Source: Cladopsammia gracilis
Taxonomy: Eukaryota; Cnidaria; Anthozoa; Scleractinia; Dendrophylliidae
Reading direction: 5' to 3'
Length of the DNA: 64,000 nucleotides
NCBI GenBank assembly: GCA_022457155.1
Contig: JAJGOT010000039.1
Coordinates: 946,001-1,010,000 of the forward strand
Shown here: positions 1 through 64,000 of the stretch, piece by piece
Numbering within the stretch: position 1 is the first letter of the stretch
How the letters are laid out: each line of letters begins with the position of its first letter
Program-made: the position numbers and the translations under genes
The notes under the pieces: generated by a model
Told to the model about the DNA's origin: nothing
Database searches by the model: none
What the model saw: only the letters and a program-made list of their open reading frames with translations

Positions 1-2455
1 ATGACGCAATAAGGAGACGTTTACTTAGACATTTTAAAAAGGAAATTTTGCACACATTTGCATGCCTAATTAAAACCATTGTTGTAAACTTCTAAAGCAG
101 CTTCACTAATGAAATTTTGTTCTTCTTGACAGATTAGCAAGTTTTGAACATTTCACTAGCAGATTGCATGCCTTAAATCATTTCCGTATTGCAATGGTTT
201 GTTAAAGTGTTTGAAGGTGATCAGTTTTTTGCTATTTTCATGTTTGCTGCAAAGGAGGCCACTAGTCTGACGGTCTTCAAGAGAACTTAGCTTCGCGCGG
301 CCAACTGAAAGGTAAGCACTGCTACAAAATAGAAAAAGGCCCTGATCGTCCGAGACGTCTGAAAAGTGTTTAAGCTATACACTGCCATGCAGAGTCAAAC
401 ATCGAGAGCTCCATTTATGTTGCATGCAATTAATGTGCTTCTAATGAACGTCTTCCACAAGCTATCTATAGTGATGTCTGTCTCTTGGCATAGCATTGAA
501 CTACATTTTCAAGCCCAATTTTAACCCACTGTGAATTCTTGAACTGAATGCAAATGACACTAACAAGCATATCAGTTCAGTCTATTTCTGCAACTAATAC
601 AAAACGGATTCCAGTTTGGGATGGCAGGGCTCGGAGTGTTGATGGATTGCGTTCTAAATGAGTTGCACATGTTAGGAATATGGCAATTTTACATAATTCC
701 TGTACCGACATGTTTATAAAAGCGAAGAAAATAATTGCCTTATAATCACGCAGTACCCAAGGGATATCAAACATACAAACTACAATGAGTTTGCTATAAC
801 GAGATCGTTTTTGAAGTTTAAATGGAAGTTTTCACCGTTGAACAACTTACTTAAGTTGCGTGGCCGAAGAGCAAATTTGGCAGGGGAAAATCTCTTGTTG
901 TCTTCTGCTGACGGTACCGCTATAAACTGGGTCCGGCAAAGATTGCATAAATTTCCTCCTCAATCAAAGCACGAATCGCATCTGACACGAATTAAAACAT
1001 CAAATGTTCACTAGAGTCAAAATCGTTCCCTGCGAATCTGGTATGGGTTATACTGGCAGTCGGTGCGTTGCTTCAATGTTTCTTAGCACTTCAAAACCGG
1101 AAACTTTAGAACACCTTGAATAGCAAACGGTGGCACAGGAAATTAAATCAATCTTGCGAATATAAACCTCCTCAGCCGGGCTCCTCAGTCATGCATAGGA
1201 TTATCAGATTTCATCTACACATTATCAAAGGTAAGAACAGCAACACATTACTGAAGGTTTCTTTCAAAGATATTAAAATTCAGTCAGAAAAGATTTGCGG
1301 GTAATCCAGCGCCTTAGAAATGAATTGTTGGAGTGCCTTTAAGGGCCGCAAAATTCGATTTCGAAGGTTTTTATTGAAGGTAAAAGTCGCGAAAGATCAG
1401 AAAGGCGGCATAGAATATGTAGCCTTTTGTTCCTTCTAGTCAAGAACAAAAGCTGATTGCAAATCAGTTTTAACTACGACATAAAAGCAAATGTCCGTTT
1501 TCGGCGATCAGGTTACTTGATCTTCACAATGTTTTTTATTACTCTAACTCACACGTTTCCGTTTGTTTGCGTTGTTCACTCGCGATATTCAAATTAACTT
1601 GTTATCACCATCGCACAAATTACCCGTCAAGGGGGTAATGAACATTTTTTGTAAGCTCAATGAAAAAAATACTATCTTAAACCATAGAATTGATAAGTTA
1701 AGCGAAGATTCAGTAACATTTATTTCCGATTGTCTAATTGCATTTTCTTTGCAATGAAATTTAAACAAATAAGAGTTGCGTTCGTTGACTTAGCCGACAA
1801 ACAAAACGTTTTTCAGCGTCTTCACATATACACCGGTATGTCTTTGGCTACTGTTACCACTTTCAACTTTTGTTCTCACAATTTGCATGTATTGTGCATG
1901 CATTGTGCAGTTTCTATCATCCCTGTTAATTAGAAAAATTAATAATAAGAGAATGTCCCTTCGTTCTGGTGTTTGGTGCTCATTAGGATATATCACTTTG
2001 TTAATCCCATTAGGCAAACTTTACATTTTATAATAAAAATTCATAATCCACGTTTAATTAAATCATGGTCGTATAAAATGTCTTCGCCTTTTCAAAAATA
2101 TGTCACTAACGACGGGCTCAAACAGTTTTATCAAACACTTACCGGGGGTGTCTTGAACCGACATGCTTTTCAAGATTGTGGATTGATATAAAGGTATGAA
2201 AATATATCAAGGATAAGCATTTAAAATGCGATTTCACAGTTCAAGAATTGTTTATTTTACCGCGGATCGGATTGAATAACCAGTTCGATCTTTTTCTGTT
2301 GACGTTTGATTTTCGAAGGCGACGCTATTTCACACGCGCTAAAAATATTGTCATAACTTACAAACCTCATTGCGACCTAATTTTAATAATTATTTTGAGT
2401 CAGAGGAAAAGGCAAGGACTCTGTAGGACCATATATGACCAGACCAGACATACAT
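1..2455. other. No gene recognised
   Basis: AT-rich DNA with only short open frames on both strands. I find no domain, splice chain or clear repeat boundary. Confidence 0.5.
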
Positions 2456-2473
2456 ACATATATATATATATAA

Positions 2474-2640
2474 ATATTTAAAACAGGAAAAAGACTACAC
2501 TTGTATCCCTGCAAGCCTGTTTCGTGATTGCTCACTCTTCAGGGGATTTTATAAAAAAAAAAACAAAAAAAAAACAACAAAAAAAAACAGGCTTGCAGGG
2601 ATACAAGTGTAGTCTTTTTCCTGTTTTAAATATTTATCAC
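2474..2640. repeat. Fold-back repeat between TA arrays
   Basis: Arms of about 46 bases (containing GACTACACTTGTATCCCTGC at the left, its complement at the right) enclose an A-rich loop. TA arrays lie at 2456-2472 and 2692-2717. Confidence 0.7.
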
Positions 2641-2886
2641 GCTCTACTTTATGTATTGAGCACTCTACTACGGAAAAGTCGAAACACAAATTTATATATA
2701 TATATATATATATATATACATAGCAGACCAGACAACATATGACACCGGGATATGACACCACGTTAAGGAAACCAACCCGAATTACACTGTCTTGCCTGAT
2801 AGCATGGGAAACTGAACCAGTTCTGCAATTAACGAAGCAAAGTTAACCGTTTTCTCTAATACTGGTTGGCCATGTGATTAAATGAT

Positions 2887-3019
2887 TAGACTGCGAGCAG
2901 TCTCTCTTTTTCCGCTAAAATCAGTAGGGACGAACGCAAACGCCGCTCGCTCATCACGCTATTTTTTTGCGTTCGTCCCTACTGACTTTAGCGGAAAAAG
3001 AGAGACTTCTCGCAGTCTA
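2887..3019. mobile_element. Fold-back MITE with 9-bp target duplication (Mutator-like)
   Basis: Arms of about 50 bases (TAGACTGCGAGCAGTCTCTC and its near complement) around a 26-base loop; direct repeat TTAAATGAT at 2878-2886 and 3020-3028. A 9-bp duplication with long inverted arms is typical of Mutator-type elements. Confidence 0.75.
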
Positions 3020-3029
3020 TTAAATGATC

Positions 3030-4722
3030 AAATCAGTTCACCAACAACTTTTTCAAGCGAAATGTTCTAACATTTCGTTGTATAGGACCCTTAATGCTTT
3101 AACCATATTAAAACAAACACTACCAAATTGGCAAATCGGGCCGGAGCAGACTGAGTGAATATCGATTAAAAATTCAATTATATGTCTTATGAATGCATAC
3201 GCAGTGTGAAAAAAGTGCTTATTCATTAATGGGAAAAGCACCATTGAACTCGAATCTAATCAGTCCTTTTGTTAACACAAAAGAACTGATTATCACGTTC
3301 GAATTTCGTGGTGGTTGTCCTGTGGTTCATGTGCAGTAAAATTTGAGATATTTTGGTAGACGGTCTTCCAAACGGCAGCCCCTATTGTTTTTTTTTTTTC
3401 AGGAGCTCATTTCCGCCGGAAATTCCTTCGAACGCGTGTCCATAATCTGTGATTACTGCTAGTTTAAAAGTCAATTTAGTTTTCGGTTACGACTGTCATG
3501 ACAGTAATAAGCTCCTGGTCACAGCGATCGACAAAAAAATGAACGTTTTCGTATTCCTTTCGTTTAAATAAAAAAAAATGAACGTCTTCGTATTCCTTTC
3601 GTTAAAATCCTTTGATTTGAGCAGAGTGTTGTGGTTCTGAATGAAATCCTTAAAATCCTACTTCGTGACGAATCAAATAAAGGCTACTAAGTAATTCTTT
3701 AACGTGATCCTGTTTCGTTCATGAATTTTACAAAGAGAAATTTCGTCCTTTCGTCCTTCGTCCTTTTGACTGCCGCCTTTTCATCAGCGAGTTTTTTGCA
3801 GCTATGGTCATAGCTGCGCGAATGTTAAGTGATCTTACATTTTTAGACTAATCCCATTTGAAACTTATAGAGCCTCGACCTGGTTCCCAGGGTCACTCCA
3901 GAGAGACCCTGGGAACGAGGTTCATAGAGCCTTTTAGAGCCCTCGGGAGAGGAGAGGTTTTTTTTTCGCTGTCTTTCTTTTCGTTCTCAAGCCCGTTTTC
4001 TAGTGCTTTTGTTAGACTCTAATTCTCTTTGTTTCAGCATTAAGAAAAGTACTAGGTATTTCCTAAAAAAGTAGTAATCGGTGGGTTGGCCAAATTCTTC
4101 GTGGATTTTGCAAGGAAACTTCTCTTTGTTTTTGTACAGAACTCTGAAAAAAACCCTGATCATCTATGTTTAGACATGTATTCTGAGGACATATCAGCTG
4201 GAACGCCTAAAAAGCGCGTTTAATTCGGGAGTTAAAGCTAAGGGTCAAGAGCGAAATACATGAGAACATGATATCAGCCAAAGAAGTTCATTTTCTTTCA
4301 ATGACTGTTTAGCTTTGAATTACCATTGAAACAAGAAATTAAATTTTGATTACTTTTGGGAATTTGGGTTAGCGTCTTTAGACACATTATGCATACAGTG
4401 TATACAGCAAAACGTCAATAGCAAAATGTCAGTAGATTAGTTTTAACCGGCCATCAGTTTGCTTTTCTCAGTTGAACAAAGGGAGACACTACAAGAGTCG
4501 TAACTTTATCAGTGTTGTGCTGTTTTCATTTAAATAGCCTCTTAAGTTCGCACCGATATAATCCAATTCAGCAGCATTGCATTCATTTGGTCTGCGACGT
4601 GACCCCAGTTTTACTTTGTCTTTCTCAGAGTACATCGGTTAGAATCTCAGGCCTCCACAAAAGGTTCGCACATTTAAATCAAAGATCCATCGCCGCTGTC
4701 AGATCTGTTTGAAAGTTTTACA
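3030..4722. other. Region upstream of gene A
   Basis: Holds the 3340-3475 repeat, a tandem GAACGT(T/C)TTCGTATTCCTTTCGTT duplication in two pieces near 3542-3604, and a hairpin with arms CCCAGGGTC/GACCCTGGG near 3887-3914. The promoter or 5' untranslated exons of gene A should lie here, but I cannot place them. Confidence 0.45.
3340..3475. repeat. Interspersed repeat, inverted copy at 39980-40125
   Basis: Shares TGGTAGACGGTCTTCCAAA, TTTCCGCCGGAA, TTCCTTCGAACGCGT and CTGATTACTGCTAGT-like blocks with the other copy in opposite orientation. Confidence 0.7.
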
Positions 4723-4823
4723 ATGTCCGAGGTCATTGATCTGGAGGATATGGACTATGACGGCATATACGACGAGGAGGGTGATCATATGGGATCGCCA
4801 GATAGAAACTCCACCTCAGATGG
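4723..4823 (+). CDS. Gene A exon 1
   Basis: Codes for 33 residues, mostly Asp and Glu, and ends in phase 2 at a strong donor (GG|GTAAGT). Confidence 0.68.
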
Positions 4824-6046
4824 GTAAGTTGTAGCGGCTACGAGCACCAGTCTAGCGGCCTCTTTTGTTTTGAATGAGGAGAAAAAGCATGCGAACGGAA
4901 TGATCGAACGTAAAATAGAACGTTAGATGGGCATAATTGCATGCTACCATCTATCAACAAAAGGGGTCAAAGAAAAGGCCATAATGAAAATTGCTATCAA
5001 ATGCCAAACTACCGATGTTTTTGTCTGCCAACTAAAAATCACTCTCCAGTACGTCCCAGAGAAACACTTGCCTTTTGACGATTCAATTCCGGTAGGTTCG
5101 CGTTCCTCTAATTAAAAAAAAAGATGGCGTCGTTTGTCATTATTTTCGTTTGTCAGTCATTTGTCGTTATTTTTCTTTTCCGCTTTCTCATTCAAATTCA
5201 AAATAATTACCAAGGAGAATTCCAAGAAATAAGTATTATCAGAATGAGAACAACAACGAAGCAAAAGTCTTTTATGAAATAACATATTTTACCCTCTTTA
5301 TTCCAGGAAAACAGGCCAACAACCACGATTGATAACAATCAAGTCTTACACTGAAATATGTATAGAGGCTGGGGAGTAAGTATATGCATAGTTTAGAAAG
5401 CATACTTGACCCCAGTGGGAGAGGAAATAACTTAGGTTATCAGCAAAAATATCAGTAGTTAAAATGCAACTACAACTGTCCAATATCCTAATTACACGTG
5501 AGTGAAGACGAAGTTTCCATCTAAAGGCGGGGGTTCGAGGCTTGATCTCTACCATTTTGCTTTTCCTAAATAGACAAGAAACTTTGCCCATCAATATAAT
5601 GCTGGAGGTAACAATGCAATGGACTATCATCCCATCCGGGGGAGGGGGGGGGGGGGGGGGGGGGGGGTAGAAATACGTGTAGTGCTCAGTAGCTTGTGAT
5701 TTTAATCCACTGAAACCGGAGATAACAGTCCGTGAATGATTCTGAACAGGGTTTTGTCAAGCGACCGTTAGTACAGTTGTCTGCTTACGAGAGTGTCCGC
5801 TCAAAAAAATTAGAAGGCGCACTGTTTTTTCGTTCATTTTCTTTAATTCCTTTCCACCTTAACATTTACATGGCAATGTTTACAAAAATATACTTATATA
5901 TGAAATAAATCATATATGAACTGCGGAAATGAAATCAAATGAAGTATGATCCTCGCAGTTGTGAACGCAATTAAAGTAATTGCGAAAAGAAGCCTGAAAA
6001 AAAAAATTCAGGACTTCAAGGGGGTTCGATACCGGTGCGATGCTCT

Positions 6047-6081
<35 letters not shown>

Positions 6082-7442
6082 AGGTCAATTGTAGGTTCAT
6101 ATGTTCCCGTGAAAGGAGTGAGTGTGAAATGAGATATATGAAATAAATCATATATGAACTGCGGAAATGAAATCAAATGAAGAATGATCCTTTGATTTCA
6201 TTTCCGCAGTTCATATATGATTTATTTCATATATATCATTTCACACTCACTCCTTTCACGGGAACATATGAACCTACAATTGACCTGACCTACAATTGAC
6301 AATTTGGTCAGTGGCTTCATAACTCAGTTGGTAGAGCATCGCACCGGTATCGCGTGGTCACGGGTTCGAACCCCGTTGAAGTCCTGAATTTTTTTTCAGG
6401 CTTCTTTTCGCAATTGCTTAAATTGCGTTCACAACTGCGAGGATCATTCTTCATTTGATATGTATTTTCATTCATGCTGTTTGTTTTTTTCTCAGTTCTC
6501 CCGCGTCGGAAGAATCTTCCCCGAGAGTAAAACCAAAGTTCAAACAAGACACAAAGATTAAAGACTCCAATAATAATAACAAACTATCTGAGCCAACACC
6601 AGACAAAACGAGAAGGTTCTCGAGGCCCAAGGCAAAATTCCCTAAAAGCAAGGATAAGGTGAACGTATGGACCAAGCAGGGCAAGGCGGGGGTGAAAAAG
6701 AGAGAAAAAGTGCCATGCTGGTTGGTCGTGTTTGTTTTCTGTTGCGGTGTTAGCAAGGAACATCAGTGGTATAGCTTGCTAGGAAAAGGTGAGGTTTTTT
6801 GTCATTGTTATATCGGTCATTTTTTTTTTCCATTTTCCATTTTATGTCGCACTTTTAGATGAGCAATTTTTGCCGCGCGCAACCTGCATCTTCAAATCGC
6901 GTCTGTAAACTAACGGCAATTTCAGTGCAATTTGTCGCGTGATGTCAAAGAAGTTTCGAACACGTTCGAAACCTGATGCAACTTGGCGGCGATTTTTGGA
7001 AAAAAGAATTAACTCGCAATCCGTTCGCTTTGCTTTGCGTGTTCGCTAAACCAACTAAAAGCCGCGCTCGTTTTCCCCCGTTCGCTAAACCAATAACATT
7101 GCTTCCTTGCAATTCGTTTGTTGTTTTGGTTACTTGTATTCCTAGTCGCTTCATGCTTTGGATAAGCGATGCTCCTTTTGAGCCTTCCTATTTGGCTGAA
7201 AATTAACAATATTTACTTCCCTCCCCTCAGGTGTATTCCTGGCATTCTTCATGTCTGTTGTGTACCTCGTGGCCTGTTTAACTGTTCTTCCTATCGTCAT
7301 CATCGCCGCGGCAGTGGGTGCGGTGTTTTTTGGAGCTGGTTTGGTGTCGCACCTCGCATTTTCATCCAAGAAAGTTGGCGTTTCTTTCGACGAAGATGGT
7401 GATACTTCTTGTATCGGGGCAGTTTGGGGGTCCTGGGTCTAG
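4723..7442 (+). CDS. Gene A: small membrane protein of an unassigned local family (3 exons, 201 aa)
   Basis: Exons 4723-4823, 6496-6788 and 7231-7442 join in frame (GT-AG introns, phases 2 and 1) to a 201-residue protein. The product begins with a very acidic stretch (MSEVIDLEDMDYDGIYDEEG), continues with a Lys/Arg/Ser/Pro-rich basic region of about 80 residues, then a short hydrophobic Cys-containing run (CWLVVFVFCC), the box WYSLLGKG, and a long hydrophobic segment of about 45 residues that could cross the membrane once or twice. There is no signal peptide. The box and the phase-1 intron that cuts its last Gly codon match genes B and C in this window, so I regard the three as one family; the N-terminal half is unlike theirs. 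I do not recognise the family and assign no function. The start is the first ATG of an open exon with a good GGGTAAGT donor. Upstream non-coding exons are possible; a pyrimidine tract and AG lie near 4636. Confidence 0.72.
5644..5667 (+). repeat. Pure G run (24)
   Basis: Uninterrupted G in gene A intron 1. Comparable runs: 7752-7765, 21435-21452, 29644-29663, 50771-50793, 52409-52425; C runs at 11158-11172 and 30383-30394. Confidence 0.95.
5890..6455. repeat. Large palindrome of a tRNA-derived repeat in gene A intron 1
   Basis: Two inverted copies of about 270 bases meet near 6188. Each has a tRNA-like block, an AATTGCG hairpin and the stretch ATATATGAAATAAATCATAT. The left tRNA-like block has lost about 16 internal bases. 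The right arm ends some 40 bases before exon 2 of gene A. Confidence 0.8.
6313..6383 (+). repeat. tRNA-like block (SINE head), Thr-like but defective
   Basis: Seven-base acceptor pairing (GGCTTCA with TGAAGTC), a D arm (CTCAGTTGGTAGAG) and a T arm (ACGGGTTCGAACCCCGT) are intact, but no proper 5-bp anticodon stem or T33 can be drawn around ACCGGTATC. I read it as a tRNA-derived SINE head rather than a working tRNA gene. Confidence 0.6.
6496..6788 (+). CDS. Gene A exon 2
   Basis: Preceded by a T-rich tract and CTCAG. Codes for the basic linker, the short Cys-containing hydrophobic run and the WYSLLGKG box, and ends in phase 1 at AAG|GTGAGG. A large tRNA-derived palindrome ends about 40 bases upstream. 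Confidence 0.72.
7231..7442 (+). CDS. Gene A exon 3 (membrane segment and stop)
   Basis: Preceded by CTCCCCTCAG. The hydrophobic stretch VFLAFFMSVVYLVACL and what follows runs to about residue 175, then a short tail with DEDGD and a TAG stop. Confidence 0.72.
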
Positions 7443-8014
7443 TTCCTCGAAATTAGTTTCCAGGCAACCTTTTGAGATCAAATTGAATTCTGAGAGCATA
7501 TCAAGCAGCAATAATGTGTCGCCTGATTTGGGATTTACTGGGTGAAAACTGGTCCACCACAAGAATTAACGAAAACTGTTGTTTATGTTTTTCAAATGAC
7601 TGTCAAGGGACCTCATAAGGCCGATAGGAACTTTGCTCTTTGGCAATTCGGGATTGAACCGAACCTGAAAACAATGAGCACAACTGGAAAGTACTGCTGA
7701 CAAACATCCGCTGGAATAGTCACATCCGCCTTTAGGGCGTGGGCGGGGCACGGGGGGGGGGGGGGTACTCTCATACTCTCATATAAAATCTATATACGCA
7801 TGTGAAGGTTATGGTCAAGCAGTCGAGTCTGGCATGGGGTATAGAATTCAGAGAGTTTTAGTCTAGAATTGGGTATCATTTACCGGGAAACAGATCAGTG
7901 TTTTGTGACCGCGTAGAACCGTACTGCCGATGAACACCCACCACAAATCGTATAATTTGTTTGTTGATATTGCAATTATTCCACCTGAGAACAGGATCAA
8001 CAATACAAAATCGT
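7443..8014. other. Downstream of gene A
   Basis: Likely includes the 3' untranslated part of gene A; a G run is at 7752-7765. No further gene seen. The nearest AATAAA is at 8139-8144. Confidence 0.4.
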
Positions 8015-8300
8015 TTTGTAACTAGGTGTAACCAGAAACCCACAAGTCGGTTGAAACGTGCAACTGTCTCTTGTACGCTTCAAAACGAGCTTCCAATTAT
8101 TTAATTTGCTAAGAAGTTGTTACAGCCATATTTGGAAAATAAAGATAAGAATATTAACCAATCAATTCGCTAGAACAACTTGCTTCCAATCTCGAGGTAC
8201 CGAGGGGTTTCCAAATATGGTACTAAGCAAAAAATGAAACTGTGAATGCGCGTTACACGTTTCAACCCACTTATGGGTTTCTGGTATAACTTAATTCTTA
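8015..8300. repeat. Fold-back repeat
   Basis: Left arm (TAACCAGAAACCCACAAG, then GGTTGAAACGTG) and right arm (CACGTTTCAACC near 8255, then GGGTTTCTGG) are inverted and imperfect. No ORF. Confidence 0.6.
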
Positions 8301-9543
8301 TACAATAACGACTTGACTACAAAATAGCTCAAGTATAATTTCACAATCGTAATCTACTTACTTCCGTGGCGGGCCGTTGACTGGTTAGCCTGATTCAGGT
8401 TATCTTAATAGACTTGGTACGTTAATGATATATATGAAATAAATCATATATGGACTTGGTACGGGTAAGCAAAACAAAACGGGACCTAATTTTTTCTGAA
8501 ATTGATTAACTGGCTGAAATCGGGTGTTTCTTGGTATTGCGGAAGCCATTGTTGGTTAGCTTTTGTGTTGTGGGTATTGTTCAGTGTCTTTTGAAAATTT
8601 TGTTTTACGTCATTTGGTAATCACACCATCAGCAACACCAAGAAACTACCCTGAAATTTGACTTAAAGTGCAAAAGCTTAAATGTCAGTCAATGTTTTTT
8701 ATCCTTTAATTAAATCAATGTTCTAAATCGCGTGGCTCTCAATCATCTTTAAGAAATGGATAAACAAACAGTAATCACGTTACAAAGCCATCACTGTGCG
8801 AAATTTTAGTTTATGTAAATATCATTTGGAACGTAGATTTGTGCAATCCAAATTGAACATTTAAATACATTTATAATTTTATTAAGTACTTTTATTTATT
8901 AATTAAATGTCTGTAAATTAACCGTAGTAATTCGGTAATATAAAGATATTACAGTAATTAGAAACATTGTTGTTCGGTCCCTAAATATCAGTAAATTTTA
9001 TCACCAAGTCATATTTGTGTGATGAAAATTTTGCACATTTGTATTTAAGTACTAAAAGGTGACAACTAATTAGTTATTTATTAATAAAATGTCTGTAAAT
9101 AAACCGTAATGATTTAGTAATATAGATAATTACAAACATTTGTGTCTTAAATCATTCGGTCAATTAATGAACTAATTATGCGTTATCAGCCAGCCGTAGC
9201 TGTACATAGAAGACATCCTGCGTCGTGACCGTACAGAACTTATCAAACAACGCAACAAATCAGAACTCAAAAAACACGCAACCGGTGCCATACGCGGAAA
9301 AATAGGCTTAAACCACACCCATTTTCGGTCGTTTTGGTTTTCATCCTAAATCAGTTATCAAGAAAGAACACATTTGTTGGGATTTATTAGAGCGTGATGT
9401 AGTTGGTGTTATAATACTTTTGCTTAAGTTTTTGTTGTATCTACAAAAAACGACGCTCTTAATTTTACTTTTACAAAATGACGGACTGTTGAGCGTTTGA
9501 AAGGAATCATTTTCTAAACTAAATCTTATTTACTGATTAATAT

Positions 9544-9594
9544 TATGCAAATTAGCTGAGTGCACATTCAATGTGCACTCAGCTAATTTGCATA
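9544..9594. repeat. Perfect 25-bp-arm hairpin with two octamer motifs
   Basis: Arms are exactly complementary around a single C at 9569; each arm contains ATGCAAAT, the classic POU/Oct octamer. A second copy is at 9689-9741. Confidence 0.85.
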
Positions 9595-9688
9595 AGTAAC
9601 CTAACGCCATTGTACTTCACCTTGCAGTTTTATAAAGACCGGGTGAGTACCGCTAAAGATGACAATGTTGAAAGATGATGATAATTAC

Positions 9689-9741
9689 TTATGCAAATTA
9701 GCTGAGTGCACATTAAATGTGCACTCAGCTAGTTTGCATAA
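9689..9741. repeat. Second copy of the octamer hairpin
   Basis: Same sequence as 9544-9594 with two substitutions (the right-arm octamer is altered by an A to G change). The 95 bases between the copies are unique. Confidence 0.8.
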
Positions 9742-10329
9742 TAAAATTAAAACACTTTCAAGCTCGTCATGGAGGCTGCCCTTCTCAAAATTCTAGCTGA
9801 CTTTTTCCGTAGCCAAAACGACGTTTTTATCCCTCAGAAAAATTAGTCACTATAATTTCTCCACAGTTAAAAAAACACATATTCAAACACATATTCCACT
9901 ACGATCCGTTGTGTTCCATTAAATGATTACGGTAATGATTTGATTGCGCACCCGGGACGCTTATTCACTTGGTAGATCAAGGGAGGGCGCTTATTAGAGC
10001 TTCTTTGACAAAAACACGCGAGCGCGAAAAAGCACTTTAATGAACAATAACAAGAAAAATGTACAATTCGCGTAGTCAGAACAACGGTAACAACGGTTCG
10101 CACAGTCAAAATATAATTCGCTATTCTTTGAAAAATCACTTTAATGAACAACCGTCAAGGGGGCGCTTCATGACAGAATCACCAGAGCCATTACAATATG
10201 GAGTATACAGAGCGACTCCCAGAGCAACTGATTCTTCTTCTGGTTCGTCAGTATTAGAAAGGAGGAGCGTATGGAAAGGAGAGCGCTAAATCAAATCATT
10301 ACGACGACGGTCAATCGAAACCGTTCTGA

Positions 10330-10870
10330 TAACTTTTCTTTATTATTCGACATAGCATTCTAGAGTGCAAATACGCATCAAAACGAGTGCAAATATTATG
10401 TACTTATTGACTAAGTGGAAGGCCCGACCTAACTTAGTCAATAAGTATTTTATCATATGACCGATTTGGAGACAAAATTATTTGAAATTTTAAGGCGCGA
10501 GGCCGTCCGCTTTTGTAGTAGGGCCGTACGGCTTATTCCAGCCCCGTTCGCGCAAATGCGTAAGCCCTCATACGGGACTTTCATCAATAGATTTGCAAAG
10601 CCGAAAAGATCCGCAGGGCCGTACGGGTCATATGATAAGACACGTTATTACTCTCTTCTGACCGCGCGCTAGGAAAAACAGTTTCAAAAACTTAGTTTTA
10701 GGAGAAGATTACTGTCGTATAATAAACAATTAATTCAGCGAAAAGTTGTATTATACGGCTGGGCATTTTTACTCGTCAGTATTTTTTTCTCGCCTAAAGG
10801 CTCGAAAAAAAAACCATAAAAACTGACTCGTAAAAATACTCAGCCGTATTACACAATTTCGCGCTGAATA
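10330..10870. repeat. Interspersed repeat with second copy at 29150-29455
   Basis: Shares ATTCGACATAGCATTCTAGA, GAGAAGATTACTGTCGTATA and ACGGCTGGGCATTTTTACTC with the second copy. It has an inverted end pair around a GCCTAAAGGC centre (10740-10850) and an extra hairpin at 10395-10449 (TACTTATTGACTAAGT). Confidence 0.7.
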
Positions 10871-10898
10871 ACCTCTATGTATTGCGGGCACTTCATGT

Positions 10899-11059
10899 TT
10901 ACGCCCTGAATAGTGGGCGATCTGACTCGTCATCGTTATTTCTACAGCAGCCCAGCGGATAACAGATGCACAAACAAACGAGGTAAAGGATTAAAAATGG
11001 CAGGATAATGACCCCGACAACCAAATAAAACAGGAGAAGAATCGGAATCCAGCAACAAC
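10899..11059 (-). CDS. Gene B exon 3 (membrane segment, Cys cluster, stop)
   Basis: Acceptor TTATTTTGCAG. First two bases complete the Gly codon of the GKG box; then 52 codons and TAA. Confidence 0.75.
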
Positions 11060-14000
11060 CTGCAAAATAAGGAAACAAAGACTTTTTGATCCACTTTACT
11101 GTAAATGACATAACTGCTGTTAACGAACAGTTATACAGAAGGGGGTGGCTCCAACGACCCCCCCCCCCCCCCACACCCCACTCCCCCATGTTATATGTGC
11201 ATTGTATGTGTTTGTTATCGAAGAAACTAAGTCAAATAGAAGACCTTGAGGTATGACAGCGAATTATATTTTGACTATGGGAACCATTGTTTTGACTATG
11301 CGAATTGTACATTTTATGTTATTATTCTTTAAAGTGATTTTTCACGCTCGCATCTTTTTGTCAAAAAGCAATAAGCGCCTTCTTCCTTGGGCCACCCAAT
11401 AGAATCATTATGTATAAACTCATAAACTGAGTTCAAACAGTGATGTGACGTCACGCGTGAGAGAAAAAATTCGATTTTGGCGTCAAGGAATATTAACTGA
11501 TAATTGGCTTGTAAGATATGGACTTTTTTCCTGTATCTGTTTTCGGCGAATTTTCGCTCACTCTATTTTGACCATGCTGTGACATTGATATCTTTCCGGC
11601 GTAGCATCTTCAACGTCCGATTCTGTGAATAAGGGCCATTAAGGGAAGCCAAAAGCAACACTCAAGTGGGTTGATTAGAAAGGGGGCGCTTATCGGAAGG
11701 AGTACGCTAAATCGTATTATTACAGTATTATAAAAAGTAGGCTATCCGACTGAATAGCGAAAGGTTCTTAGTATGTTGCTAAAAAAAATTAAACCACGGG
11801 CTTGCCAAGTAAACCGTTAATTTAAGAGGTCACCCCGCAAGCCTCAAATCACCGAGGCAAACACAGAAAAGCAAGGGATCAGCACAAGATCGTTGCCTGG
11901 GTCTCTTCTTCGCGTCCGCTGGAGCAAGAGACCCTGAGACCCTGAGACCCTGAGGTTGGTGATAACACCATGGTGAATTTTGTGCTTCAAGTTTGTAAGG
12001 TCACCGTGACATCATCAAAACACGTCAAGTTGTTTAGCTAAACCCATTTTCAGAGATAAGTTCCCCAACTTAAAAAAAAAAGGATTATCATTCAGTCCTA
12101 ATTGTAAATCAAACTATAAAATGTCATTAGTTGCTACCTTTTCCTTCTAGCTTGTACCATTCATAATCACCGTCGCATGCTAAACAACAGTAATCCGTAC
12201 ATCTGGGCGCCTGCTGTCTATAGGTTATAGCAGGATTTGGTTGGTATTGAGGCGCAAGCAGTGCTGGACGGTATCCATAGCCTCTGAAAAGGCAATTAAA
12301 ATACCGTCAATTCCCGGTTACTACACCAGGGGCCCATTTCTGGAAAGCCTTGTAGAAGCGTAGTGCGAATAGTTAAATGAGAGTTTGTGAGTTTTCCAAG
12401 ACACAAGGTGATCCAGTTTTTTTAAAAGTTCTAATCCATTTCCATCCTGGCCATCTGCAGCCCAAGACACTTACTTGTACTCTTGAAACACTAGTAGAGT
12501 AATTGTAAGCAAAACTGGACCATTAGAGCAGTTTTCAATTGAGTGTGGTAAAACCAAAACCAAAGCAATTACTCTGACCAATCACAGCAGTCGTAAACAA
12601 TCCAATGAACCAATCAGAGCTCGAAGCAATTACATGTCGGCGGCGCCAAGCGCGGGAAAACGCGTGCGAACAAATCACGATTGGTTTTGGTTTTACTTCT
12701 GATTGGTCGAGAAAGTGGCACGAGATTTTTTAGCCAATCACAAAGCGTAGCAATGCAAAACCAAAGCAATTGTGTAATTACTTTCGATACTCAATTGAAA
12801 ACTGCTCTATTTGTGGATTTCTACTGATATAAATTTGTTTTTTTTGGGCTTTATAAAGTAACGATGGTGAAACTGCCCCTTTTAAGTTAGGTTGTCATAA
12901 AAAAAAAAAAAACATTTTTTTACCCTGGGCGCTCCACGCTATTAACTTGAACTGCAACAATACTGAAATGAAAAAAAAAATTTTAACGGATAAATAAAAC
13001 CAAAATACAGTGTATTACCACTGAATTTACGCTGCTTTAAAATCATCTTTAGTTTCGCCTTATACGATTGACTGTGTTTGTTTTGCCGAATGAAGAAATA
13101 AAAAATGTATTATTTAAGATAATATATTCTCAAACACAAAAATGTAACGAATGGTTACAAGGTGAAGGGTGCGTTCTGAACCGGGATCGAAAATCAGAAG
13201 AATTCCATTAGACCAAACCCTTGTCGAATTTGCACTAACCCTAAGGAATTTGACTAATTTCACCTGAAAAAAGCAGCTTCACTGTAACTTCACTGTACAT
13301 TCAAAAAATTTTCGATCCTGTTTCAAGGACCTAGAATATGGAATTCATTACCGAACGACATAAAAAATACCCCGTCTTATAGTATATTCAAGCGTATGAT
13401 CAAACCATTTTTAATGGCCCTGTCACACTATTGCGTATCGTACTAGCGTATGCCAGCGTATGAAAAATATCACTCATATGCTGGTATACGCTGACATACG
13501 CTAGGGGTACGTTAGGCATTGGTTGTATACGTTTCAAGCATGGTCGCATACGGTGGCATACGCTGGCATACGGCGAGGCAGAAAATTTTTTTAAGCATGC
13601 TTAAAAATTTTGTGCGTATTCGGACGTATGGTTTATACGCTAAGCATACGCTAGGCATACGCTGAATACGCGAGAGTTACGCTAGAGGTACGTTACTCAT
13701 AGGTCAAGTACGCTGGTCATACGCTGTATTTTCAAGGGAATTTTGTGCGTATGAAAATTATTTTATGAATTTTCATACGCAACTCATACGTTTCTTTAAT
13801 ACGCAATAGTGTGACAGGGCCTTAACGGTCAGACAGAATGCAACCTAAATACTTTAACATCTTATATCTATATTTTCCTCTAAACACACTTATATACTTA
13901 AATAAACGACTTTTTTCTTTATTTCTTGAAATGCCGCCTAGTATTTAAATTGCCCGTGGGGGAAAATCTCTATTCCTCATAAGCTCGGCTTCTCGGAGAT

Positions 14001-17000
14001 TTCCCCGCCACAGTCACTCCTCCCAAGTAATGTACAAATTTTAAATTTAATGTTAGTTAACCTATTTATTATCGTTTTTTTTTTCAGATTGTAATTCATT
14101 GTGTGTGGCAAAATAATAAAAATAAAAAAAATAAAAATAAGAGCGCAATTGCGAAGCCATTTCAAAGCAGTTTGGCCGTGAGAATACGCGACTGCAATAC
14201 TTCTGACCAGTGCGAACAACCTGAACGAAAATACCGTTATTTTCGCACGCCTGGCTCGTTTATCTATCGTGAGCTCACTACGGCAACACGTCGCCTCTGT
14301 ATAGTATAGTGTGTGTGTAAGCCAACGTGTTTGAGGCCCGTCCGATGATTGAAAGACATCATTAAGTCCGGAAATCCTTAAGTATCTAGCACCTCTCAAA
14401 GAAACGAGTCGTGTTTATTGTCTCCAATAAGAAAGGTTTCTAATTCTAAAAAAAGACAATTAAAGAAACCATGGATATCTAATGGCATACTTAATTCAAT
14501 CAAAACGAAACAAAAGATGTTCAAGTCACATTTTCTGAGCCATGACCAAGTAAAAGTAAAATTTTATAAAATGTACAATAATAAACTTAATAAGATTAAA
14601 GAATTAGCTAAACGGAAATATTTCTCTACCCAATTCTATATTAATAAAGAAGACATTAAAATGACATGGAAGTTAATAGGTATGTTTATAAATAGAAAAA
14701 AGAAAACTAATTCTACAATACCCAAACTTCTTCATAATAACAAGTGCTACACTGATAAACAAAGTATATGTGACCAGCTAAACACATACTTTATAAATGT
14801 TGGTCCTAGCTTATCTGCCAAATTACCTAATGATGACAACTCCAATCCCACTAATTACATTCGCAGAACATTCTCAAATAGCCTCTTTTTTACCCCTATA
14901 CATGAGCATGAAGTACATAACTTGATTATAACTCTAAAAGAAAACAAATCAACTATAGGTCCTCCTATTAAATGTGTTAAATTTGCCTGTAATCATATTT
15001 ATAAAGCTTTAACAAAAGTATACAACCAATCCTTAGAACAGGGCATTGTCCCTGATATTCTGAAGCTGTCAAAGTAACACCCCTAGACAAAGGCGGTGAA
15101 ATTACAGACGCTACAAACTACCGCCCAATTTCAACACTCTCTACTTTTACACAAATATTTGAAAAGCTTGTCTACAAGCAGTTGATAAGTTTTGTTGAAA
15201 AATGACATTCTATGCCAATTTCAGTTTGGTTTTAGAAAAGGGAGGTCCACTGAACAAGCAATAGTTGAAATCACAGATAATCTAAAGAATGCAATTGACA
15301 AAAACCTTTTCACTTGTGGGGTATTCCTTGATTTCGCGAAAGCGTTTGATACTGTTAACCACGGTATTCTCCTAAAGAAAATGGAAAAGTATGGGATACG
15401 GGGACTGCCCTTACAGTGGTTTACAAGCTACTTGACGAATAGACAGCAGTACGTCTCCATGGCTGGTACTGAATCATCTAGACAAACTATGGTTTGCGGT
15501 ATTCCTCAAGGCAGTTCGCTTGGGCCGTTGCTGTTTCTCATTTACATCAATGATATCCCTAATTGCTCTGAAAAACTTTCCTTCAGAAATTTTGCAGATG
15601 ACACTAATATATTCGCCTCTTCCTCCAATGCTACCGAGCTTAAATCCCTAATTAACCAAGAGCTTTTAAAAGTAAAGGAATGGTGTGATATAAATAGACT
15701 GTCAATAAATTTAAAGAAAACTAATTATATAATTATTAAATCATCAAAAAAGAAATTGAATGATATATTCAACATAAAACTTCCTAACAATGATGGCTCT
15801 GAATACACATTAGAAAAGAAAAGTTACATAAAATACCTTGGTGTATTAATAGATGACACAATTTCATGGAAATACCACATATCTCATATAAGCTCAAGAA
15901 TTTCAAGAAATACAGGGATTTTCCTCAAATTAAGGCACTATCTTCCCCTAAAACAACTTAAACAGCTTTATTACAACTTGATATATCCATATATATCATA
16001 TGCGATTATTGCTTGGGGGAGTGCTTATGCATCTCACCTGAGGAAAATTCAAGTCAAACAAAATCATATCGTTCGCCTAATGTTTTTTGCTTCTCAGTAT
16101 GGCAAAAATACAGACAGTGCTCTTCCGCTACTTAACTTATTAGACTTACTTACAGTAGAAAATATTTTCACATTACAATTACTCAAGTTCTCACACCAGT
16201 GGCGTAAAAAGCAACTTCCCAATATCTTCGACAACCACCTTCGCTATGCCAGTGAGGTCTATACATATAACACTAGATATGCTGCAAGAGGTAACTTCTA
16301 TAAAGCACGCTTCAGGACTAATCTCGGAAAAAAAAACATCATCAGCTTTAGCAGTTGACTCTTGGGAAAAATTACCAAAAGAATTCAAAGATCTTAGTCA
16401 TTTTGATTTCAAAAAAAGTTAAACGGTATCTATTGTCGAAACAGATATACTGTCCAACCCCAGTCGTCTTCTAATTTTCGCTATTTTTTATTTTTTATTT
16501 TTTTTGCTATTTTTGCTATTTGTGTGCAGTGTGTGTGTGTGTTTATGTGTTTGTAATAGATGTCTACATGTGAATTGATACTATACAAGACTAGTGTCTA
16601 AGGGTCTAACAAGAAAACTGTATGGTTAATTTAGACACTAGGCATTTCGTCAATTGTCATTTATATTTAGTTATTCGTCCTATTGTTTTAGTAATTTTAG
16701 TTTAGCTAAATATATATTTTCTTGTAACAAAAATGTCATGGTAATGTGAAAATAAAGTATTGTATTGTATTGTTGTTGTCCTTCCTTGTTTCTGAAGCGC
16801 CATTTAGCGGTCGAGGTAAAAAAACGGACCTTGATGGGCGAGACGAGCCTGCGGGAAAGTCTGGAATCACTTTAGCTTCGGATCAGAAAAGGGGCAGCGT
16901 TGAGAGATGTGGGCCATTTTCCATCCCGTGTCGTGGTCGAAAAGTGCTTTGAGACTTCTAGTATTTTGCAATAATTTTCGGGCGGGAACTCCATTTCCCG

Positions 17001-19893
17001 ACATGCTTTGCGACAATGGCGGATGGGTCCGCTGTGCGTGGTCGGGCACTTGAAATACAGCTTTGGGCAGCTCGAAGTGAGTTCTTGCTGGCCGGCCGAA
17101 AGATGTTTCGCATTTGGATTGAGTCAGGATTTTCAAATCGAGATACGCGTTTTGATGCGTATGTACCTTTAAATAATAAAACTTAGTCTGAGCGGAGCAT
17201 GTGTTCCTCGGTGGTCTAGTGGTTTGGGTCCGGGATCTGCGCTCGGACGCTCCGGGTTCGATTCATGCTCAGTATCCTTTTTTTTCCGAACTGGACATTA
17301 TGAAAGTGATTTACCTTTTTTTTGCGTTCGTCAAAATATCGAACCGTGTCTGTGTGAAAACAGAAGCTTACCGCAATATTGCGTTACAATAATAAGGAGC
17401 CTTTGATTTTTTTGCATACGAAATTTCTCGAAAACGACGGAAAAATAACAGAAAAAAATTCTGAACAATGTTTTGCAACTAATTTATAGTTCACATACCA
17501 AAAATGGGCAAATCTGAGCGAGAAAAAATAAAAAAAATTCACATAGGCTGGTTATGCTCTCGGCCCTTCAATTGTGCAACACCAATTTTGGGGATAGTTT
17601 GACGAAATGTTCCCAAAATTGGTGTTGCACTTCACACTTCGTCGTGAAGCGGGGACAAAATGACCCCCATTTCGATGTCGCATCGTGCGCACTGCTCTTG
17701 CAAACTGTCCCCGCTACAAAATAGAAATGAACCAATAAAAACGCGCCATTGATTATCCCATGAGCCTTCAGTAGCAGTCTTTCAAGATGGCGACCTCGGG
17801 GGTATCCTATACTGTAAGCTCCTTAAAAATGGTGTAATAGGCTCCTTTTTCTTCTCTTCTTTTCGGCCACTCGCGTATCCATCGTTTTCGGTCAACATAA
17901 TTACACATTTCTTCATCTAGTAACATCATTGACAGTAGTAGAAGCTTCTTTTTCCTAACCATAGAGTCCGCCATCTTTCTTTGCTCGTATACTAGTTCCC
18001 AGGCGCCCTCAGTGATTTCTGTGATTTTTATACCTCAATCCGCTTTGTGTGCACCAGCTTGCGTACTGTCCCTGCAACATGCGCTTGTGCTGTGCACGAC
18101 TTCTCAAAGGGGAACTATAAGGCACGGCATTCGTGGAAAGCAGCTTTTTATTATTTAATTAAATTCTTCATATATAGATATTTTTTAATATTAGTTTATT
18201 GCTTTGTGTTAAGTATTATAATGATTTTTAGCTGACGAATTTTTACCGTGTTTAAATAAAGATTATCTATCTATCTATCTATCTATCTATCATGTTCCCG
18301 CAACATGTCCCTTAGTGTGTGCCGGCCTTTATCCTTTAATATTCTCCTTTATCCTCCTCCAAATCATTTTATCTATGCGCACCAGTTAACGATTTTTCGT
18401 GGGAGAGGAAAACGACGATGTACTGTTAAAGTCAAATGCGCATTTTTCGGTAATAAACATTAAAAAAGAATTACAGTCGTTGTTAAGCGGCTGGTTCAGC
18501 GCTGATAAAGTAATAGATCACCTTGCAGTTTTTCTTTCAGTTTTATTTCAGCTTGGATAGACAAACCATTAATACTGCTAGAAAGAACCTGTAATCTTAT
18601 ATCTTGCCTTTTAGAGCCGATATTGGGAAGATATCAATGACGTCATCAATTGTTATTAATGTGCCAACCAGAGCCTTATTGGCTGCCGAAACAAAGGGTT
18701 CTTTTGTTCCAGTGGTTGGCACATTTGAATAACAAAAAGAATGTTTGTAAACAGATACCATCCCTATAGATGGTTTTCATTCACGTGACCTTCAGTCCTG
18801 TGGGACTCAAATGACAAAGGCCATGGCGGCCATGTTGGTGCACATAACAAAAGAAGTTCATCAAAATTCTTTTGTAGGTGTGCACCAACATGGCCGCCGT
18901 GACGTAACGTGAAAACCACCCTATAGGTCACTGAATGTTGAGATATGTATATGTGTGCAAGATTAATGCGTGCCGTCATACTAAAACGTCTGTAAAAAAA
19001 TAATAATAAACATCTTCGCTTCTAAGCAATACATAATGCTCAAATTTGACGCCGGTCTTGCTAATTATGAGGTGTTCTTTCAGGTAAAGCTAGGTAATAT
19101 GGATGCATTTTCCTGTGCAAGCCAAAATTACAAATTTAGAAAAACTATATGTATATGTATGCGCAGTGCCAATGCTACATAATGCACAAGTTTATAGAGC
19201 GTTTTCACTGACGTCATATCAAAATTCAGAAGCCGTTTTCGATTCCAAAATGTTTATGGAATTGAAGAGAGTGTAAAACTACACATCTGGACCAAATTTT
19301 GAAGTGCAAGAGCATTTAGTTCAAGAGTTATGGGCGAACGAGTGTTAGACATTTTTAGTAAGAAATGTATGGAGCGGCCATCTTGGTGTTCCACTTTGGT
19401 ACACCAACATGGCGGCCAAAAATTCAAAGCCTTAATTACACCAAAAATCTCACCACAAAATATTGTATTCGCTATAAGTGCCATTAAATCTGCTCATAAG
19501 CATCTATAATTCAAAAATAACTTTCAACTGGTTCAATTTTGTAAAAAGGGTTGTTGTTGTTCATCGTGGTGAACACACTAGTAAAGAAGTATTTTTCGTT
19601 TGTCTCACGATGTAGTCACTTCCGACACCTTCACCATTCTAGATCGCGCAATCGTCGATAGCTTCTTACAGCATCTAAACGACCAGCAGCCTTCCATCCG
19701 TTTCACCATGGAGACAGAGAATGACAACAAACTCGCCTTCCTCGACACCGCAGTTTCAAGAGAACCCGACGGCCGCCTCACCACCAGGGTATACAGGAAG
19801 CCTACACACACTGATCAATACTTAGCGTATGATTCACACCACCGCGTCAAAGAGGCGATCCACATACGACTTAACCCTAACAACATCAATAGG

Positions 19894-19946
<53 letters not shown>

Positions 19947-21140
19947 CAACAGGAGAGCCGTACGACTACGGACCGCCGAGGGAACAATTCGCCGAAACAA
20001 CGAAGATCAAAATGCGCCAGTTACAGCTGTTGAAAACCAACCAATCACAGCAGAGCATCGTGCTTCATAAGGTGACGCGTAACCAGTCGACCCCATCGCC
20101 TGAAGAAGACTAGCAGTATGCAGTCGAAACGTCGCGATCCACATCGGAAGTGACTACATCGTGAGACAAACGAAAAATACTTCTTTACTAGTGGTTCAAT
20201 TTTGTTGATTTTCACGGCTTAATTGAAATAGCGTGACGGATTGCGTGACACATTTAAAACCTTTATAAATCGGAAGCAAAACATCGTTAAAACCTGAAAC
20301 TTTTTGTGAAAGATTATAACACTGGTATCCATATATCATGTTAGAAACAGCTTTGTAGGATGTATACTTTAGATTTTTGAATTTTTATGACGTCATGTGA
20401 AAACGCTCTATTGCGTAATGTCTGTACGACAGTGGCACGATATTTGTTGAGTGATTGTTATATTTAAGTTTCATTGATAATAAAACGCTTTGATTTGATT
20501 TCTTTATATTGTCTCTCTGTTCACTGCACTGACTGCATAAAAGTACCGTCGTGTCTTCGTATTTAAGGCTAAGCAAAAACGTGACATGCCTGCATCACGC
20601 GAGACGAGAATCATGTGACCTTCGGACGAATGGCAACAGTACATGTAGATACTGAAATCCCGTTTCAATTCTCATACAAACTTACAGATTGCTTTGTTGA
20701 TTGAGTTTCTTGCGTGTTTTACGAAAAGTTAGAATAACATAAAAGATATGACGACGAAAAGGGTGCAAATTTACATTCGATCCCGTGATAAATTACACAG
20801 TTAACTATTACCACTTCCGCCTTTTCCCAGAATTCTTTACACTGTCAATAAAGATGTCTGCGATCACAGATGAGAAACTGACATATATTTATAGTTCAAC
20901 AATTTAGAAGGAAAAACACAAAGTGTTGTTTGAACGATTTTAAAGGTTTGTCGATTGGAGCTAACTGTTGAGCCGAAGAGCCGCGAGATCGAGACATGCC
21001 GGCATTATCATGAACAAGTTGCAGACTTACCCTTCATCCGTGGCAGCTATAACTGTTTTCTTCACCGCTTCAACGCCTCCAATCCTCGCACGCTCTTCAC
21101 AAACAGCAATTACTGCTTCTCCACCTGGTCTGTTGTTCAT
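10899..21140 (-). CDS. Gene B: small Cys-rich single-span membrane protein (3 exons, 138 aa)
   Basis: Minus-strand exons 21140-21031, 12283-12138 and 11059-10899 join with compatible phases (2, then 1) to 138 residues. Exon 1 gives a 37-residue N-terminus containing EAVKKTVIAATDE. Exon 2 gives a Tyr/Pro/Gln-rich linker, then CTDYCCLACDGDYEWY and the box EGKG. Exon 3 starts CCWIPILLLF, spans the membrane with about 25 hydrophobic residues, and ends in a juxtamembrane Cys cluster (CLCICYPLGCC) and the acidic tail NNDDESDRPLFRA. The clustered Cys could be palmitoylated, which is an inference. The 8.7-kb first intron is long, but a pseudogene copy at 47.8-49.3 kb keeps the same exon 1 and exon 2 within 0.8 kb, which supports the join. 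An extra small exon in that intron cannot be excluded. I do not recognise the family. Confidence 0.68.
12138..12283 (-). CDS. Gene B exon 2
   Basis: Acceptor CCTTTTCAG, donor AAAAG|GTAGC. Codes for the Pro/Tyr/Gln linker and the Cys residues before EWYKLEGKG. A degraded copy is at 47782-47896. Confidence 0.75.
12525..12808. mobile_element. MITE with AGAGCAGTTTTCAATTGAGT ends
   Basis: Inverted termini AGAGCAGTTTTCAATTGAGT and ACTCAATTGAAAACTGCTCT, flanked by ATT on both sides. Contains several CCAAAACCAAAG and CCAATCA blocks. Further copies: 50917-51165, 51171-51398 (inverted), 61272-61440 and 61445-61640 (truncated). A 3-bp duplication would fit the Harbinger type. Confidence 0.75.
13415..13821. 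mobile_element. TTAA-flanked MITE filled with GCGTATG/CATACGC motifs
   Basis: Inverted termini GGCCCTGTCACACTATTGCG (13416 onward) and CGCAATAGTGTGACAGGGCC (to 13821), flanked by TTAA at 13411-13414 and 13822-13825. The interior carries a great many variants of CATACGCT and its complement in both directions. No ORF. In intron 1 of gene B. Confidence 0.75.
14400..16775 (+). mobile_element. 5'-truncated LINE of CR1/L2-like type with three frameshifts
   Basis: Reads as the reverse transcriptase half of a non-LTR retrotransposon. Linker codons start near 14418, fingers and palm follow, the catalytic box FADD is at 15591-15602, and a C-terminal region with KYLGVLIDD and a LRHYLPLKQLKQLYY-type thumb follows. 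Frame is lost near 15075 (one base missing in an A run), near 15204 (again an A run) and near 16330 (A run); the last frame ends at TAA 16420-16422. The endonuclease domain is absent, so the copy is 5'-truncated and inactive. The 3' end is a short TATTG repeat after AATAAA near 16752-16772, typical of CR1/L2-type elements. The clade is an inference. It lies in intron 1 of gene B, on the opposite strand. Confidence 0.88.
18267..18292. repeat. CTAT tetranucleotide array
   Basis: Six CTAT units after AATAAAGAT; probably the 3' tail of an old LINE. Confidence 0.9.
18627..18767. mobile_element. Short MITE family M1, copy 1
   Basis: About 140 bases starting GGGAAGATATCAATGACGTC and ending near ATCCCTATA; copies at 38640-38787 and 48190-48325 (inverted). 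Ends are imperfect inverted repeats next to TA. Confidence 0.7.
18766..18925. mobile_element. MITE adjoining M1 copy 1
   Basis: Inverted ends TAGATGGTTTTCATTCACGT and ACGTGAAAACCACCCTATA; interior arms share GGCGGCCATGTTGGTG. Its left TATA overlaps the end of the previous MITE. Confidence 0.65.
19543..20191 (+). mobile_element. Internally deleted Penelope-like element
   Basis: The ORF at 19600-20070 starts with the end of a Penelope-type reverse transcriptase (FLDTAVSREPDGRLTTRVYR, then KPTHTDQYLAYDSHH), then jumps to the C-terminal end of the GIY-YIG part (EAIHIRLNPNNINRDSGIEI). The middle is deleted. Nearly identical 48-base inverted arms lie at 19578-19625 and 20144-20191. The insertion is flanked by the 14-base direct repeat TGGTTCAATTTTGT at 19529-19542 and 20192-20205, a target-site duplication inside a MITE. 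Confidence 0.82.
20100..20135 (+). ncRNA. Hammerhead-like core motif in the Penelope element
   Basis: CTGAAGA (20100-20106) fits the CUGANGA core, GACT and AGTC (20108-20111, 20122-20125) can pair as stem II with an inner GCA/TGC pair, and GAAA follows at 20126-20129. Stem III and the cleavage triplet are not clear, so activity is doubtful. Penelope-like elements are known to carry such ribozymes. Confidence 0.35.
21031..21140 (-). CDS. Gene B exon 1
   Basis: ATG at 21140, 36 codons plus two bases, strong donor (GG|GTAAGTC). Its DNA is similar to the first exon of gene C (60544-60650) and to the split pseudo-exon at 48684-49300. Confidence 0.65.
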
Positions 21141-24100
21141 TTTCGGCCCAAGTTGTTTCTGTTGCTCGCCACTAGATTTACTTGCAGTTCTGTGTAGCTC
21201 ACTCGCGATTACAGAGCAGTAAAACCGGTTCTGCGCAACTTTCTGCGCATCACTATTCACTGGGAATCGAAAAACAATGCCATCGATCGAGCGTTTTTCC
21301 CTTGCGAAGCCCGTTACCAACCAAAATGTGCAGTGTAAAAAGCTGTGACATTTCTCAAAAAGGCGAGTATTTATTTGATTTTATCACACAACACATGACG
21401 CGCTCCATGACGACTCATCATGGAAGATAACTCCGGGGGGGGGGGGGGGGGGTAGGGAGAGGCTCTCATATAAAAATGACGGGGCTAGAATCGTTCCATT
21501 CCATCGTTAGTCCTCGAAACGTTAGCTTAAATTGAAACTGTTTACGAAGGACAATTTACTTAATCAACTCAGTGTTCAATTTTGTTACTTTTCTCCATCG
21601 TTTAATCACCCCTTTCTTATTATACACCGGAGGTGGGGGGCACTCCAATAATTTTGGTACAAAACCTTCAAAAACGTCTTCGATGCAAACGTCTTTATTG
21701 CCAAAACAATTTGTAACATGTGAAGGGCTGTGGTAAAAGCTGCCCCGTGAGGACGATATTGCAGAAATGTATTTTCTTAATCAGTCACTATTTACTTTTA
21801 ATACGACAAAAAGGTTGCTGTTAGCTTCTGAAGAAACTGTTAAGGTCCTAAAACGGGGTTCCAGGGCTCCAAGACAAAAGAAAGGTACTTTTTCAGGGCT
21901 CCATCGGGCTCCAAAGAAAAGCAATCAGGGCTCCTGGAAACCTGGTAGAGTAAAATGGAAGGCGAAGTCTCGTCTTCTTTCTCCTTCCGACCATCCTTTG
22001 CGTTCTATATTGCGTTCGAAGAACAGTTATAGTGTTAACGAGTTAAGCAAACTGAACAAAATACGAAATGCGCAAGGGTATCAAACACTTTATTATTACA
22101 TTATTAATATATAAGCTAAAATAAAAAGTGATGTAAATGAATATGCTTGTAAAATACAACTGACATCTAAAAAATAAATAACAATCCATTGTTACTATAA
22201 CTTAAAAACAATATTTATAACCTTTATTATGTTGGTACTTTTATTATGACACCGTAAGACCAATTTCATCACTATGAAAATTTCATTAGTTACACTGTTG
22301 CTCATTTGATGAGCAATTTTTTCACAAGTGAAATTTATTTCTCTTTGTTCTCTATCCTATGAGAGCAGCCATTTTCCGGCTCTTTCCCTCAACTGCTTAA
22401 TCTTTGGCTCTAAAACACCTGTTATTCCATAAAACAAAAATACATACATAAGCATACACGAGTAATCTGCATTTACTAAAAAAGCTAACTTCGGAACAGT
22501 GAACTAGAAACGTTAATATCCACATCTCAACTTTGTTTGGTTGCAAATTAATTACTTAATTACAATTACTATAGATTGAGTGTCGAAAGTAATTTCACAT
22601 GGCTGGGCTGCCTGTGCAGACACTTTACGCCGGTTATTTCAATGAAGTCTAACTTAGACTGCGGTTTAAGACAACGGCTCTTATCGTAGCTGAGTACGCC
22701 ACGCCAACATATCAGCGGTTTCTCGCTTTTTTGACCCTGTTTACGCTCATCGTCGTCAGAGGTTCTCGTAAACATCAAAACGAGACTATAGGGTCAAAAA
22801 AGCGAGAAACCGCTGATATGTTGGCGTGTTGTACTCATCTACGATAAGGGCCATTAATGGACCTTCACAGCTGTTAATAAGTGGGTCACTTTAAGTAGAT
22901 AAGTGTTTTTAAGTCTGTGCTATATGCCTTCTTGACACTGTTTACAGTAAACGGAGTTGGGGTTGGCCAGATAGAAATTGGTTTAGACTGCAGTTTTGTT
23001 AAACACCGTCTAAACATCGTTTAAAGACCCAGTATTGTCCATTACGCATTGCGTGCTGCGAGCATTGGCGGCCATTTTCTTGATGTTGAAAAATCCGGTA
23101 GGTCTTACAGCTCTTTGTAATCTGTTTGCATCGGCCATGTCGGTCGTTAAACATTTATTCAAGAACCTTATTTATCAGGCAACACTTAAGAACTTAATTT
23201 AATATAAAAGGTTTGAACAGAACAGAAGCATGAGACGATATAATTCCTTTCCACGCGATAGAATGTTTGCCGCGAGTAAACCAAAACCCCGGAAAACAAC
23301 AGAAGCCTCGCTCCCGTGCAAACCAAAACAATAACAGAGGCGCGTGAAGCATAATGGACAATACTGGGTCTTTAAATAACCTGCCCTTAATATTTACAGT
23401 AACCCCAGTGCAGCACAACATGTCCACATTCACCACAAAATATTAAATAAGTGGTTCTGGAATATTTTCTACGGTATTTATATCCATGCTATAGATACGT
23501 ATTATTTACATTATTTGGTTCCTTTCATGCCTCTTGATCTGGTTGTGAATTCATTTAACAGGGCATGGTGTCACCTTACTTTATAGATAAAAGATAAATT
23601 CGGTCATTTTATGCACAATTTAATTGAACTGATGCAAACCCAATTTCAACTAGAAGAAGTTTGGAAAAATCAAATCAACGTTCTGGGTTCTCCTTATCAG
23701 GAAGTACTAAAGTTGTAAAATTTGCCATCTCTAACACTATTAATTACTGCCTGGGACCTCAGTGATATCGCTTTATTAGTAGACTTAAGTAACCACACAA
23801 TTTATTGGCACATTTGACATTTTTATAACCTGCTTCACTGAACGAAGGATAACCCTGAGAACCCTAAGAACTTAGTAAACAGCTACAGTCTACGCTCAAA
23901 AGCTCAAACTCAAAACCTTTAAATCTCATTAACTCCCTCTTATGTTTGTAAGGGGCGTCATTTTCTATCTCTTCATTAATAACCCTTTGGAAGGGGTCTA
24001 AGATTACTTAAATTTAAGGGGCAAGCTGCTTTCAAGGTGTACATGTTGCAGGTAAAATCCGTTCTCAGGTTGAATCAGTATTCAATCTAGGTTAAATGTG

Positions 24101-24458
24101 TACCCAGTATTCTATCTAGGTAAGCTAACACTATCACACTATTTGCTATATGTATCTTTGTGCTAGTGGTGATGGTCAGCCTTTTGTTAGAGTTAACAAG
24201 GGTTAGTTAGGGTTAGCTTACCTAGATAGAATAATGGGTACACATTTAACCTGGATTGAATAATGATTCAACCTGAGAACGGATTTTACCTGCAAGGAAC
24301 TTTCCTAAGGAACTTTCTCGATAATTTTTGTTTATAGCTTTAAAGAAGTCAGAGGACTGAGATTCCTCAATGGGCAAGTGAGCATGAAATGTTACTTGCC
24401 GACAGTCAAGTCTAATTGTTCCAGATGACCAGACAGGGTTTGTCAAGAGCCACGCAAT
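21141..24458. other. No gene recognised between gene B and the Dispatched gene
   Basis: Contains the upstream side of gene B, a G run at 21435, the fold-back at 22676-22855, and an inverted pair around AACCTAGATAGAA and GTGTACCCA near 24060-24260 just beyond the Dispatched stop codon. Confidence 0.45.
22676..22855. repeat. Fold-back repeat, 59-bp arms
   Basis: Left arm CTTATCGTAGCTGAGTACGC onward, right arm ending GTACTCATCTACGATAAG, with a 49-base loop; GGCTC/GGGCC at the ends. Arms nearly perfect. Confidence 0.75.
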
Positions 24459-24751
24459 TCACAGTGCCGTTGTGTCTCCTGGAGATGGATCAGTGATGAC
24501 ATCTTTATCCACAGTGACAAGTTCATTCTTATCAGCAGATTCCGGGGAGTTTGTTGGTGTGACTCGGCAAAGACCACATCGCCGGAATAGGCGAGTGATG
24601 CTCAGCTGACCAAAATCATTTTTTGGACCAATCATGGTGCAGATTGATAAGAAACCGAAGGTGGAATAAAGCCAGCTGAACACCATGACTAACATCAAAA
24701 ACTGACCAAGCTGGTAATATGCAAGCACTTTCGCCGGCATCATCATCAATC
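24459..24751 (-). CDS. Dispatched gene exon 4 (last spans, tail, stop)
   Basis: Acceptor TTTTTCTTACATTAG. Starts GLMMMPAKVLAYY, gives the last spans and a Ser/Thr/Asp-rich tail ending SPGDTTAL, TGA at 24461-24459. Confidence 0.9.
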
Positions 24752-27700
24752 CTAATGTAAGAAAAAGTGATATTATTTGAAAAAGTACCTTTGACATGAG
24801 CCAAAAAATAAGGTCTGTTCTACAGAACAATTTACACCAATAGATATTGTGTTAACTTTGTTATTCTTAACTCTTAAATAGTGACAATTGAAAAGTACCA
24901 TCAAAAAAAGAAGGGGGTGATTAGTCAAGAGGGGCAATAGTTTGCGGAACAGATACAAACTGTGGAAATACAATGAAATTGATTGTTTCATGTTATCAAA
25001 TGACAACATACATCAATAACGATGGACAACTTGCTACAATCGTCACCCCATTATTATGGACAAAGCTGAAGTCCTGCTAAATAACATTCACTGACAGTAC
25101 ACCTATCGTTTGCACAGACTCTCTATTAAGGCGCCTTCACACGATTTACTCAATTTGGCGTGTGTGTGCGAACGTCACATAAACAGTTGAAAAACGTGTT
25201 GGCAAACTGTTGGCGACAAATAAAACTTTTTTCTATTCTTAACAACTTTTTGACACTTTTCACATGTGGCGGAACGTTTGCTGCAATGCCTTGTTTCACG
25301 CGGTCTTCTGTCTTCTTCCCTCGAGAGGAAAGCAACCTCAGAACGAGGTTGAGGTGTCTGGAAGTTTGTCGTGTGAAAGCACGAGATTGCCAACTCGTGT
25401 TTTCAATCAACAAAGTGGAAGCTGATGACAATTTGCAATGCGACAGATCCTTCAGCAATCACTGTACCATTTTATATAAGAAACACTCAGACAGAATTCC
25501 GTGTAGGTAGCAACCAAATAAAACAAGAAAAAAATTCCTACCTGTCAGAAATGTTGTTAGTGCTGCCATAGTTACTGCTGATCCAATGTGTACCAGTGAG
25601 TAGCGTACTCTGCTTTCTCTTTGGCTTTTGTCTGGGGCCAGTCTGTAAGCCACGCCGTAATGCATGGTAAAGTCAATAGACAGTCCCACGGCCACTGACA
25701 TCACCATGGACTCTAATATATTCAACTGCCAGCCTGCTAATACCAGAGATCCAATGGTGATCGATATAATTCCAATGATGGTGATGATTGCATAGATGCT
25801 GATGAAAATGTTGAGTGTTGTGAGCAACATGACGAAAAAGGATACCGCTACTGATATGCCCAAAGATGAGAATGTGCCCTGTGAGAGGCCAATCTGTAGA
25901 CCATAAAAGTTGAATAACCAACTTCCTACCCAGCCATTTTGCAGCCCTGGAGGAGCTTTAGACAATTCCGTTTTAAACCAAGAACTCACTTGGTTATAGA
26001 CATCATCTATAACGGAAAAGGCTGTTGTAAATGCTTTGTTGGTGAAAATAACCATCCTAAATCCTTTGATTTTTTTACTGTTAGCATCAAACAACATTCC
26101 CGTTTCACGAATTTTGGCAAATTCCGTAAGGCATGTTTCAGCGACTTTAGCTGGGAGAGGAAATTCGGTAGCGTTGTACCCTTGCATCGTTGCACATGCT
26201 GAGATGAATGCTTCTATTGGGCATCCCTGGTTCCCAGAAAATGCAGCAAAGAATGACTGCTTTTCAGCAGATTTGCACAGGGAACGTAGAAATGTCTGTC
26301 CGTCCACGGTAAAGAGATTGCCAAATGATTCATCAAATTCAAGGGTCCCTTTGTCATCTGGGTTAAAGTGTTTACCATTGTCTGTAGGTTTAATTCCCCA
26401 GATCAGCTGTATGCTTGAACTTCCACTCTGCTCAAACCTAAAGAAACGCTTGTATTTTAAATTGTACTGTTCCAGGGGATGGGAAGAAGAAAACATTTGG
26501 AAATCCTTAGTTTCTGGTAATTGAAGACCAGGTTTTACAAAGTTAACACACAAAAATCCAGCTGTTAGGCAAACTAGCAGAACTAACCAAATCCAGTGAA
26601 ACTTTATGACTACGAATGGCAACCAACGGCCAAAAAACTTAGAGCTGAATCTTTGAATACCATCTGTGGCTGATACTGCAAGAGAGCAAGGAAAGTCAAT
26701 AATCTGCAAAATGCAGAAACTTGTCTGCTCTTGATTGTCACGACTGCTTGCTGCTTCCCTGTCTTCTGACATGTCTTGTGGAACTGGTGCTGCTACAGCA
26801 TCATTCAGTTTGTCTTTCAACTCAGTTGATGTCAGATCATTCGACTTCTTACCATCATTGTACTTCATCACCCACTTTTCATGTAGAGCAACCACCGCTG
26901 GGAAGTAAGTGATCATCAGAAGGTAGTTGGTTAAGATGGATGTGCCTGCAAATATTCCAAAGCACTTAATGGCAGTGATGGTGGAAGACACCCCAGCAAA
27001 AAATGCCGATGCTGTTGTCAAACTTGTTACCAGCATGGAGAGCGCAGAATAACGCAATGTCTTCAGCGTCAACTGCATGATGTTTGCATTAGGGTTTGCA
27101 GCCCGTGTCTGCCTCCATATGTCATAGTATACAAATGTATCATCTGCCCCAATACCCACCAAGAATACCAGAGTAAGAACATTTAGAAAAGGGAAAAAAT
27201 CCATGCCAAAAACAATGTTGTAAACAAAGTACGAAAGACCACAAGCATAAATTATGCTAAAGAGGCCACAAAAAGTGAGAATGAAAGAACCCAGGAAAAA
27301 CCACATGATACAAAACACAATTATCATAGCCAGAGCCGGAAAAATAACCTCGGCAATGAGCTCTTTGGCAAATTTGTCAAACCTAAAGTTCCAAAACTTG
27401 AAGGCCGCTAATTCTACACCGTGTTTCACAGGGCTTTTGTCCTTTAACTTCTCGTAGATCTCTTCAAAAAAGAATTTCGCGTTCCAGAACACTGGTGGAA
27501 TGGATAAAGTATATTTAAGAACGGCATCATTTGATGTAACCATGAACTCATTGTCTACAAGATACTGAAAAATGTTGTAAACAGCAGTGTGCTTGATGCA
27601 GTCTGGTGGCACAGATGGGCAGTTAGATGTTACGTTCTTTGACATGTCTGGGTAGTTACAATCAACCTTCAGAGTCTGCTTCACAAAATAGGATGAACAA

Positions 27701-30700
27701 TTCTTCAACAAGTTTTTCACCTTCTTCACATCATCATCGGTTATATCTTGACATGATTTACGGTCGTTCAGCAATGCAACATAATTTCCAAGAGACCAGC
27801 TTGGGGAACATTCACCATCATATGAGTAGCAATTTGACTTAAACGATGGACTTAATCGCACAATATCAGTGTCCATGGAACAGATAGTTTTAAGTTTGTT
27901 TGCCTCAAACAAGTCTTGCACTGGATCTGAAGCCTTGAAGACAAGCACCATGTAATCATATACATATTTACGGAGAGGAGGTTCAAGTGAACTTTGCACT
28001 GAGCGCCGTTTACGCTTGACTGTATCCGCAACATTTTCTTGGAAGCTCTGAGCTGGTCCCACAGATGGGAGCATCGTAATAAGTGTGAACTTTTTGTTGG
28101 TAGCTTGATAAATATTCTCAAAGGTCACAATCTGGTCACTGAGGTCTGTTCCTCTGGGTTCAAATCCCTAGAAAATAATGAGCCGTTAGCCGTTTAGCAG
28201 ATTCAGAGAAGCAAGAGATACTCCCTACAGTGAGATATCAGGGTAAGCTTCGCACAATTTAGGGGTACTTTTAAAGTGCCCATAACCTAAAATTTTTTAT
28301 TTTCGTATCTAAATCTACACGTCATGTAATGAAGATCTGCGAAAAATTTTTTTGATTTCAGCACAACGTGAATTTTTTTATGATTTTTTAAAGTCTTCGA
28401 AATTTGCCGCCATTTTGGTCCACCATTCGCATTAGTCTCCTCTCGGTCCCTCTCGGTTAACAAAGGATCCGTGACGTAGATTAAGGAACACATAACTTCA
28501 AACAAAGGAACTTGTGACTTCAAACAAATGAACTGTGAAGTAGCCCGTTGGCCTTCTTAACTGCGTGATGGGTATACCACAAAAAAATTGGATTTTGAAG
28601 ATTTGAAATATTCATAAAAAATTCACGTTTTGCTGAAATAAAATTTTTTTCGCAGATGTTCATTACGTGACGTGTAGATTTAGATACGAAAATAAAAAAT
28701 TTTAGGTTATGGGCACTTTAAGTACTCTTACTACACAGAATGGAAGGGGAAACTATATTTAACCCTAAATTCCCAAAAGTGCCAAAAATTAAAATTCAAG
28801 AACAATTCCAAATTTCGTTTTGTAAAATATTGACAAACAAATTATACCATGCAAAAGTACTGCCAAGGAGGTTTCAATTGAATGTTTACAACACAGGATT
28901 ATGTCAACAGATTAAAAATTCAGACATGCATTACACGTCTACATAACATTGACTCCAGCAGTGAAAGGGTTAAGGCAGGAGAGGAAATAATTTTTCTTTC
29001 TTAACCACAAACGTCCTTCCATGCCAATTTTTTGATAGCTCGTTTTACAAAATTGGTCATACGCAAACTGTTAGACTATACATGACATCCTATAAAATGT
29101 TTAGTGGTTTGAAATGCACTAATTATAATGGTGATTTTAAATAAGACTGCCTTTTATTATTCGACATAGCATTCTAGAACTTGCAAATACGCATCAAAAT
29201 AAAGCATAATAAAGTCAGAGTTCCTTAGATTATATAATTTTTTTTTCCTTCCCCTTCCCCTGATCGCACGCTAGGAAAAAAAGTTTCAAAAACTTAGCTA
29301 TAAGAGAAGATTACTGTCGTATAATAAACAATTTATTCAATGAAAAGTTGAGTAATACGGCTGGGCATTTTTACTCGTCAGTTTTTATTTTTTTGAGCCT
29401 TCAAAAATACATGTACTCAGCCGTATTACACAACTTAACGCTGAATAACCTCTATTTATTTTACAGCCAAAGAAACAGTAATGTGTGTTCAGACAACATG
29501 TTTGAGCATAATGTGCATTTCCAGGGAATATCTATACCTCATCCATGGAAGGGCATTGGAAATTCTGAGAGGGAGATGGACTCAAAGCTAAAGTTTTCAA
29601 AGGAAAGAATGGAGCCAAACTGGAATTTCCAGAGGGGTGGGGTGGGGGGGGGGGGGGGGGGGGTCAAACCAAAATCCTTCTGCTGGGAAGGTACGGATAT
29701 TTTCTGGACAACACAATGTAAAATAAGTCGCCATGGGCATTTAAGTCATCTTGGTAAAACAATGTGTGATGAGTGACTGTATGGGGTCACTTAAATTCAC
29801 TGTGAAAATTTAATGTTTGTGGGATAACAACTAAATCTAAGTACTTTCTAATAATAAAAGCATAGGCAATTTAATGAGCACCTCATGCCATCAAACCATA
29901 AAGTTCAGTACTTAATATGAATATTAAATATAATAAATAAAATAATAACAAATAGTTGTACAGGATACACTGTAAAACCACTTTAGTTACACAACTGTTA
30001 TCAAAATGGGTCCTGATATACTGCATAAGAAAAAAAATTAATAATAATGAATGGTCAAATAATTAAGTATTAACCAGCCTTTCGCCATAGCAATGGCAAG
30101 TTCATAAATAGGGCATTTTTTTAACCAGGCCATCACCATAGCAATGGAGCATGGTTCATAAATAAGATGATTTTTTTTTTCATCTAGGGCCCTGCATGCA
30201 TCTGCCTTTCACACGACCCACAAAGTAATCAAAAGAGTTCCACTTCCATGGGTGGATCCAGGATTTTTTTATGGGGGGTGGCTATGGGTATATGCCTAAG
30301 TCTAAAAAATTTTTCATGGTTGCAATTAAAAAGAAGTGTTAAAGCTGACAGTCTAAAGGGGGGTGGCTAGCCACCCAATCCACCCCCCCCCCCCAGTATC
30401 CATCCTTGGGTTCAAACCAATGACATTAACATTAGCATAACAATGTCAAGGAGCTGTCTTAACTGCGGGAAAAAAATTGTTTCATGTTTATGTAGTGGTT
30501 AGTGACCACTCGCCCATATTTTGGATGTAACTACAGACGCAAATTTGATGTGTTGCAGTTTAAGTATAATAAAACAAAACTTTTGTTTCTTGCATCAAAA
30601 GTTTAACGTGATACAATATTTTGTGCTGATAGCTGATTATAGGTTCATATGCTTCAAAGTTAAGGTTACAGTGTACCTTCGGGAGTGTCTCCAGTATAAC

Positions 30701-33297
30701 AGCTCTAGCGTCTTAAGATTACACTTAATATACCTAAACCCAGATATCAAATTAAAGCTTATAGAGCTGGCTATCTAAATATGGAAACCATTTGGTAATA
30801 AAATGAATTGTCGAATTTTTTACGACGTCTAAATTCGAACGTCCGAATCAGCTTTCAAACGCTATAACTCAAAGCGATTATCATATTTTGCTAATTTGAT
30901 TTGTTCTCGGGTTTCCGGACACGAAGCGCTAAAAAAACGTGTCGGCGATTTCCCATATTCAATTGCAGTGAAAAGTTACAGAATATTTTCGAAAAGGGGA
31001 GAAAAAAAATTGGAATGATCGCACGGAAATGGCTCTTGACGAAAAAGTTTTCGGAATTAAGAAATTCGCCGACACGTTTTTGTTGATTATATGTTAGCCT
31101 AGCTTCTGTCCAAATTTAAGGAAAATCGAACAAATTCCCTTTGAGTTGTAGCTCTTTAAAGTGTCCCCAACAAGCGAAAAATTAACTTTGAGAAAACGGC
31201 GCTTAAAAAAACATATCGCTTAATAAACAAACTCCGCCCACAAAAGTTATACCGTCATTTCTCCGTCAATTTTCATTATTTTTCGATAATTTTTTTTTTG
31301 GATGAAAGTTCATTCTGTAAACTTTATTTTAACGCCAAAAAAAAAATTTTCAATAAATTTTTGATCTGAAGGTACACTGTAACCTTAAGACCCCTGTGGT
31401 CTGACCTCTTGTGACCAACCACCTACATGTAACATGTAACATGTAAGCACTTGGCTTAGCAATTTGGGTGGTCGCTTTGGGTTCAATAGTTACTAATTTA
31501 GTGACACATAAAATTTATACTATCTTAATTAAAATTAACAATATTAATTTTTATTTACATTTTTAAAGTTTACATTCCAGCAAATGATATACAAAGTAAC
31601 AGTTGAAACTATAATTACAGCATAAACTTAAACACTTATAACTTAATAAATAAAATAATAACTAAACACTTTTTACTCTACGGTCTATAAAAAACACAGG
31701 ACAAAAAATAAACAATGTACAAAGGCTAAGGGAAAATTTCCAATAAAGGGAAAATAATCAATTTACAGTAACTTCTGTATTTTATATTTAAAGAGGACAT
31801 TATTAATAAATTCCGACATAATAATTGGATTTTCATTTAACTTGCTTGAGTAGATATAGTATTTCATAAATAGAAGGGTATAACTGAACTTTCTCACAAC
31901 ACCTTCAGGAGCGTGTTGCTCAGATAGACCAAACAAAATTTCTTCTGACACAGGGTTAAAGTTAGTATTGTTAGAAGCGTTGAACCAATTCACGACCTAG
32001 CGGACAAAACACTTGGTAAATTGGCATTCTATGAAGTATGCTCAATATTAAAATAACACTGTCTCATTTCTCATAAATTGATGGATTTTGATGTTACGTA
32101 CCTTAGTGGGGTTGTCAAAGTTAGGTAAAGGAGGTGCTCCTAACGCTGGCAGAATTGCGACCATAGTAAGAATAATGGCAGTGAGTGGGATGAAAATGGC
32201 CAGGCACAGAGCAATCAAATCATACTTGGTAAACCTAAAGAGAAAATACAATTCCTTATCAATTAACCAAATAAACATCATGCTTCCATTAAAACCCAAC
32301 ATTTTTGGACATTTTACGTCAAAATTTTATTGTCATTTTCAACAAAACTGTGGAAACAAAAGTGGAACAAAATTGTATCTAAAACTATCATAATTTTGGC
32401 TGAAAGTGGTGGAGGGGGGACTCTGGTGTAGTAGTTAGGTCCCTACATTTGTACATGTAGTTCGAGAACTGGGGTCAATTCAATAAAACTTTTACATTTG
32501 TACAAGTGCAATTTACAAGTTTAGCTATTGTTTCAGAAGTTGAAAACAATAGCTACAATTGTATATGTAAGTGATACATTAAAAGTTTAAATAAAATTGA
32601 CCCCTGGTCTCTGTTTCCTTGAACAAGAAGCTTTGCCCCAAATTGTCTCTCTCTTTAAAACCAGGTGTAAATGGGTAATGGCAATATAATGCTGGAGTTA
32701 ACCCTGCTGGGGCGTACTCAGCCGTTTTGCAAGACAGTTCAGTTACACAGGCATTCAAAATGTCACATTTTTAGGAAGGAAACGTTTCTTGAAGTGTCAA
32801 CTATGTAAAATAGCATCAACTTCCCACTTCTCGTTTTCACACTGAAATAGTCTGTTCCTTTCTCAATTTTTTGTAAGGATTCTGTTCTCAATTCTCATTA
32901 ATCTTTCTTAAAAGGGGGGTTGGGGAACCTCTGGAATCCTCCCCTGGAGATGTGGGGGAATAGTAAAATATTTCTAGTCGCCAGTTTCAGGTGTTCAGAT
33001 AGTGAAGGGTGATGGATAGGCAGCATGCACAGGGAATAAGCAGAAAAGGTAAGAGTGATTGAATTGCTGTGAACTTTTTCAACAGATCCAGTGTGCTCGC
33101 TGTATGTACCAAATACAGTGGCCCCATAACATGAACTCTTAATTTGTTTGTGCTTTTAAGTTGTCAATCAATACCACTGTTTATTATTCGCCTGTGAGGT
33201 TATTAAGGTTATAACGAAAAGAGAACACACAAAATATTGAGCGTATTACACAGTACAGTGTAGATTGCCACAATCATTACCTGGTAATAATAATAAT

Positions 33298-33329
<32 letters not shown>

Positions 33330-33660
33330 GTAATAATAAGTAGAAAAGTAGAAAAGTACCAGGATTTGAAGAGAGAGATTGGAAGATTGTGGAAACTTAA
33401 AAAAGTGGAGGTTGTACTTGTAGTAATAGGGGCCCTATTTGATAGGGGCCGAATTTGATAGGTGGATTGAAAAGCTAGGGATAACATTCAATGTTGGTGT
33501 GGTGCAAAAGACTGCCTTGTTGGGAACTGCAAGGATAGTGAGAAAAGTGTTGGAAATGTGAAGAAGAGATAATTCCGTTAGCCCTTGGTCATTTGTTATG
33601 ACCCGCCTAATAGAAGAAATTACGGCAATGACAACAGCCAGAACATAATGTTAAACAAAG

Positions 33661-33698
<38 letters not shown>

Positions 33699-36600
33699 CA
33701 CGGTGTTCAAAGACATTACATAGCAAACATGGCAAACTAATTAAATCTAAAAGTAGCCACTAATATTATTATTAATATTATTATCTAATATCTAATAATT
33801 ATATTATTATTATATTATTAATAATAATAATAATAACAATAATTTTTTTAAAAAATCACCAAAAATTACAAAAGAAAATTACAAAAAAATAAAAATAAAT
33901 AATAATTTTTATTATAAACTTTATTCACAATTTAAAAAATATCTTAATTACATAAAAATAGAAATAATTGATAATAATAATAATAATAATATAATAATAA
34001 TTTTTAACAACTTTATTCACAATTTAAAAATATCTTAATTACAAAAGATAAAAATAGAAATAATTGATAATAAAAATTCAAAATTCTATAAAAATTAATT
34101 ACAAATTCCATGATGCAGAGATATTTAAAAAATTAAAAAATCGAATTATACTAATGACGGCTAATAAAATAATAATAATAAATAATAATAATAATAATAA
34201 TAATAATTATTATTATAATAATAACAATGTTTAACAATGTTTAACCAGGGAACCCACATCACCAAGGTGCTTTTCAGTGGGGCCCTGTACTCTGATTCAA
34301 GGACACACTGAAAAGAACTTAAGTCGAATAATAAATCCCTTAAGGTAATTCCCTGGAAAAAGAATCTGTCATAGATTTGTAATGAAACTTGGCACAAATA
34401 TTGAACAAGTCATGAAGGTTCCAAAATTGCAACAAAAATGAGGGGTCACCGTGCTCGTTTTAGTGGTATACTGCTGACGAATACAGTGTTTAAAGGCATT
34501 TTCAGGCAATAACCGCGCGAAGCTAATATGCTCAATATTTCCACTGCATATTGATATTTCGCGTATAAGTTGACTTTATACATATGTATAATCGTCTGTA
34601 TCATAGAAAACGTGTCCAAAAAGCTTCAAATTTACTGAACACTCAAACAGTAGACGGTTGCTTGGTGTGCGGTCCTCTAGCCAAATGGCTTTCTTCGTAG
34701 GATTTCTATAAACTGTGCAAAATCTGATCATAGATTTTTGCTCACTTTTTAAATTTGCGTTGGGAACACTGTCCTGATTGAATTTATGCAGTATAAAATG
34801 GGGGTCACCGTGCTCGATTTTGCGCTAGCGCTCACAGAGCTATCGAGTGATTTAGCGAGCAAGTCAAGCTCGACAACACGCCTACCACTTATCTTATATT
34901 GATTTCGAAAACCCGATTCTTGATTATCCTCAAGCAAGCTCTCTTTTGAAAAAAATTTCAGCTTTTCGCTTCGACTGACTTCTTTTATAGAGCGAAACCG
35001 CCCTTTTCTATCGTGGGAAAGGCCGGCTTTCCTCACAAAAGCCGCCATTTTTTTCAATCTGATATCGCAATGTTTATGCGCAGTAGGGATGCGCAGTGCA
35101 AAACCAGGGAATCACCTTAATTGCTCGCATTTTTTTGTCCCTGCGGGGTTCGAAAAAATACTACAGTACGCAACTCGTAAAATATCAGCACTTATGATTT
35201 GTTAAACCATCAAATATTGTAAGCTGAAGGAAATTGAAATTTACACACATTCAAGCTTCAAGCAAAGAATACCATATTCTTATTTTGTACTTTTTGCATA
35301 GTGAGAGAGTGGGCACATACACTTTTAAAGGGACACTGTCACCTATTTTTAGTATCACTTTGAAAAGCCAAAAAACATACATGTATTTGTTTCAATGGAA
35401 ACCTTAAAATAATGGTCCAGTTTTGTTAACAAATACTCTACCAGTGCACAGAAACTACATGTAAGTATTCATTATTTTTGGCTTTGGATGGCCGGGATGG
35501 AAATGGATTGCAACTGGAAAAAATTGGCCAATTTTTTCAAGTTACTCTCAAGAGTCGTGGTAAAATCGCAGAAAAACTTATTATGGTTTGTTCTTCCTTG
35601 AAGAAACCACTTGATATTATCTTCTTGGTGTTCTAAAAGTAATTAACATTTTTATGTTTGAGCAAAGGTACTTTGTCATATATTTAGTGTATTTTAACCA
35701 AAACACAGCAAAATCTACGTGACAATGCCTCTTTAAACTCTATTCATCTTTCAATTCATTATTGTCTTTGCAATGCCTTGCAGACAACGCAGAAATTAGT
35801 TCCAATGACAGGGTATTCTGCTGGTCTGCAGTTTATAACCCAGCAAATGTATTACTTTAATAACACTACTGTACGAGTTATTCTCATGCCTTTTAGAGTA
35901 TTAATAAGCAAGAAAATAAAAAGAAAGGGTGCCTGGAAAAAAGCCCTAAGTGACTTCTGATAAACTGCTAAATTCTCATTCCAAATTGCCTTGTATTCCC
36001 TTGTGAAACACAGGGAGAACTTGACGTTAGATCAAAAATCACTTAGGGCCTTATTCCACACACCCCTTATACTGACAGAAACAATATTTCAGAAAGAATT
36101 GGTACCTCTTAGGGGTGAAAGTTAATGTGAGTCACACCCACGATACAGATGCCTGGTACCTTTTAAAGGTCCCTTTCAATAAATTTTAATGGTAATGGGA
36201 GTTCCCACAAGAGCAATTCCCTATTCCACTCCAGGAATGTGCCCAGCTATTGCAACATGTCTGAATTTCATGGTCTGTTGAAGTTTCGAGTTGTTGTTAT
36301 GTAAAGCCTGATTTTTAAGCATCAGTGGATGCAACAGTGCTTATGACCCATGAAAGTGGGTCCAGTATATATACAGTTGAACCTCCATGTGAGATCACCT
36401 CATGTAAGCAACCACGTGACCACTTTTCCAAAGCAGCAAAATTTAACCAGTCAAATCACTATTATAGTAAAAAAACTCTTGTAAGTGCATGACCACCTGT
36501 CATACATGTAAGTGACTAAGACCATATTCAACACTGGTGATATTAATTCTTCTATTGTTTTTAGCGGAGCTCTCGCGGGCCAAAGGCCCACTTGTGTAGC

Positions 36601-38821
36601 TCCATTCTTGTAGAACCTATGCCCGTCATTTTTCATGGTCATGGCTAGCGGAATGTTTTGCGGAATGTTTTACGTGTGTCCGAGCGAGCGTCCGAACGTT
36701 GCTCGCGGGTGCGTATGACGTCGCAAAACATGCGAGTATGACATCACGCATTATCTAATTTTGAAACCAAGGCTTTGTTTTTCATGCGGCGACATGGCCA
36801 ATGTCACATCAGCTGCAGTTCTTGTGTTTTACAGTGGAGAAAACCATTTGCAATGTCGTTTTTCCCTGCATTTTTTCACAGTTTGCTACTTAAGACAGGG
36901 ATACTAATTAAGCGATACTCAAGAGCTGCTATAATGGAAAAAAGAGCTTTCAAGGATAAAATCTTGCTTTGAGGAACTTCATACATTTTTGTCAATGTGG
37001 GGCAATATTTCCTATTCCAATTTGAGAACCAAAGAAGCGGAGTTTTAAAGAATTTCTAAGCAGCCGAGTGACTTAAAGGTAAAAGAAATTACATTTTTCG
37101 ATGGGAATTTATGTTTATATCAATTTGTGATTGACTTTTTCTTTGTGTTCTCGTTAGTTTTGGAGAAATGTTTATAAAACATGCTCAAATTCAGTCGTGT
37201 TAATATCTTGAATTTTAATTATTGAGGACAGCTCGGCCTCGATGTGCTATAAATGGTATGCGCTTTGGTTTTAAACGTAAACTAATAGATATTTAAATAA
37301 AATTTTTCAAAAGAAGATTTTGTTGTCCATTTTTATGTGTTTGTTCATTCATTACATAGGTTGAAAAGCGATTTTATGTAAACAAAAAAAATTTATTGTT
37401 CTAACTTCACTCGTGTTGCCTTATGCAAGTAAGTTATGTTTGTGTATTTTTTGCAATTTTGATTTCCAAATCAGTTTCTCAGGCAATTTTTGATACACCA
37501 CAGGTGAATTTTATTCCGAAATGAGTCATACTAGTTATTCTAGACCAAGAAAAAGTTGTTTTTAGGAACTTTTGTACGGTCTAAATGTACAGTGCAGACG
37601 GTTTGTTTTGACTTGAGGCAAATTCTTATGCTTATGCTTACATGTTCACATTCAGTACATTTGTCGATTGATCAACAGCATACTTAATATTGATAGGAAG
37701 TTTAGGAAGCCTTGTTAGGCTTATCGAGGAAACTCCCGTCCGGTTACATCAATCATATATTATTATAATGTCAGGACAGATTTTGGCTAGTTACATTATC
37801 TAATTATTACAATCCTGCTTTTAAAGTTATATTCCAATGATTAACTGCAGTATCTATATTAGTTTCCAAGAATCAATTTCTTAAATTTTCACTTAAATGT
37901 AAAAATAGTACTACTGTCTCTAATATCATCTGTCAAGCCATTGTATATGTCTACACCTAGTAACAGTACATTTCCTTATATTTGTTTCACTTCTTTGTGT
38001 ATTGTGATTATGTATTATTTTGATTATTTTTTCCTAAAAATGTCTGATAGGGCTCCAGGAAGTTAGTTATGCAAGAATTTGTATGTTAAACACCAATTAT
38101 TTATTTGATAAATATCTGGTATATTCATGTTAAAAAAGAGAGGTTTGAATTTGTGGTCGTATTCTTTGAAAGACATTAGCCACACTAGTTTTTTTTGCAA
38201 CTTAAAAATTTTATCCACGGGTTTGTACAATATATATTCACCCAAACAGCGTTACCATAGAACAGACAGGGATATATCAGAGCATAGTAAATTGATATAA
38301 CTAGTGCTCTACATGTAGAAACATAGCGCTTAACTTAACATATATATGTAATTCCAGTTAGCATGCAACTACATGTATATTGATAATTTATGTCCCTTCC
38401 AGCTCAGGTTTTTGTCAATAAAATCCACGAAGAAATTTTGTGTACTAATTACTTGAGTAATATTCTGTTTTTTGATGTTTAATGATATTTTGCTATTTGA
38501 TTTTAATGTGTTTTAGAAAGATTAAGAAAGTAATTTGTTCAATTTCAACCAGAGAGTTATTTTTCCTAGTTCCTCATTCAACTGTGTTACTAGGGTATTT
38601 AAATCTTTTTTGTTTTTAAAGTTTGTGTCATCTGCAAATAGGGAAGATATCAATGACATCACCAATTGTTATTAATGTGCCGACCAGAGCCTTATTGGCT
38701 GCCGAAACAAAGAGTTCTTTTGTTCTAGTGGCTGGCACATTTGAATAACAAAAAGAATGTTTGTAAACAGATATCATCCCTATAGTATGAAAGAAATCAG
38801 TTCAGAACTTACACAGATATC

Positions 38822-38893
<72 letters not shown>

Positions 38894-39732
38894 TTTATAT
38901 TAGGAACAGTATGTGTAATGGTCCTAATATAGATCCCTGTGGAACTCCACATTTGATCACTTTTGGATTTGAAATAGTCTGTTGCCAAATTATTTTACGC
39001 TTTGTTTCCCTATATATAAGATAGTTTTTAAACCAGTCCAAAACAATTCCTCTAACACCATAATGTTCTAACTACTGAAGTAATATATGATGATTAACAG
39101 TGTCAAAAGCCATAGATAGATCAAGAAAAATCCCAGTAGTAAATTCTCTCTGATCTAATGAACTTCGGCGAAGTTGGACAGTACTGCATGCTTATGCTTA
39201 TTTCGCTAAAAAAAAAAAAAAAACCAAGATTCAAGGGACCGAGAGTTAATTATGACGACTATATATATGGGACTGCGGGAGCACTTTTTGAAGTTAAATG
39301 TTAAATTGACCGAAAATTCTGCAATCTATTGCAGCCCAAAATAATACACAGCATTGAATTCTTGTGCAATGTAAACTTCAGCTTATTTAAGCTTAGCTTT
39401 TAGATTAACGAATTCGATCGATCTTTCGTTTAACGTTGCTGTTGTCGTTACTACTGTTTGTTTGCGAAGAAATATGACGATTCTGGGGTACGATCTCTAC
39501 TCGTGCTTTTAGCTTTTCAAATCAGCAACAAATATCTCATATTTTGCTGAATCACAACAAAACACAGCGAGAGGGAAATTTTTTACAGCTGTGTCTACAT
39601 GATAAGGCTCGTGTATCTTATACATGTACACTGTAGAAGCTGCGTCAATTTAACATTGGGTTCGAAATCTCGATAAAACAAACTGCTGACTTACCTCAAG
39701 TTTGGCGAGCAACGAAATCTCACCTTACCCAT
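24459..39732 (-). CDS. Dispatched-family RND transporter (4 exons, 1029 aa)
   Basis: Minus-strand exons 39732-39695, 32234-32102, 28167-25542 and 24751-24459 join in phases 2, 0 and 1 to 1029 residues. Dispatched proteins are 12-span RND-type pumps of the plasma membrane; the founding members release lipid-modified Hedgehog from producing cells. Seen here: a first membrane span at about residues 18-40; the family hallmark GFEPRGT at 58-64; a Cys-rich first extracellular domain; a sterol-sensing domain at about 330-485 with GADD at 397-400; a second membrane bundle opened by WLPFVVIKFHWIWLVLL; GLSID near 885-889; and a short cytosolic tail. The two Asp motifs are the expected ion-relay sites in spans 4 and 10, both intact. 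Length and order are normal, so the gene looks functional. Cnidarians have several Dispatched-like genes, so this need not be the Hedgehog-releasing one. The first exon codes for only 12 residues and is the least certain part. Confidence 0.88.
25542..28167 (-). CDS. Dispatched gene exon 3 (2.6 kb, main body)
   Basis: Acceptor ATTATTTTCTAG, donor GACAG|GTAGGA. Codes for 875 residues with the first extracellular domain, the sterol-sensing domain, the second extracellular domain and spans 7 to 10. Confidence 0.93.
28275..28717. mobile_element. TTAA-flanked fold-back MITE
   Basis: Arms of about 110 bases (beginning AGTGCCCATAACCTAAAA at 28275 and its complement ending at 28717) flanked by TTAA at 28271-28274 and 28718-28721. 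Located about 100 bases upstream of exon 3 of the Dispatched gene. Confidence 0.75.
29150..29455. repeat. Second copy of the 10.3-kb repeat
   Basis: Same order of blocks as 10330-10870 but shorter. In intron 2 of the Dispatched gene. Confidence 0.7.
30664..31384. mobile_element. TTAA-flanked MITE, about 720 bp
   Basis: Perfect inverted termini GGTTACAGTGTACCTTC (from 30664) and its complement (to 31384), flanked by TTAA at 30660-30663 and 31385-31388. No transposase reading inside. In intron 2 of the Dispatched gene. Confidence 0.75.
32102..32234 (-). CDS. Dispatched gene exon 2
   Basis: Acceptor TTTTCTCTTTAG, donor AAG|GTACGT. Codes for the first membrane span and the conserved LPNFDNPTK that leads into GFEPRGT. 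Confidence 0.88.
33282..34225. repeat. AAT-rich trinucleotide arrays
   Basis: AAT runs at 33282-33330, 33666-33697, 33765-33845, 33970-34000 and 34165-34225, with two similar AT-rich blocks (33900-33970 and 34000-34070). In intron 1 of the Dispatched gene; nothing coding. Confidence 0.9.
34344..35115 (-). mobile_element. TTAA-flanked DNA transposon remnant with an N-terminal transposase fragment
   Basis: Termini GGTAATTCCCTGG (from 34344) and CCAGGGAATCACC (to 35115) are inverted repeats, each next to TTAA (34340-34343, 35116-35119). Inside, minus strand 35057-34749 codes for an N-terminal stretch containing YKISGRRVVELDLLAKSL, which resembles the start of transposases annotated as Mutator-like or Kolobok-like in cnidarians; the expected Cys-rich continuation is missing. 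TTAA target duplication fits Kolobok or piggyBac rather than Mutator. Lies in intron 1 of the Dispatched gene. Confidence 0.55.
35329..35732. mobile_element. TTAA-flanked MITE, about 400 bp
   Basis: Termini AGGGACACTGTCACC (from 35329) and GTGACAATGCCTCT (to 35732), each next to TTAA. The interior shares a block (around TGGTCCAGTTTTGTT) with 12400-12520 and 57240-57350, which are partial copies of the same family. Confidence 0.65.
36561..37660 (-). mobile_element. 1.1-kb interspersed repeat, copy 1 (Helitron-like 3' end)
   Basis: On the minus strand the 3' end reads hairpin GTGGGCC-TTT-GGCCCGC, then GAGAGCTCCG, then CTAA. Copies at 49465-50598 and 61660-62495 share most of the body. No Rep/helicase coding seen, so non-autonomous if it is a Helitron. 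Confidence 0.5.
38640..38787. mobile_element. MITE family M1, copy 2, inside a LINE
   Basis: TAGGGAAGATATC at one end, GATATCATCCCTA at the other; inserted at TA between the LINE codons preceding the FADD box. Confidence 0.75.
38824..38890. repeat. TA dinucleotide array
   Basis: About 33 TA units, flanked on both sides by CGTTTATAT, inside the LINE fragment. Confidence 0.95.
39695..39732 (-). CDS. Dispatched gene exon 1 (start)
   Basis: ATG followed by 12 codons (MGKVRFRCSPNL) and a strong donor (GAG|GTAAGTC). Phase 2 fits exon 2, giving Arg at the junction. It lies 7.5 kb upstream of exon 2. Confidence 0.55.
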
Positions 39733-39979
39733 ATTCTTGTTTTAGCTAAGTCAAACCGCCCGTCAAATCTCAGTAATTTCGGATCGGGAAGCAAACATTG
39801 CACCTTTGCTCCGATCCAGTCTTCTCGCGTTTACAAACAATTTAGCGCCTTCAGGCTCCTTGAGGCACCTTGGTAACGTAAATCACTGATCCCCTCCTCC
39901 CCCCTGGAGGGGGACTCCCACGTAAATGGCATCTCTTAACTCCAATATTTTTGGCCATCAAGGTATCGTTTAGGTTAGA

Positions 39980-40125
39980 CTCAAAGAAATAATAAAACTA
40001 GCAGTAATCGGAGATTATGGAAACGCGTTCGAAGGAACTTCCGGCGGAAATGAGTTCCTGAAAAAACCAACAGGGGCGGCCATTTGGAAGACCGTCTACC
40101 AAAAAATCTCAAATTCTATCACATG
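39980..40125. repeat. Inverted copy of the 3.3-kb repeat
   Basis: Lies between Dispatched exon 1 and the ORF at 40275. Same blocks as 3340-3475, complement strand. Confidence 0.7.
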
Positions 40126-40274
40126 ACCAGAAGGCAGAGATCCCATGAGATAGCACGGCGCTTGCGCAAGTCATTGCACGATTTGCGTTTAACGCGATGA
40201 GTCATAAATTTTGAAGCTTGAGTTTTTACACACTAAAAACCGTTCGACACGAACTGCTGGAGAGGTCAACGTAG

Positions 40275-40706
40275 TTGCCTCAATTGTTGTCCAGCCTAGG
40301 CCCTAAAGTAGTTGGGTGCCGATATTCGCTTTGCAATTATATGTCCGTTCCCGACTCGGAAGACAGCAGCGAGCACGACCCTGGAACGGCAGTGGACGCC
40401 CCGGGCAATATGCCTTCAGCTACCGCTTTCGCGGATATTTTCAAGGCTGCATTGGCTCCAGTTCTTAGCCAGCTGAGCAGCCTGAACAACAATGTCACCT
40501 CCGTGCTCCAGAGCGGGCACGATGAATCCGATGAGGACGGTGAAACCGCCTCTGTTGACGAGCCCGCCAATTCTGCGGACATGGATGCAGCTGTCTCCGC
40601 GCTCCTCGCGGCTGCGGGAAAAGATGATATATATAAACTCTTGAGTGGCAAGGACGGCCTCAAATTCCTCGAGCTCTGTATACTGGCTCATAGCCGGAGC
40701 AAATGA
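40275..40706 (+). CDS. ORF of uncertain origin, possibly a truncated gag-like retroelement protein
   Basis: An open frame of 143 codons, clearly GC-richer than its surroundings, rich in Asp, Ser, Glu and Ala (MSVPDSEDSSEHDPGTAVD from the ATG at 40341). It has an amphipathic Ala/Leu stretch (FADIFKAALAPVLSQLSSLN) and ends KFLELCILAHSRSK. A repeat also seen at 3340-3475 lies just upstream (39980-40125). Composition suggests the N-terminus of a gag-like protein of a DIRS/Ngaro-type element, but no signature domain is visible. It could also be a first exon of a host gene. Confidence 0.4.
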   Translation: MPQLLSSLGPKVVGCRYSLCNYMSVPDSEDSSEHDPGTAVDAPGNMPSATAFADIFKAALAPVLSQLSSLNNNVTSVLQSGHDESDEDGETASVDEPANSADMDAAVSALLAAAGKDDIYKLLSGKDGLKFLELCILAHSRSK

Positions 40707-40912
40707 GCCATCAAAACAACAAAGAACTAAACAAAGCTCCGAAAAAAGAAAAGCATTGTTATTCGTAAAATTCTATACCAACATTACGGCGACGTCCAAA
40801 ACAAAATAACAACGTGATTCCCAAGTGTGAATGACACAATTCAAATACGCTCATAAATACAATCTGCATAAAATATGGTTTCTTTGCGGATATGACCATT
40901 TTCTAAGCCGGT

Positions 40913-41385
40913 TAGACAATGAACGCTCGTGTCCTATGGGATATAGCGCCTCTCGCTACGCCCTCGTGGCCTTCTATCTATAATATAAAATATCAGCAAG
41001 ACCACAGCGACAAACCGTTGAGTGGTGCCGGATCTCCCAGTTGTAGACCTGGATCAGTACAATAATTACTTGTATAAAATCAGAAAACGGCAAACTGATC
41101 CTTACGGCAAGGCGATAATTTCAAACTCTTATTTGTAACGAACTTTTAGTTTTAACTTCATTTTTCATTTTTCTGTTAGCCCCTGAAGAAGGTTTGTTTT
41201 CAAACCGAAATATTGGGCAAATTCGTTTTAATATATGTATATATATATATATATATATATAAATTTTGTTTTATTCTTTTATTTACTCCTTCATCGCCTT
41301 GCCGTAAGGATCAGTTTGCCGTTTTCCTTCTATCTATGCTCGAGGCACTATATCCCATAGAACACTCGTGTTCATTGTCTAACCC
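40913..41385. mobile_element. Penelope-like terminal fragment with nested inverted repeats
   Basis: Outer inverted arms at 40913-40948 and 41350-41385 (sharing TTAGACAATGAAC) enclose inner arms at about 41078-41115 and 41295-41330 (sharing CGGCAAACTGATCCTTACGG). A TA array lies at 41231-41262. With the hammerhead-like core at 41183-41210 this resembles the ends of Penelope-like elements. No coding part is left. Class is an inference. Confidence 0.5.
41183..41210 (+). ncRNA. Hammerhead-like core motif
   Basis: CTGAAGA at 41183-41189, a perfect 6-bp hairpin (GGTTTG, TTTT loop, CAAACC) at 41191-41206, and GAAA at 41207-41210. This is the order of the CUGANGA core, stem II and GAAA core of hammerhead ribozymes. 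A short TATT/AATA stem III is possible; stem I is not evident. Confidence 0.42.
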
Positions 41386-44300
41386 TTACATAGTCACTCC
41401 TCCTTTCAAACAATCAAAGCCGCTCCCAGCTTTCAGGAGGGTTGATTCGGGGGTTATGTAATATATCCCCCACCCCCCCACCCCCCGAAAAGAACAAAGG
41501 AATCCGAGCTCATATAAAAATAATACATGTAAAAACTATGTCCGAGCAGAATTGTTTAATAACCAGGGATAATAAGAAGCAAATTTGAATGTCAATATAT
41601 CATGAGAAAATGAGTGAAATTGTGATCCGTCCAGTGATCGGCTAGCAATTTCATCAGCGAGGCCCTGTTAGGATAAATCAGGAGCTCCTGGGTAAATTCC
41701 AACGAGCGACATGGCGTCGAATCAGCGAAGAGAAATGATGACGAACGACAACAAGATAATGCACAAACTAAGACAGCGACACGCGAACCTCGGGAAATTG
41801 GCAAAATGACAAGGTTTAATTTTCAGACTAGAGACATCAAAGTTTTAAAAAGCATTTTATTTCGTACTGAACCAGTTTGCCCCATTGCCGAAAACGGTAT
41901 TCTACATCTGTTTTCAGCACGCAAAAATGCCGGCTTCCATAAAATAAAGTGCCAGAAATATAGACAAGGTGTCGAGCGGGGTCGTAGCTGTCCAAACTTT
42001 GTCTGTGATTGGCGAACGATACATATCGTACCCAGATCTCTCATGTTCAGTACAGTAAAAGCACGAGTGAGATCTGGGTACGAGATTATTCAGATGATGA
42101 AACGGAAGGTGACCAAATTAAAATATGCCATTAATAATCTCTCGAGAACAGTAGAGCTTTCATGTCTAAAGGAACCACTTTTTGCCTTCTCTAAAATAGC
42201 GCAATTTTCTATCTGTAGTCGATAGTCGGGTGGCTCGTTCAATTCCTATCAGATATATTGTATTTTTTTCTGACAGTGCGCCTGTAGACTGACAGCTACT
42301 TTCTTATTGTCTTTGACGTCACACCGTCTTTGCTGTAAGATGGCCGCAACAATTCAATTTAAAAATGAACTAAAACTGAAAAGCTAGCAAATAGCAAGAA
42401 GTAATATTTTACTGTTTTTTTTCCTTCAAGTTTGCACACACAAAAAAGGGATTAAGAAATACAAGATGCCGGTTTAAAATTAACGTTTGTCAGTCAGCTG
42501 GTTTTTAGAACGTCATTATTAAATATTTACACAACAGATGTAGAGCCGTACTGTGGTCTAGAAAGCACTTTTCATTTCGAACAGTCGGTCATCCAAAGAT
42601 GCCGCGAAATTCGTCTTTATAATCTATACCCGAAAATAATCCTTTAATAGCAACCACGAATGATAAACGTTGTGGTTTGAATTCAAGTTGAGTATAAATC
42701 GGAAGCCGATCTTGATGTTGAAGCGGCAGGTGACACTCAGTCCATGAAGCTTGAAATGGAAATTTTCTTTAAAATTCGTATTTAAATCCGAAGGGAAAAC
42801 ATCCTCTAAATAAAATGCACAGGAACTTAAAATTAAACAGACAAGACTTTTTTCCAAAGAAAAAAACATTTTGATGTCTTTTTTTCTTTTTGGCATAAAC
42901 CCACATTAATTCGGGGCTCCTGATTAGAGTTAAAAACATTGGCGACATCAATGAAGGTTCTGTAAATTCGGGTATAGCTCAGATATGTTAACTACATTTT
43001 CAATTAATCGTCATAACGTGATATAGTGAGCCAAATCAAGCGACGATGTTGCTCATGCCAATTCTATAATCCGTTACAATAAAGCCGGAAAGTGGCTGTA
43101 CGTTTTCACATTCTTTTCGTGAATTTATCGTTAAAAAAATTACATTTCAGTGAGTCAACTCCAATTTCTCAGCGCTGGCTTGAAATCGATCTCGAAACCC
43201 TCATTAAAAAATGCCGTGCCGATGAATTCAGTACAATCCCCAAATGGGGTGGAGAATTTTACTCTAAACTAAAGATTCACAGATAAGGTTTTTAATTTAC
43301 CTGACTTCGCGATCTCCCCTACAGGAAATGGTAATCTTGCCAGCCATTTTTCCACACTTGTGTGAAGATTTGCTGTCACAATGGCAACAATGCTTCGAGC
43401 CAGATAAAGCGCGAGCGCTGTTTCTCCTTGATACGCGAACAATGTCACCAAAACATGCAATGAATATCGAATGAGTATTGAAGTGCTTTGACTGATAAAT
43501 TTCACAAGTGTCGTTTCTTGCTACAACAAGAAGCGGAAAAAAGATATAGGTATATAAGGTGACGGAAAACTGACATCTGCTGCATATTTGAATAAATAAT
43601 TCCTGCAAATGGACGCATTATATTGCGTAACTTGGTACGGCTGCATAATGGACCAATCAGATTCCTCCGTTATCCAAACGAAATTGGTTCCACAATACTC
43701 AATTGAAAACTACCAGCAGGATCTTCGTCCACGGTTTTTGCAGTTAAACAATTTAAGAACATGTACAGAAAATATTTAATTCACATAGTCAGGACAACGA
43801 TAACAATGGTTCGCATAGTCAAAACAACGGTGAAGGGTTCACAAAGTAAGGGTTAGTGATCAGGAGCGAGGGGATATGTGATATATTCCCCTATATATAT
43901 TTCACACGAGGGGAATATATCACATATCCCCGAGGGACTGGTCAATAACATGCTTATTTTTCACCTTGTGAGGTTTTCTAAAACAAAGAAACTATTATTT
44001 TTTCGGAGAGTAACATCCCGTTCAATTCAAATGCAAAAAAGCATGATTCCGCAAGGCCGCATTGGGATCACGGCACATAACGAAGCCAGACGGTAAGCAT
44101 GTTTTGCTTTCGCCAAATTTGCATTGAGCACGTTGCTTCGTTATGAGTAGAAGGAGAGAGAGAGAAGAAAATGTATGAACAGTAACCGTGGTCTCGCCAT
44201 GGCCCAACTGCCCGCCTTCATCTTTCGAAGATCAGTGGAGTGGTTGCGGTGTGTTTTCCAAGGGAAATTGGCAGAAACATATTCAGGTTCAAGCGTAAAA

Positions 44301-44490
44301 CGAGCCGTCATACATTATTGAAGACTCGAAACCTGAATCGAGGTACGATACCATCGAATAATGTTATTAATATTCGCTTTTTGGTCGCGACCGGAAAGTT
44401 AATTAGGTAGGAATAAGATTGACGAAGTTGTCTTTTTATGTAAACAAAAAATATTGATCGATGCTAGAGTGTTTTTCTTGTTATGCCCTT
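41386..44490. other. No gene recognised
   Basis: Contains short open frames only, a C-rich tract at 41467-41488, and an inverted pair of GTACCCAGATCTC near 42029-42081. Confidence 0.45.
43869..43935. repeat. Hairpin of GGGGATATGTGATATATTCC
   Basis: Near-perfect arms around TATATATATTTCACAC. Related GGGGAATAT blocks lie at 41450-41475, 45173-45232 and 46270-46295. Confidence 0.65.
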
Positions 44491-44957
44491 CCTTATTATA
44501 GGAAATTAACGCTCCATGAAATTAACGCGAATCGTTAAAATTCGCAATGAGCTAATGACAGAAGTCTACGAATGCCTTTTAACAGAAGGGAAAGGGCATT
44601 GTTCTATCGCGGTGGAGATCGGCCGGTATCATGGACTGTGTGAAAAACGCTAGAAATGGCCAGATTCCGTCAAGTAACCCCGACATTTAGAATTTTACGA
44701 ACTGTTTTGTCGAGCAGATGGCTCAGTTTTGTTCAGATTTAATTTTTTTTTGCATCCAGTGTTGAAATATATTTGTTCCAGTTGTCACCACCAACTGTGT
44801 CTTAATCGCGTTAATTTCCTTTATTAGGAAATTATACCTCCTCTTTCGCGTTAATTTTCTTTATTCGAAAGTCGTTTTCCATTAAATTCGCGTTAATTTA
44901 AGTCGCGTTAATTTCCAATACCTTAATTTCATGGAGCGTTAATTTCCTATAGTAAGG
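44491..44957. mobile_element. MITE with internal GCGTTAATTT repeats
   Basis: Ends CCTTATTATAGGAAATTAAC and GTTAATTTCCTATAGTAAGG. The motif GCGTTAATTT or its complement recurs about eight times, mostly in the right half. Confidence 0.75.
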
Positions 44958-44986
44958 TATTTTGTCTTCCCGTTTGTGTTATTCTA

Positions 44987-45163
44987 TAGAGCGTATGCAC
45001 ATGACGTCACGGCGGCCATATTGGTGTACCAAAACAATAGAACGGCGGCCATGTTGGTGTACCAAAACAATCCTGTGGGATTTGAACGCTTTTCTTATGT
45101 TAACACTTTCTTTTGTTCCAATAAATTTGCATAGCTGCTTGCCACGTGAGTGCATACGCTCTA
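44987..45163. mobile_element. MITE with TAGAGCGTATGCAC ends and a tandem duplication
   Basis: Ends TAGAGCGTATGCACATGACG and ACGTGAGTGCATACGCTCTA. Two direct 30-base units (GGCGGCCAT, TTGGTGTACC, AAAACAAT) lie at about 45011-45071. Resembles family M2. Confidence 0.7.
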
Positions 45164-45723
45164 TTATGAGGGGAATAAGGCGAGGGGAATATGTCGGTGG
45201 GAATATGTTGGGGGGAATATTACGAGGGGAATATATAATCCTTTGTTTTGCTGTTGTTATCAGCTATTGTATTTAGCCCCGCCTCTCCTTTGTTACAATT
45301 CAAAGGGGACAGACCTCAAATAAATGTGGCTACTAAATATATCTGAATTTCGTAACTGTTCATCAGTAGGATGCCCAAAATGCGTGCAATTCCACAATTG
45401 GATTCGGCTCCATTAAATCCTATACCAATTGCAGAACATTTTAGGAGGAGCCACCCACAGTGTGAGCACAGTTACTGACAAGACATAATTATTAGTAAGG
45501 AAAACAACGCAAAATAAATGTAGTACGTTAAATAACGAACTAAGCACGCACGTCAACTAAATAAGCTAACACGTCAACTAAATAAGCTAAGCACGCGCAC
45601 AACTTAAGGAAAATTGCGCGCGCGCGCACCTCCATTAACCTGAATAGAAGCAATGTAGAAATTAAATAGGGGCGCTAGGATGATATAAAGGATCTAAAAT
45701 AAAAAAGGATACGGCGGCGTTTC

Positions 45724-46262
45724 TCAATTCTGGATTGCTTGTCTAATTTCCCGTAGTGTAGTGCCATACTTCTCAATGATAGCACCGTGGCGTTTGAAGA
45801 ATTTAGTAAATGATTTACGAAGGAGCGTAGATTTGAACCCTTGGTGAAGGAGACGTGATGAAAGTCGGCGAAGTCTATCCATAAAATCCATCTTAGATGT
45901 GCAAATTCTAGCATATCTTACCAAGGTCTACCAATTGAGATATATAAACAACATAGTCCGGATTGGCGGGAATGTTGCTGTCCATATGAGGGAAATTGAC
46001 AATCCGAAATGAGAAGTCATCCCTCTTGTCGCAGACGCTGAGATGGAAAGGTGTGTTGCCGTCACCATTCTTGATTCTCGTGTCCAGATAACACACCTTA
46101 TTTGATGTTAAGGTAGTGTCCTTTAGTTCCAGGTCCGACGGGTAAATGTCACTGATGTAATTTCCAAAATTTTCATTGTTAACGCTCAATAAATCGTAGA
46201 TATAACGAAAGGTGTTGCTAAATTGGACGGCACTCAAAGCCGCACCCAGCTTTTCAGACACT
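45724..46262 (-). mobile_element. Reverse-transcriptase remnant with altered catalytic box
   Basis: Minus-strand reading TFRYIYDLLSVNNENFGNYI, then LELKDTTLTSNKVCYLD and KRDDFSFRIVNFPHMDSNIP, then after a frameshift near 45925 VRYARICTSKMDF and RKSFTKFFKRH. This is a familiar invertebrate reverse-transcriptase type whose clade I cannot name. The box expected as Y-I-D-D reads Y-I-Y-D, and the frame is broken, so it is inactive. Confidence 0.62.
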
Positions 46263-46349
46263 GTAATGAACGGGGTTATGGGGTATATTCCCCTGAAAAG
46301 AACAAAGAAAACTGAGCTAGGTGGAAAATAAGACAGAATATAATTCACT

Positions 46350-47781
46350 ATTACACCTCAATGTCACTTTGTTGGATAAGATAGCTTTCTGGCGTTGCAT
46401 CTTTGAGGGGAGGGGCGCTTATTAGAAAGGAGGCGGTTATTGAGGCGGGGTCCAACTGAATGCCATTTTTTCGCCACCTAAGGTGGTTTCATACAGTTTT
46501 CTGGAGACCATACCAACATTTTTCAATCGGCTTTTAAGCGGTCTTCTCCAAGTCAGATCAACGTGAAATTTTCACCACTAACTGATTTGAATTGAAGTTT
46601 GGCAAGATATATTCAGTTCTGGTAAAATCGATATTACTATGACGACGATAAACAAGAAACTTAGAAATCATTCAGTATAAGTGAAATTTAGCGCGTTTAA
46701 GATTTCGCATTGAAAATCCCACATAGGCATCTTAAAATATGGTATATGGCATATATATTTTGCAAGAATAAAAAATTCTGTATGTTTGAATTAAAATAAA
46801 TCGCAATAACATTTAAAACCTTACTATTTGTGTACTGGTATTAAATTGTTCGAGAGATTAACACTGGTTTTGTGAAATTCCTTAATGATAATGTCAAAAG
46901 TAGCTTGATGTTATGTTTGTAAACCTTGAAAGTTTTGTTAACTTTCTGTTTTGCGATCTTGAGAACTACCTTTTTTCCTAACATCGCATCACGTGCAATT
47001 TTTGGGTAATTTTCGATTTTAATGGCTTTTGAAAAAATCTGAGAAACGGCTGGATGGATTTTTTTAAAACATTCACTGTGCATGCTTACCGATGTGCAAA
47101 ATATTACCTGCAAGTTTCATTGGCATTGATTCACTGGAACGCCTTTAAATTTAAAGATGAAGACGACGTACGAACCGGCCGAAAAAATGGCGTTACAAAT
47201 TTACCTTACTAGATGCTGTAATCCGACCCTAAATTACACTACAAAATATCTAAATACATTACAATAAGGGATACATGAAGTACCATACATTATGATCAGG
47301 GATACACCAAGTACCTAGGTGTTAAAAGGCAGTGTCCCTGCTGATGTATCGTGTTTTTATGATCATGGCCAGGAGCTTGCTTTTAAAGTGCTTTATTACC
47401 TTGAAATAGGAACAGAAAAGATCACAAAAAGCGAGGAAAGCAAATAAATATTAACTAAAGAGACAAAATTATGGCTGGATTCATCTTCAGTATTTTTAAA
47501 ATAAAATTCACTGAGTCCATGTCCAGGTACGAGTGTCGATTTTTTAAAATCTGGGTATTTGTCCACACGTCTTTTCTCCAAAACGAAGTTGGTGATCCCC
47601 CAATTTTTTTTATTAATAGCCAGGAAACCGTTAGATTGAGAGGCTGCAATTAAGCCTCAAATTACCAAGCAAAATAAAAAATAAAAGATTAAACAGCATG
47701 GTAGAAGTTATGAGTGACACCCCAACTTAAAAAGTATGGTTAGTCCTGATTATAAAGCAAACTGTAAGTTCAAATTGTTAC
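46350..47781. other. No gene recognised
   Basis: If the gene B pseudogene had kept its last exon it should be here on the minus strand; I searched by eye for the CCWIP-like coding start and did not find it. Confidence 0.45.
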
Positions 47782-48189
47782 CTTTTCCTTCTAAGCTGTA
47801 CCAGTTCTATTTACTGTCACATACTAAGTAGCTGGGCGCCTGTCTATAGGTTATGGCAGGATTTGGTTGGCATCCAGGTGCGGGCAGTGCTGGACGAAAA
47901 GAAAAGTCACTAACTGCAATCAAAATACCGTAAATTCCCGAAAACCCTAATTGCCCATAATACACTTTGTTTGCCCCCCAAAGTTTGCATAGACTATTGT
48001 TTTGAAATGCTCTTGGGAGGACTGCAAAAAGTCGTTCCTAAGTGATACTGTACCAATAAAATAATATTGACCGAGTCTGACATTGGCAAAGATCTGAATG
48101 ACCTTGTATTTTAAGCCTTACTTTGCAATATATTAAATTCCGCAAAAACAACAACCAAAAAAAAATACACTGTGCTTTTGTCCTTGAAT

Positions 48190-48325
48190 GCTATAGGGAT
48201 GATATCTGTTTTCAAACCAACCACTGGAACAAAAGAACCCTTTGTTTCGGCAGCCAATAAGGCTCTGGTTAGCACATTAATAACAATTGGTGACGTCATT
48301 GATACCGTCCCGATTACGTTTCTAG
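48190..48325. mobile_element. MITE family M1, copy 3 (inverted), inside the gene B pseudogene
   Basis: Starts TAGGGATGATATCTG and carries the same GGCAGCCAATAAGGCTCTGG core as the other copies. Confidence 0.7.
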
Positions 48326-48710
48326 ACTTACAAGCACCTTTCGCTGCCTCAAATTAAATTATCTTTCCAATTTTTAAGCGGATTGGTAAAAGACAAAAAT
48401 GATAGAAAAGCCTCGAATTCACGCACAATATGCACAGACTTCGCCATGAAAATGCAATATTTTGCCACCTTTTCGATCGGGTCAGACCCCAAGGGGTCTT
48501 AACTTTAGATTATATGAAACTGTAGTAATTTCAATGTGCAACGTACCTATCTTCTCATAACATTGTATCATATTGAAGTTTTGATGCAAAAAAAAAAAAA
48601 TTTGTTTTATTGGAATTGTACGTTTAATAACTGAAGAAAAATTACGAGATATCATTGCTGTCATCAATACGTTGCAGCCTTACCCGTCTTCTACTTCCGT
48701 GGCAGTTATA

Positions 48711-49260
48711 GAGCGTTTTCACATGACGTCATAAAAATTCAAAAATCTAAAGTATACATCCTACAAAGCTGTTTCTAACATGGTATATGGATACCAGTGT
48801 TATAACCTTTCACAAAAAGTTTCAGGTTTTAACGATGTTTTGCTTCCGATTTATAAAGGGTTTTAATGTGTCACGCAATCCGTCACGCTATTTAAAATAC
48901 GCCGTGAAAATCAACAAAATTGAACCAGTTGAAAGTTATTTTTGAATTATAGATGCTTATGAGCCGATTTAATGGAACTTAAAGTGAATACAATATTTTG
49001 TGATGAGAATTTTGGTGTAATTAAGGCTTTGAATTTTTGGCCGCCATGTTGGTGTACCAAAGTGGTACACCAAGATGGCCGCTCCATACATTTCTTACTA
49101 AAAATGTCTAACACTCGTTTGCCTATAACTCTTGAACTAAATGCTCTTGCGCTTCACAATTTGGCCCAGATGTGTAGTTTTACACTCTCTACAATTTCAT
49201 AAACATTTTGGAATCGAAAACGGCTTATGAATTTTGATATGACGTCAGTGAAAACGCTCT
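48711..49260. mobile_element. MITE family M2, intact 550-bp copy, splitting a pseudo-exon
   Basis: Begins GAGCGTTTTCACATGACGTC and ends GTCAGTGAAAACGCTC, with TATA on both sides. Flanking DNA rejoins as gene B exon 1 once it is removed, which proves the boundaries. Confidence 0.85.
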
Positions 49261-49464
49261 ATACTTGTTTTCGTCGCCGTTTCAACGTCTCCCATCCATG
49301 TTACCTGAGGCCGATGAGTTATTTATTTGACACATTCTGTGGTTCTCTTGCTCTGGTTAAGGAATTTGACATTATACTCGAGTGGCCATGTAGGAATTTT
49401 GACAAAGTTTAGTTCATAGTCTCGTGCATCTTGTCAATGATGTGTACTTTCAAATAATATATAC

Positions 49465-50598
49465 ATAGCCCAAGCCTAACAGCGTCGCACTTTGAACAAG
49501 CTTAACTAAGGTGAAACTTAACTAAGGTGAAAGGTTGGAAGCACAAGAATTAAGATTGACGAACGGGCTATTTTCAATTTTAGCAATTCTCAAAAACAGT
49601 ATTACGCGACCGTCTGCACAGTACATTTTTATAGACCGTACAAAAGTTCACAAAAACAATTTTTCTCTGTCTAGAATAAATAGTACCACTAGTTTCCGAA
49701 TAAAATACAGTTTATGTTTGTCAAAAATTGCCCGAGAAACTGATTTGAAAATCAAAAATTGCAAAAATACACAAACATATTTGCATAAGGCGATGCGAGT
49801 GAAGATAGAACTGTACTATAAAATCAAAGTCTTGTTTTGTTTACATAAAATCGCTTTTCAATCTATCTAATGAATGAACAAACACATAAAAATGGACAAC
49901 ACAATCTTCTTTCGAAAAAATTATTCAAATCTCCATTAGTTTACGTTTAAAAGCAAAACGCGTACCATTTAATTATAGCTCATCGAGTTCAAGCTTTCTT
50001 CGATGAAATTCAAGAGAACGATACAACTAAATTTAGGCACGTTTTAAAATCAATTCTCCAAAACTAACAATAACACTAATAAAAAGTCACTCACAGATTG
50101 ATATCAACATAAATTCTCATCGAAAACTGTAATCTGTTTTATCTTTAAGTTCCTCGCTTGCTTGTAAATTCAAATCTCAGCTTTTGGTTCTGAAATCCGT
50201 AGAAAACAACATCTCCCGTATTGATAAAAACGTAATACATGAAGTTCCTCAAAGCAAGATTTTATCCCTGAAAGCTCGTCTTTTTCCACTAAAGCGGCTT
50301 CTGAGTATATCTTAATTAGTATCCCTGTCTTGAGTAGCAAACCGCGAAAAAATGCAGGAAAATAACGAGTTTAATTCTCCGCTAGACACAACAAAACAAC
50401 TAAAGTGTTTACCGAGCTCACGGCTGTGTGGCCGCGTGAAAAACAAAATTGCTAAGATCCCGGATGTTGTCCAACACGGGCGCGCACACACGCGCCCGCG
50501 AAACATTCCGCTAGCCATGACCATGAAAAATCACGGCGTAGGTTCTATGAGTATGGAGCTGCGCAGCCAGGCATTCGGCCTGGCAAGTGCTCCGCTAA
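49465..50598 (+). mobile_element. 1.1-kb interspersed repeat, copy 2 (Helitron-like 3' end)
   Basis: Begins near GCCTAACAGCGTCGC and ends with hairpin GCCAGGC-ATTCG-GCCTGGC, then AAGTGCTCCG, then CTAA at 50595-50598. Confidence 0.5.
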
Positions 50599-50916
50599 AA
50601 ATTTGGAATTTCTATCAATTTGTATCGTTTTCCTTAGGCCTGAGTTTGAGTCTCCCTCCCCCAAACTCCAAAACTCCTACCCCCTGGAATATTTGTTTGT
50701 CTTCATGGTGAAGCATCTGAAATTTTTTCGTGACTTTGGGTCTTATTTTTTGCCAAGATAAGGGGGAGAGGGGGGGGGGGGGGGGGGGGGGGGTAGGCGG
50801 TGGGTGCCTACTCTCGATCCGTCATTGGTAATGGACTCAGCTATTTCATTTGCAGTGGCTGAAAGGTTTTAATGCAGCAGTTTTGTGTCTCAATTATTTA
50901 ACTTATTACAACTGAT

Positions 50917-51398
50917 AGAGTAGTTTTCGATTGAGTGTCGTGAAACCAAAACCAAAGTAATCAATCTAGCCAATCACAGCAGACGCGGGAAATCCAATGA
51001 ACCAATCAGAACTCAAAGCAAATACATGTAGCAGCCGCCAAGCGCGGGAAACGGGTGTGAGCAAGTCGCAATTTACGCGCGATATTTTAGCCAATCAAAA
51101 AGCGTAGCATTTCTAAACCCAATCAATAGCTAAATTACTTTCTTAACTCAACTGATAACTGCTCTAATTTTGCAATTGCTTTGGTTTTGTATTGCTACGC
51201 TTTGTGATTGGCTAAAAAATTTCGCGTCATTTTCTAAACCAACCAGAAGCAAAACCAACCCCAATCGTAAATTGCTCGAACGCGTTTTCCCGCGCTTAAC
51301 ACCGGTTAAATGTATTTACTTTCGGTTCTGATTAGTTAATTGGATTGTCCGCTTCTGTTGTAATTGGCCAGAGAAATTACTCAACTGAAAACCGCTTC
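50917..51398. mobile_element. Two head-to-head copies of the AGAGCAGTTTTCAATT MITE
   Basis: First copy 50917-51165, second inverted copy 51171-51398, diverged from 12525-12808 but with the same order of CCAAAACC, CCAATCA, CGCGGGAAA blocks. Confidence 0.7.
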
Positions 51399-51954
51399 AA
51401 TGCATTCATTGAAGCACTATTGCCTCCAGTACACAGCCAAATAAACACAAAAGACTTAGAGGCATGGGACGTCGGTCAGTCAGGCTCACGATGCGTTTTA
51501 TTGATTGACAAAGCACTTTAATATTACAATAAATATAAACGCACTAGAGGTGGACACGTAAACCCCAAAAAACCAATTATTGGGAAAAGTGGGGACCGTG
51601 TACCTCCGACCTATGCCTGAGTGGGATTTTAAGGTGTCTTAACCGTTCTAAAACGAATCATAATAACATGGGCAGTGGTCATTTTCGATTCAAACGCCCT
51701 TAACTATGAGTTTCAACCTCTGAAAGGTACCACTTCCGTTACTTTTATATGGGGTGTCTCTCGTTAGTGGATCCATGATCGTACTTTCCACCATTGGGTA
51801 CCATTGGGTACAATTTTGGCGTCTGGCAAGACTGACTACCATTGTAAGGTTAAAGAGGCCTTATTTATTCAGGATTTGCAGCCAGCATTGACTGCCAATG
51901 TCAGCAGCGAAAACCTGTTACTTTATTAGTATAAACAATGATTTAGAAATACAT

Positions 51955-52084
51955 AGACAAGTAAAAACAAGCGATATAATATCCCGACGTTTCAGCGATC
52001 TCATGACGCCATTATCAAGGGTACAAATGACGTCATGAGGTCGCTGAAACGTCGGGATTTTATATCGCTTGTTTTTACTTGTTT
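51955..52084. repeat. Fold-back repeat with CGACGTTTCAGCG
   Basis: Arms of about 53 bases (ACAAGTAAAAACAAGCGATA onward) around CCATTATCAAGGGTACAA. The GAAACGTCG block resembles Penelope terminal sequence, so it may be a Penelope relic. Confidence 0.6.
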
Positions 52085-52517
52085 ATTAGTATAGGTTTTT
52101 TTAATTTCATTTTTCATTTACAGACAGTTTCCGTTAGGAACGTCTTAAATTTCCACTGCAGATGCTTTTTTTCTGTCTAGGTTCCAGACCCCACTGATAC
52201 AGTATAAATAGCTTCCCATATTTTAACGGTTATACTTTTGAAAATATATGTTGACTAGCATACGAAACGTTAAGTTCATAAAATGCATGTGTTTAAAATG
52301 TTTATCACCGCTGTTTGTTTAATATTTTTAATCAAGCTACGATGGCCGAAGAGCAAGAGTTTATATGACACCATTGGGTACGTCTGTGCAGGGAGGTTTT
52401 TTTTGGGTGGGGGGGGGGGGGGGGGAGCTAGTGAAAAACTAAATGATAACCACTCGTGGACCTCTGTAAATGTAAAATTCTGTACATAAGAGCTTTTTTC
52501 ATGTCCGCCGCTTTTTT

Positions 52518-52687
52518 TTAAGATACTGCACAGGAATTGCGGCGTCGGCGTACAACGTACACTTCTTCTTCTTCCTTCTCTAAGCAAGCACCTACACATT
52601 TGCAGACAATCCATACGACAGCTAAGGCGATGACAATTGTTCCTGCAACCACGTAGCACAGAAGGAGAACCAATATCCAACAGATAC
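52518..52687 (-). CDS. Gene C exon 5 (membrane segment, tail, stop)
   Basis: Acceptor GATTTACCAG. Completes the Gly codon, then 55 codons with the membrane span and the Cys/Glu/Arg tail ending NSCAVS. Confidence 0.75.
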
Positions 52688-54372
52688 CTGGTAAATCAAG
52701 AAAAAATCTCCTTATGAGCAAAGATGTCAATCATTATTCTGTGGTTGTTTCGGTTAAACTGGGAGAACATGGGGTCGGTAGTTTCATTCGTACTCTTTTA
52801 CCAACAGAAAGTAAAACCGTGAAATTGCACTGACCATACGAAATTCAGAGAAAATTAAAAAAAAAATTGTGATAGTTTTCCAAGTACTGTGATTTTTTCT
52901 TCTTAATTGTAACGCTACATGTTATCATCGTAAAGTTTGTTATATGATGTTTCATAATTAACAATTAGATTATGAGCTCGAGATTTCTATCGCATGATAG
53001 TTAAGCGAATAATCTAATTGTTTTAGTATAAATCTACTAGACGTTCAAAACTTATCAACAAATACTCTTCACAGATACTTCGAAAATGCGAAAAAGCGGC
53101 CGCCATTAGGCTACTCGCTCTACTCACCTTTTACAACAGAATAGATAGTGAGTAGCGTAGCCAATAAGAGAACAGCATTCGTGATAGAACGCAAGTAGAT
53201 TTGTACTAAAACAATGGATAGCGTTTTTGGTGCGCTCTGATTGGCTACTGAAACTCAAGATAGTAAGTGCTATTCACCTCCAAGCAACTTTTCGGTCATT
53301 TGCGCGCGAAAATTATAATCGTTCACAGGAATAAATGAGTTAAAGTGCCTATCACCCCTACAAAGTCATTTTCAGAATCAACTCTATGTACACTGAATAG
53401 TTGAATGGTAAAATATTTCTTGTGGATAGTCAATTGATTACTTGGAGGTGAAAACAAGTAGTTGTATAATAAATGATTCCCGGGTTGACGTAATCTAATT
53501 AGCATTTTGTAAATTCAAATCTCTATAGCTCACCAACATGACGTTCAAAACAAGAAATATTTTCCCATTAAACTATTCAATGTACATAGAGTTGATCCTG
53601 AAAATACTTTCTAGGGGTGATAGACACTTTAAATGGACACTGTTCCGCCGAAACAGCAGAATTTCACTTAGCTTCTTTTCACGTTATTTCGCCAAATGCC
53701 ACCAAATATACAACTTAGTTGGATAAAAAGATTCTACAGAGCAAAACAAAAGCAGTTGTTTGGAAATAAAGTGCAGGATTGGAGTGGATTACAGTTCATG
53801 AAATTTGATTTATTGCATGACAGGCGGTCAAGAAATCAAACTTGCCATTCTTGTGAAAATTTGACTTTTCCATCCGTTATTATAATATTTATTTTGTCTG
53901 TTTCGTTCATATTTCTTTGCTTCAATCACTTTTGAAGATGGTTTCTTCCAATTTCAAGACAATTAAGCAAGCCGCCCTTAAAGCGAGTTCCTGGACATAG
54001 TCATGAAAACACGACATATAAACCGGGACAGTGTTCCTTTAAAAATCATTTTCGTGCTTTATTATCTCACCGTTTTATTATAAATGTTCATATAAACATT
54101 TATAGGCAAGTGAAGAGACACTTGGTGAATACTCGATGAACAAACCTTTGTTATCATTATCATCATTACTCCTTCCACATGCTCCTTCTCTTCATCATCA
54201 TCGTCATCATCACATTATCATCATCATCATCATCATCATCATTATCATCATCACCATCATTATCATCATCATCATCATTATCATCATCATCATCATCATC
54301 ATCATCATTATCATCATCATCATCATCATTATCATCATCATCATCATCATTATTATCATCATCATCATCATT

Positions 54373-54410
<38 letters not shown>

Positions 54411-57400
54411 TATCATCATCATCATCATTATCATTATCATTATCATTATCATCATTATCATCATCATCATTATCATTATCATCATCATCATTATCATTAT
54501 CATCATTATCATTATCATCATCATCATTATCATCATTATCATTATCATTATCATCATCATCATTATCATCATCATCATTATCATCATCATCATCATCATC
54601 ATTATCATTATCATCATCATCATCATCATTATCATCATCACCATCACTACCACGATCACCACCATCACTCACACTTTCACGTGGTGAGCAAGTCCATACG
54701 TATCTTATAACTTATATCGGACAATAAGGGTTATGGTTGGCTGATTTCTCCACTACCTTTGCCTATACTATTTACCTTTGCCATTTAAGCTGTAGAACTC
54801 GTGATCGTCGTCACACTTAAAACAGATGTGCACCCAGTTACGTTCTTCTGGCGGCATTACCACGGGCTCGGGTAATGCTGGTTGAATGAATGGACCTGGT
54901 ACGGGTGGCACAGGCAATACAGCCGGCTGTTGGATAATTGGAGCGCTACAACCCAAGGAAATATTAAGTTGTTTTCACCTTTACAGAATTACTGCAGCTT
55001 TGGAGATTGTTGAAATAGACAGAAAAATGCAATTGTGAAAAGGAATATGTTTAAAGAGAAAGACGCAAACGTTAAACAAGGTCCTGATACGAGGGAAATA
55101 TTAAATTTACTATTTCATTTGGGTGACTCCTACACTGGACCTGTAGAACACTAGTTATACTATGGACAACATGTCTTTTAAATAAAATGTATTGGAACTT
55201 TATTTTAAAGTGACGTTTCTTTTGTGCTACAAGATTTCATCCAGTCGTGAAACTCCAAAACAATGGCCAAGAAAGGCTTCTAATTTTACATGTTTCCCAC
55301 ATAGAATTTTGGTTGCATTAAAACTCAGAATAGTTTTCACTAAAAAAGGGAATCAATCAGTAAACTAGAGAGAAATAAATCCACTACCTTATGGTAGATT
55401 TTCACGTTTTAGTCAATGAGGTGGACGGTTTCAACAATATCACAATTAACACCTTTCTGCATTTCCTGCCGTTGGGTTGCCTACTTCTTACTAACACAGT
55501 AAAGCGCAAACAATGTACAGACACGATGTCTAGAGAGTGGTATACTAACATTTAAAGGGAATATGGCCAAAACTGTCCTATTAGTATAATTATTGGAAAG
55601 TACTTTATTCGTGCACAAAATTATCTATGATCATTAAAAAGACAACATAAAGTGAATTCGTAAAGCCATTTCAAAAACACGGGGAAGAAAAGTTTAGATT
55701 AAATTTCTCAAATTGCAACCATTTTCATCCCGGTCCATTGCGCAGAATGCCTATTGTTCTCGGGACATTTACTTACAGCGCAGAAAATTTCTAGATCTGA
55801 CATATTGCTCGTTATTATTCATAGTCGCTCAAAAAGCGGCTCAATTCATTGGTTGCCGGGCACGCACCGCTATACTCATTAACATGAGGTGGGCGGGAAA
55901 AGCAAACAATGAATGATGCGCGCTATTGTTGTCAGCTTTTGTTTCTCAAAATCACACGATTACCCGCATATTATTTCTCATCATCAGAAAAGAGAAAATG
56001 AACGGGTTTGAGACTGCTCGACGCTTGTTCCGGGCTTTTCAAAGCTCACTCGCACTCAAATGTGCCCTTCGCCGATTATGAATAATTAATGATGTCCAAG
56101 CATTCTGCACGATGATCTATACCCATAGACAGTTGTTTATATAAGTTTATATATACCTATAAAGGTATATATAAACAATAATCAATAATCAATAAAGGTT
56201 GCTTTGGTCATTGGTAATTGGGCTTTGGGAAGGTATTTTTTGGCGGTCACTCAAGCGAAGCATATCATTGTGTTCCGTATGCCAAATGCCAAATCCCAAT
56301 TACCAATGACCAACTGCCAAAGCAACCTTTATTGAATTAGGTGTAGTTTCAGTTCACTAAATTATAGTCGTCATTTTACGCAAAACTGAACCATTATTTT
56401 TTTGCTTTCCTTTGATACAAATATGTTTTCATCTTTTCGATGTGATGCTCAAATTGGTGACATATAACCACTTTACATTCAGCGTCGAGTTCTAACAAAG
56501 CAAAGGCTGACTATAGAGATGATGACTTCCAAATTAGTTCCCCGATTTCTTTGAGTCCACTATCTATATCGCGAAATATTTACCTGCAAACATTTTTAAA
56601 TGTTCGCAAGTTAAATTCAAGTTAAAACTTAAATTCTTAATCCGGCGAAAAATGCATTAATATGTTAAAAACAAACGCTACAAGGCTGACATTGAACATA
56701 ATAGTGCAGAGGGGGCATTTTTAAGTTTCTTTAGAAGATCGCAATTTCTCACCCACAAATCATTTCTACAGTTCCTTCCCAAAGAAATCAATATTGAGAA
56801 GATGCGAGAAAGGCAAAAAGGTTCACTTTTTACAGTTTGCCTTGAAAAGCTTTATGCTTGAAGTACCGAAGATCTTTACAAAATGGTGGCGTGAAAAAAC
56901 AGTCAGTCTATTGTAGCAATAAAAATACCTAAATAACGGTATGCTTACCTTGTTATCGTCTCAACAGTACGGATTTCTGTTGTAACAACACTGAAATAAA
57001 ATTAAAAGTTTACTTTTAAGTATTAAATGCAACACTTAATATAAGGTCAGTTTATCAGAAAATGAAATCATCGTTTAAAGGAGCCATGTTATGAGGATTT
57101 TCATGTTTTAAGGTCAAAATTAAAATGCCTCAAATTAAAACTTAACTTCGTCATATATGAAATGCTTATAGAACACTAAAAGGAAGATATAGAAAACAAA
57201 CCATTATCAGAGTTTTAGTGAATTTCAAGACAGAAAACCAATTTTTTCAAGCTGCCATCAATTTCTATCCTGGCCATGCAGTCCAAGAAACTGAGTTTTA
57301 CTCTAAGAGTACTTGTGAAATAATTTTAAACAAAACTGGACCATTTTTGGGGGTTCCGCTTAGATTAGAAAACGTCTTTTGTCTTTTTAAAGTAACACTT

Positions 57401-60400
57401 AAAAATGCTGTTTATAAATGGTAACAAATGTTGTTTTTGTTATCTCCAATTGACTGTTATTTACCAACCTTCCAGGTAAGTTATGGTAGGCGGGCTGTGT
57501 GATCGTACTTTCTGTGCACATCGTGCTAAAAAAGGGGAAAAAATATATATCAAACAGATAACTGTCTTAAAGAGAGAAATATTTGTCAAGTCACAAAGAC
57601 AGAGTTACACATTTTAGCGCCTGAAAATCAGGCGTTTAGGATGGTTTTTACACCATGGAACTATCTTCACAGAAACAAACAGAAAAAATAAGCCATTTAC
57701 CAAACGAAATAACCCTTAAATAATTGGGAATACTCTTAGAAGTTTGTAATCTGGAAGCAGTTGTGGAAAATCGCTCACGTGACTAATTTTTAGTTCTCCC
57801 AAATCACATATCGTTTTATCAGAACGTCAGATTGGCCAAAATTTGAGTAATCCAGGCTGTGATTTTTTAGTTAAGAATGTCTTTAGTTTGTTCACTTGTG
57901 TTTGCAATAAACTGAATGAAAATACAATTTAAAATGTTACCATTTGGTTTGACTGAAATGTATAGTCCAGTAAAGAGAAGACAATAGGCCATTTCCGAGT
58001 TGCCTTTAGCCTTTCTATAAAAGCGAGGCTAGGTGCGAAACCTTTCATATGAAAATGAGTTTTCATTCACATGCAAATAAGTTTTATTTGCATGTGAATG
58101 AAAACTCATTTTCATATGAAAGGTTTCGCACCTAGCCTCGCTTTGATAGAGAGGCCAAAGGCAACTCGGAAATGGCCTATTATATCAAGTAACATGCTAA
58201 ATGTGGTTTGCCTGTTACAACGTGGGCCATTTCACACTGTCAAAGTTTCTTTTGATCAAAGTTGCATGAACATGCATGTATTCAGAAAAAATACAGCATC
58301 ATTTATAATACGCACCGCTTTGTTTTGTAATTTATTACGATTTGAGACAGTGGAGCATTGTAATTATTTCCCCATAGAGTACAAGCATAAGTAAGGTAAG
58401 GATACATAAGAGAATAATATAAACTAATAAGTGTTGCTTTTGAGACATAATGTTTTAACTTAACCATTATATTTATATTTTTGCTAATTTTGCCACATAC
58501 GTAGTCAATATGGTCACGCCAAGTAAGGTGACAATCTATATACACACCAAGGTATTTGACGCAAGAGGACTTCTCTAAATAAACATTTGCTACACTTAAT
58601 GGTGGATACAAATTGTAATTTTCCTTTTGACGAGGCATAAAAATAAGATACCTTAGTTTTTGTCAAATCAATAAGGTCAACTTAGCGCGAATAGAGAATC
58701 AGTCAGCTTTCTCGTTGTCACTGTCGTTCTCTGTTTAATAAAGTTGGATACATCGAAATGTCGTATCACTATAATTGTTGTATTTTTCCTGAAAAATTTC
58801 ACGACAAACCGTTTTTAAAGTTCGCTTGGCAAATCTAAATATTTATCGTTATTCGATCTTTCACACGTCCTGTTTCAGCTTCCGAGAAAAGCGGAAATGC
58901 AAATGACCTTTAGACAAGACTTTAAACTTACAGGTTGGATATGTTACCTTATAGAGCAATATGGTCGCATTTTACAGCCATAGCGTGCGAAATTGCTTTT
59001 TTACCATTGCGGATAATTCAAGGAAAACAAGACTTTCTTTAAGGTATAAGTTTTGCGCAGTTTTTTGTTATATGTAAAACCTCACGAGCACACGGGATCA
59101 GCCTCCATTTTCTGCATAAATTTACTGCATCATGCATCCAGGATAACGGGATACAAACATTTGGTTTCATTTGTTTGGTAATGATGTGTCTCCCGAAAAA
59201 CAAACATTCAACGGAAAATGTTAATTGGTTCTAGCTTTCGAATCTGTAAAATTGTGCTACTTAAGTTCCAAAAAAATTGTTCATTTTTAAAATACATAAC
59301 TTACATAGTTTCAAACATGGCACTCCCTATCTACGTGATTCGCTTGAGAGGTCATGCCAAACCAAACCGACAACAGCCTAACTTTCACTCTAAAACGAAG
59401 CTTACTTTGAAAGTAGTTGCTATGCGTTTTATGGTATGTAGATGGCGATGAAATAAATTAATTTTTCTTTCGAAACCTTCAACACTTTTAAACCGGCTTT
59501 TCCTTTCTTAAACAAAGGTAAAATCATCCAAGATATTAACGAGAGTTCGACGGTAAATTCACTACCTTTATAAAGGTAACCAGACAAAATCACTGACGAA
59601 GGTAGTTAATAGACATCGTTCTCAACTCAGCTTACATCTTTAAATTGGACTGCTGCTTAGTTACAGAAGTATTTCCTATTCCTTATAATATTGCCGTTAT
59701 ATGAAATATTCTGTAATTGTTACAAATGGCAAAACCGCTATCGCCAACTGTGATTTGTTACTGAGGTCATCGATAAACATGCTGTGCTGTGGCCGATAAA
59801 TCAAAGAAAAGTGAATTTGATGGAAGAAAAGTGAAAGTGAAAGTGGAAAAATGGAGCAATGTCATGCCCATGTACAAATTATTGACGTGAGTGAAGAGAG
59901 TCGCTGAAAGAGCGATAGAATAAATATAGACGCCTAAAGATTTATCGAGCATTATATGACGCCGGTCTTAAGCAACCATTCATCAGACATCATCGTTTAC
60001 GTTTTTTTTATAATAAAGGCGAATTACTAGCAGTTGCCAGCAATCTATGTCTTTTATCACTATGTTTTTGGCAGTCAGTCATTTTGTTTTACCTGGCGAC
60101 AGTACTAAATTAACTAGGGACGTCTCGTTGTCAACTGAGTTGGCGCCGACAGACCAAACAGGCGAAAAAAAAATTTAGAATAACTTTCGAGCAGATCCTT
60201 TACAGTTCGACACACGCGAAAATCTGCAATAGCCGTTTGAGATAGAGGGATTTTATATTCTGTTGCTGACAGATCGCTGAATAGCTTAGACTACTTCCGT
60301 GTTTGAAATGATCGTATTATCGATGCATTATCAGACATCTATGAAAAAAGTGCTTGCTTCTGAACATACCTGGTAAAGCATGGCCTATAGGCTTTGAGTA

Positions 60401-60650
60401 TTACATATACGGCTTTTTAAATTACGGCAGGTATCTAGATGGAGGATGATCTAGTTTTAGTAGGGATGTAAAATTATTGTAAGCGTTATACAATGAAGAG
60501 TGTTCTCTGACAGTGCCAGAGTATCAAGGTCACACACACTAACCTGCCTTCATTCGTCGCACCTATCACTGTTTTCTTAGCCACTTCAACGCCATCCATC
60601 GTGGCACGCTCTTCCCGCATAACAAACGCGGCACCTTGTCCAGTGTTCAT
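52518..60650 (-). CDS. Gene C: small Cys-rich single-span membrane protein with Pro-rich linker (5 exons, 181 aa)
   Basis: Minus-strand exons 60650-60544, 57525-57469, 56990-56949, 54945-54776 and 52687-52518 join without a stop to 181 residues. The first three introns are phase 2 and the last is phase 1. The N-terminus resembles gene B (both have V-E-x-[AV]-K-K-T-V-I). Next come Thr/Val-rich segments from two very short exons, a Pro-rich linker (LPVPPVPGPF), the pair CFKC, the box FYSLNGKG, a single membrane segment (CWILVLLLCYVVAGTIVIAL) and a cytosolic-looking Cys/Glu/Arg tail (CKCVGACLEKEEEE). No signal peptide is seen. Orientation and function are unknown. The GTTGGT donor after 57469 is weak, but its phase fits and a better neighbouring GGTAAAT does not fit. 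An internal ATG at 57521 could start a shorter form lacking exon 1. Confidence 0.72.
53344..53628. mobile_element. TTAA-flanked fold-back MITE
   Basis: Arms of about 85 bases (AGTGCCTATCACCCC at the left, GGGGTGATAGACACT at the right) between TTAA at 53340-53343 and 53629-53632. In the last intron of gene C. Confidence 0.75.
53633..54038. mobile_element. Second TTAA-flanked MITE directly abutting the previous one
   Basis: Left end ATGGACACTGTTCC, right end GGGACAGTGTTCCT, flanked by TTAA at 53629-53632 (shared with its neighbour) and 54039-54042. The ends resemble those of the element at 35329-35732. Confidence 0.65.
54186..54656. repeat. ATC/ATT trinucleotide microsatellite, about 470 bp
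   Basis: Almost uninterrupted TCA units with regularly scattered TTA variants. Open in several frames on both strands (poly-Asp/Asn on the minus strand), which is an artefact. In the last intron of gene C. Confidence 0.95.
54776..54945 (-). CDS. Gene C exon 4
   Basis: Acceptor TGGGTTGTAG, donor AAAG|GTAAAT. Codes for the Pro-rich linker, the CFKC pair and the FYSLNGKG box, ending in phase 1. Confidence 0.75.
56188..56337. repeat. Fold-back repeat
   Basis: Arms CAATAAAGGTTGCTTTGGTC and its complement near the right end enclose about 60 bases. In intron 3 of gene C. Confidence 0.65.
56949..56990 (-). CDS. Gene C exon 3 (42-nt microexon)
   Basis: Acceptor TTTATTTCAG, donor CAAG|GTAAGC. Codes for VVTTEIRTVETIT; symmetric phase 2, so also skippable in frame. 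Confidence 0.7.
57469..57525 (-). CDS. Gene C exon 2 (57 nt)
   Basis: Acceptor CCCCTTTTTTAG. Length is a multiple of three with phase 2 on both sides, so it could be skipped without changing frame. Confidence 0.62.
57983..58181. repeat. Fold-back repeat, about 98-bp nearly perfect arms
   Basis: Arms start AATAGGCCATTTCCGAGTTG at the left and end with its complement at the right; very small loop at 58080. In intron 1 of gene C. Confidence 0.8.
58303..58638 (-). mobile_element. LINE C-terminal fragment
   Basis: Minus-strand open reading of about 110 codons with KYLGVYIDCHLTWRDHI followed by LISLYYSLMYPYLTYA, the typical region after the catalytic box of CR1/L2-type reverse transcriptases. It lies between gene C exons 1 and 2. 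No catalytic domain is present. Confidence 0.75.
60544..60650 (-). CDS. Gene C exon 1
   Basis: 35 codons plus two bases; donor GGCAG|GTTAGTG. DNA-level similarity to gene B exon 1 extends into the sequence upstream of the ATG. Confidence 0.62.
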
Positions 60651-61271
60651 TTTTCAGCCAGTTCCAGCTTGTATACTCTGCACCTCTCGATTCCAATCGT
60701 TAGCTTGCGGCAGCTCTTTTGCGCTTCACTGTCGAAGAGATTAATTGCACCCTTGTCGAAGAATGTGTAGCCATGGAAACCTCGAAGTAATTGTCCCTAG
60801 TTTTCACTCCTTTGTTCGTTCTCGAAAGAGCCTCAGTTTCATGACAAATCTGCTTGCCTTAAGTTGCTTGGTCTTGATTTTTTCAAATTTTGTGATTTTT
60901 TGCTTAAACTGACAATTTTTTGATTTCTATAATAAAAATCAAAATATCATATCACTGTAATAACTATATATAAACTTCAATGAAATATAAGGATTGGTCG
61001 ACACGTGTGAAGATATCAATTTTATGTTATAAATTTTTATTTTATCAATCTTATTGAAACATCTTCGGATCTTCCTCGGAAATCTTTGGCAATCTTCGGA
61101 AATTTTCGAAAAATGATCAGGAACGTTCTAATAACCTTCGGACAGTATTCGAGAAATTTAAACAAATCTTCGCAAATCTTCGGAAAATCATGTCTGCGCA
61201 CGCACCCATTTGTGAAAGCACAAACATTTGGTGCCCCTGATTAGTAAAAATAAATAACTAATATAATCAGT

Positions 61272-61640
61272 TAGAGTAGTTTTACTTGAGTGTCGTAAAA
61301 CCAAAACTAAAGTAAAGTACTCACTCGATCTGGCCTATCACAATCTCTGGCAGACAATCCAATGAACCAATCAGAACTCGAAGCAAATACATGTAGCCCG
61401 GCGCGAAAACGCGTGCGAGTAAGTCACGATTGATTTTGGTTTTAGAGTAGTTTTCAATTGAGCATCCTAAAACAAAAACCCAAGTAATTACTCTGGCCAA
61501 CCACAAGTTACGTAGATAATCCAATGAACCAATTAGAACTCGAAGCAAATACATGAAGGCGGCGGCAAACGCGCGAAAACCATGCGAGTAAATACACTGT
61601 ATGTCACGATTGGTTTGAGTTTTATTTCTGATTGGTTGAT
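61272..61640. mobile_element. Two truncated tandem copies of the same MITE
   Basis: Copies begin at 61273 (AGAGTAGTTTTACTTGAGTG) and 61446 (AGAGTAGTTTTCAATTGAGC). Neither has its right end. Confidence 0.7.
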
Positions 61641-61659
61641 AAATTATAATATATATAGA

Positions 61660-62495
61660 TAGGCTGAGCCTAACAGCGTCGCCCTGTGAACAAGCTTAAC
61701 TAAGGTGAAACTTAACTGAGGTGAAAGGTCGGAAGCACAAGAATTAAGTTTGACGACCGAGCTATTTTTCAATTTTTGCAATTCTCAAAAACAGTATTTC
61801 GCGACCGTCTGCACAGTACATTTAGACCGTGCAAAAGTTCACAAAAACAACTTTTTCTCCGTCTAGAATAACTTGTACGACTACTTTCCGAATAAAATAC
61901 ACTTTTTGCTTGTCAAAAATTGCCCGATAAACTGATTTGGAAATCAATTGCAAAAATATACACAAACATATTTGCATAAGGCGACGCGAGTGAAGATAGA
62001 ACTATAAAAACCAAGTCTTGTTTTGTTTACATAAAATCGCTTTTCAATCTAGGTTATAAATGAACAAACACATAAACATGAGCAACACAATCTTTTTTCG
62101 AAAAATTTTATTCAAATCTCCATTAGTTTATGTTTGAAAGCAAAACGCGTACCATTTATAGCGCATCGAGTTCTAGCTGCCTTCGATGAAATTCAAGAAA
62201 TCGATCCAACTGAATTTAAGCACGTTTTAAAAACAATTCTCCAAAACTTACAAGAACGCAAAGAAAAAGTCAATCACAGATTGATATCAACATAAATTCC
62301 CATCCAAAAATGTAATCTGTTTTACCTTTAAGTCCCTCGCTTGCTTGGAAATTCTTTAAATCTCCGCTTCTTTGGTTGTGAAATCCGTAATAAAAACAAA
62401 CATCTCCCCTCATTGATAAAAACGTATGAAATTCTTCGAAGCAAGATTTTATCCCTGAAAGCTCTTCTTTTTCCACTAAAGCGGCTTCTGAGTAT
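61660..62495 (+). mobile_element. 1.1-kb interspersed repeat, copy 3, 3'-truncated
   Basis: Same body as 49465-50340 (GCCTAACAGCGTCGC onward to GCGGCTTCTGAGTATC); the hairpin end is replaced by another repeat starting TTAAGGACGGTGCC at 62499. Confidence 0.6.
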
Positions 62496-62499
62496 CCCT

Positions 62500-63740
62500 T
62501 AAGGACGGTGCCACCTATTGTTATTGCGCATACGTTCTGCGCATGCATTGCGCGATAGCCGCGCGAGACACTGGTTATTTTTTAACGCTAACGCGGGTGG
62601 TAAAGACTTAGTTCCGCCCACTTTTCATGTCAACTGTCAACTCCCTGGCTCAGTTTCTAAACTTTATATTTAATACAAGATAAATAGAGTTCTCAAAAAT
62701 CTATAAAAATGTGTTTACAGACCTTCTGCCGCCTAAAAGTGCTAAATTATTTCTCTATTTTGCAAACGACACAGCCTCGGTAATGAAACTATTTTGAGCT
62801 AATTGGCGATGCTGCCTCGATCAGCAGAAGGCGTACGTGTTGCCTTTCTTTACGAAGATTGTTTACATTGACTCCTTTTCACCATTCAAAATTTTAACAA
62901 AACTTAAAGTCAAACCATACTAGCGTTTTTTATACATAAAACAAGCATCCTCAAGGCATAAAATCCAAGGAAAGGCTGGCATGTTGTTATTTCAATTGAC
63001 TGCAAGTTTTTGTTTGGCGGCCAAACTCGCGTTGTTTGAAATTTTTGTTTATCTGCAAAAATCTTTTGCCAGTGGCCATTTTTGCGAATAAAAAAGTATA
63101 TAACAAAAGCAGAAAAACAATTGTTCCTGACCAGTTAAATCAAACAAACGTCGAAAAGGAGAATTGAGATGAGCAAAGCGTTTCGAAAAAACCGTTTTTG
63201 ACAATTGATGAAGATATATTAAAAAAGCAAGGCTGAAGCCAGCAACTAAAGAAAACTGGCCGCTCCAAAGCCGGGGAAGCATCCGACTAAAGTCTTCCCT
63301 CCCTGGATTGCTGGCAAGCATGGTTTTTGGTATAATCTTTCGTAAACACATTTGTGCATTTAGGTTCAATTGATTTCCTGTATTCTCTATCATAGGCAAG
63401 TGATGTTTTTCGAAGTCGCATCGTGTCAGTTCTCAACTTCTTTGCATTAGAGCAAATTTTGATAGGCGAAAAACTTGCCATGATAAACTGAAAAGAAATC
63501 TTATCTTTTTAGTTCAAATAAAGCTGTAGACTTAGGCAAAGAAAATGTTTTATTATTTCACGATTTTTTTGACATTTAAGTGTAAACTCTTAAAGTTATC
63601 AGAGAATCCATGAAAACTACAGGAGCTTCACAAGAAAATAAACACGCGGCCAAATAAAATTACAAAACTCAAGCACTTTTCAACAAATATTTCTTAAATT
63701 TTGACTCCAAATAACCGTTAAAAGACTAACCTGCCAATCT
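62500..63740. other. No gene recognised
   Basis: Begins with the left part of another repeat (TTAAGGACGGTGCC) containing TATTGCGCATACGTTCTGCG; the rest shows only short open frames. Confidence 0.4.
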
Positions 63741-63779
63741 AGAGTTTTTCGGCAGCCGACCAGTCACCTCGATATAGCA

Positions 63780-63912
63780 CTGATGTTTTCAAGTTGGTAA
63801 TTGGATCGGAAGAAGATGCACACAATGTAAAGTTCTTGTGCCCGAAGGAACATAATAAATCCGTAGATCCACTGTAGATCAATGGAAGTAAACCGATTTT
63901 GCCTTTTTACTC
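63780..63912 (-). other. Open stretch of unknown meaning
   Basis: Minus strand reads about 50 codons without a stop (including CSFGHKNFTLCASSSDP and then SVLYRGDWSAAEKL), closed by TAG near 63743-63741. Amino-acid content looks protein-like, and a donor-like GGCAG|GTTAGT follows the stop. It could be a last coding exon or a transposon remnant. I do not recognise it. Confidence 0.2.
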
Positions 63913-64000
63913 CTTTACTGTGCTGCTTGACCCTGAAATCCCCGAAAAATGTTTCTCAAAAGAGCACCTTCATCTACAAATAGAATTCCTTTGAATTCTA

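What the first reader, a model, noticed from the sequence alone, without database searches (positions are those of the whole stretch)
4723..60650. An unassigned family of small membrane proteins: three genes and one pseudogene in 56 kb
Genes A, B and C share the order Cys pair, aromatic-Tyr-x-Leu-x-Gly-Lys-Gly, hydrophobic span, and in all three a phase-1 intron cuts the last Gly codon of the box. The same intron at the same place in otherwise divergent proteins is hard to explain except by common ancestry. Linkers differ sharply (acidic/basic in A, Tyr/Gln/Pro in B, Pro-rich in C), while B and C share N-terminus and a Cys-rich post-membrane cluster. I know of no named family with this layout.
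Basis: partly seen in the sequence, partly recalled or inferred. Interest (0 to 1): 0.85.

Follow-up and report, generated by a model that had tools for sequence, protein, structure and literature searches.

The report
Unnamed coral small membrane protein family
Three neighbouring genes and one broken copy in this stony-coral-like DNA belong to one old, still unnamed family of small membrane-anchored proteins that share a short conserved box and membrane anchor but differ in the parts likely to bind partners.

Summary
The finding holds. Genes A, B and C encode small proteins whose last two exons carry a homologous module: the box (W/F)Y-x-L-x-GKG and an uncharged hydrophobic run of 28-45 residues. 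A phase-1 intron splits the last box glycine in all three. Profile-profile comparison of A-type with B/C-type proteins gives E 1.9e-11; 0 of 99 scored column shuffles reach it, and box and span each pass alone. Relatives supplied an A exon that my first model lacked (5307-5375); A then has intron phases 2-2-1, exactly as B. The N-terminal halves of A and B/C share no detectable similarity. All nine organism-named relatives are 'uncharacterized' or 'hypothetical' stony-coral proteins. In Stylophora and Oculina the A and B relatives have adjacent locus numbers and equal contig lengths, so the linkage is old. D is a pseudogene: a 557-bp terminal-inverted-repeat element in exon 1, a stop in the box exon, no span exon found. 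Likely mode (inferred): cytosol-facing, tail-anchored adaptors; A ends in an invariant class-1 PDZ-ligand-like tail, GSWV. A real unnamed family; function untested.

The parts
4723..4823 (+). Gene A exon 1 (ATG; ends phase 2)
   Evidence: Open frame, gtaagt donor; 6 of 8 full-length relatives start at the same Met, P0008 has one extra Met and P0002 runs further upstream
5307..5375 (+). Gene A exon 2 (phase 2-2), missing from my first model
   Evidence: 8 of 8 full-length relatives carry it; ag/gtaagt borders, frame kept
6496..6788 (+). Gene A exon 3: acidic/basic linker, CC, box WYSLLGKG; ends in the first base of the last Gly codon (phase 1)
   Evidence: relatives
7231..7442 (+). Gene A exon 4: hydrophobic span, C-terminus VWGSWV, stop
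   Evidence: WGSWV in 9 of 9 A-type proteins, window A included
21031..21140 (-). Gene B exon 1 (ATG; ends phase 2)
   Evidence: 56% identical over 32 residues to C exon 1; P0027-P0035 start in the same manner
12924..12962 (-). Gene B exon 2 (39 nt, phase 2-2)
   Evidence: matches relatives
12138..12283 (-). Gene B exon 3: Tyr/Gln/Pro linker, CCLAC, box WYKLEGKG, ends phase 1
10899..11059 (-). Gene B exon 4: hydrophobic span, CLCICYPLGCC, stop
   Evidence: AlphaFold helix in relative P0033
49264..49297 (-). Pseudogene D, first part of exon 1 remnant
   Evidence: 49259-49297 matches B exon 1 over 39 bases at 82%; weak profile match at 49260-49298, E 3
48707..49263 (-). 557-bp element with 16-bp perfect terminal inverted repeats inside D exon 1
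   Evidence: a related, interrupted copy lies in B intron 1 (19186-19542 and 20173-20411, 95%)
48684..48706 (-). Pseudogene D, rest of exon 1 remnant, followed by a gtaagg donor-like site
   Evidence: (73% over 60 columns, E 0.006); boundary set by eye
47780..47905 (-). Pseudogene D box exon remnant with in-frame TAG before NWYSLEGKG
   Evidence: 58% identical to the B box exon; DNA similarity of 12063-12316 with 47720-47940 (70%) runs into the introns
60544..60650 (-). Gene C exon 1 (ATG; ends phase 2)
   Evidence: relative P0001
57469..57525 (-). Gene C exon 2 (57 nt, phase 2-2), absent from B and from P0001
   Evidence: Relative P0036 carries a similar stretch (compared by eye); ag/gt borders
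56949..56990 (-). Gene C exon 3 (42 nt, phase 2-2)
   Evidence: P0001 and P0036
54776..54945 (-). Gene C exon 4: Pro-rich linker, CFKC, box FYSLNGKG, ends phase 1
52518..52687 (-). Gene C exon 5: hydrophobic span, CKCVGAC, basic tail, stop
   Evidence: P0001

Best explanation
One old family of small membrane proteins, so far seen by name only in stony corals, that grew by duplication in a cluster. Each has an N-terminal part without a signal peptide-like start, a juxtamembrane box (CC or CxxC, then (W/F)Y-x-L-x-GKG) and one long hydrophobic anchor near the C-terminus, encoded by a two-exon module split by a phase-1 intron. Shown: homology of the module, open spliced frames, the pseudogene. Inferred: linkage in other corals; B- and C-type proteins are tail-anchored (N-terminus in the cytosol, Cys-rich end at the membrane, probably acylated); the family works as membrane-bound adaptors whose differing N-terminal parts and tails choose the partner. 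A, whose invariant end GSWV has the shape of a class-1 PDZ ligand, would recruit a PDZ scaffold of the Erbin/Scribble/ZO-1 kind at the cell membrane, its longer hydrophobic stretch folding back so that both ends face the cytosol.
For: Homology: hhalign of the A profile (9 rows) with the B/C profile (19 rows): probability 97.3, E 1.9e-11; 0 of 99 scored segment-wise column shuffles reach the score; box alone 0 of 100, span alone 0 of 100. Phases A 2-2-1, B 2-2-1, C 2-2-2-1. Leu-Pro 18 residues after the box in 9 of 9 A-type and 16 of 21 B/C-type. Intron at the same place elsewhere: 16 of 17 partial A-type ORFs (P0010-P0026) and 5 of 10 partial B/C-type ORFs (P0045-P0054) read the box and leave the family sequence straight after GKG (once GNG); two more (P0045, P0051) show the acceptor side. 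Splicing (inferred): whole frames on contigs of at most 1159 (P0001), 1527 (P0004), 981 (P0006) and 937 (P0027) bases, shorter than the 2.7 (A), 10.2 (B) and 8.1 kb (C) that the genes span here. Linkage (inferred): Stylophora LOC111345665 (A) and LOC111345666 (B), both with contig length 90,124; Oculina ACROYT_G010015 (A), G010014 (B) and G010005 (another member), all with contig length 29,980,128. Age: window B falls with Stylophora, Oculina, Orbicella and Desmophyllum B-type (100/99), window C with P0001 and P0036 (99/97). Anchor: after the box 28-45 uncharged residues, then 1-30 residues to the end, in 30 of 30 proteins, no separate earlier segment over the hydropathy threshold; helix 106-140 of P0033, best blocks at pLDDT 96. 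PDZ-like end: 9 of 9 A-type end in WGSWV; class 1 is X[T/S]X-phi at the C-terminus (passage of PMC2553845); [quoted passage not shown] that LAP2 is Erbin is recalled).
Against: No N-terminal similarity between A and B/C, so shuffling of the module onto other exons is possible. AlphaFold is of low confidence outside the anchor (mean pLDDT 58.6 and 50.0) and draws one long helix in both, not a hairpin in A. With a single pass and a cytosolic N-terminus A's tail would be outside, out of reach of a PDZ domain. At -3 A has Gly, whereas the Erbin domain prefers negative charge there (passage of PMC2553845). B and C lack a conserved PDZ-like end. P0017 continues after the box in a way that does not look like the usual donor. 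No localisation, binding or expression data.
Confidence: 0.6

Rival explanations
1. Module shuffling: the two-exon box-plus-span unit was copied from a B/C-type gene onto unrelated N-terminal exons (or the reverse) to make A, so A shares only its membrane anchor with B and C.
For: No detectable similarity in exon 1, exon 2 or both (83, 25 and 97 of 100 shuffles reach the observed score) or in the whole N-terminal part (39 of 39 scored shuffles reach it).
Against: The two upstream introns are also phase 2 in A and B, and A- and B-type genes are neighbours here and, by locus number and contig length, in two other corals; fast-changing linkers would lose similarity anyway.
Confidence: 0.3
2. A divergent branch of a known small membrane family with a Cys-rich juxtamembrane motif (LITAF, BRI3, CYSTM, Shisa and the like, recalled).
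For: Cys motif before and Cys cluster after one hydrophobic stretch is a layout of LITAF- and BRI3-like proteins (recalled); 1 of 8 A-type proteins matched BRI3 at E 6.5.
Against: No LITAF, CYSTM or Shisa model is listed for 19 B/C-type and 8 A-type members at E up to 10, though HMMER's filters drop most matches above about 0.1; no second HxCPxC-like knuckle (by eye); best PDB sequence match E 0.31, to Par-6.
Confidence: 0.06
3. Hairpin membrane proteins for lipid droplets or curved membranes, like promethin/LDAF1.
For: 8 of 8 A-type proteins touch PF16015 Promethin, best E 0.22, and 3 of 8 touch Osw5, best E 0.37; the span is long (39-45 uncharged residues in A-type) with a conserved Leu-Pro.
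Against: Far below the Pfam cut-off where shown (9.6 against 27 bits for P0003); such matches are expected of long hydrophobic stretches; 0 of 19 B/C-type proteins list it; AlphaFold draws no hairpin (low confidence).
Confidence: 0.12
4. The shared box and intron are convergence or chance in unrelated orphan genes.
For: The box is short, A has no CxxC, and plain tblastn similarity in the window is weak (B to A: box E 0.019, span E 2.9).
Against: (0 of 99, 0 of 100, 0 of 100), the shared phase series and linkage.
Confidence: 0.03

Closest known systems
Unnamed stony-coral proteins: Stylophora LOC111345665 and LOC111345666, Oculina ACROYT_G010015, G010014 and G010005, Orbicella LOC110046281, Desmophyllum OS493_003976, and records of Montipora foliosa and Acropora cervicornis (P0008, P0009)
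   Same: Relatives of A at 56-60% identity (P0003, P0005, P0008, P0009) or of B at 63-68% (P0028, P0031, P0033, P0035); G010005 (P0044) 40%
   Different: Labelled only uncharacterized or hypothetical in the names shown; no Pfam domain attached
Tail-anchored membrane proteins (recalled class)
   Same: No signal peptide-like start, one hydrophobic anchor, 1-30 residues behind the uncharged run in 30 of 30 proteins
   Different: Anchor run longer (28-45 residues) than is usual (recalled); insertion route untested
ARVCF / delta-catenin C-terminal PDZ ligands (DSWV; passage of PMC3276551)
   Same: A-type proteins end in SWV, 9 of 9
   Different: Gly instead of Asp at -3; a membrane protein without armadillo repeats; binding not shown
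LITAF- and BRI3-like proteins (recalled)
   Same: Cys motif before one membrane stretch, Cys after it
   Different: No second Cys knuckle by eye, no significant profile match

Membership tests
The coral box-plus-span family described here | (W/F)Y-x-L-x-GKG box before a hydrophobic span | tested here: met
   A, B, C (box only in remnant D); profile match of A to B/C
The coral box-plus-span family described here | Phase-1 intron in the last Gly codon of the box | tested here: met
   A, B, C; consistent read-through in partial ORFs of other sources
B/C subfamily | Shared N-terminal exon of the EERARIGGVEV...ATDEG kind | tested here: not met
   Met by B and C, not by A: A is not a member of this subfamily
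Any Pfam-A family | Score above the curated cut-off | tested here: not met
   Three window proteins (A in its three-exon form, B without exon 1): one hit, E 1.6, below cut-off. 19 B/C-type: best E 0.097. 8 A-type: best E 0.043 (FliP, 1 member). Cut-offs are printed for the first member only
LITAF / BRI3 / CYSTM | Profile match | tested here: not met
   No LITAF or CYSTM model listed at E up to 10; BRI3 once at E 6.5
Tail-anchored proteins | Single hydrophobic anchor close to the C-terminus, none upstream | tested here: met
   Hydropathy of 30 proteins; in five the script printed two overlapping segments, read as one
Tail-anchored proteins | N-terminus in the cytosol, post-translational insertion | not testable with these tools
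   Needs protease protection or tagging
Class-1 PDZ ligands (A only) | C-terminal X-[S/T]-X-hydrophobic | tested here: met
   GSWV in 9 of 9
Class-1 PDZ ligands (A only) | Binding to a PDZ domain | not testable with these tools
   No binding data

The most novel reading that the evidence does not exclude
A coral-specific set of membrane-docked adaptors grew in a gene cluster from one two-exon anchor module; one old branch (A) gained or kept a tryptophan-type PDZ tail that plugs into the epithelial polarity scaffolds, while the B/C branch diversified its linkers, giving stony corals their own junctional or cortical adaptor system.
Probability: 0.15. Interest if true: 0.6.

Novelty: new member of a known kind. 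Interest (0 to 1): 0.42.

Why it matters
Lineage-restricted genes are a large unexplained part of coral genomes (recalled), and most are single orphans with nothing to test. Here a family is defined, with subfamilies, a likely conserved cluster, a fixed gene structure and one sharp prediction (the A tail binds a PDZ scaffold) that one experiment could test. It also shows that a short box plus an intron position, read by eye, pointed to a homology that pairwise similarity in the window (E 0.019 and 2.9) leaves doubtful and that profiles confirm. It does not change any general principle of biology.

Tried and rejected
First A model with three exons: rejected after 8 of 8 full-length relatives showed a further exon. 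A hairpin for the whole family: AlphaFold draws one long helix in both types (low confidence outside the B-type anchor); kept only for A, as an inference. Fold search with the B-type model: 806 matches at E up to 10, none at 0.001 or better. Par-6 PDZ-like match of the B/C N-terminus: best E 0.31, not pursued. YxxPhi sorting signal: fits A (YSLL) but not B (YKLE) or C (YSLN), rejected by eye. LITAF-like origin: no profile match. Similarity of A and B/C in exon 1, exon 2 and both: 83, 25 and 97 of 100 shuffles reach the observed scores. Papers: six locus names (five family genes and one Stylophora neighbour), 0 papers; one narrow search for coral lineage-specific Cys-rich membrane proteins, 14 papers holding at least 5 of 6 terms, of which I saw 10 titles and abstract beginnings, none of them naming this family there. 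Of PMC3276551 and PMC2553845 I saw passages only; of the other papers listed the listing only.
Full report
What is there. Window 4723-60650 holds three intact-looking genes and one broken copy. Gene A (+): exons 4723-4823, 5307-5375, 6496-6788, 7231-7442; 224 residues. Gene B (-): 21140-21031, 12962-12924, 12283-12138, 11059-10899; 151 residues. Gene C (-): 60650-60544, 57525-57469, 56990-56949, 54945-54776, 52687-52518; 181 residues. All inner borders are ag/gt and all frames are open to a stop. The box pattern occurs at four places in six frames: A, B, C and D.

Gene structure. The other introns are all phase 2: A 2-2-1, B 2-2-1, C 2-2-2-1. C has one extra phase 2-2 exon, of which relative P0036 carries a similar stretch and P0001 does not. 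The A series became visible only after relatives supplied A exon 2. Agreement at the two upstream introns is mild evidence on its own.

Relatives. A protein search with C gave 1 relative at E up to 1, with the three-exon A 25 at E up to 10 and with an alignment of B, C and P0001 29 at E up to 10, P0001 again among them (only the 7997 candidates sharing most words were scored). Nine of these proteins show an organism name, from six genera (Oculina, Stylophora, Montipora, Acropora, Orbicella, Desmophyllum), all in order Scleractinia. A-type names fall in both suborders, Refertina and Vacatina; B/C-type names fall in Vacatina only. The window's species is not known; from these hits it is a stony coral or close kin (inference).

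Homology of A with B/C. The A profile (window A and 8 relatives) against the B/C profile (19 relatives) gives probability 97.3 and E 1.9e-11 over 45 columns; with only three B/C sequences it was 95.0 and 3.9e-8. With B/C columns shuffled within four segments, 0 of 99 scored shuffles (1 of 100 failed) reached the observed 74.8, the best being 31.1. Box alone: 0 of 100. Span alone: 0 of 100. N-terminal part: no signal, 39 of 39 scored shuffles (1 of 40 failed) did as well or better. Exon 1, exon 2 and both together: no signal. So the shared unit that sequence shows is the two-exon module; the N-terminal parts are either diverged beyond recognition or of other origin. Leu-Pro lies 18 residues after the box in 9 of 9 A-type and 16 of 21 B/C-type proteins, the exceptions being C, P0001, P0036, P0042 and P0044 (P0029 counted by eye).

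Age and linkage. On a tree of 21 B/C-type proteins, rooted at the midpoint for drawing only, window B falls in an 11-row set with Stylophora, Oculina, Orbicella and Desmophyllum B-type (100/99), and window C with P0001 and P0036 (99/97), joined by P0042 and a second Oculina gene (97/92). That each set lies on one contig is inferred from this. P0010 (A-type) and P0052 (B/C-type exon 1) also share a contig length, 520,038. The linkage is thus probably older than the split of Pocilloporidae and Oculinidae; whether it is older than the two suborders depends on the window's species, which I do not know.

Splicing. Contigs of about 0.9-1.5 kb carry whole open frames although the genes span 2.7-10.2 kb here; these are probably spliced transcripts (inference; gene lengths in the source species are not known). 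Partial ORFs read through the donor at the same place: 16 of 17 partial A-type ORFs (P0025 lacks the box in frame) and 5 of 10 partial B/C-type ORFs; the other five lack the box, two of them showing the acceptor side. Several rows are near-duplicates, so they are not independent, and P0017 goes on in a way that does not look like the common donor.

Pseudogene D. Remnants on the - strand: an exon-1 piece 82% identical over 39 bases to B exon 1, cut by a 557-base element with perfect 16-base terminal inverted repeats (48707-49263), and a box exon 58% identical to that of B with an in-frame TAG; similarity runs into the introns. Profile search of six frames found span exons of A, B and C only, other matches being weak and unremarkable. 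D is most likely a decayed duplicate of a B-type gene.

Structure and function. Each of 30 proteins examined has one hydrophobic stretch after the box, with 28-45 uncharged residues and 1-30 residues behind them (in five the script printed two overlapping segments, which I read as one). AlphaFold gives a confident helix in P0033 (106-140; block means 73, 96, 96, 86) and a low-confidence three-strand meander before it; the A-type model is poor. No fold match at E 0.001 (B-type model only), no PDB sequence match better than E 0.31. I therefore commit to cytosol-facing, membrane-anchored adaptors, probably tail-anchored in B and C. For A the invariant end WGSWV (9 of 9) has the class-1 PDZ-ligand form given in PMC2553845 (passage seen) and shares SWV with ARVCF and delta-catenin, whose DSWV is listed as the LAP2 ligand in PMC3276551 (passage seen); the reference list of PMC2553845 also names a paper on Erbin binding to those two C-termini (title seen). 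Probabilities as I see them: shared module by descent 0.95; unnamed family 0.95; tail-anchored B/C 0.6; A binding a PDZ scaffold 0.3.

Verdict. The kind (lineage-restricted small membrane proteins in a cluster) is ordinary; the definition of the family and the PDZ-tail prediction are new as far as my searches show.

Noticed in passing
25462-28128 (-): An uninterrupted 889-residue frame with sterol-sensing (E 3.8e-14) and Patched (E 5.2e-12) domains lies between B and D: probably a host Patched-family gene.
   Followed up: partly
15192-16358 (+), inside B intron 1: Reverse transcriptase (RVT_1, E 7.1e-29) of a retroelement; the upstream frame 14418-15077 may belong to it but has no Pfam match at E 0.01.
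   Followed up: no
5900-6470, A intron 2: Large inverted repeat (longest arms 100 bases at 98%) containing a tRNA-Thr(GGT)-like sequence at 6313-6384, perhaps two head-to-head copies of a tRNA-derived short element.
   Followed up: partly
19186-19542 with 20173-20411, and 48707-49263: Two copies of one terminal-inverted-repeat element, about 95% identical, one interrupted in B intron 1 and one in D exon 1.
   Followed up: partly
54166-54687, just downstream of the C box exon: About 500 bases of GAT/AAT-type simple repeat in the C intron next to the phase-1 donor.
   Followed up: no
B/C-type N-terminus (profile positions 5-48 of the B/C alignment): Weak sequence match to the second half of Par-6 PDZ domains (best E 0.31, several related entries); AlphaFold draws three strands there at low confidence.
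   Followed up: no
P0037-P0040, P0042, P0043: Further B/C-like members with very short tails (1-8 residues) behind the uncharged run, from unnamed JGI/Logan contigs; species unknown.
   Followed up: partly
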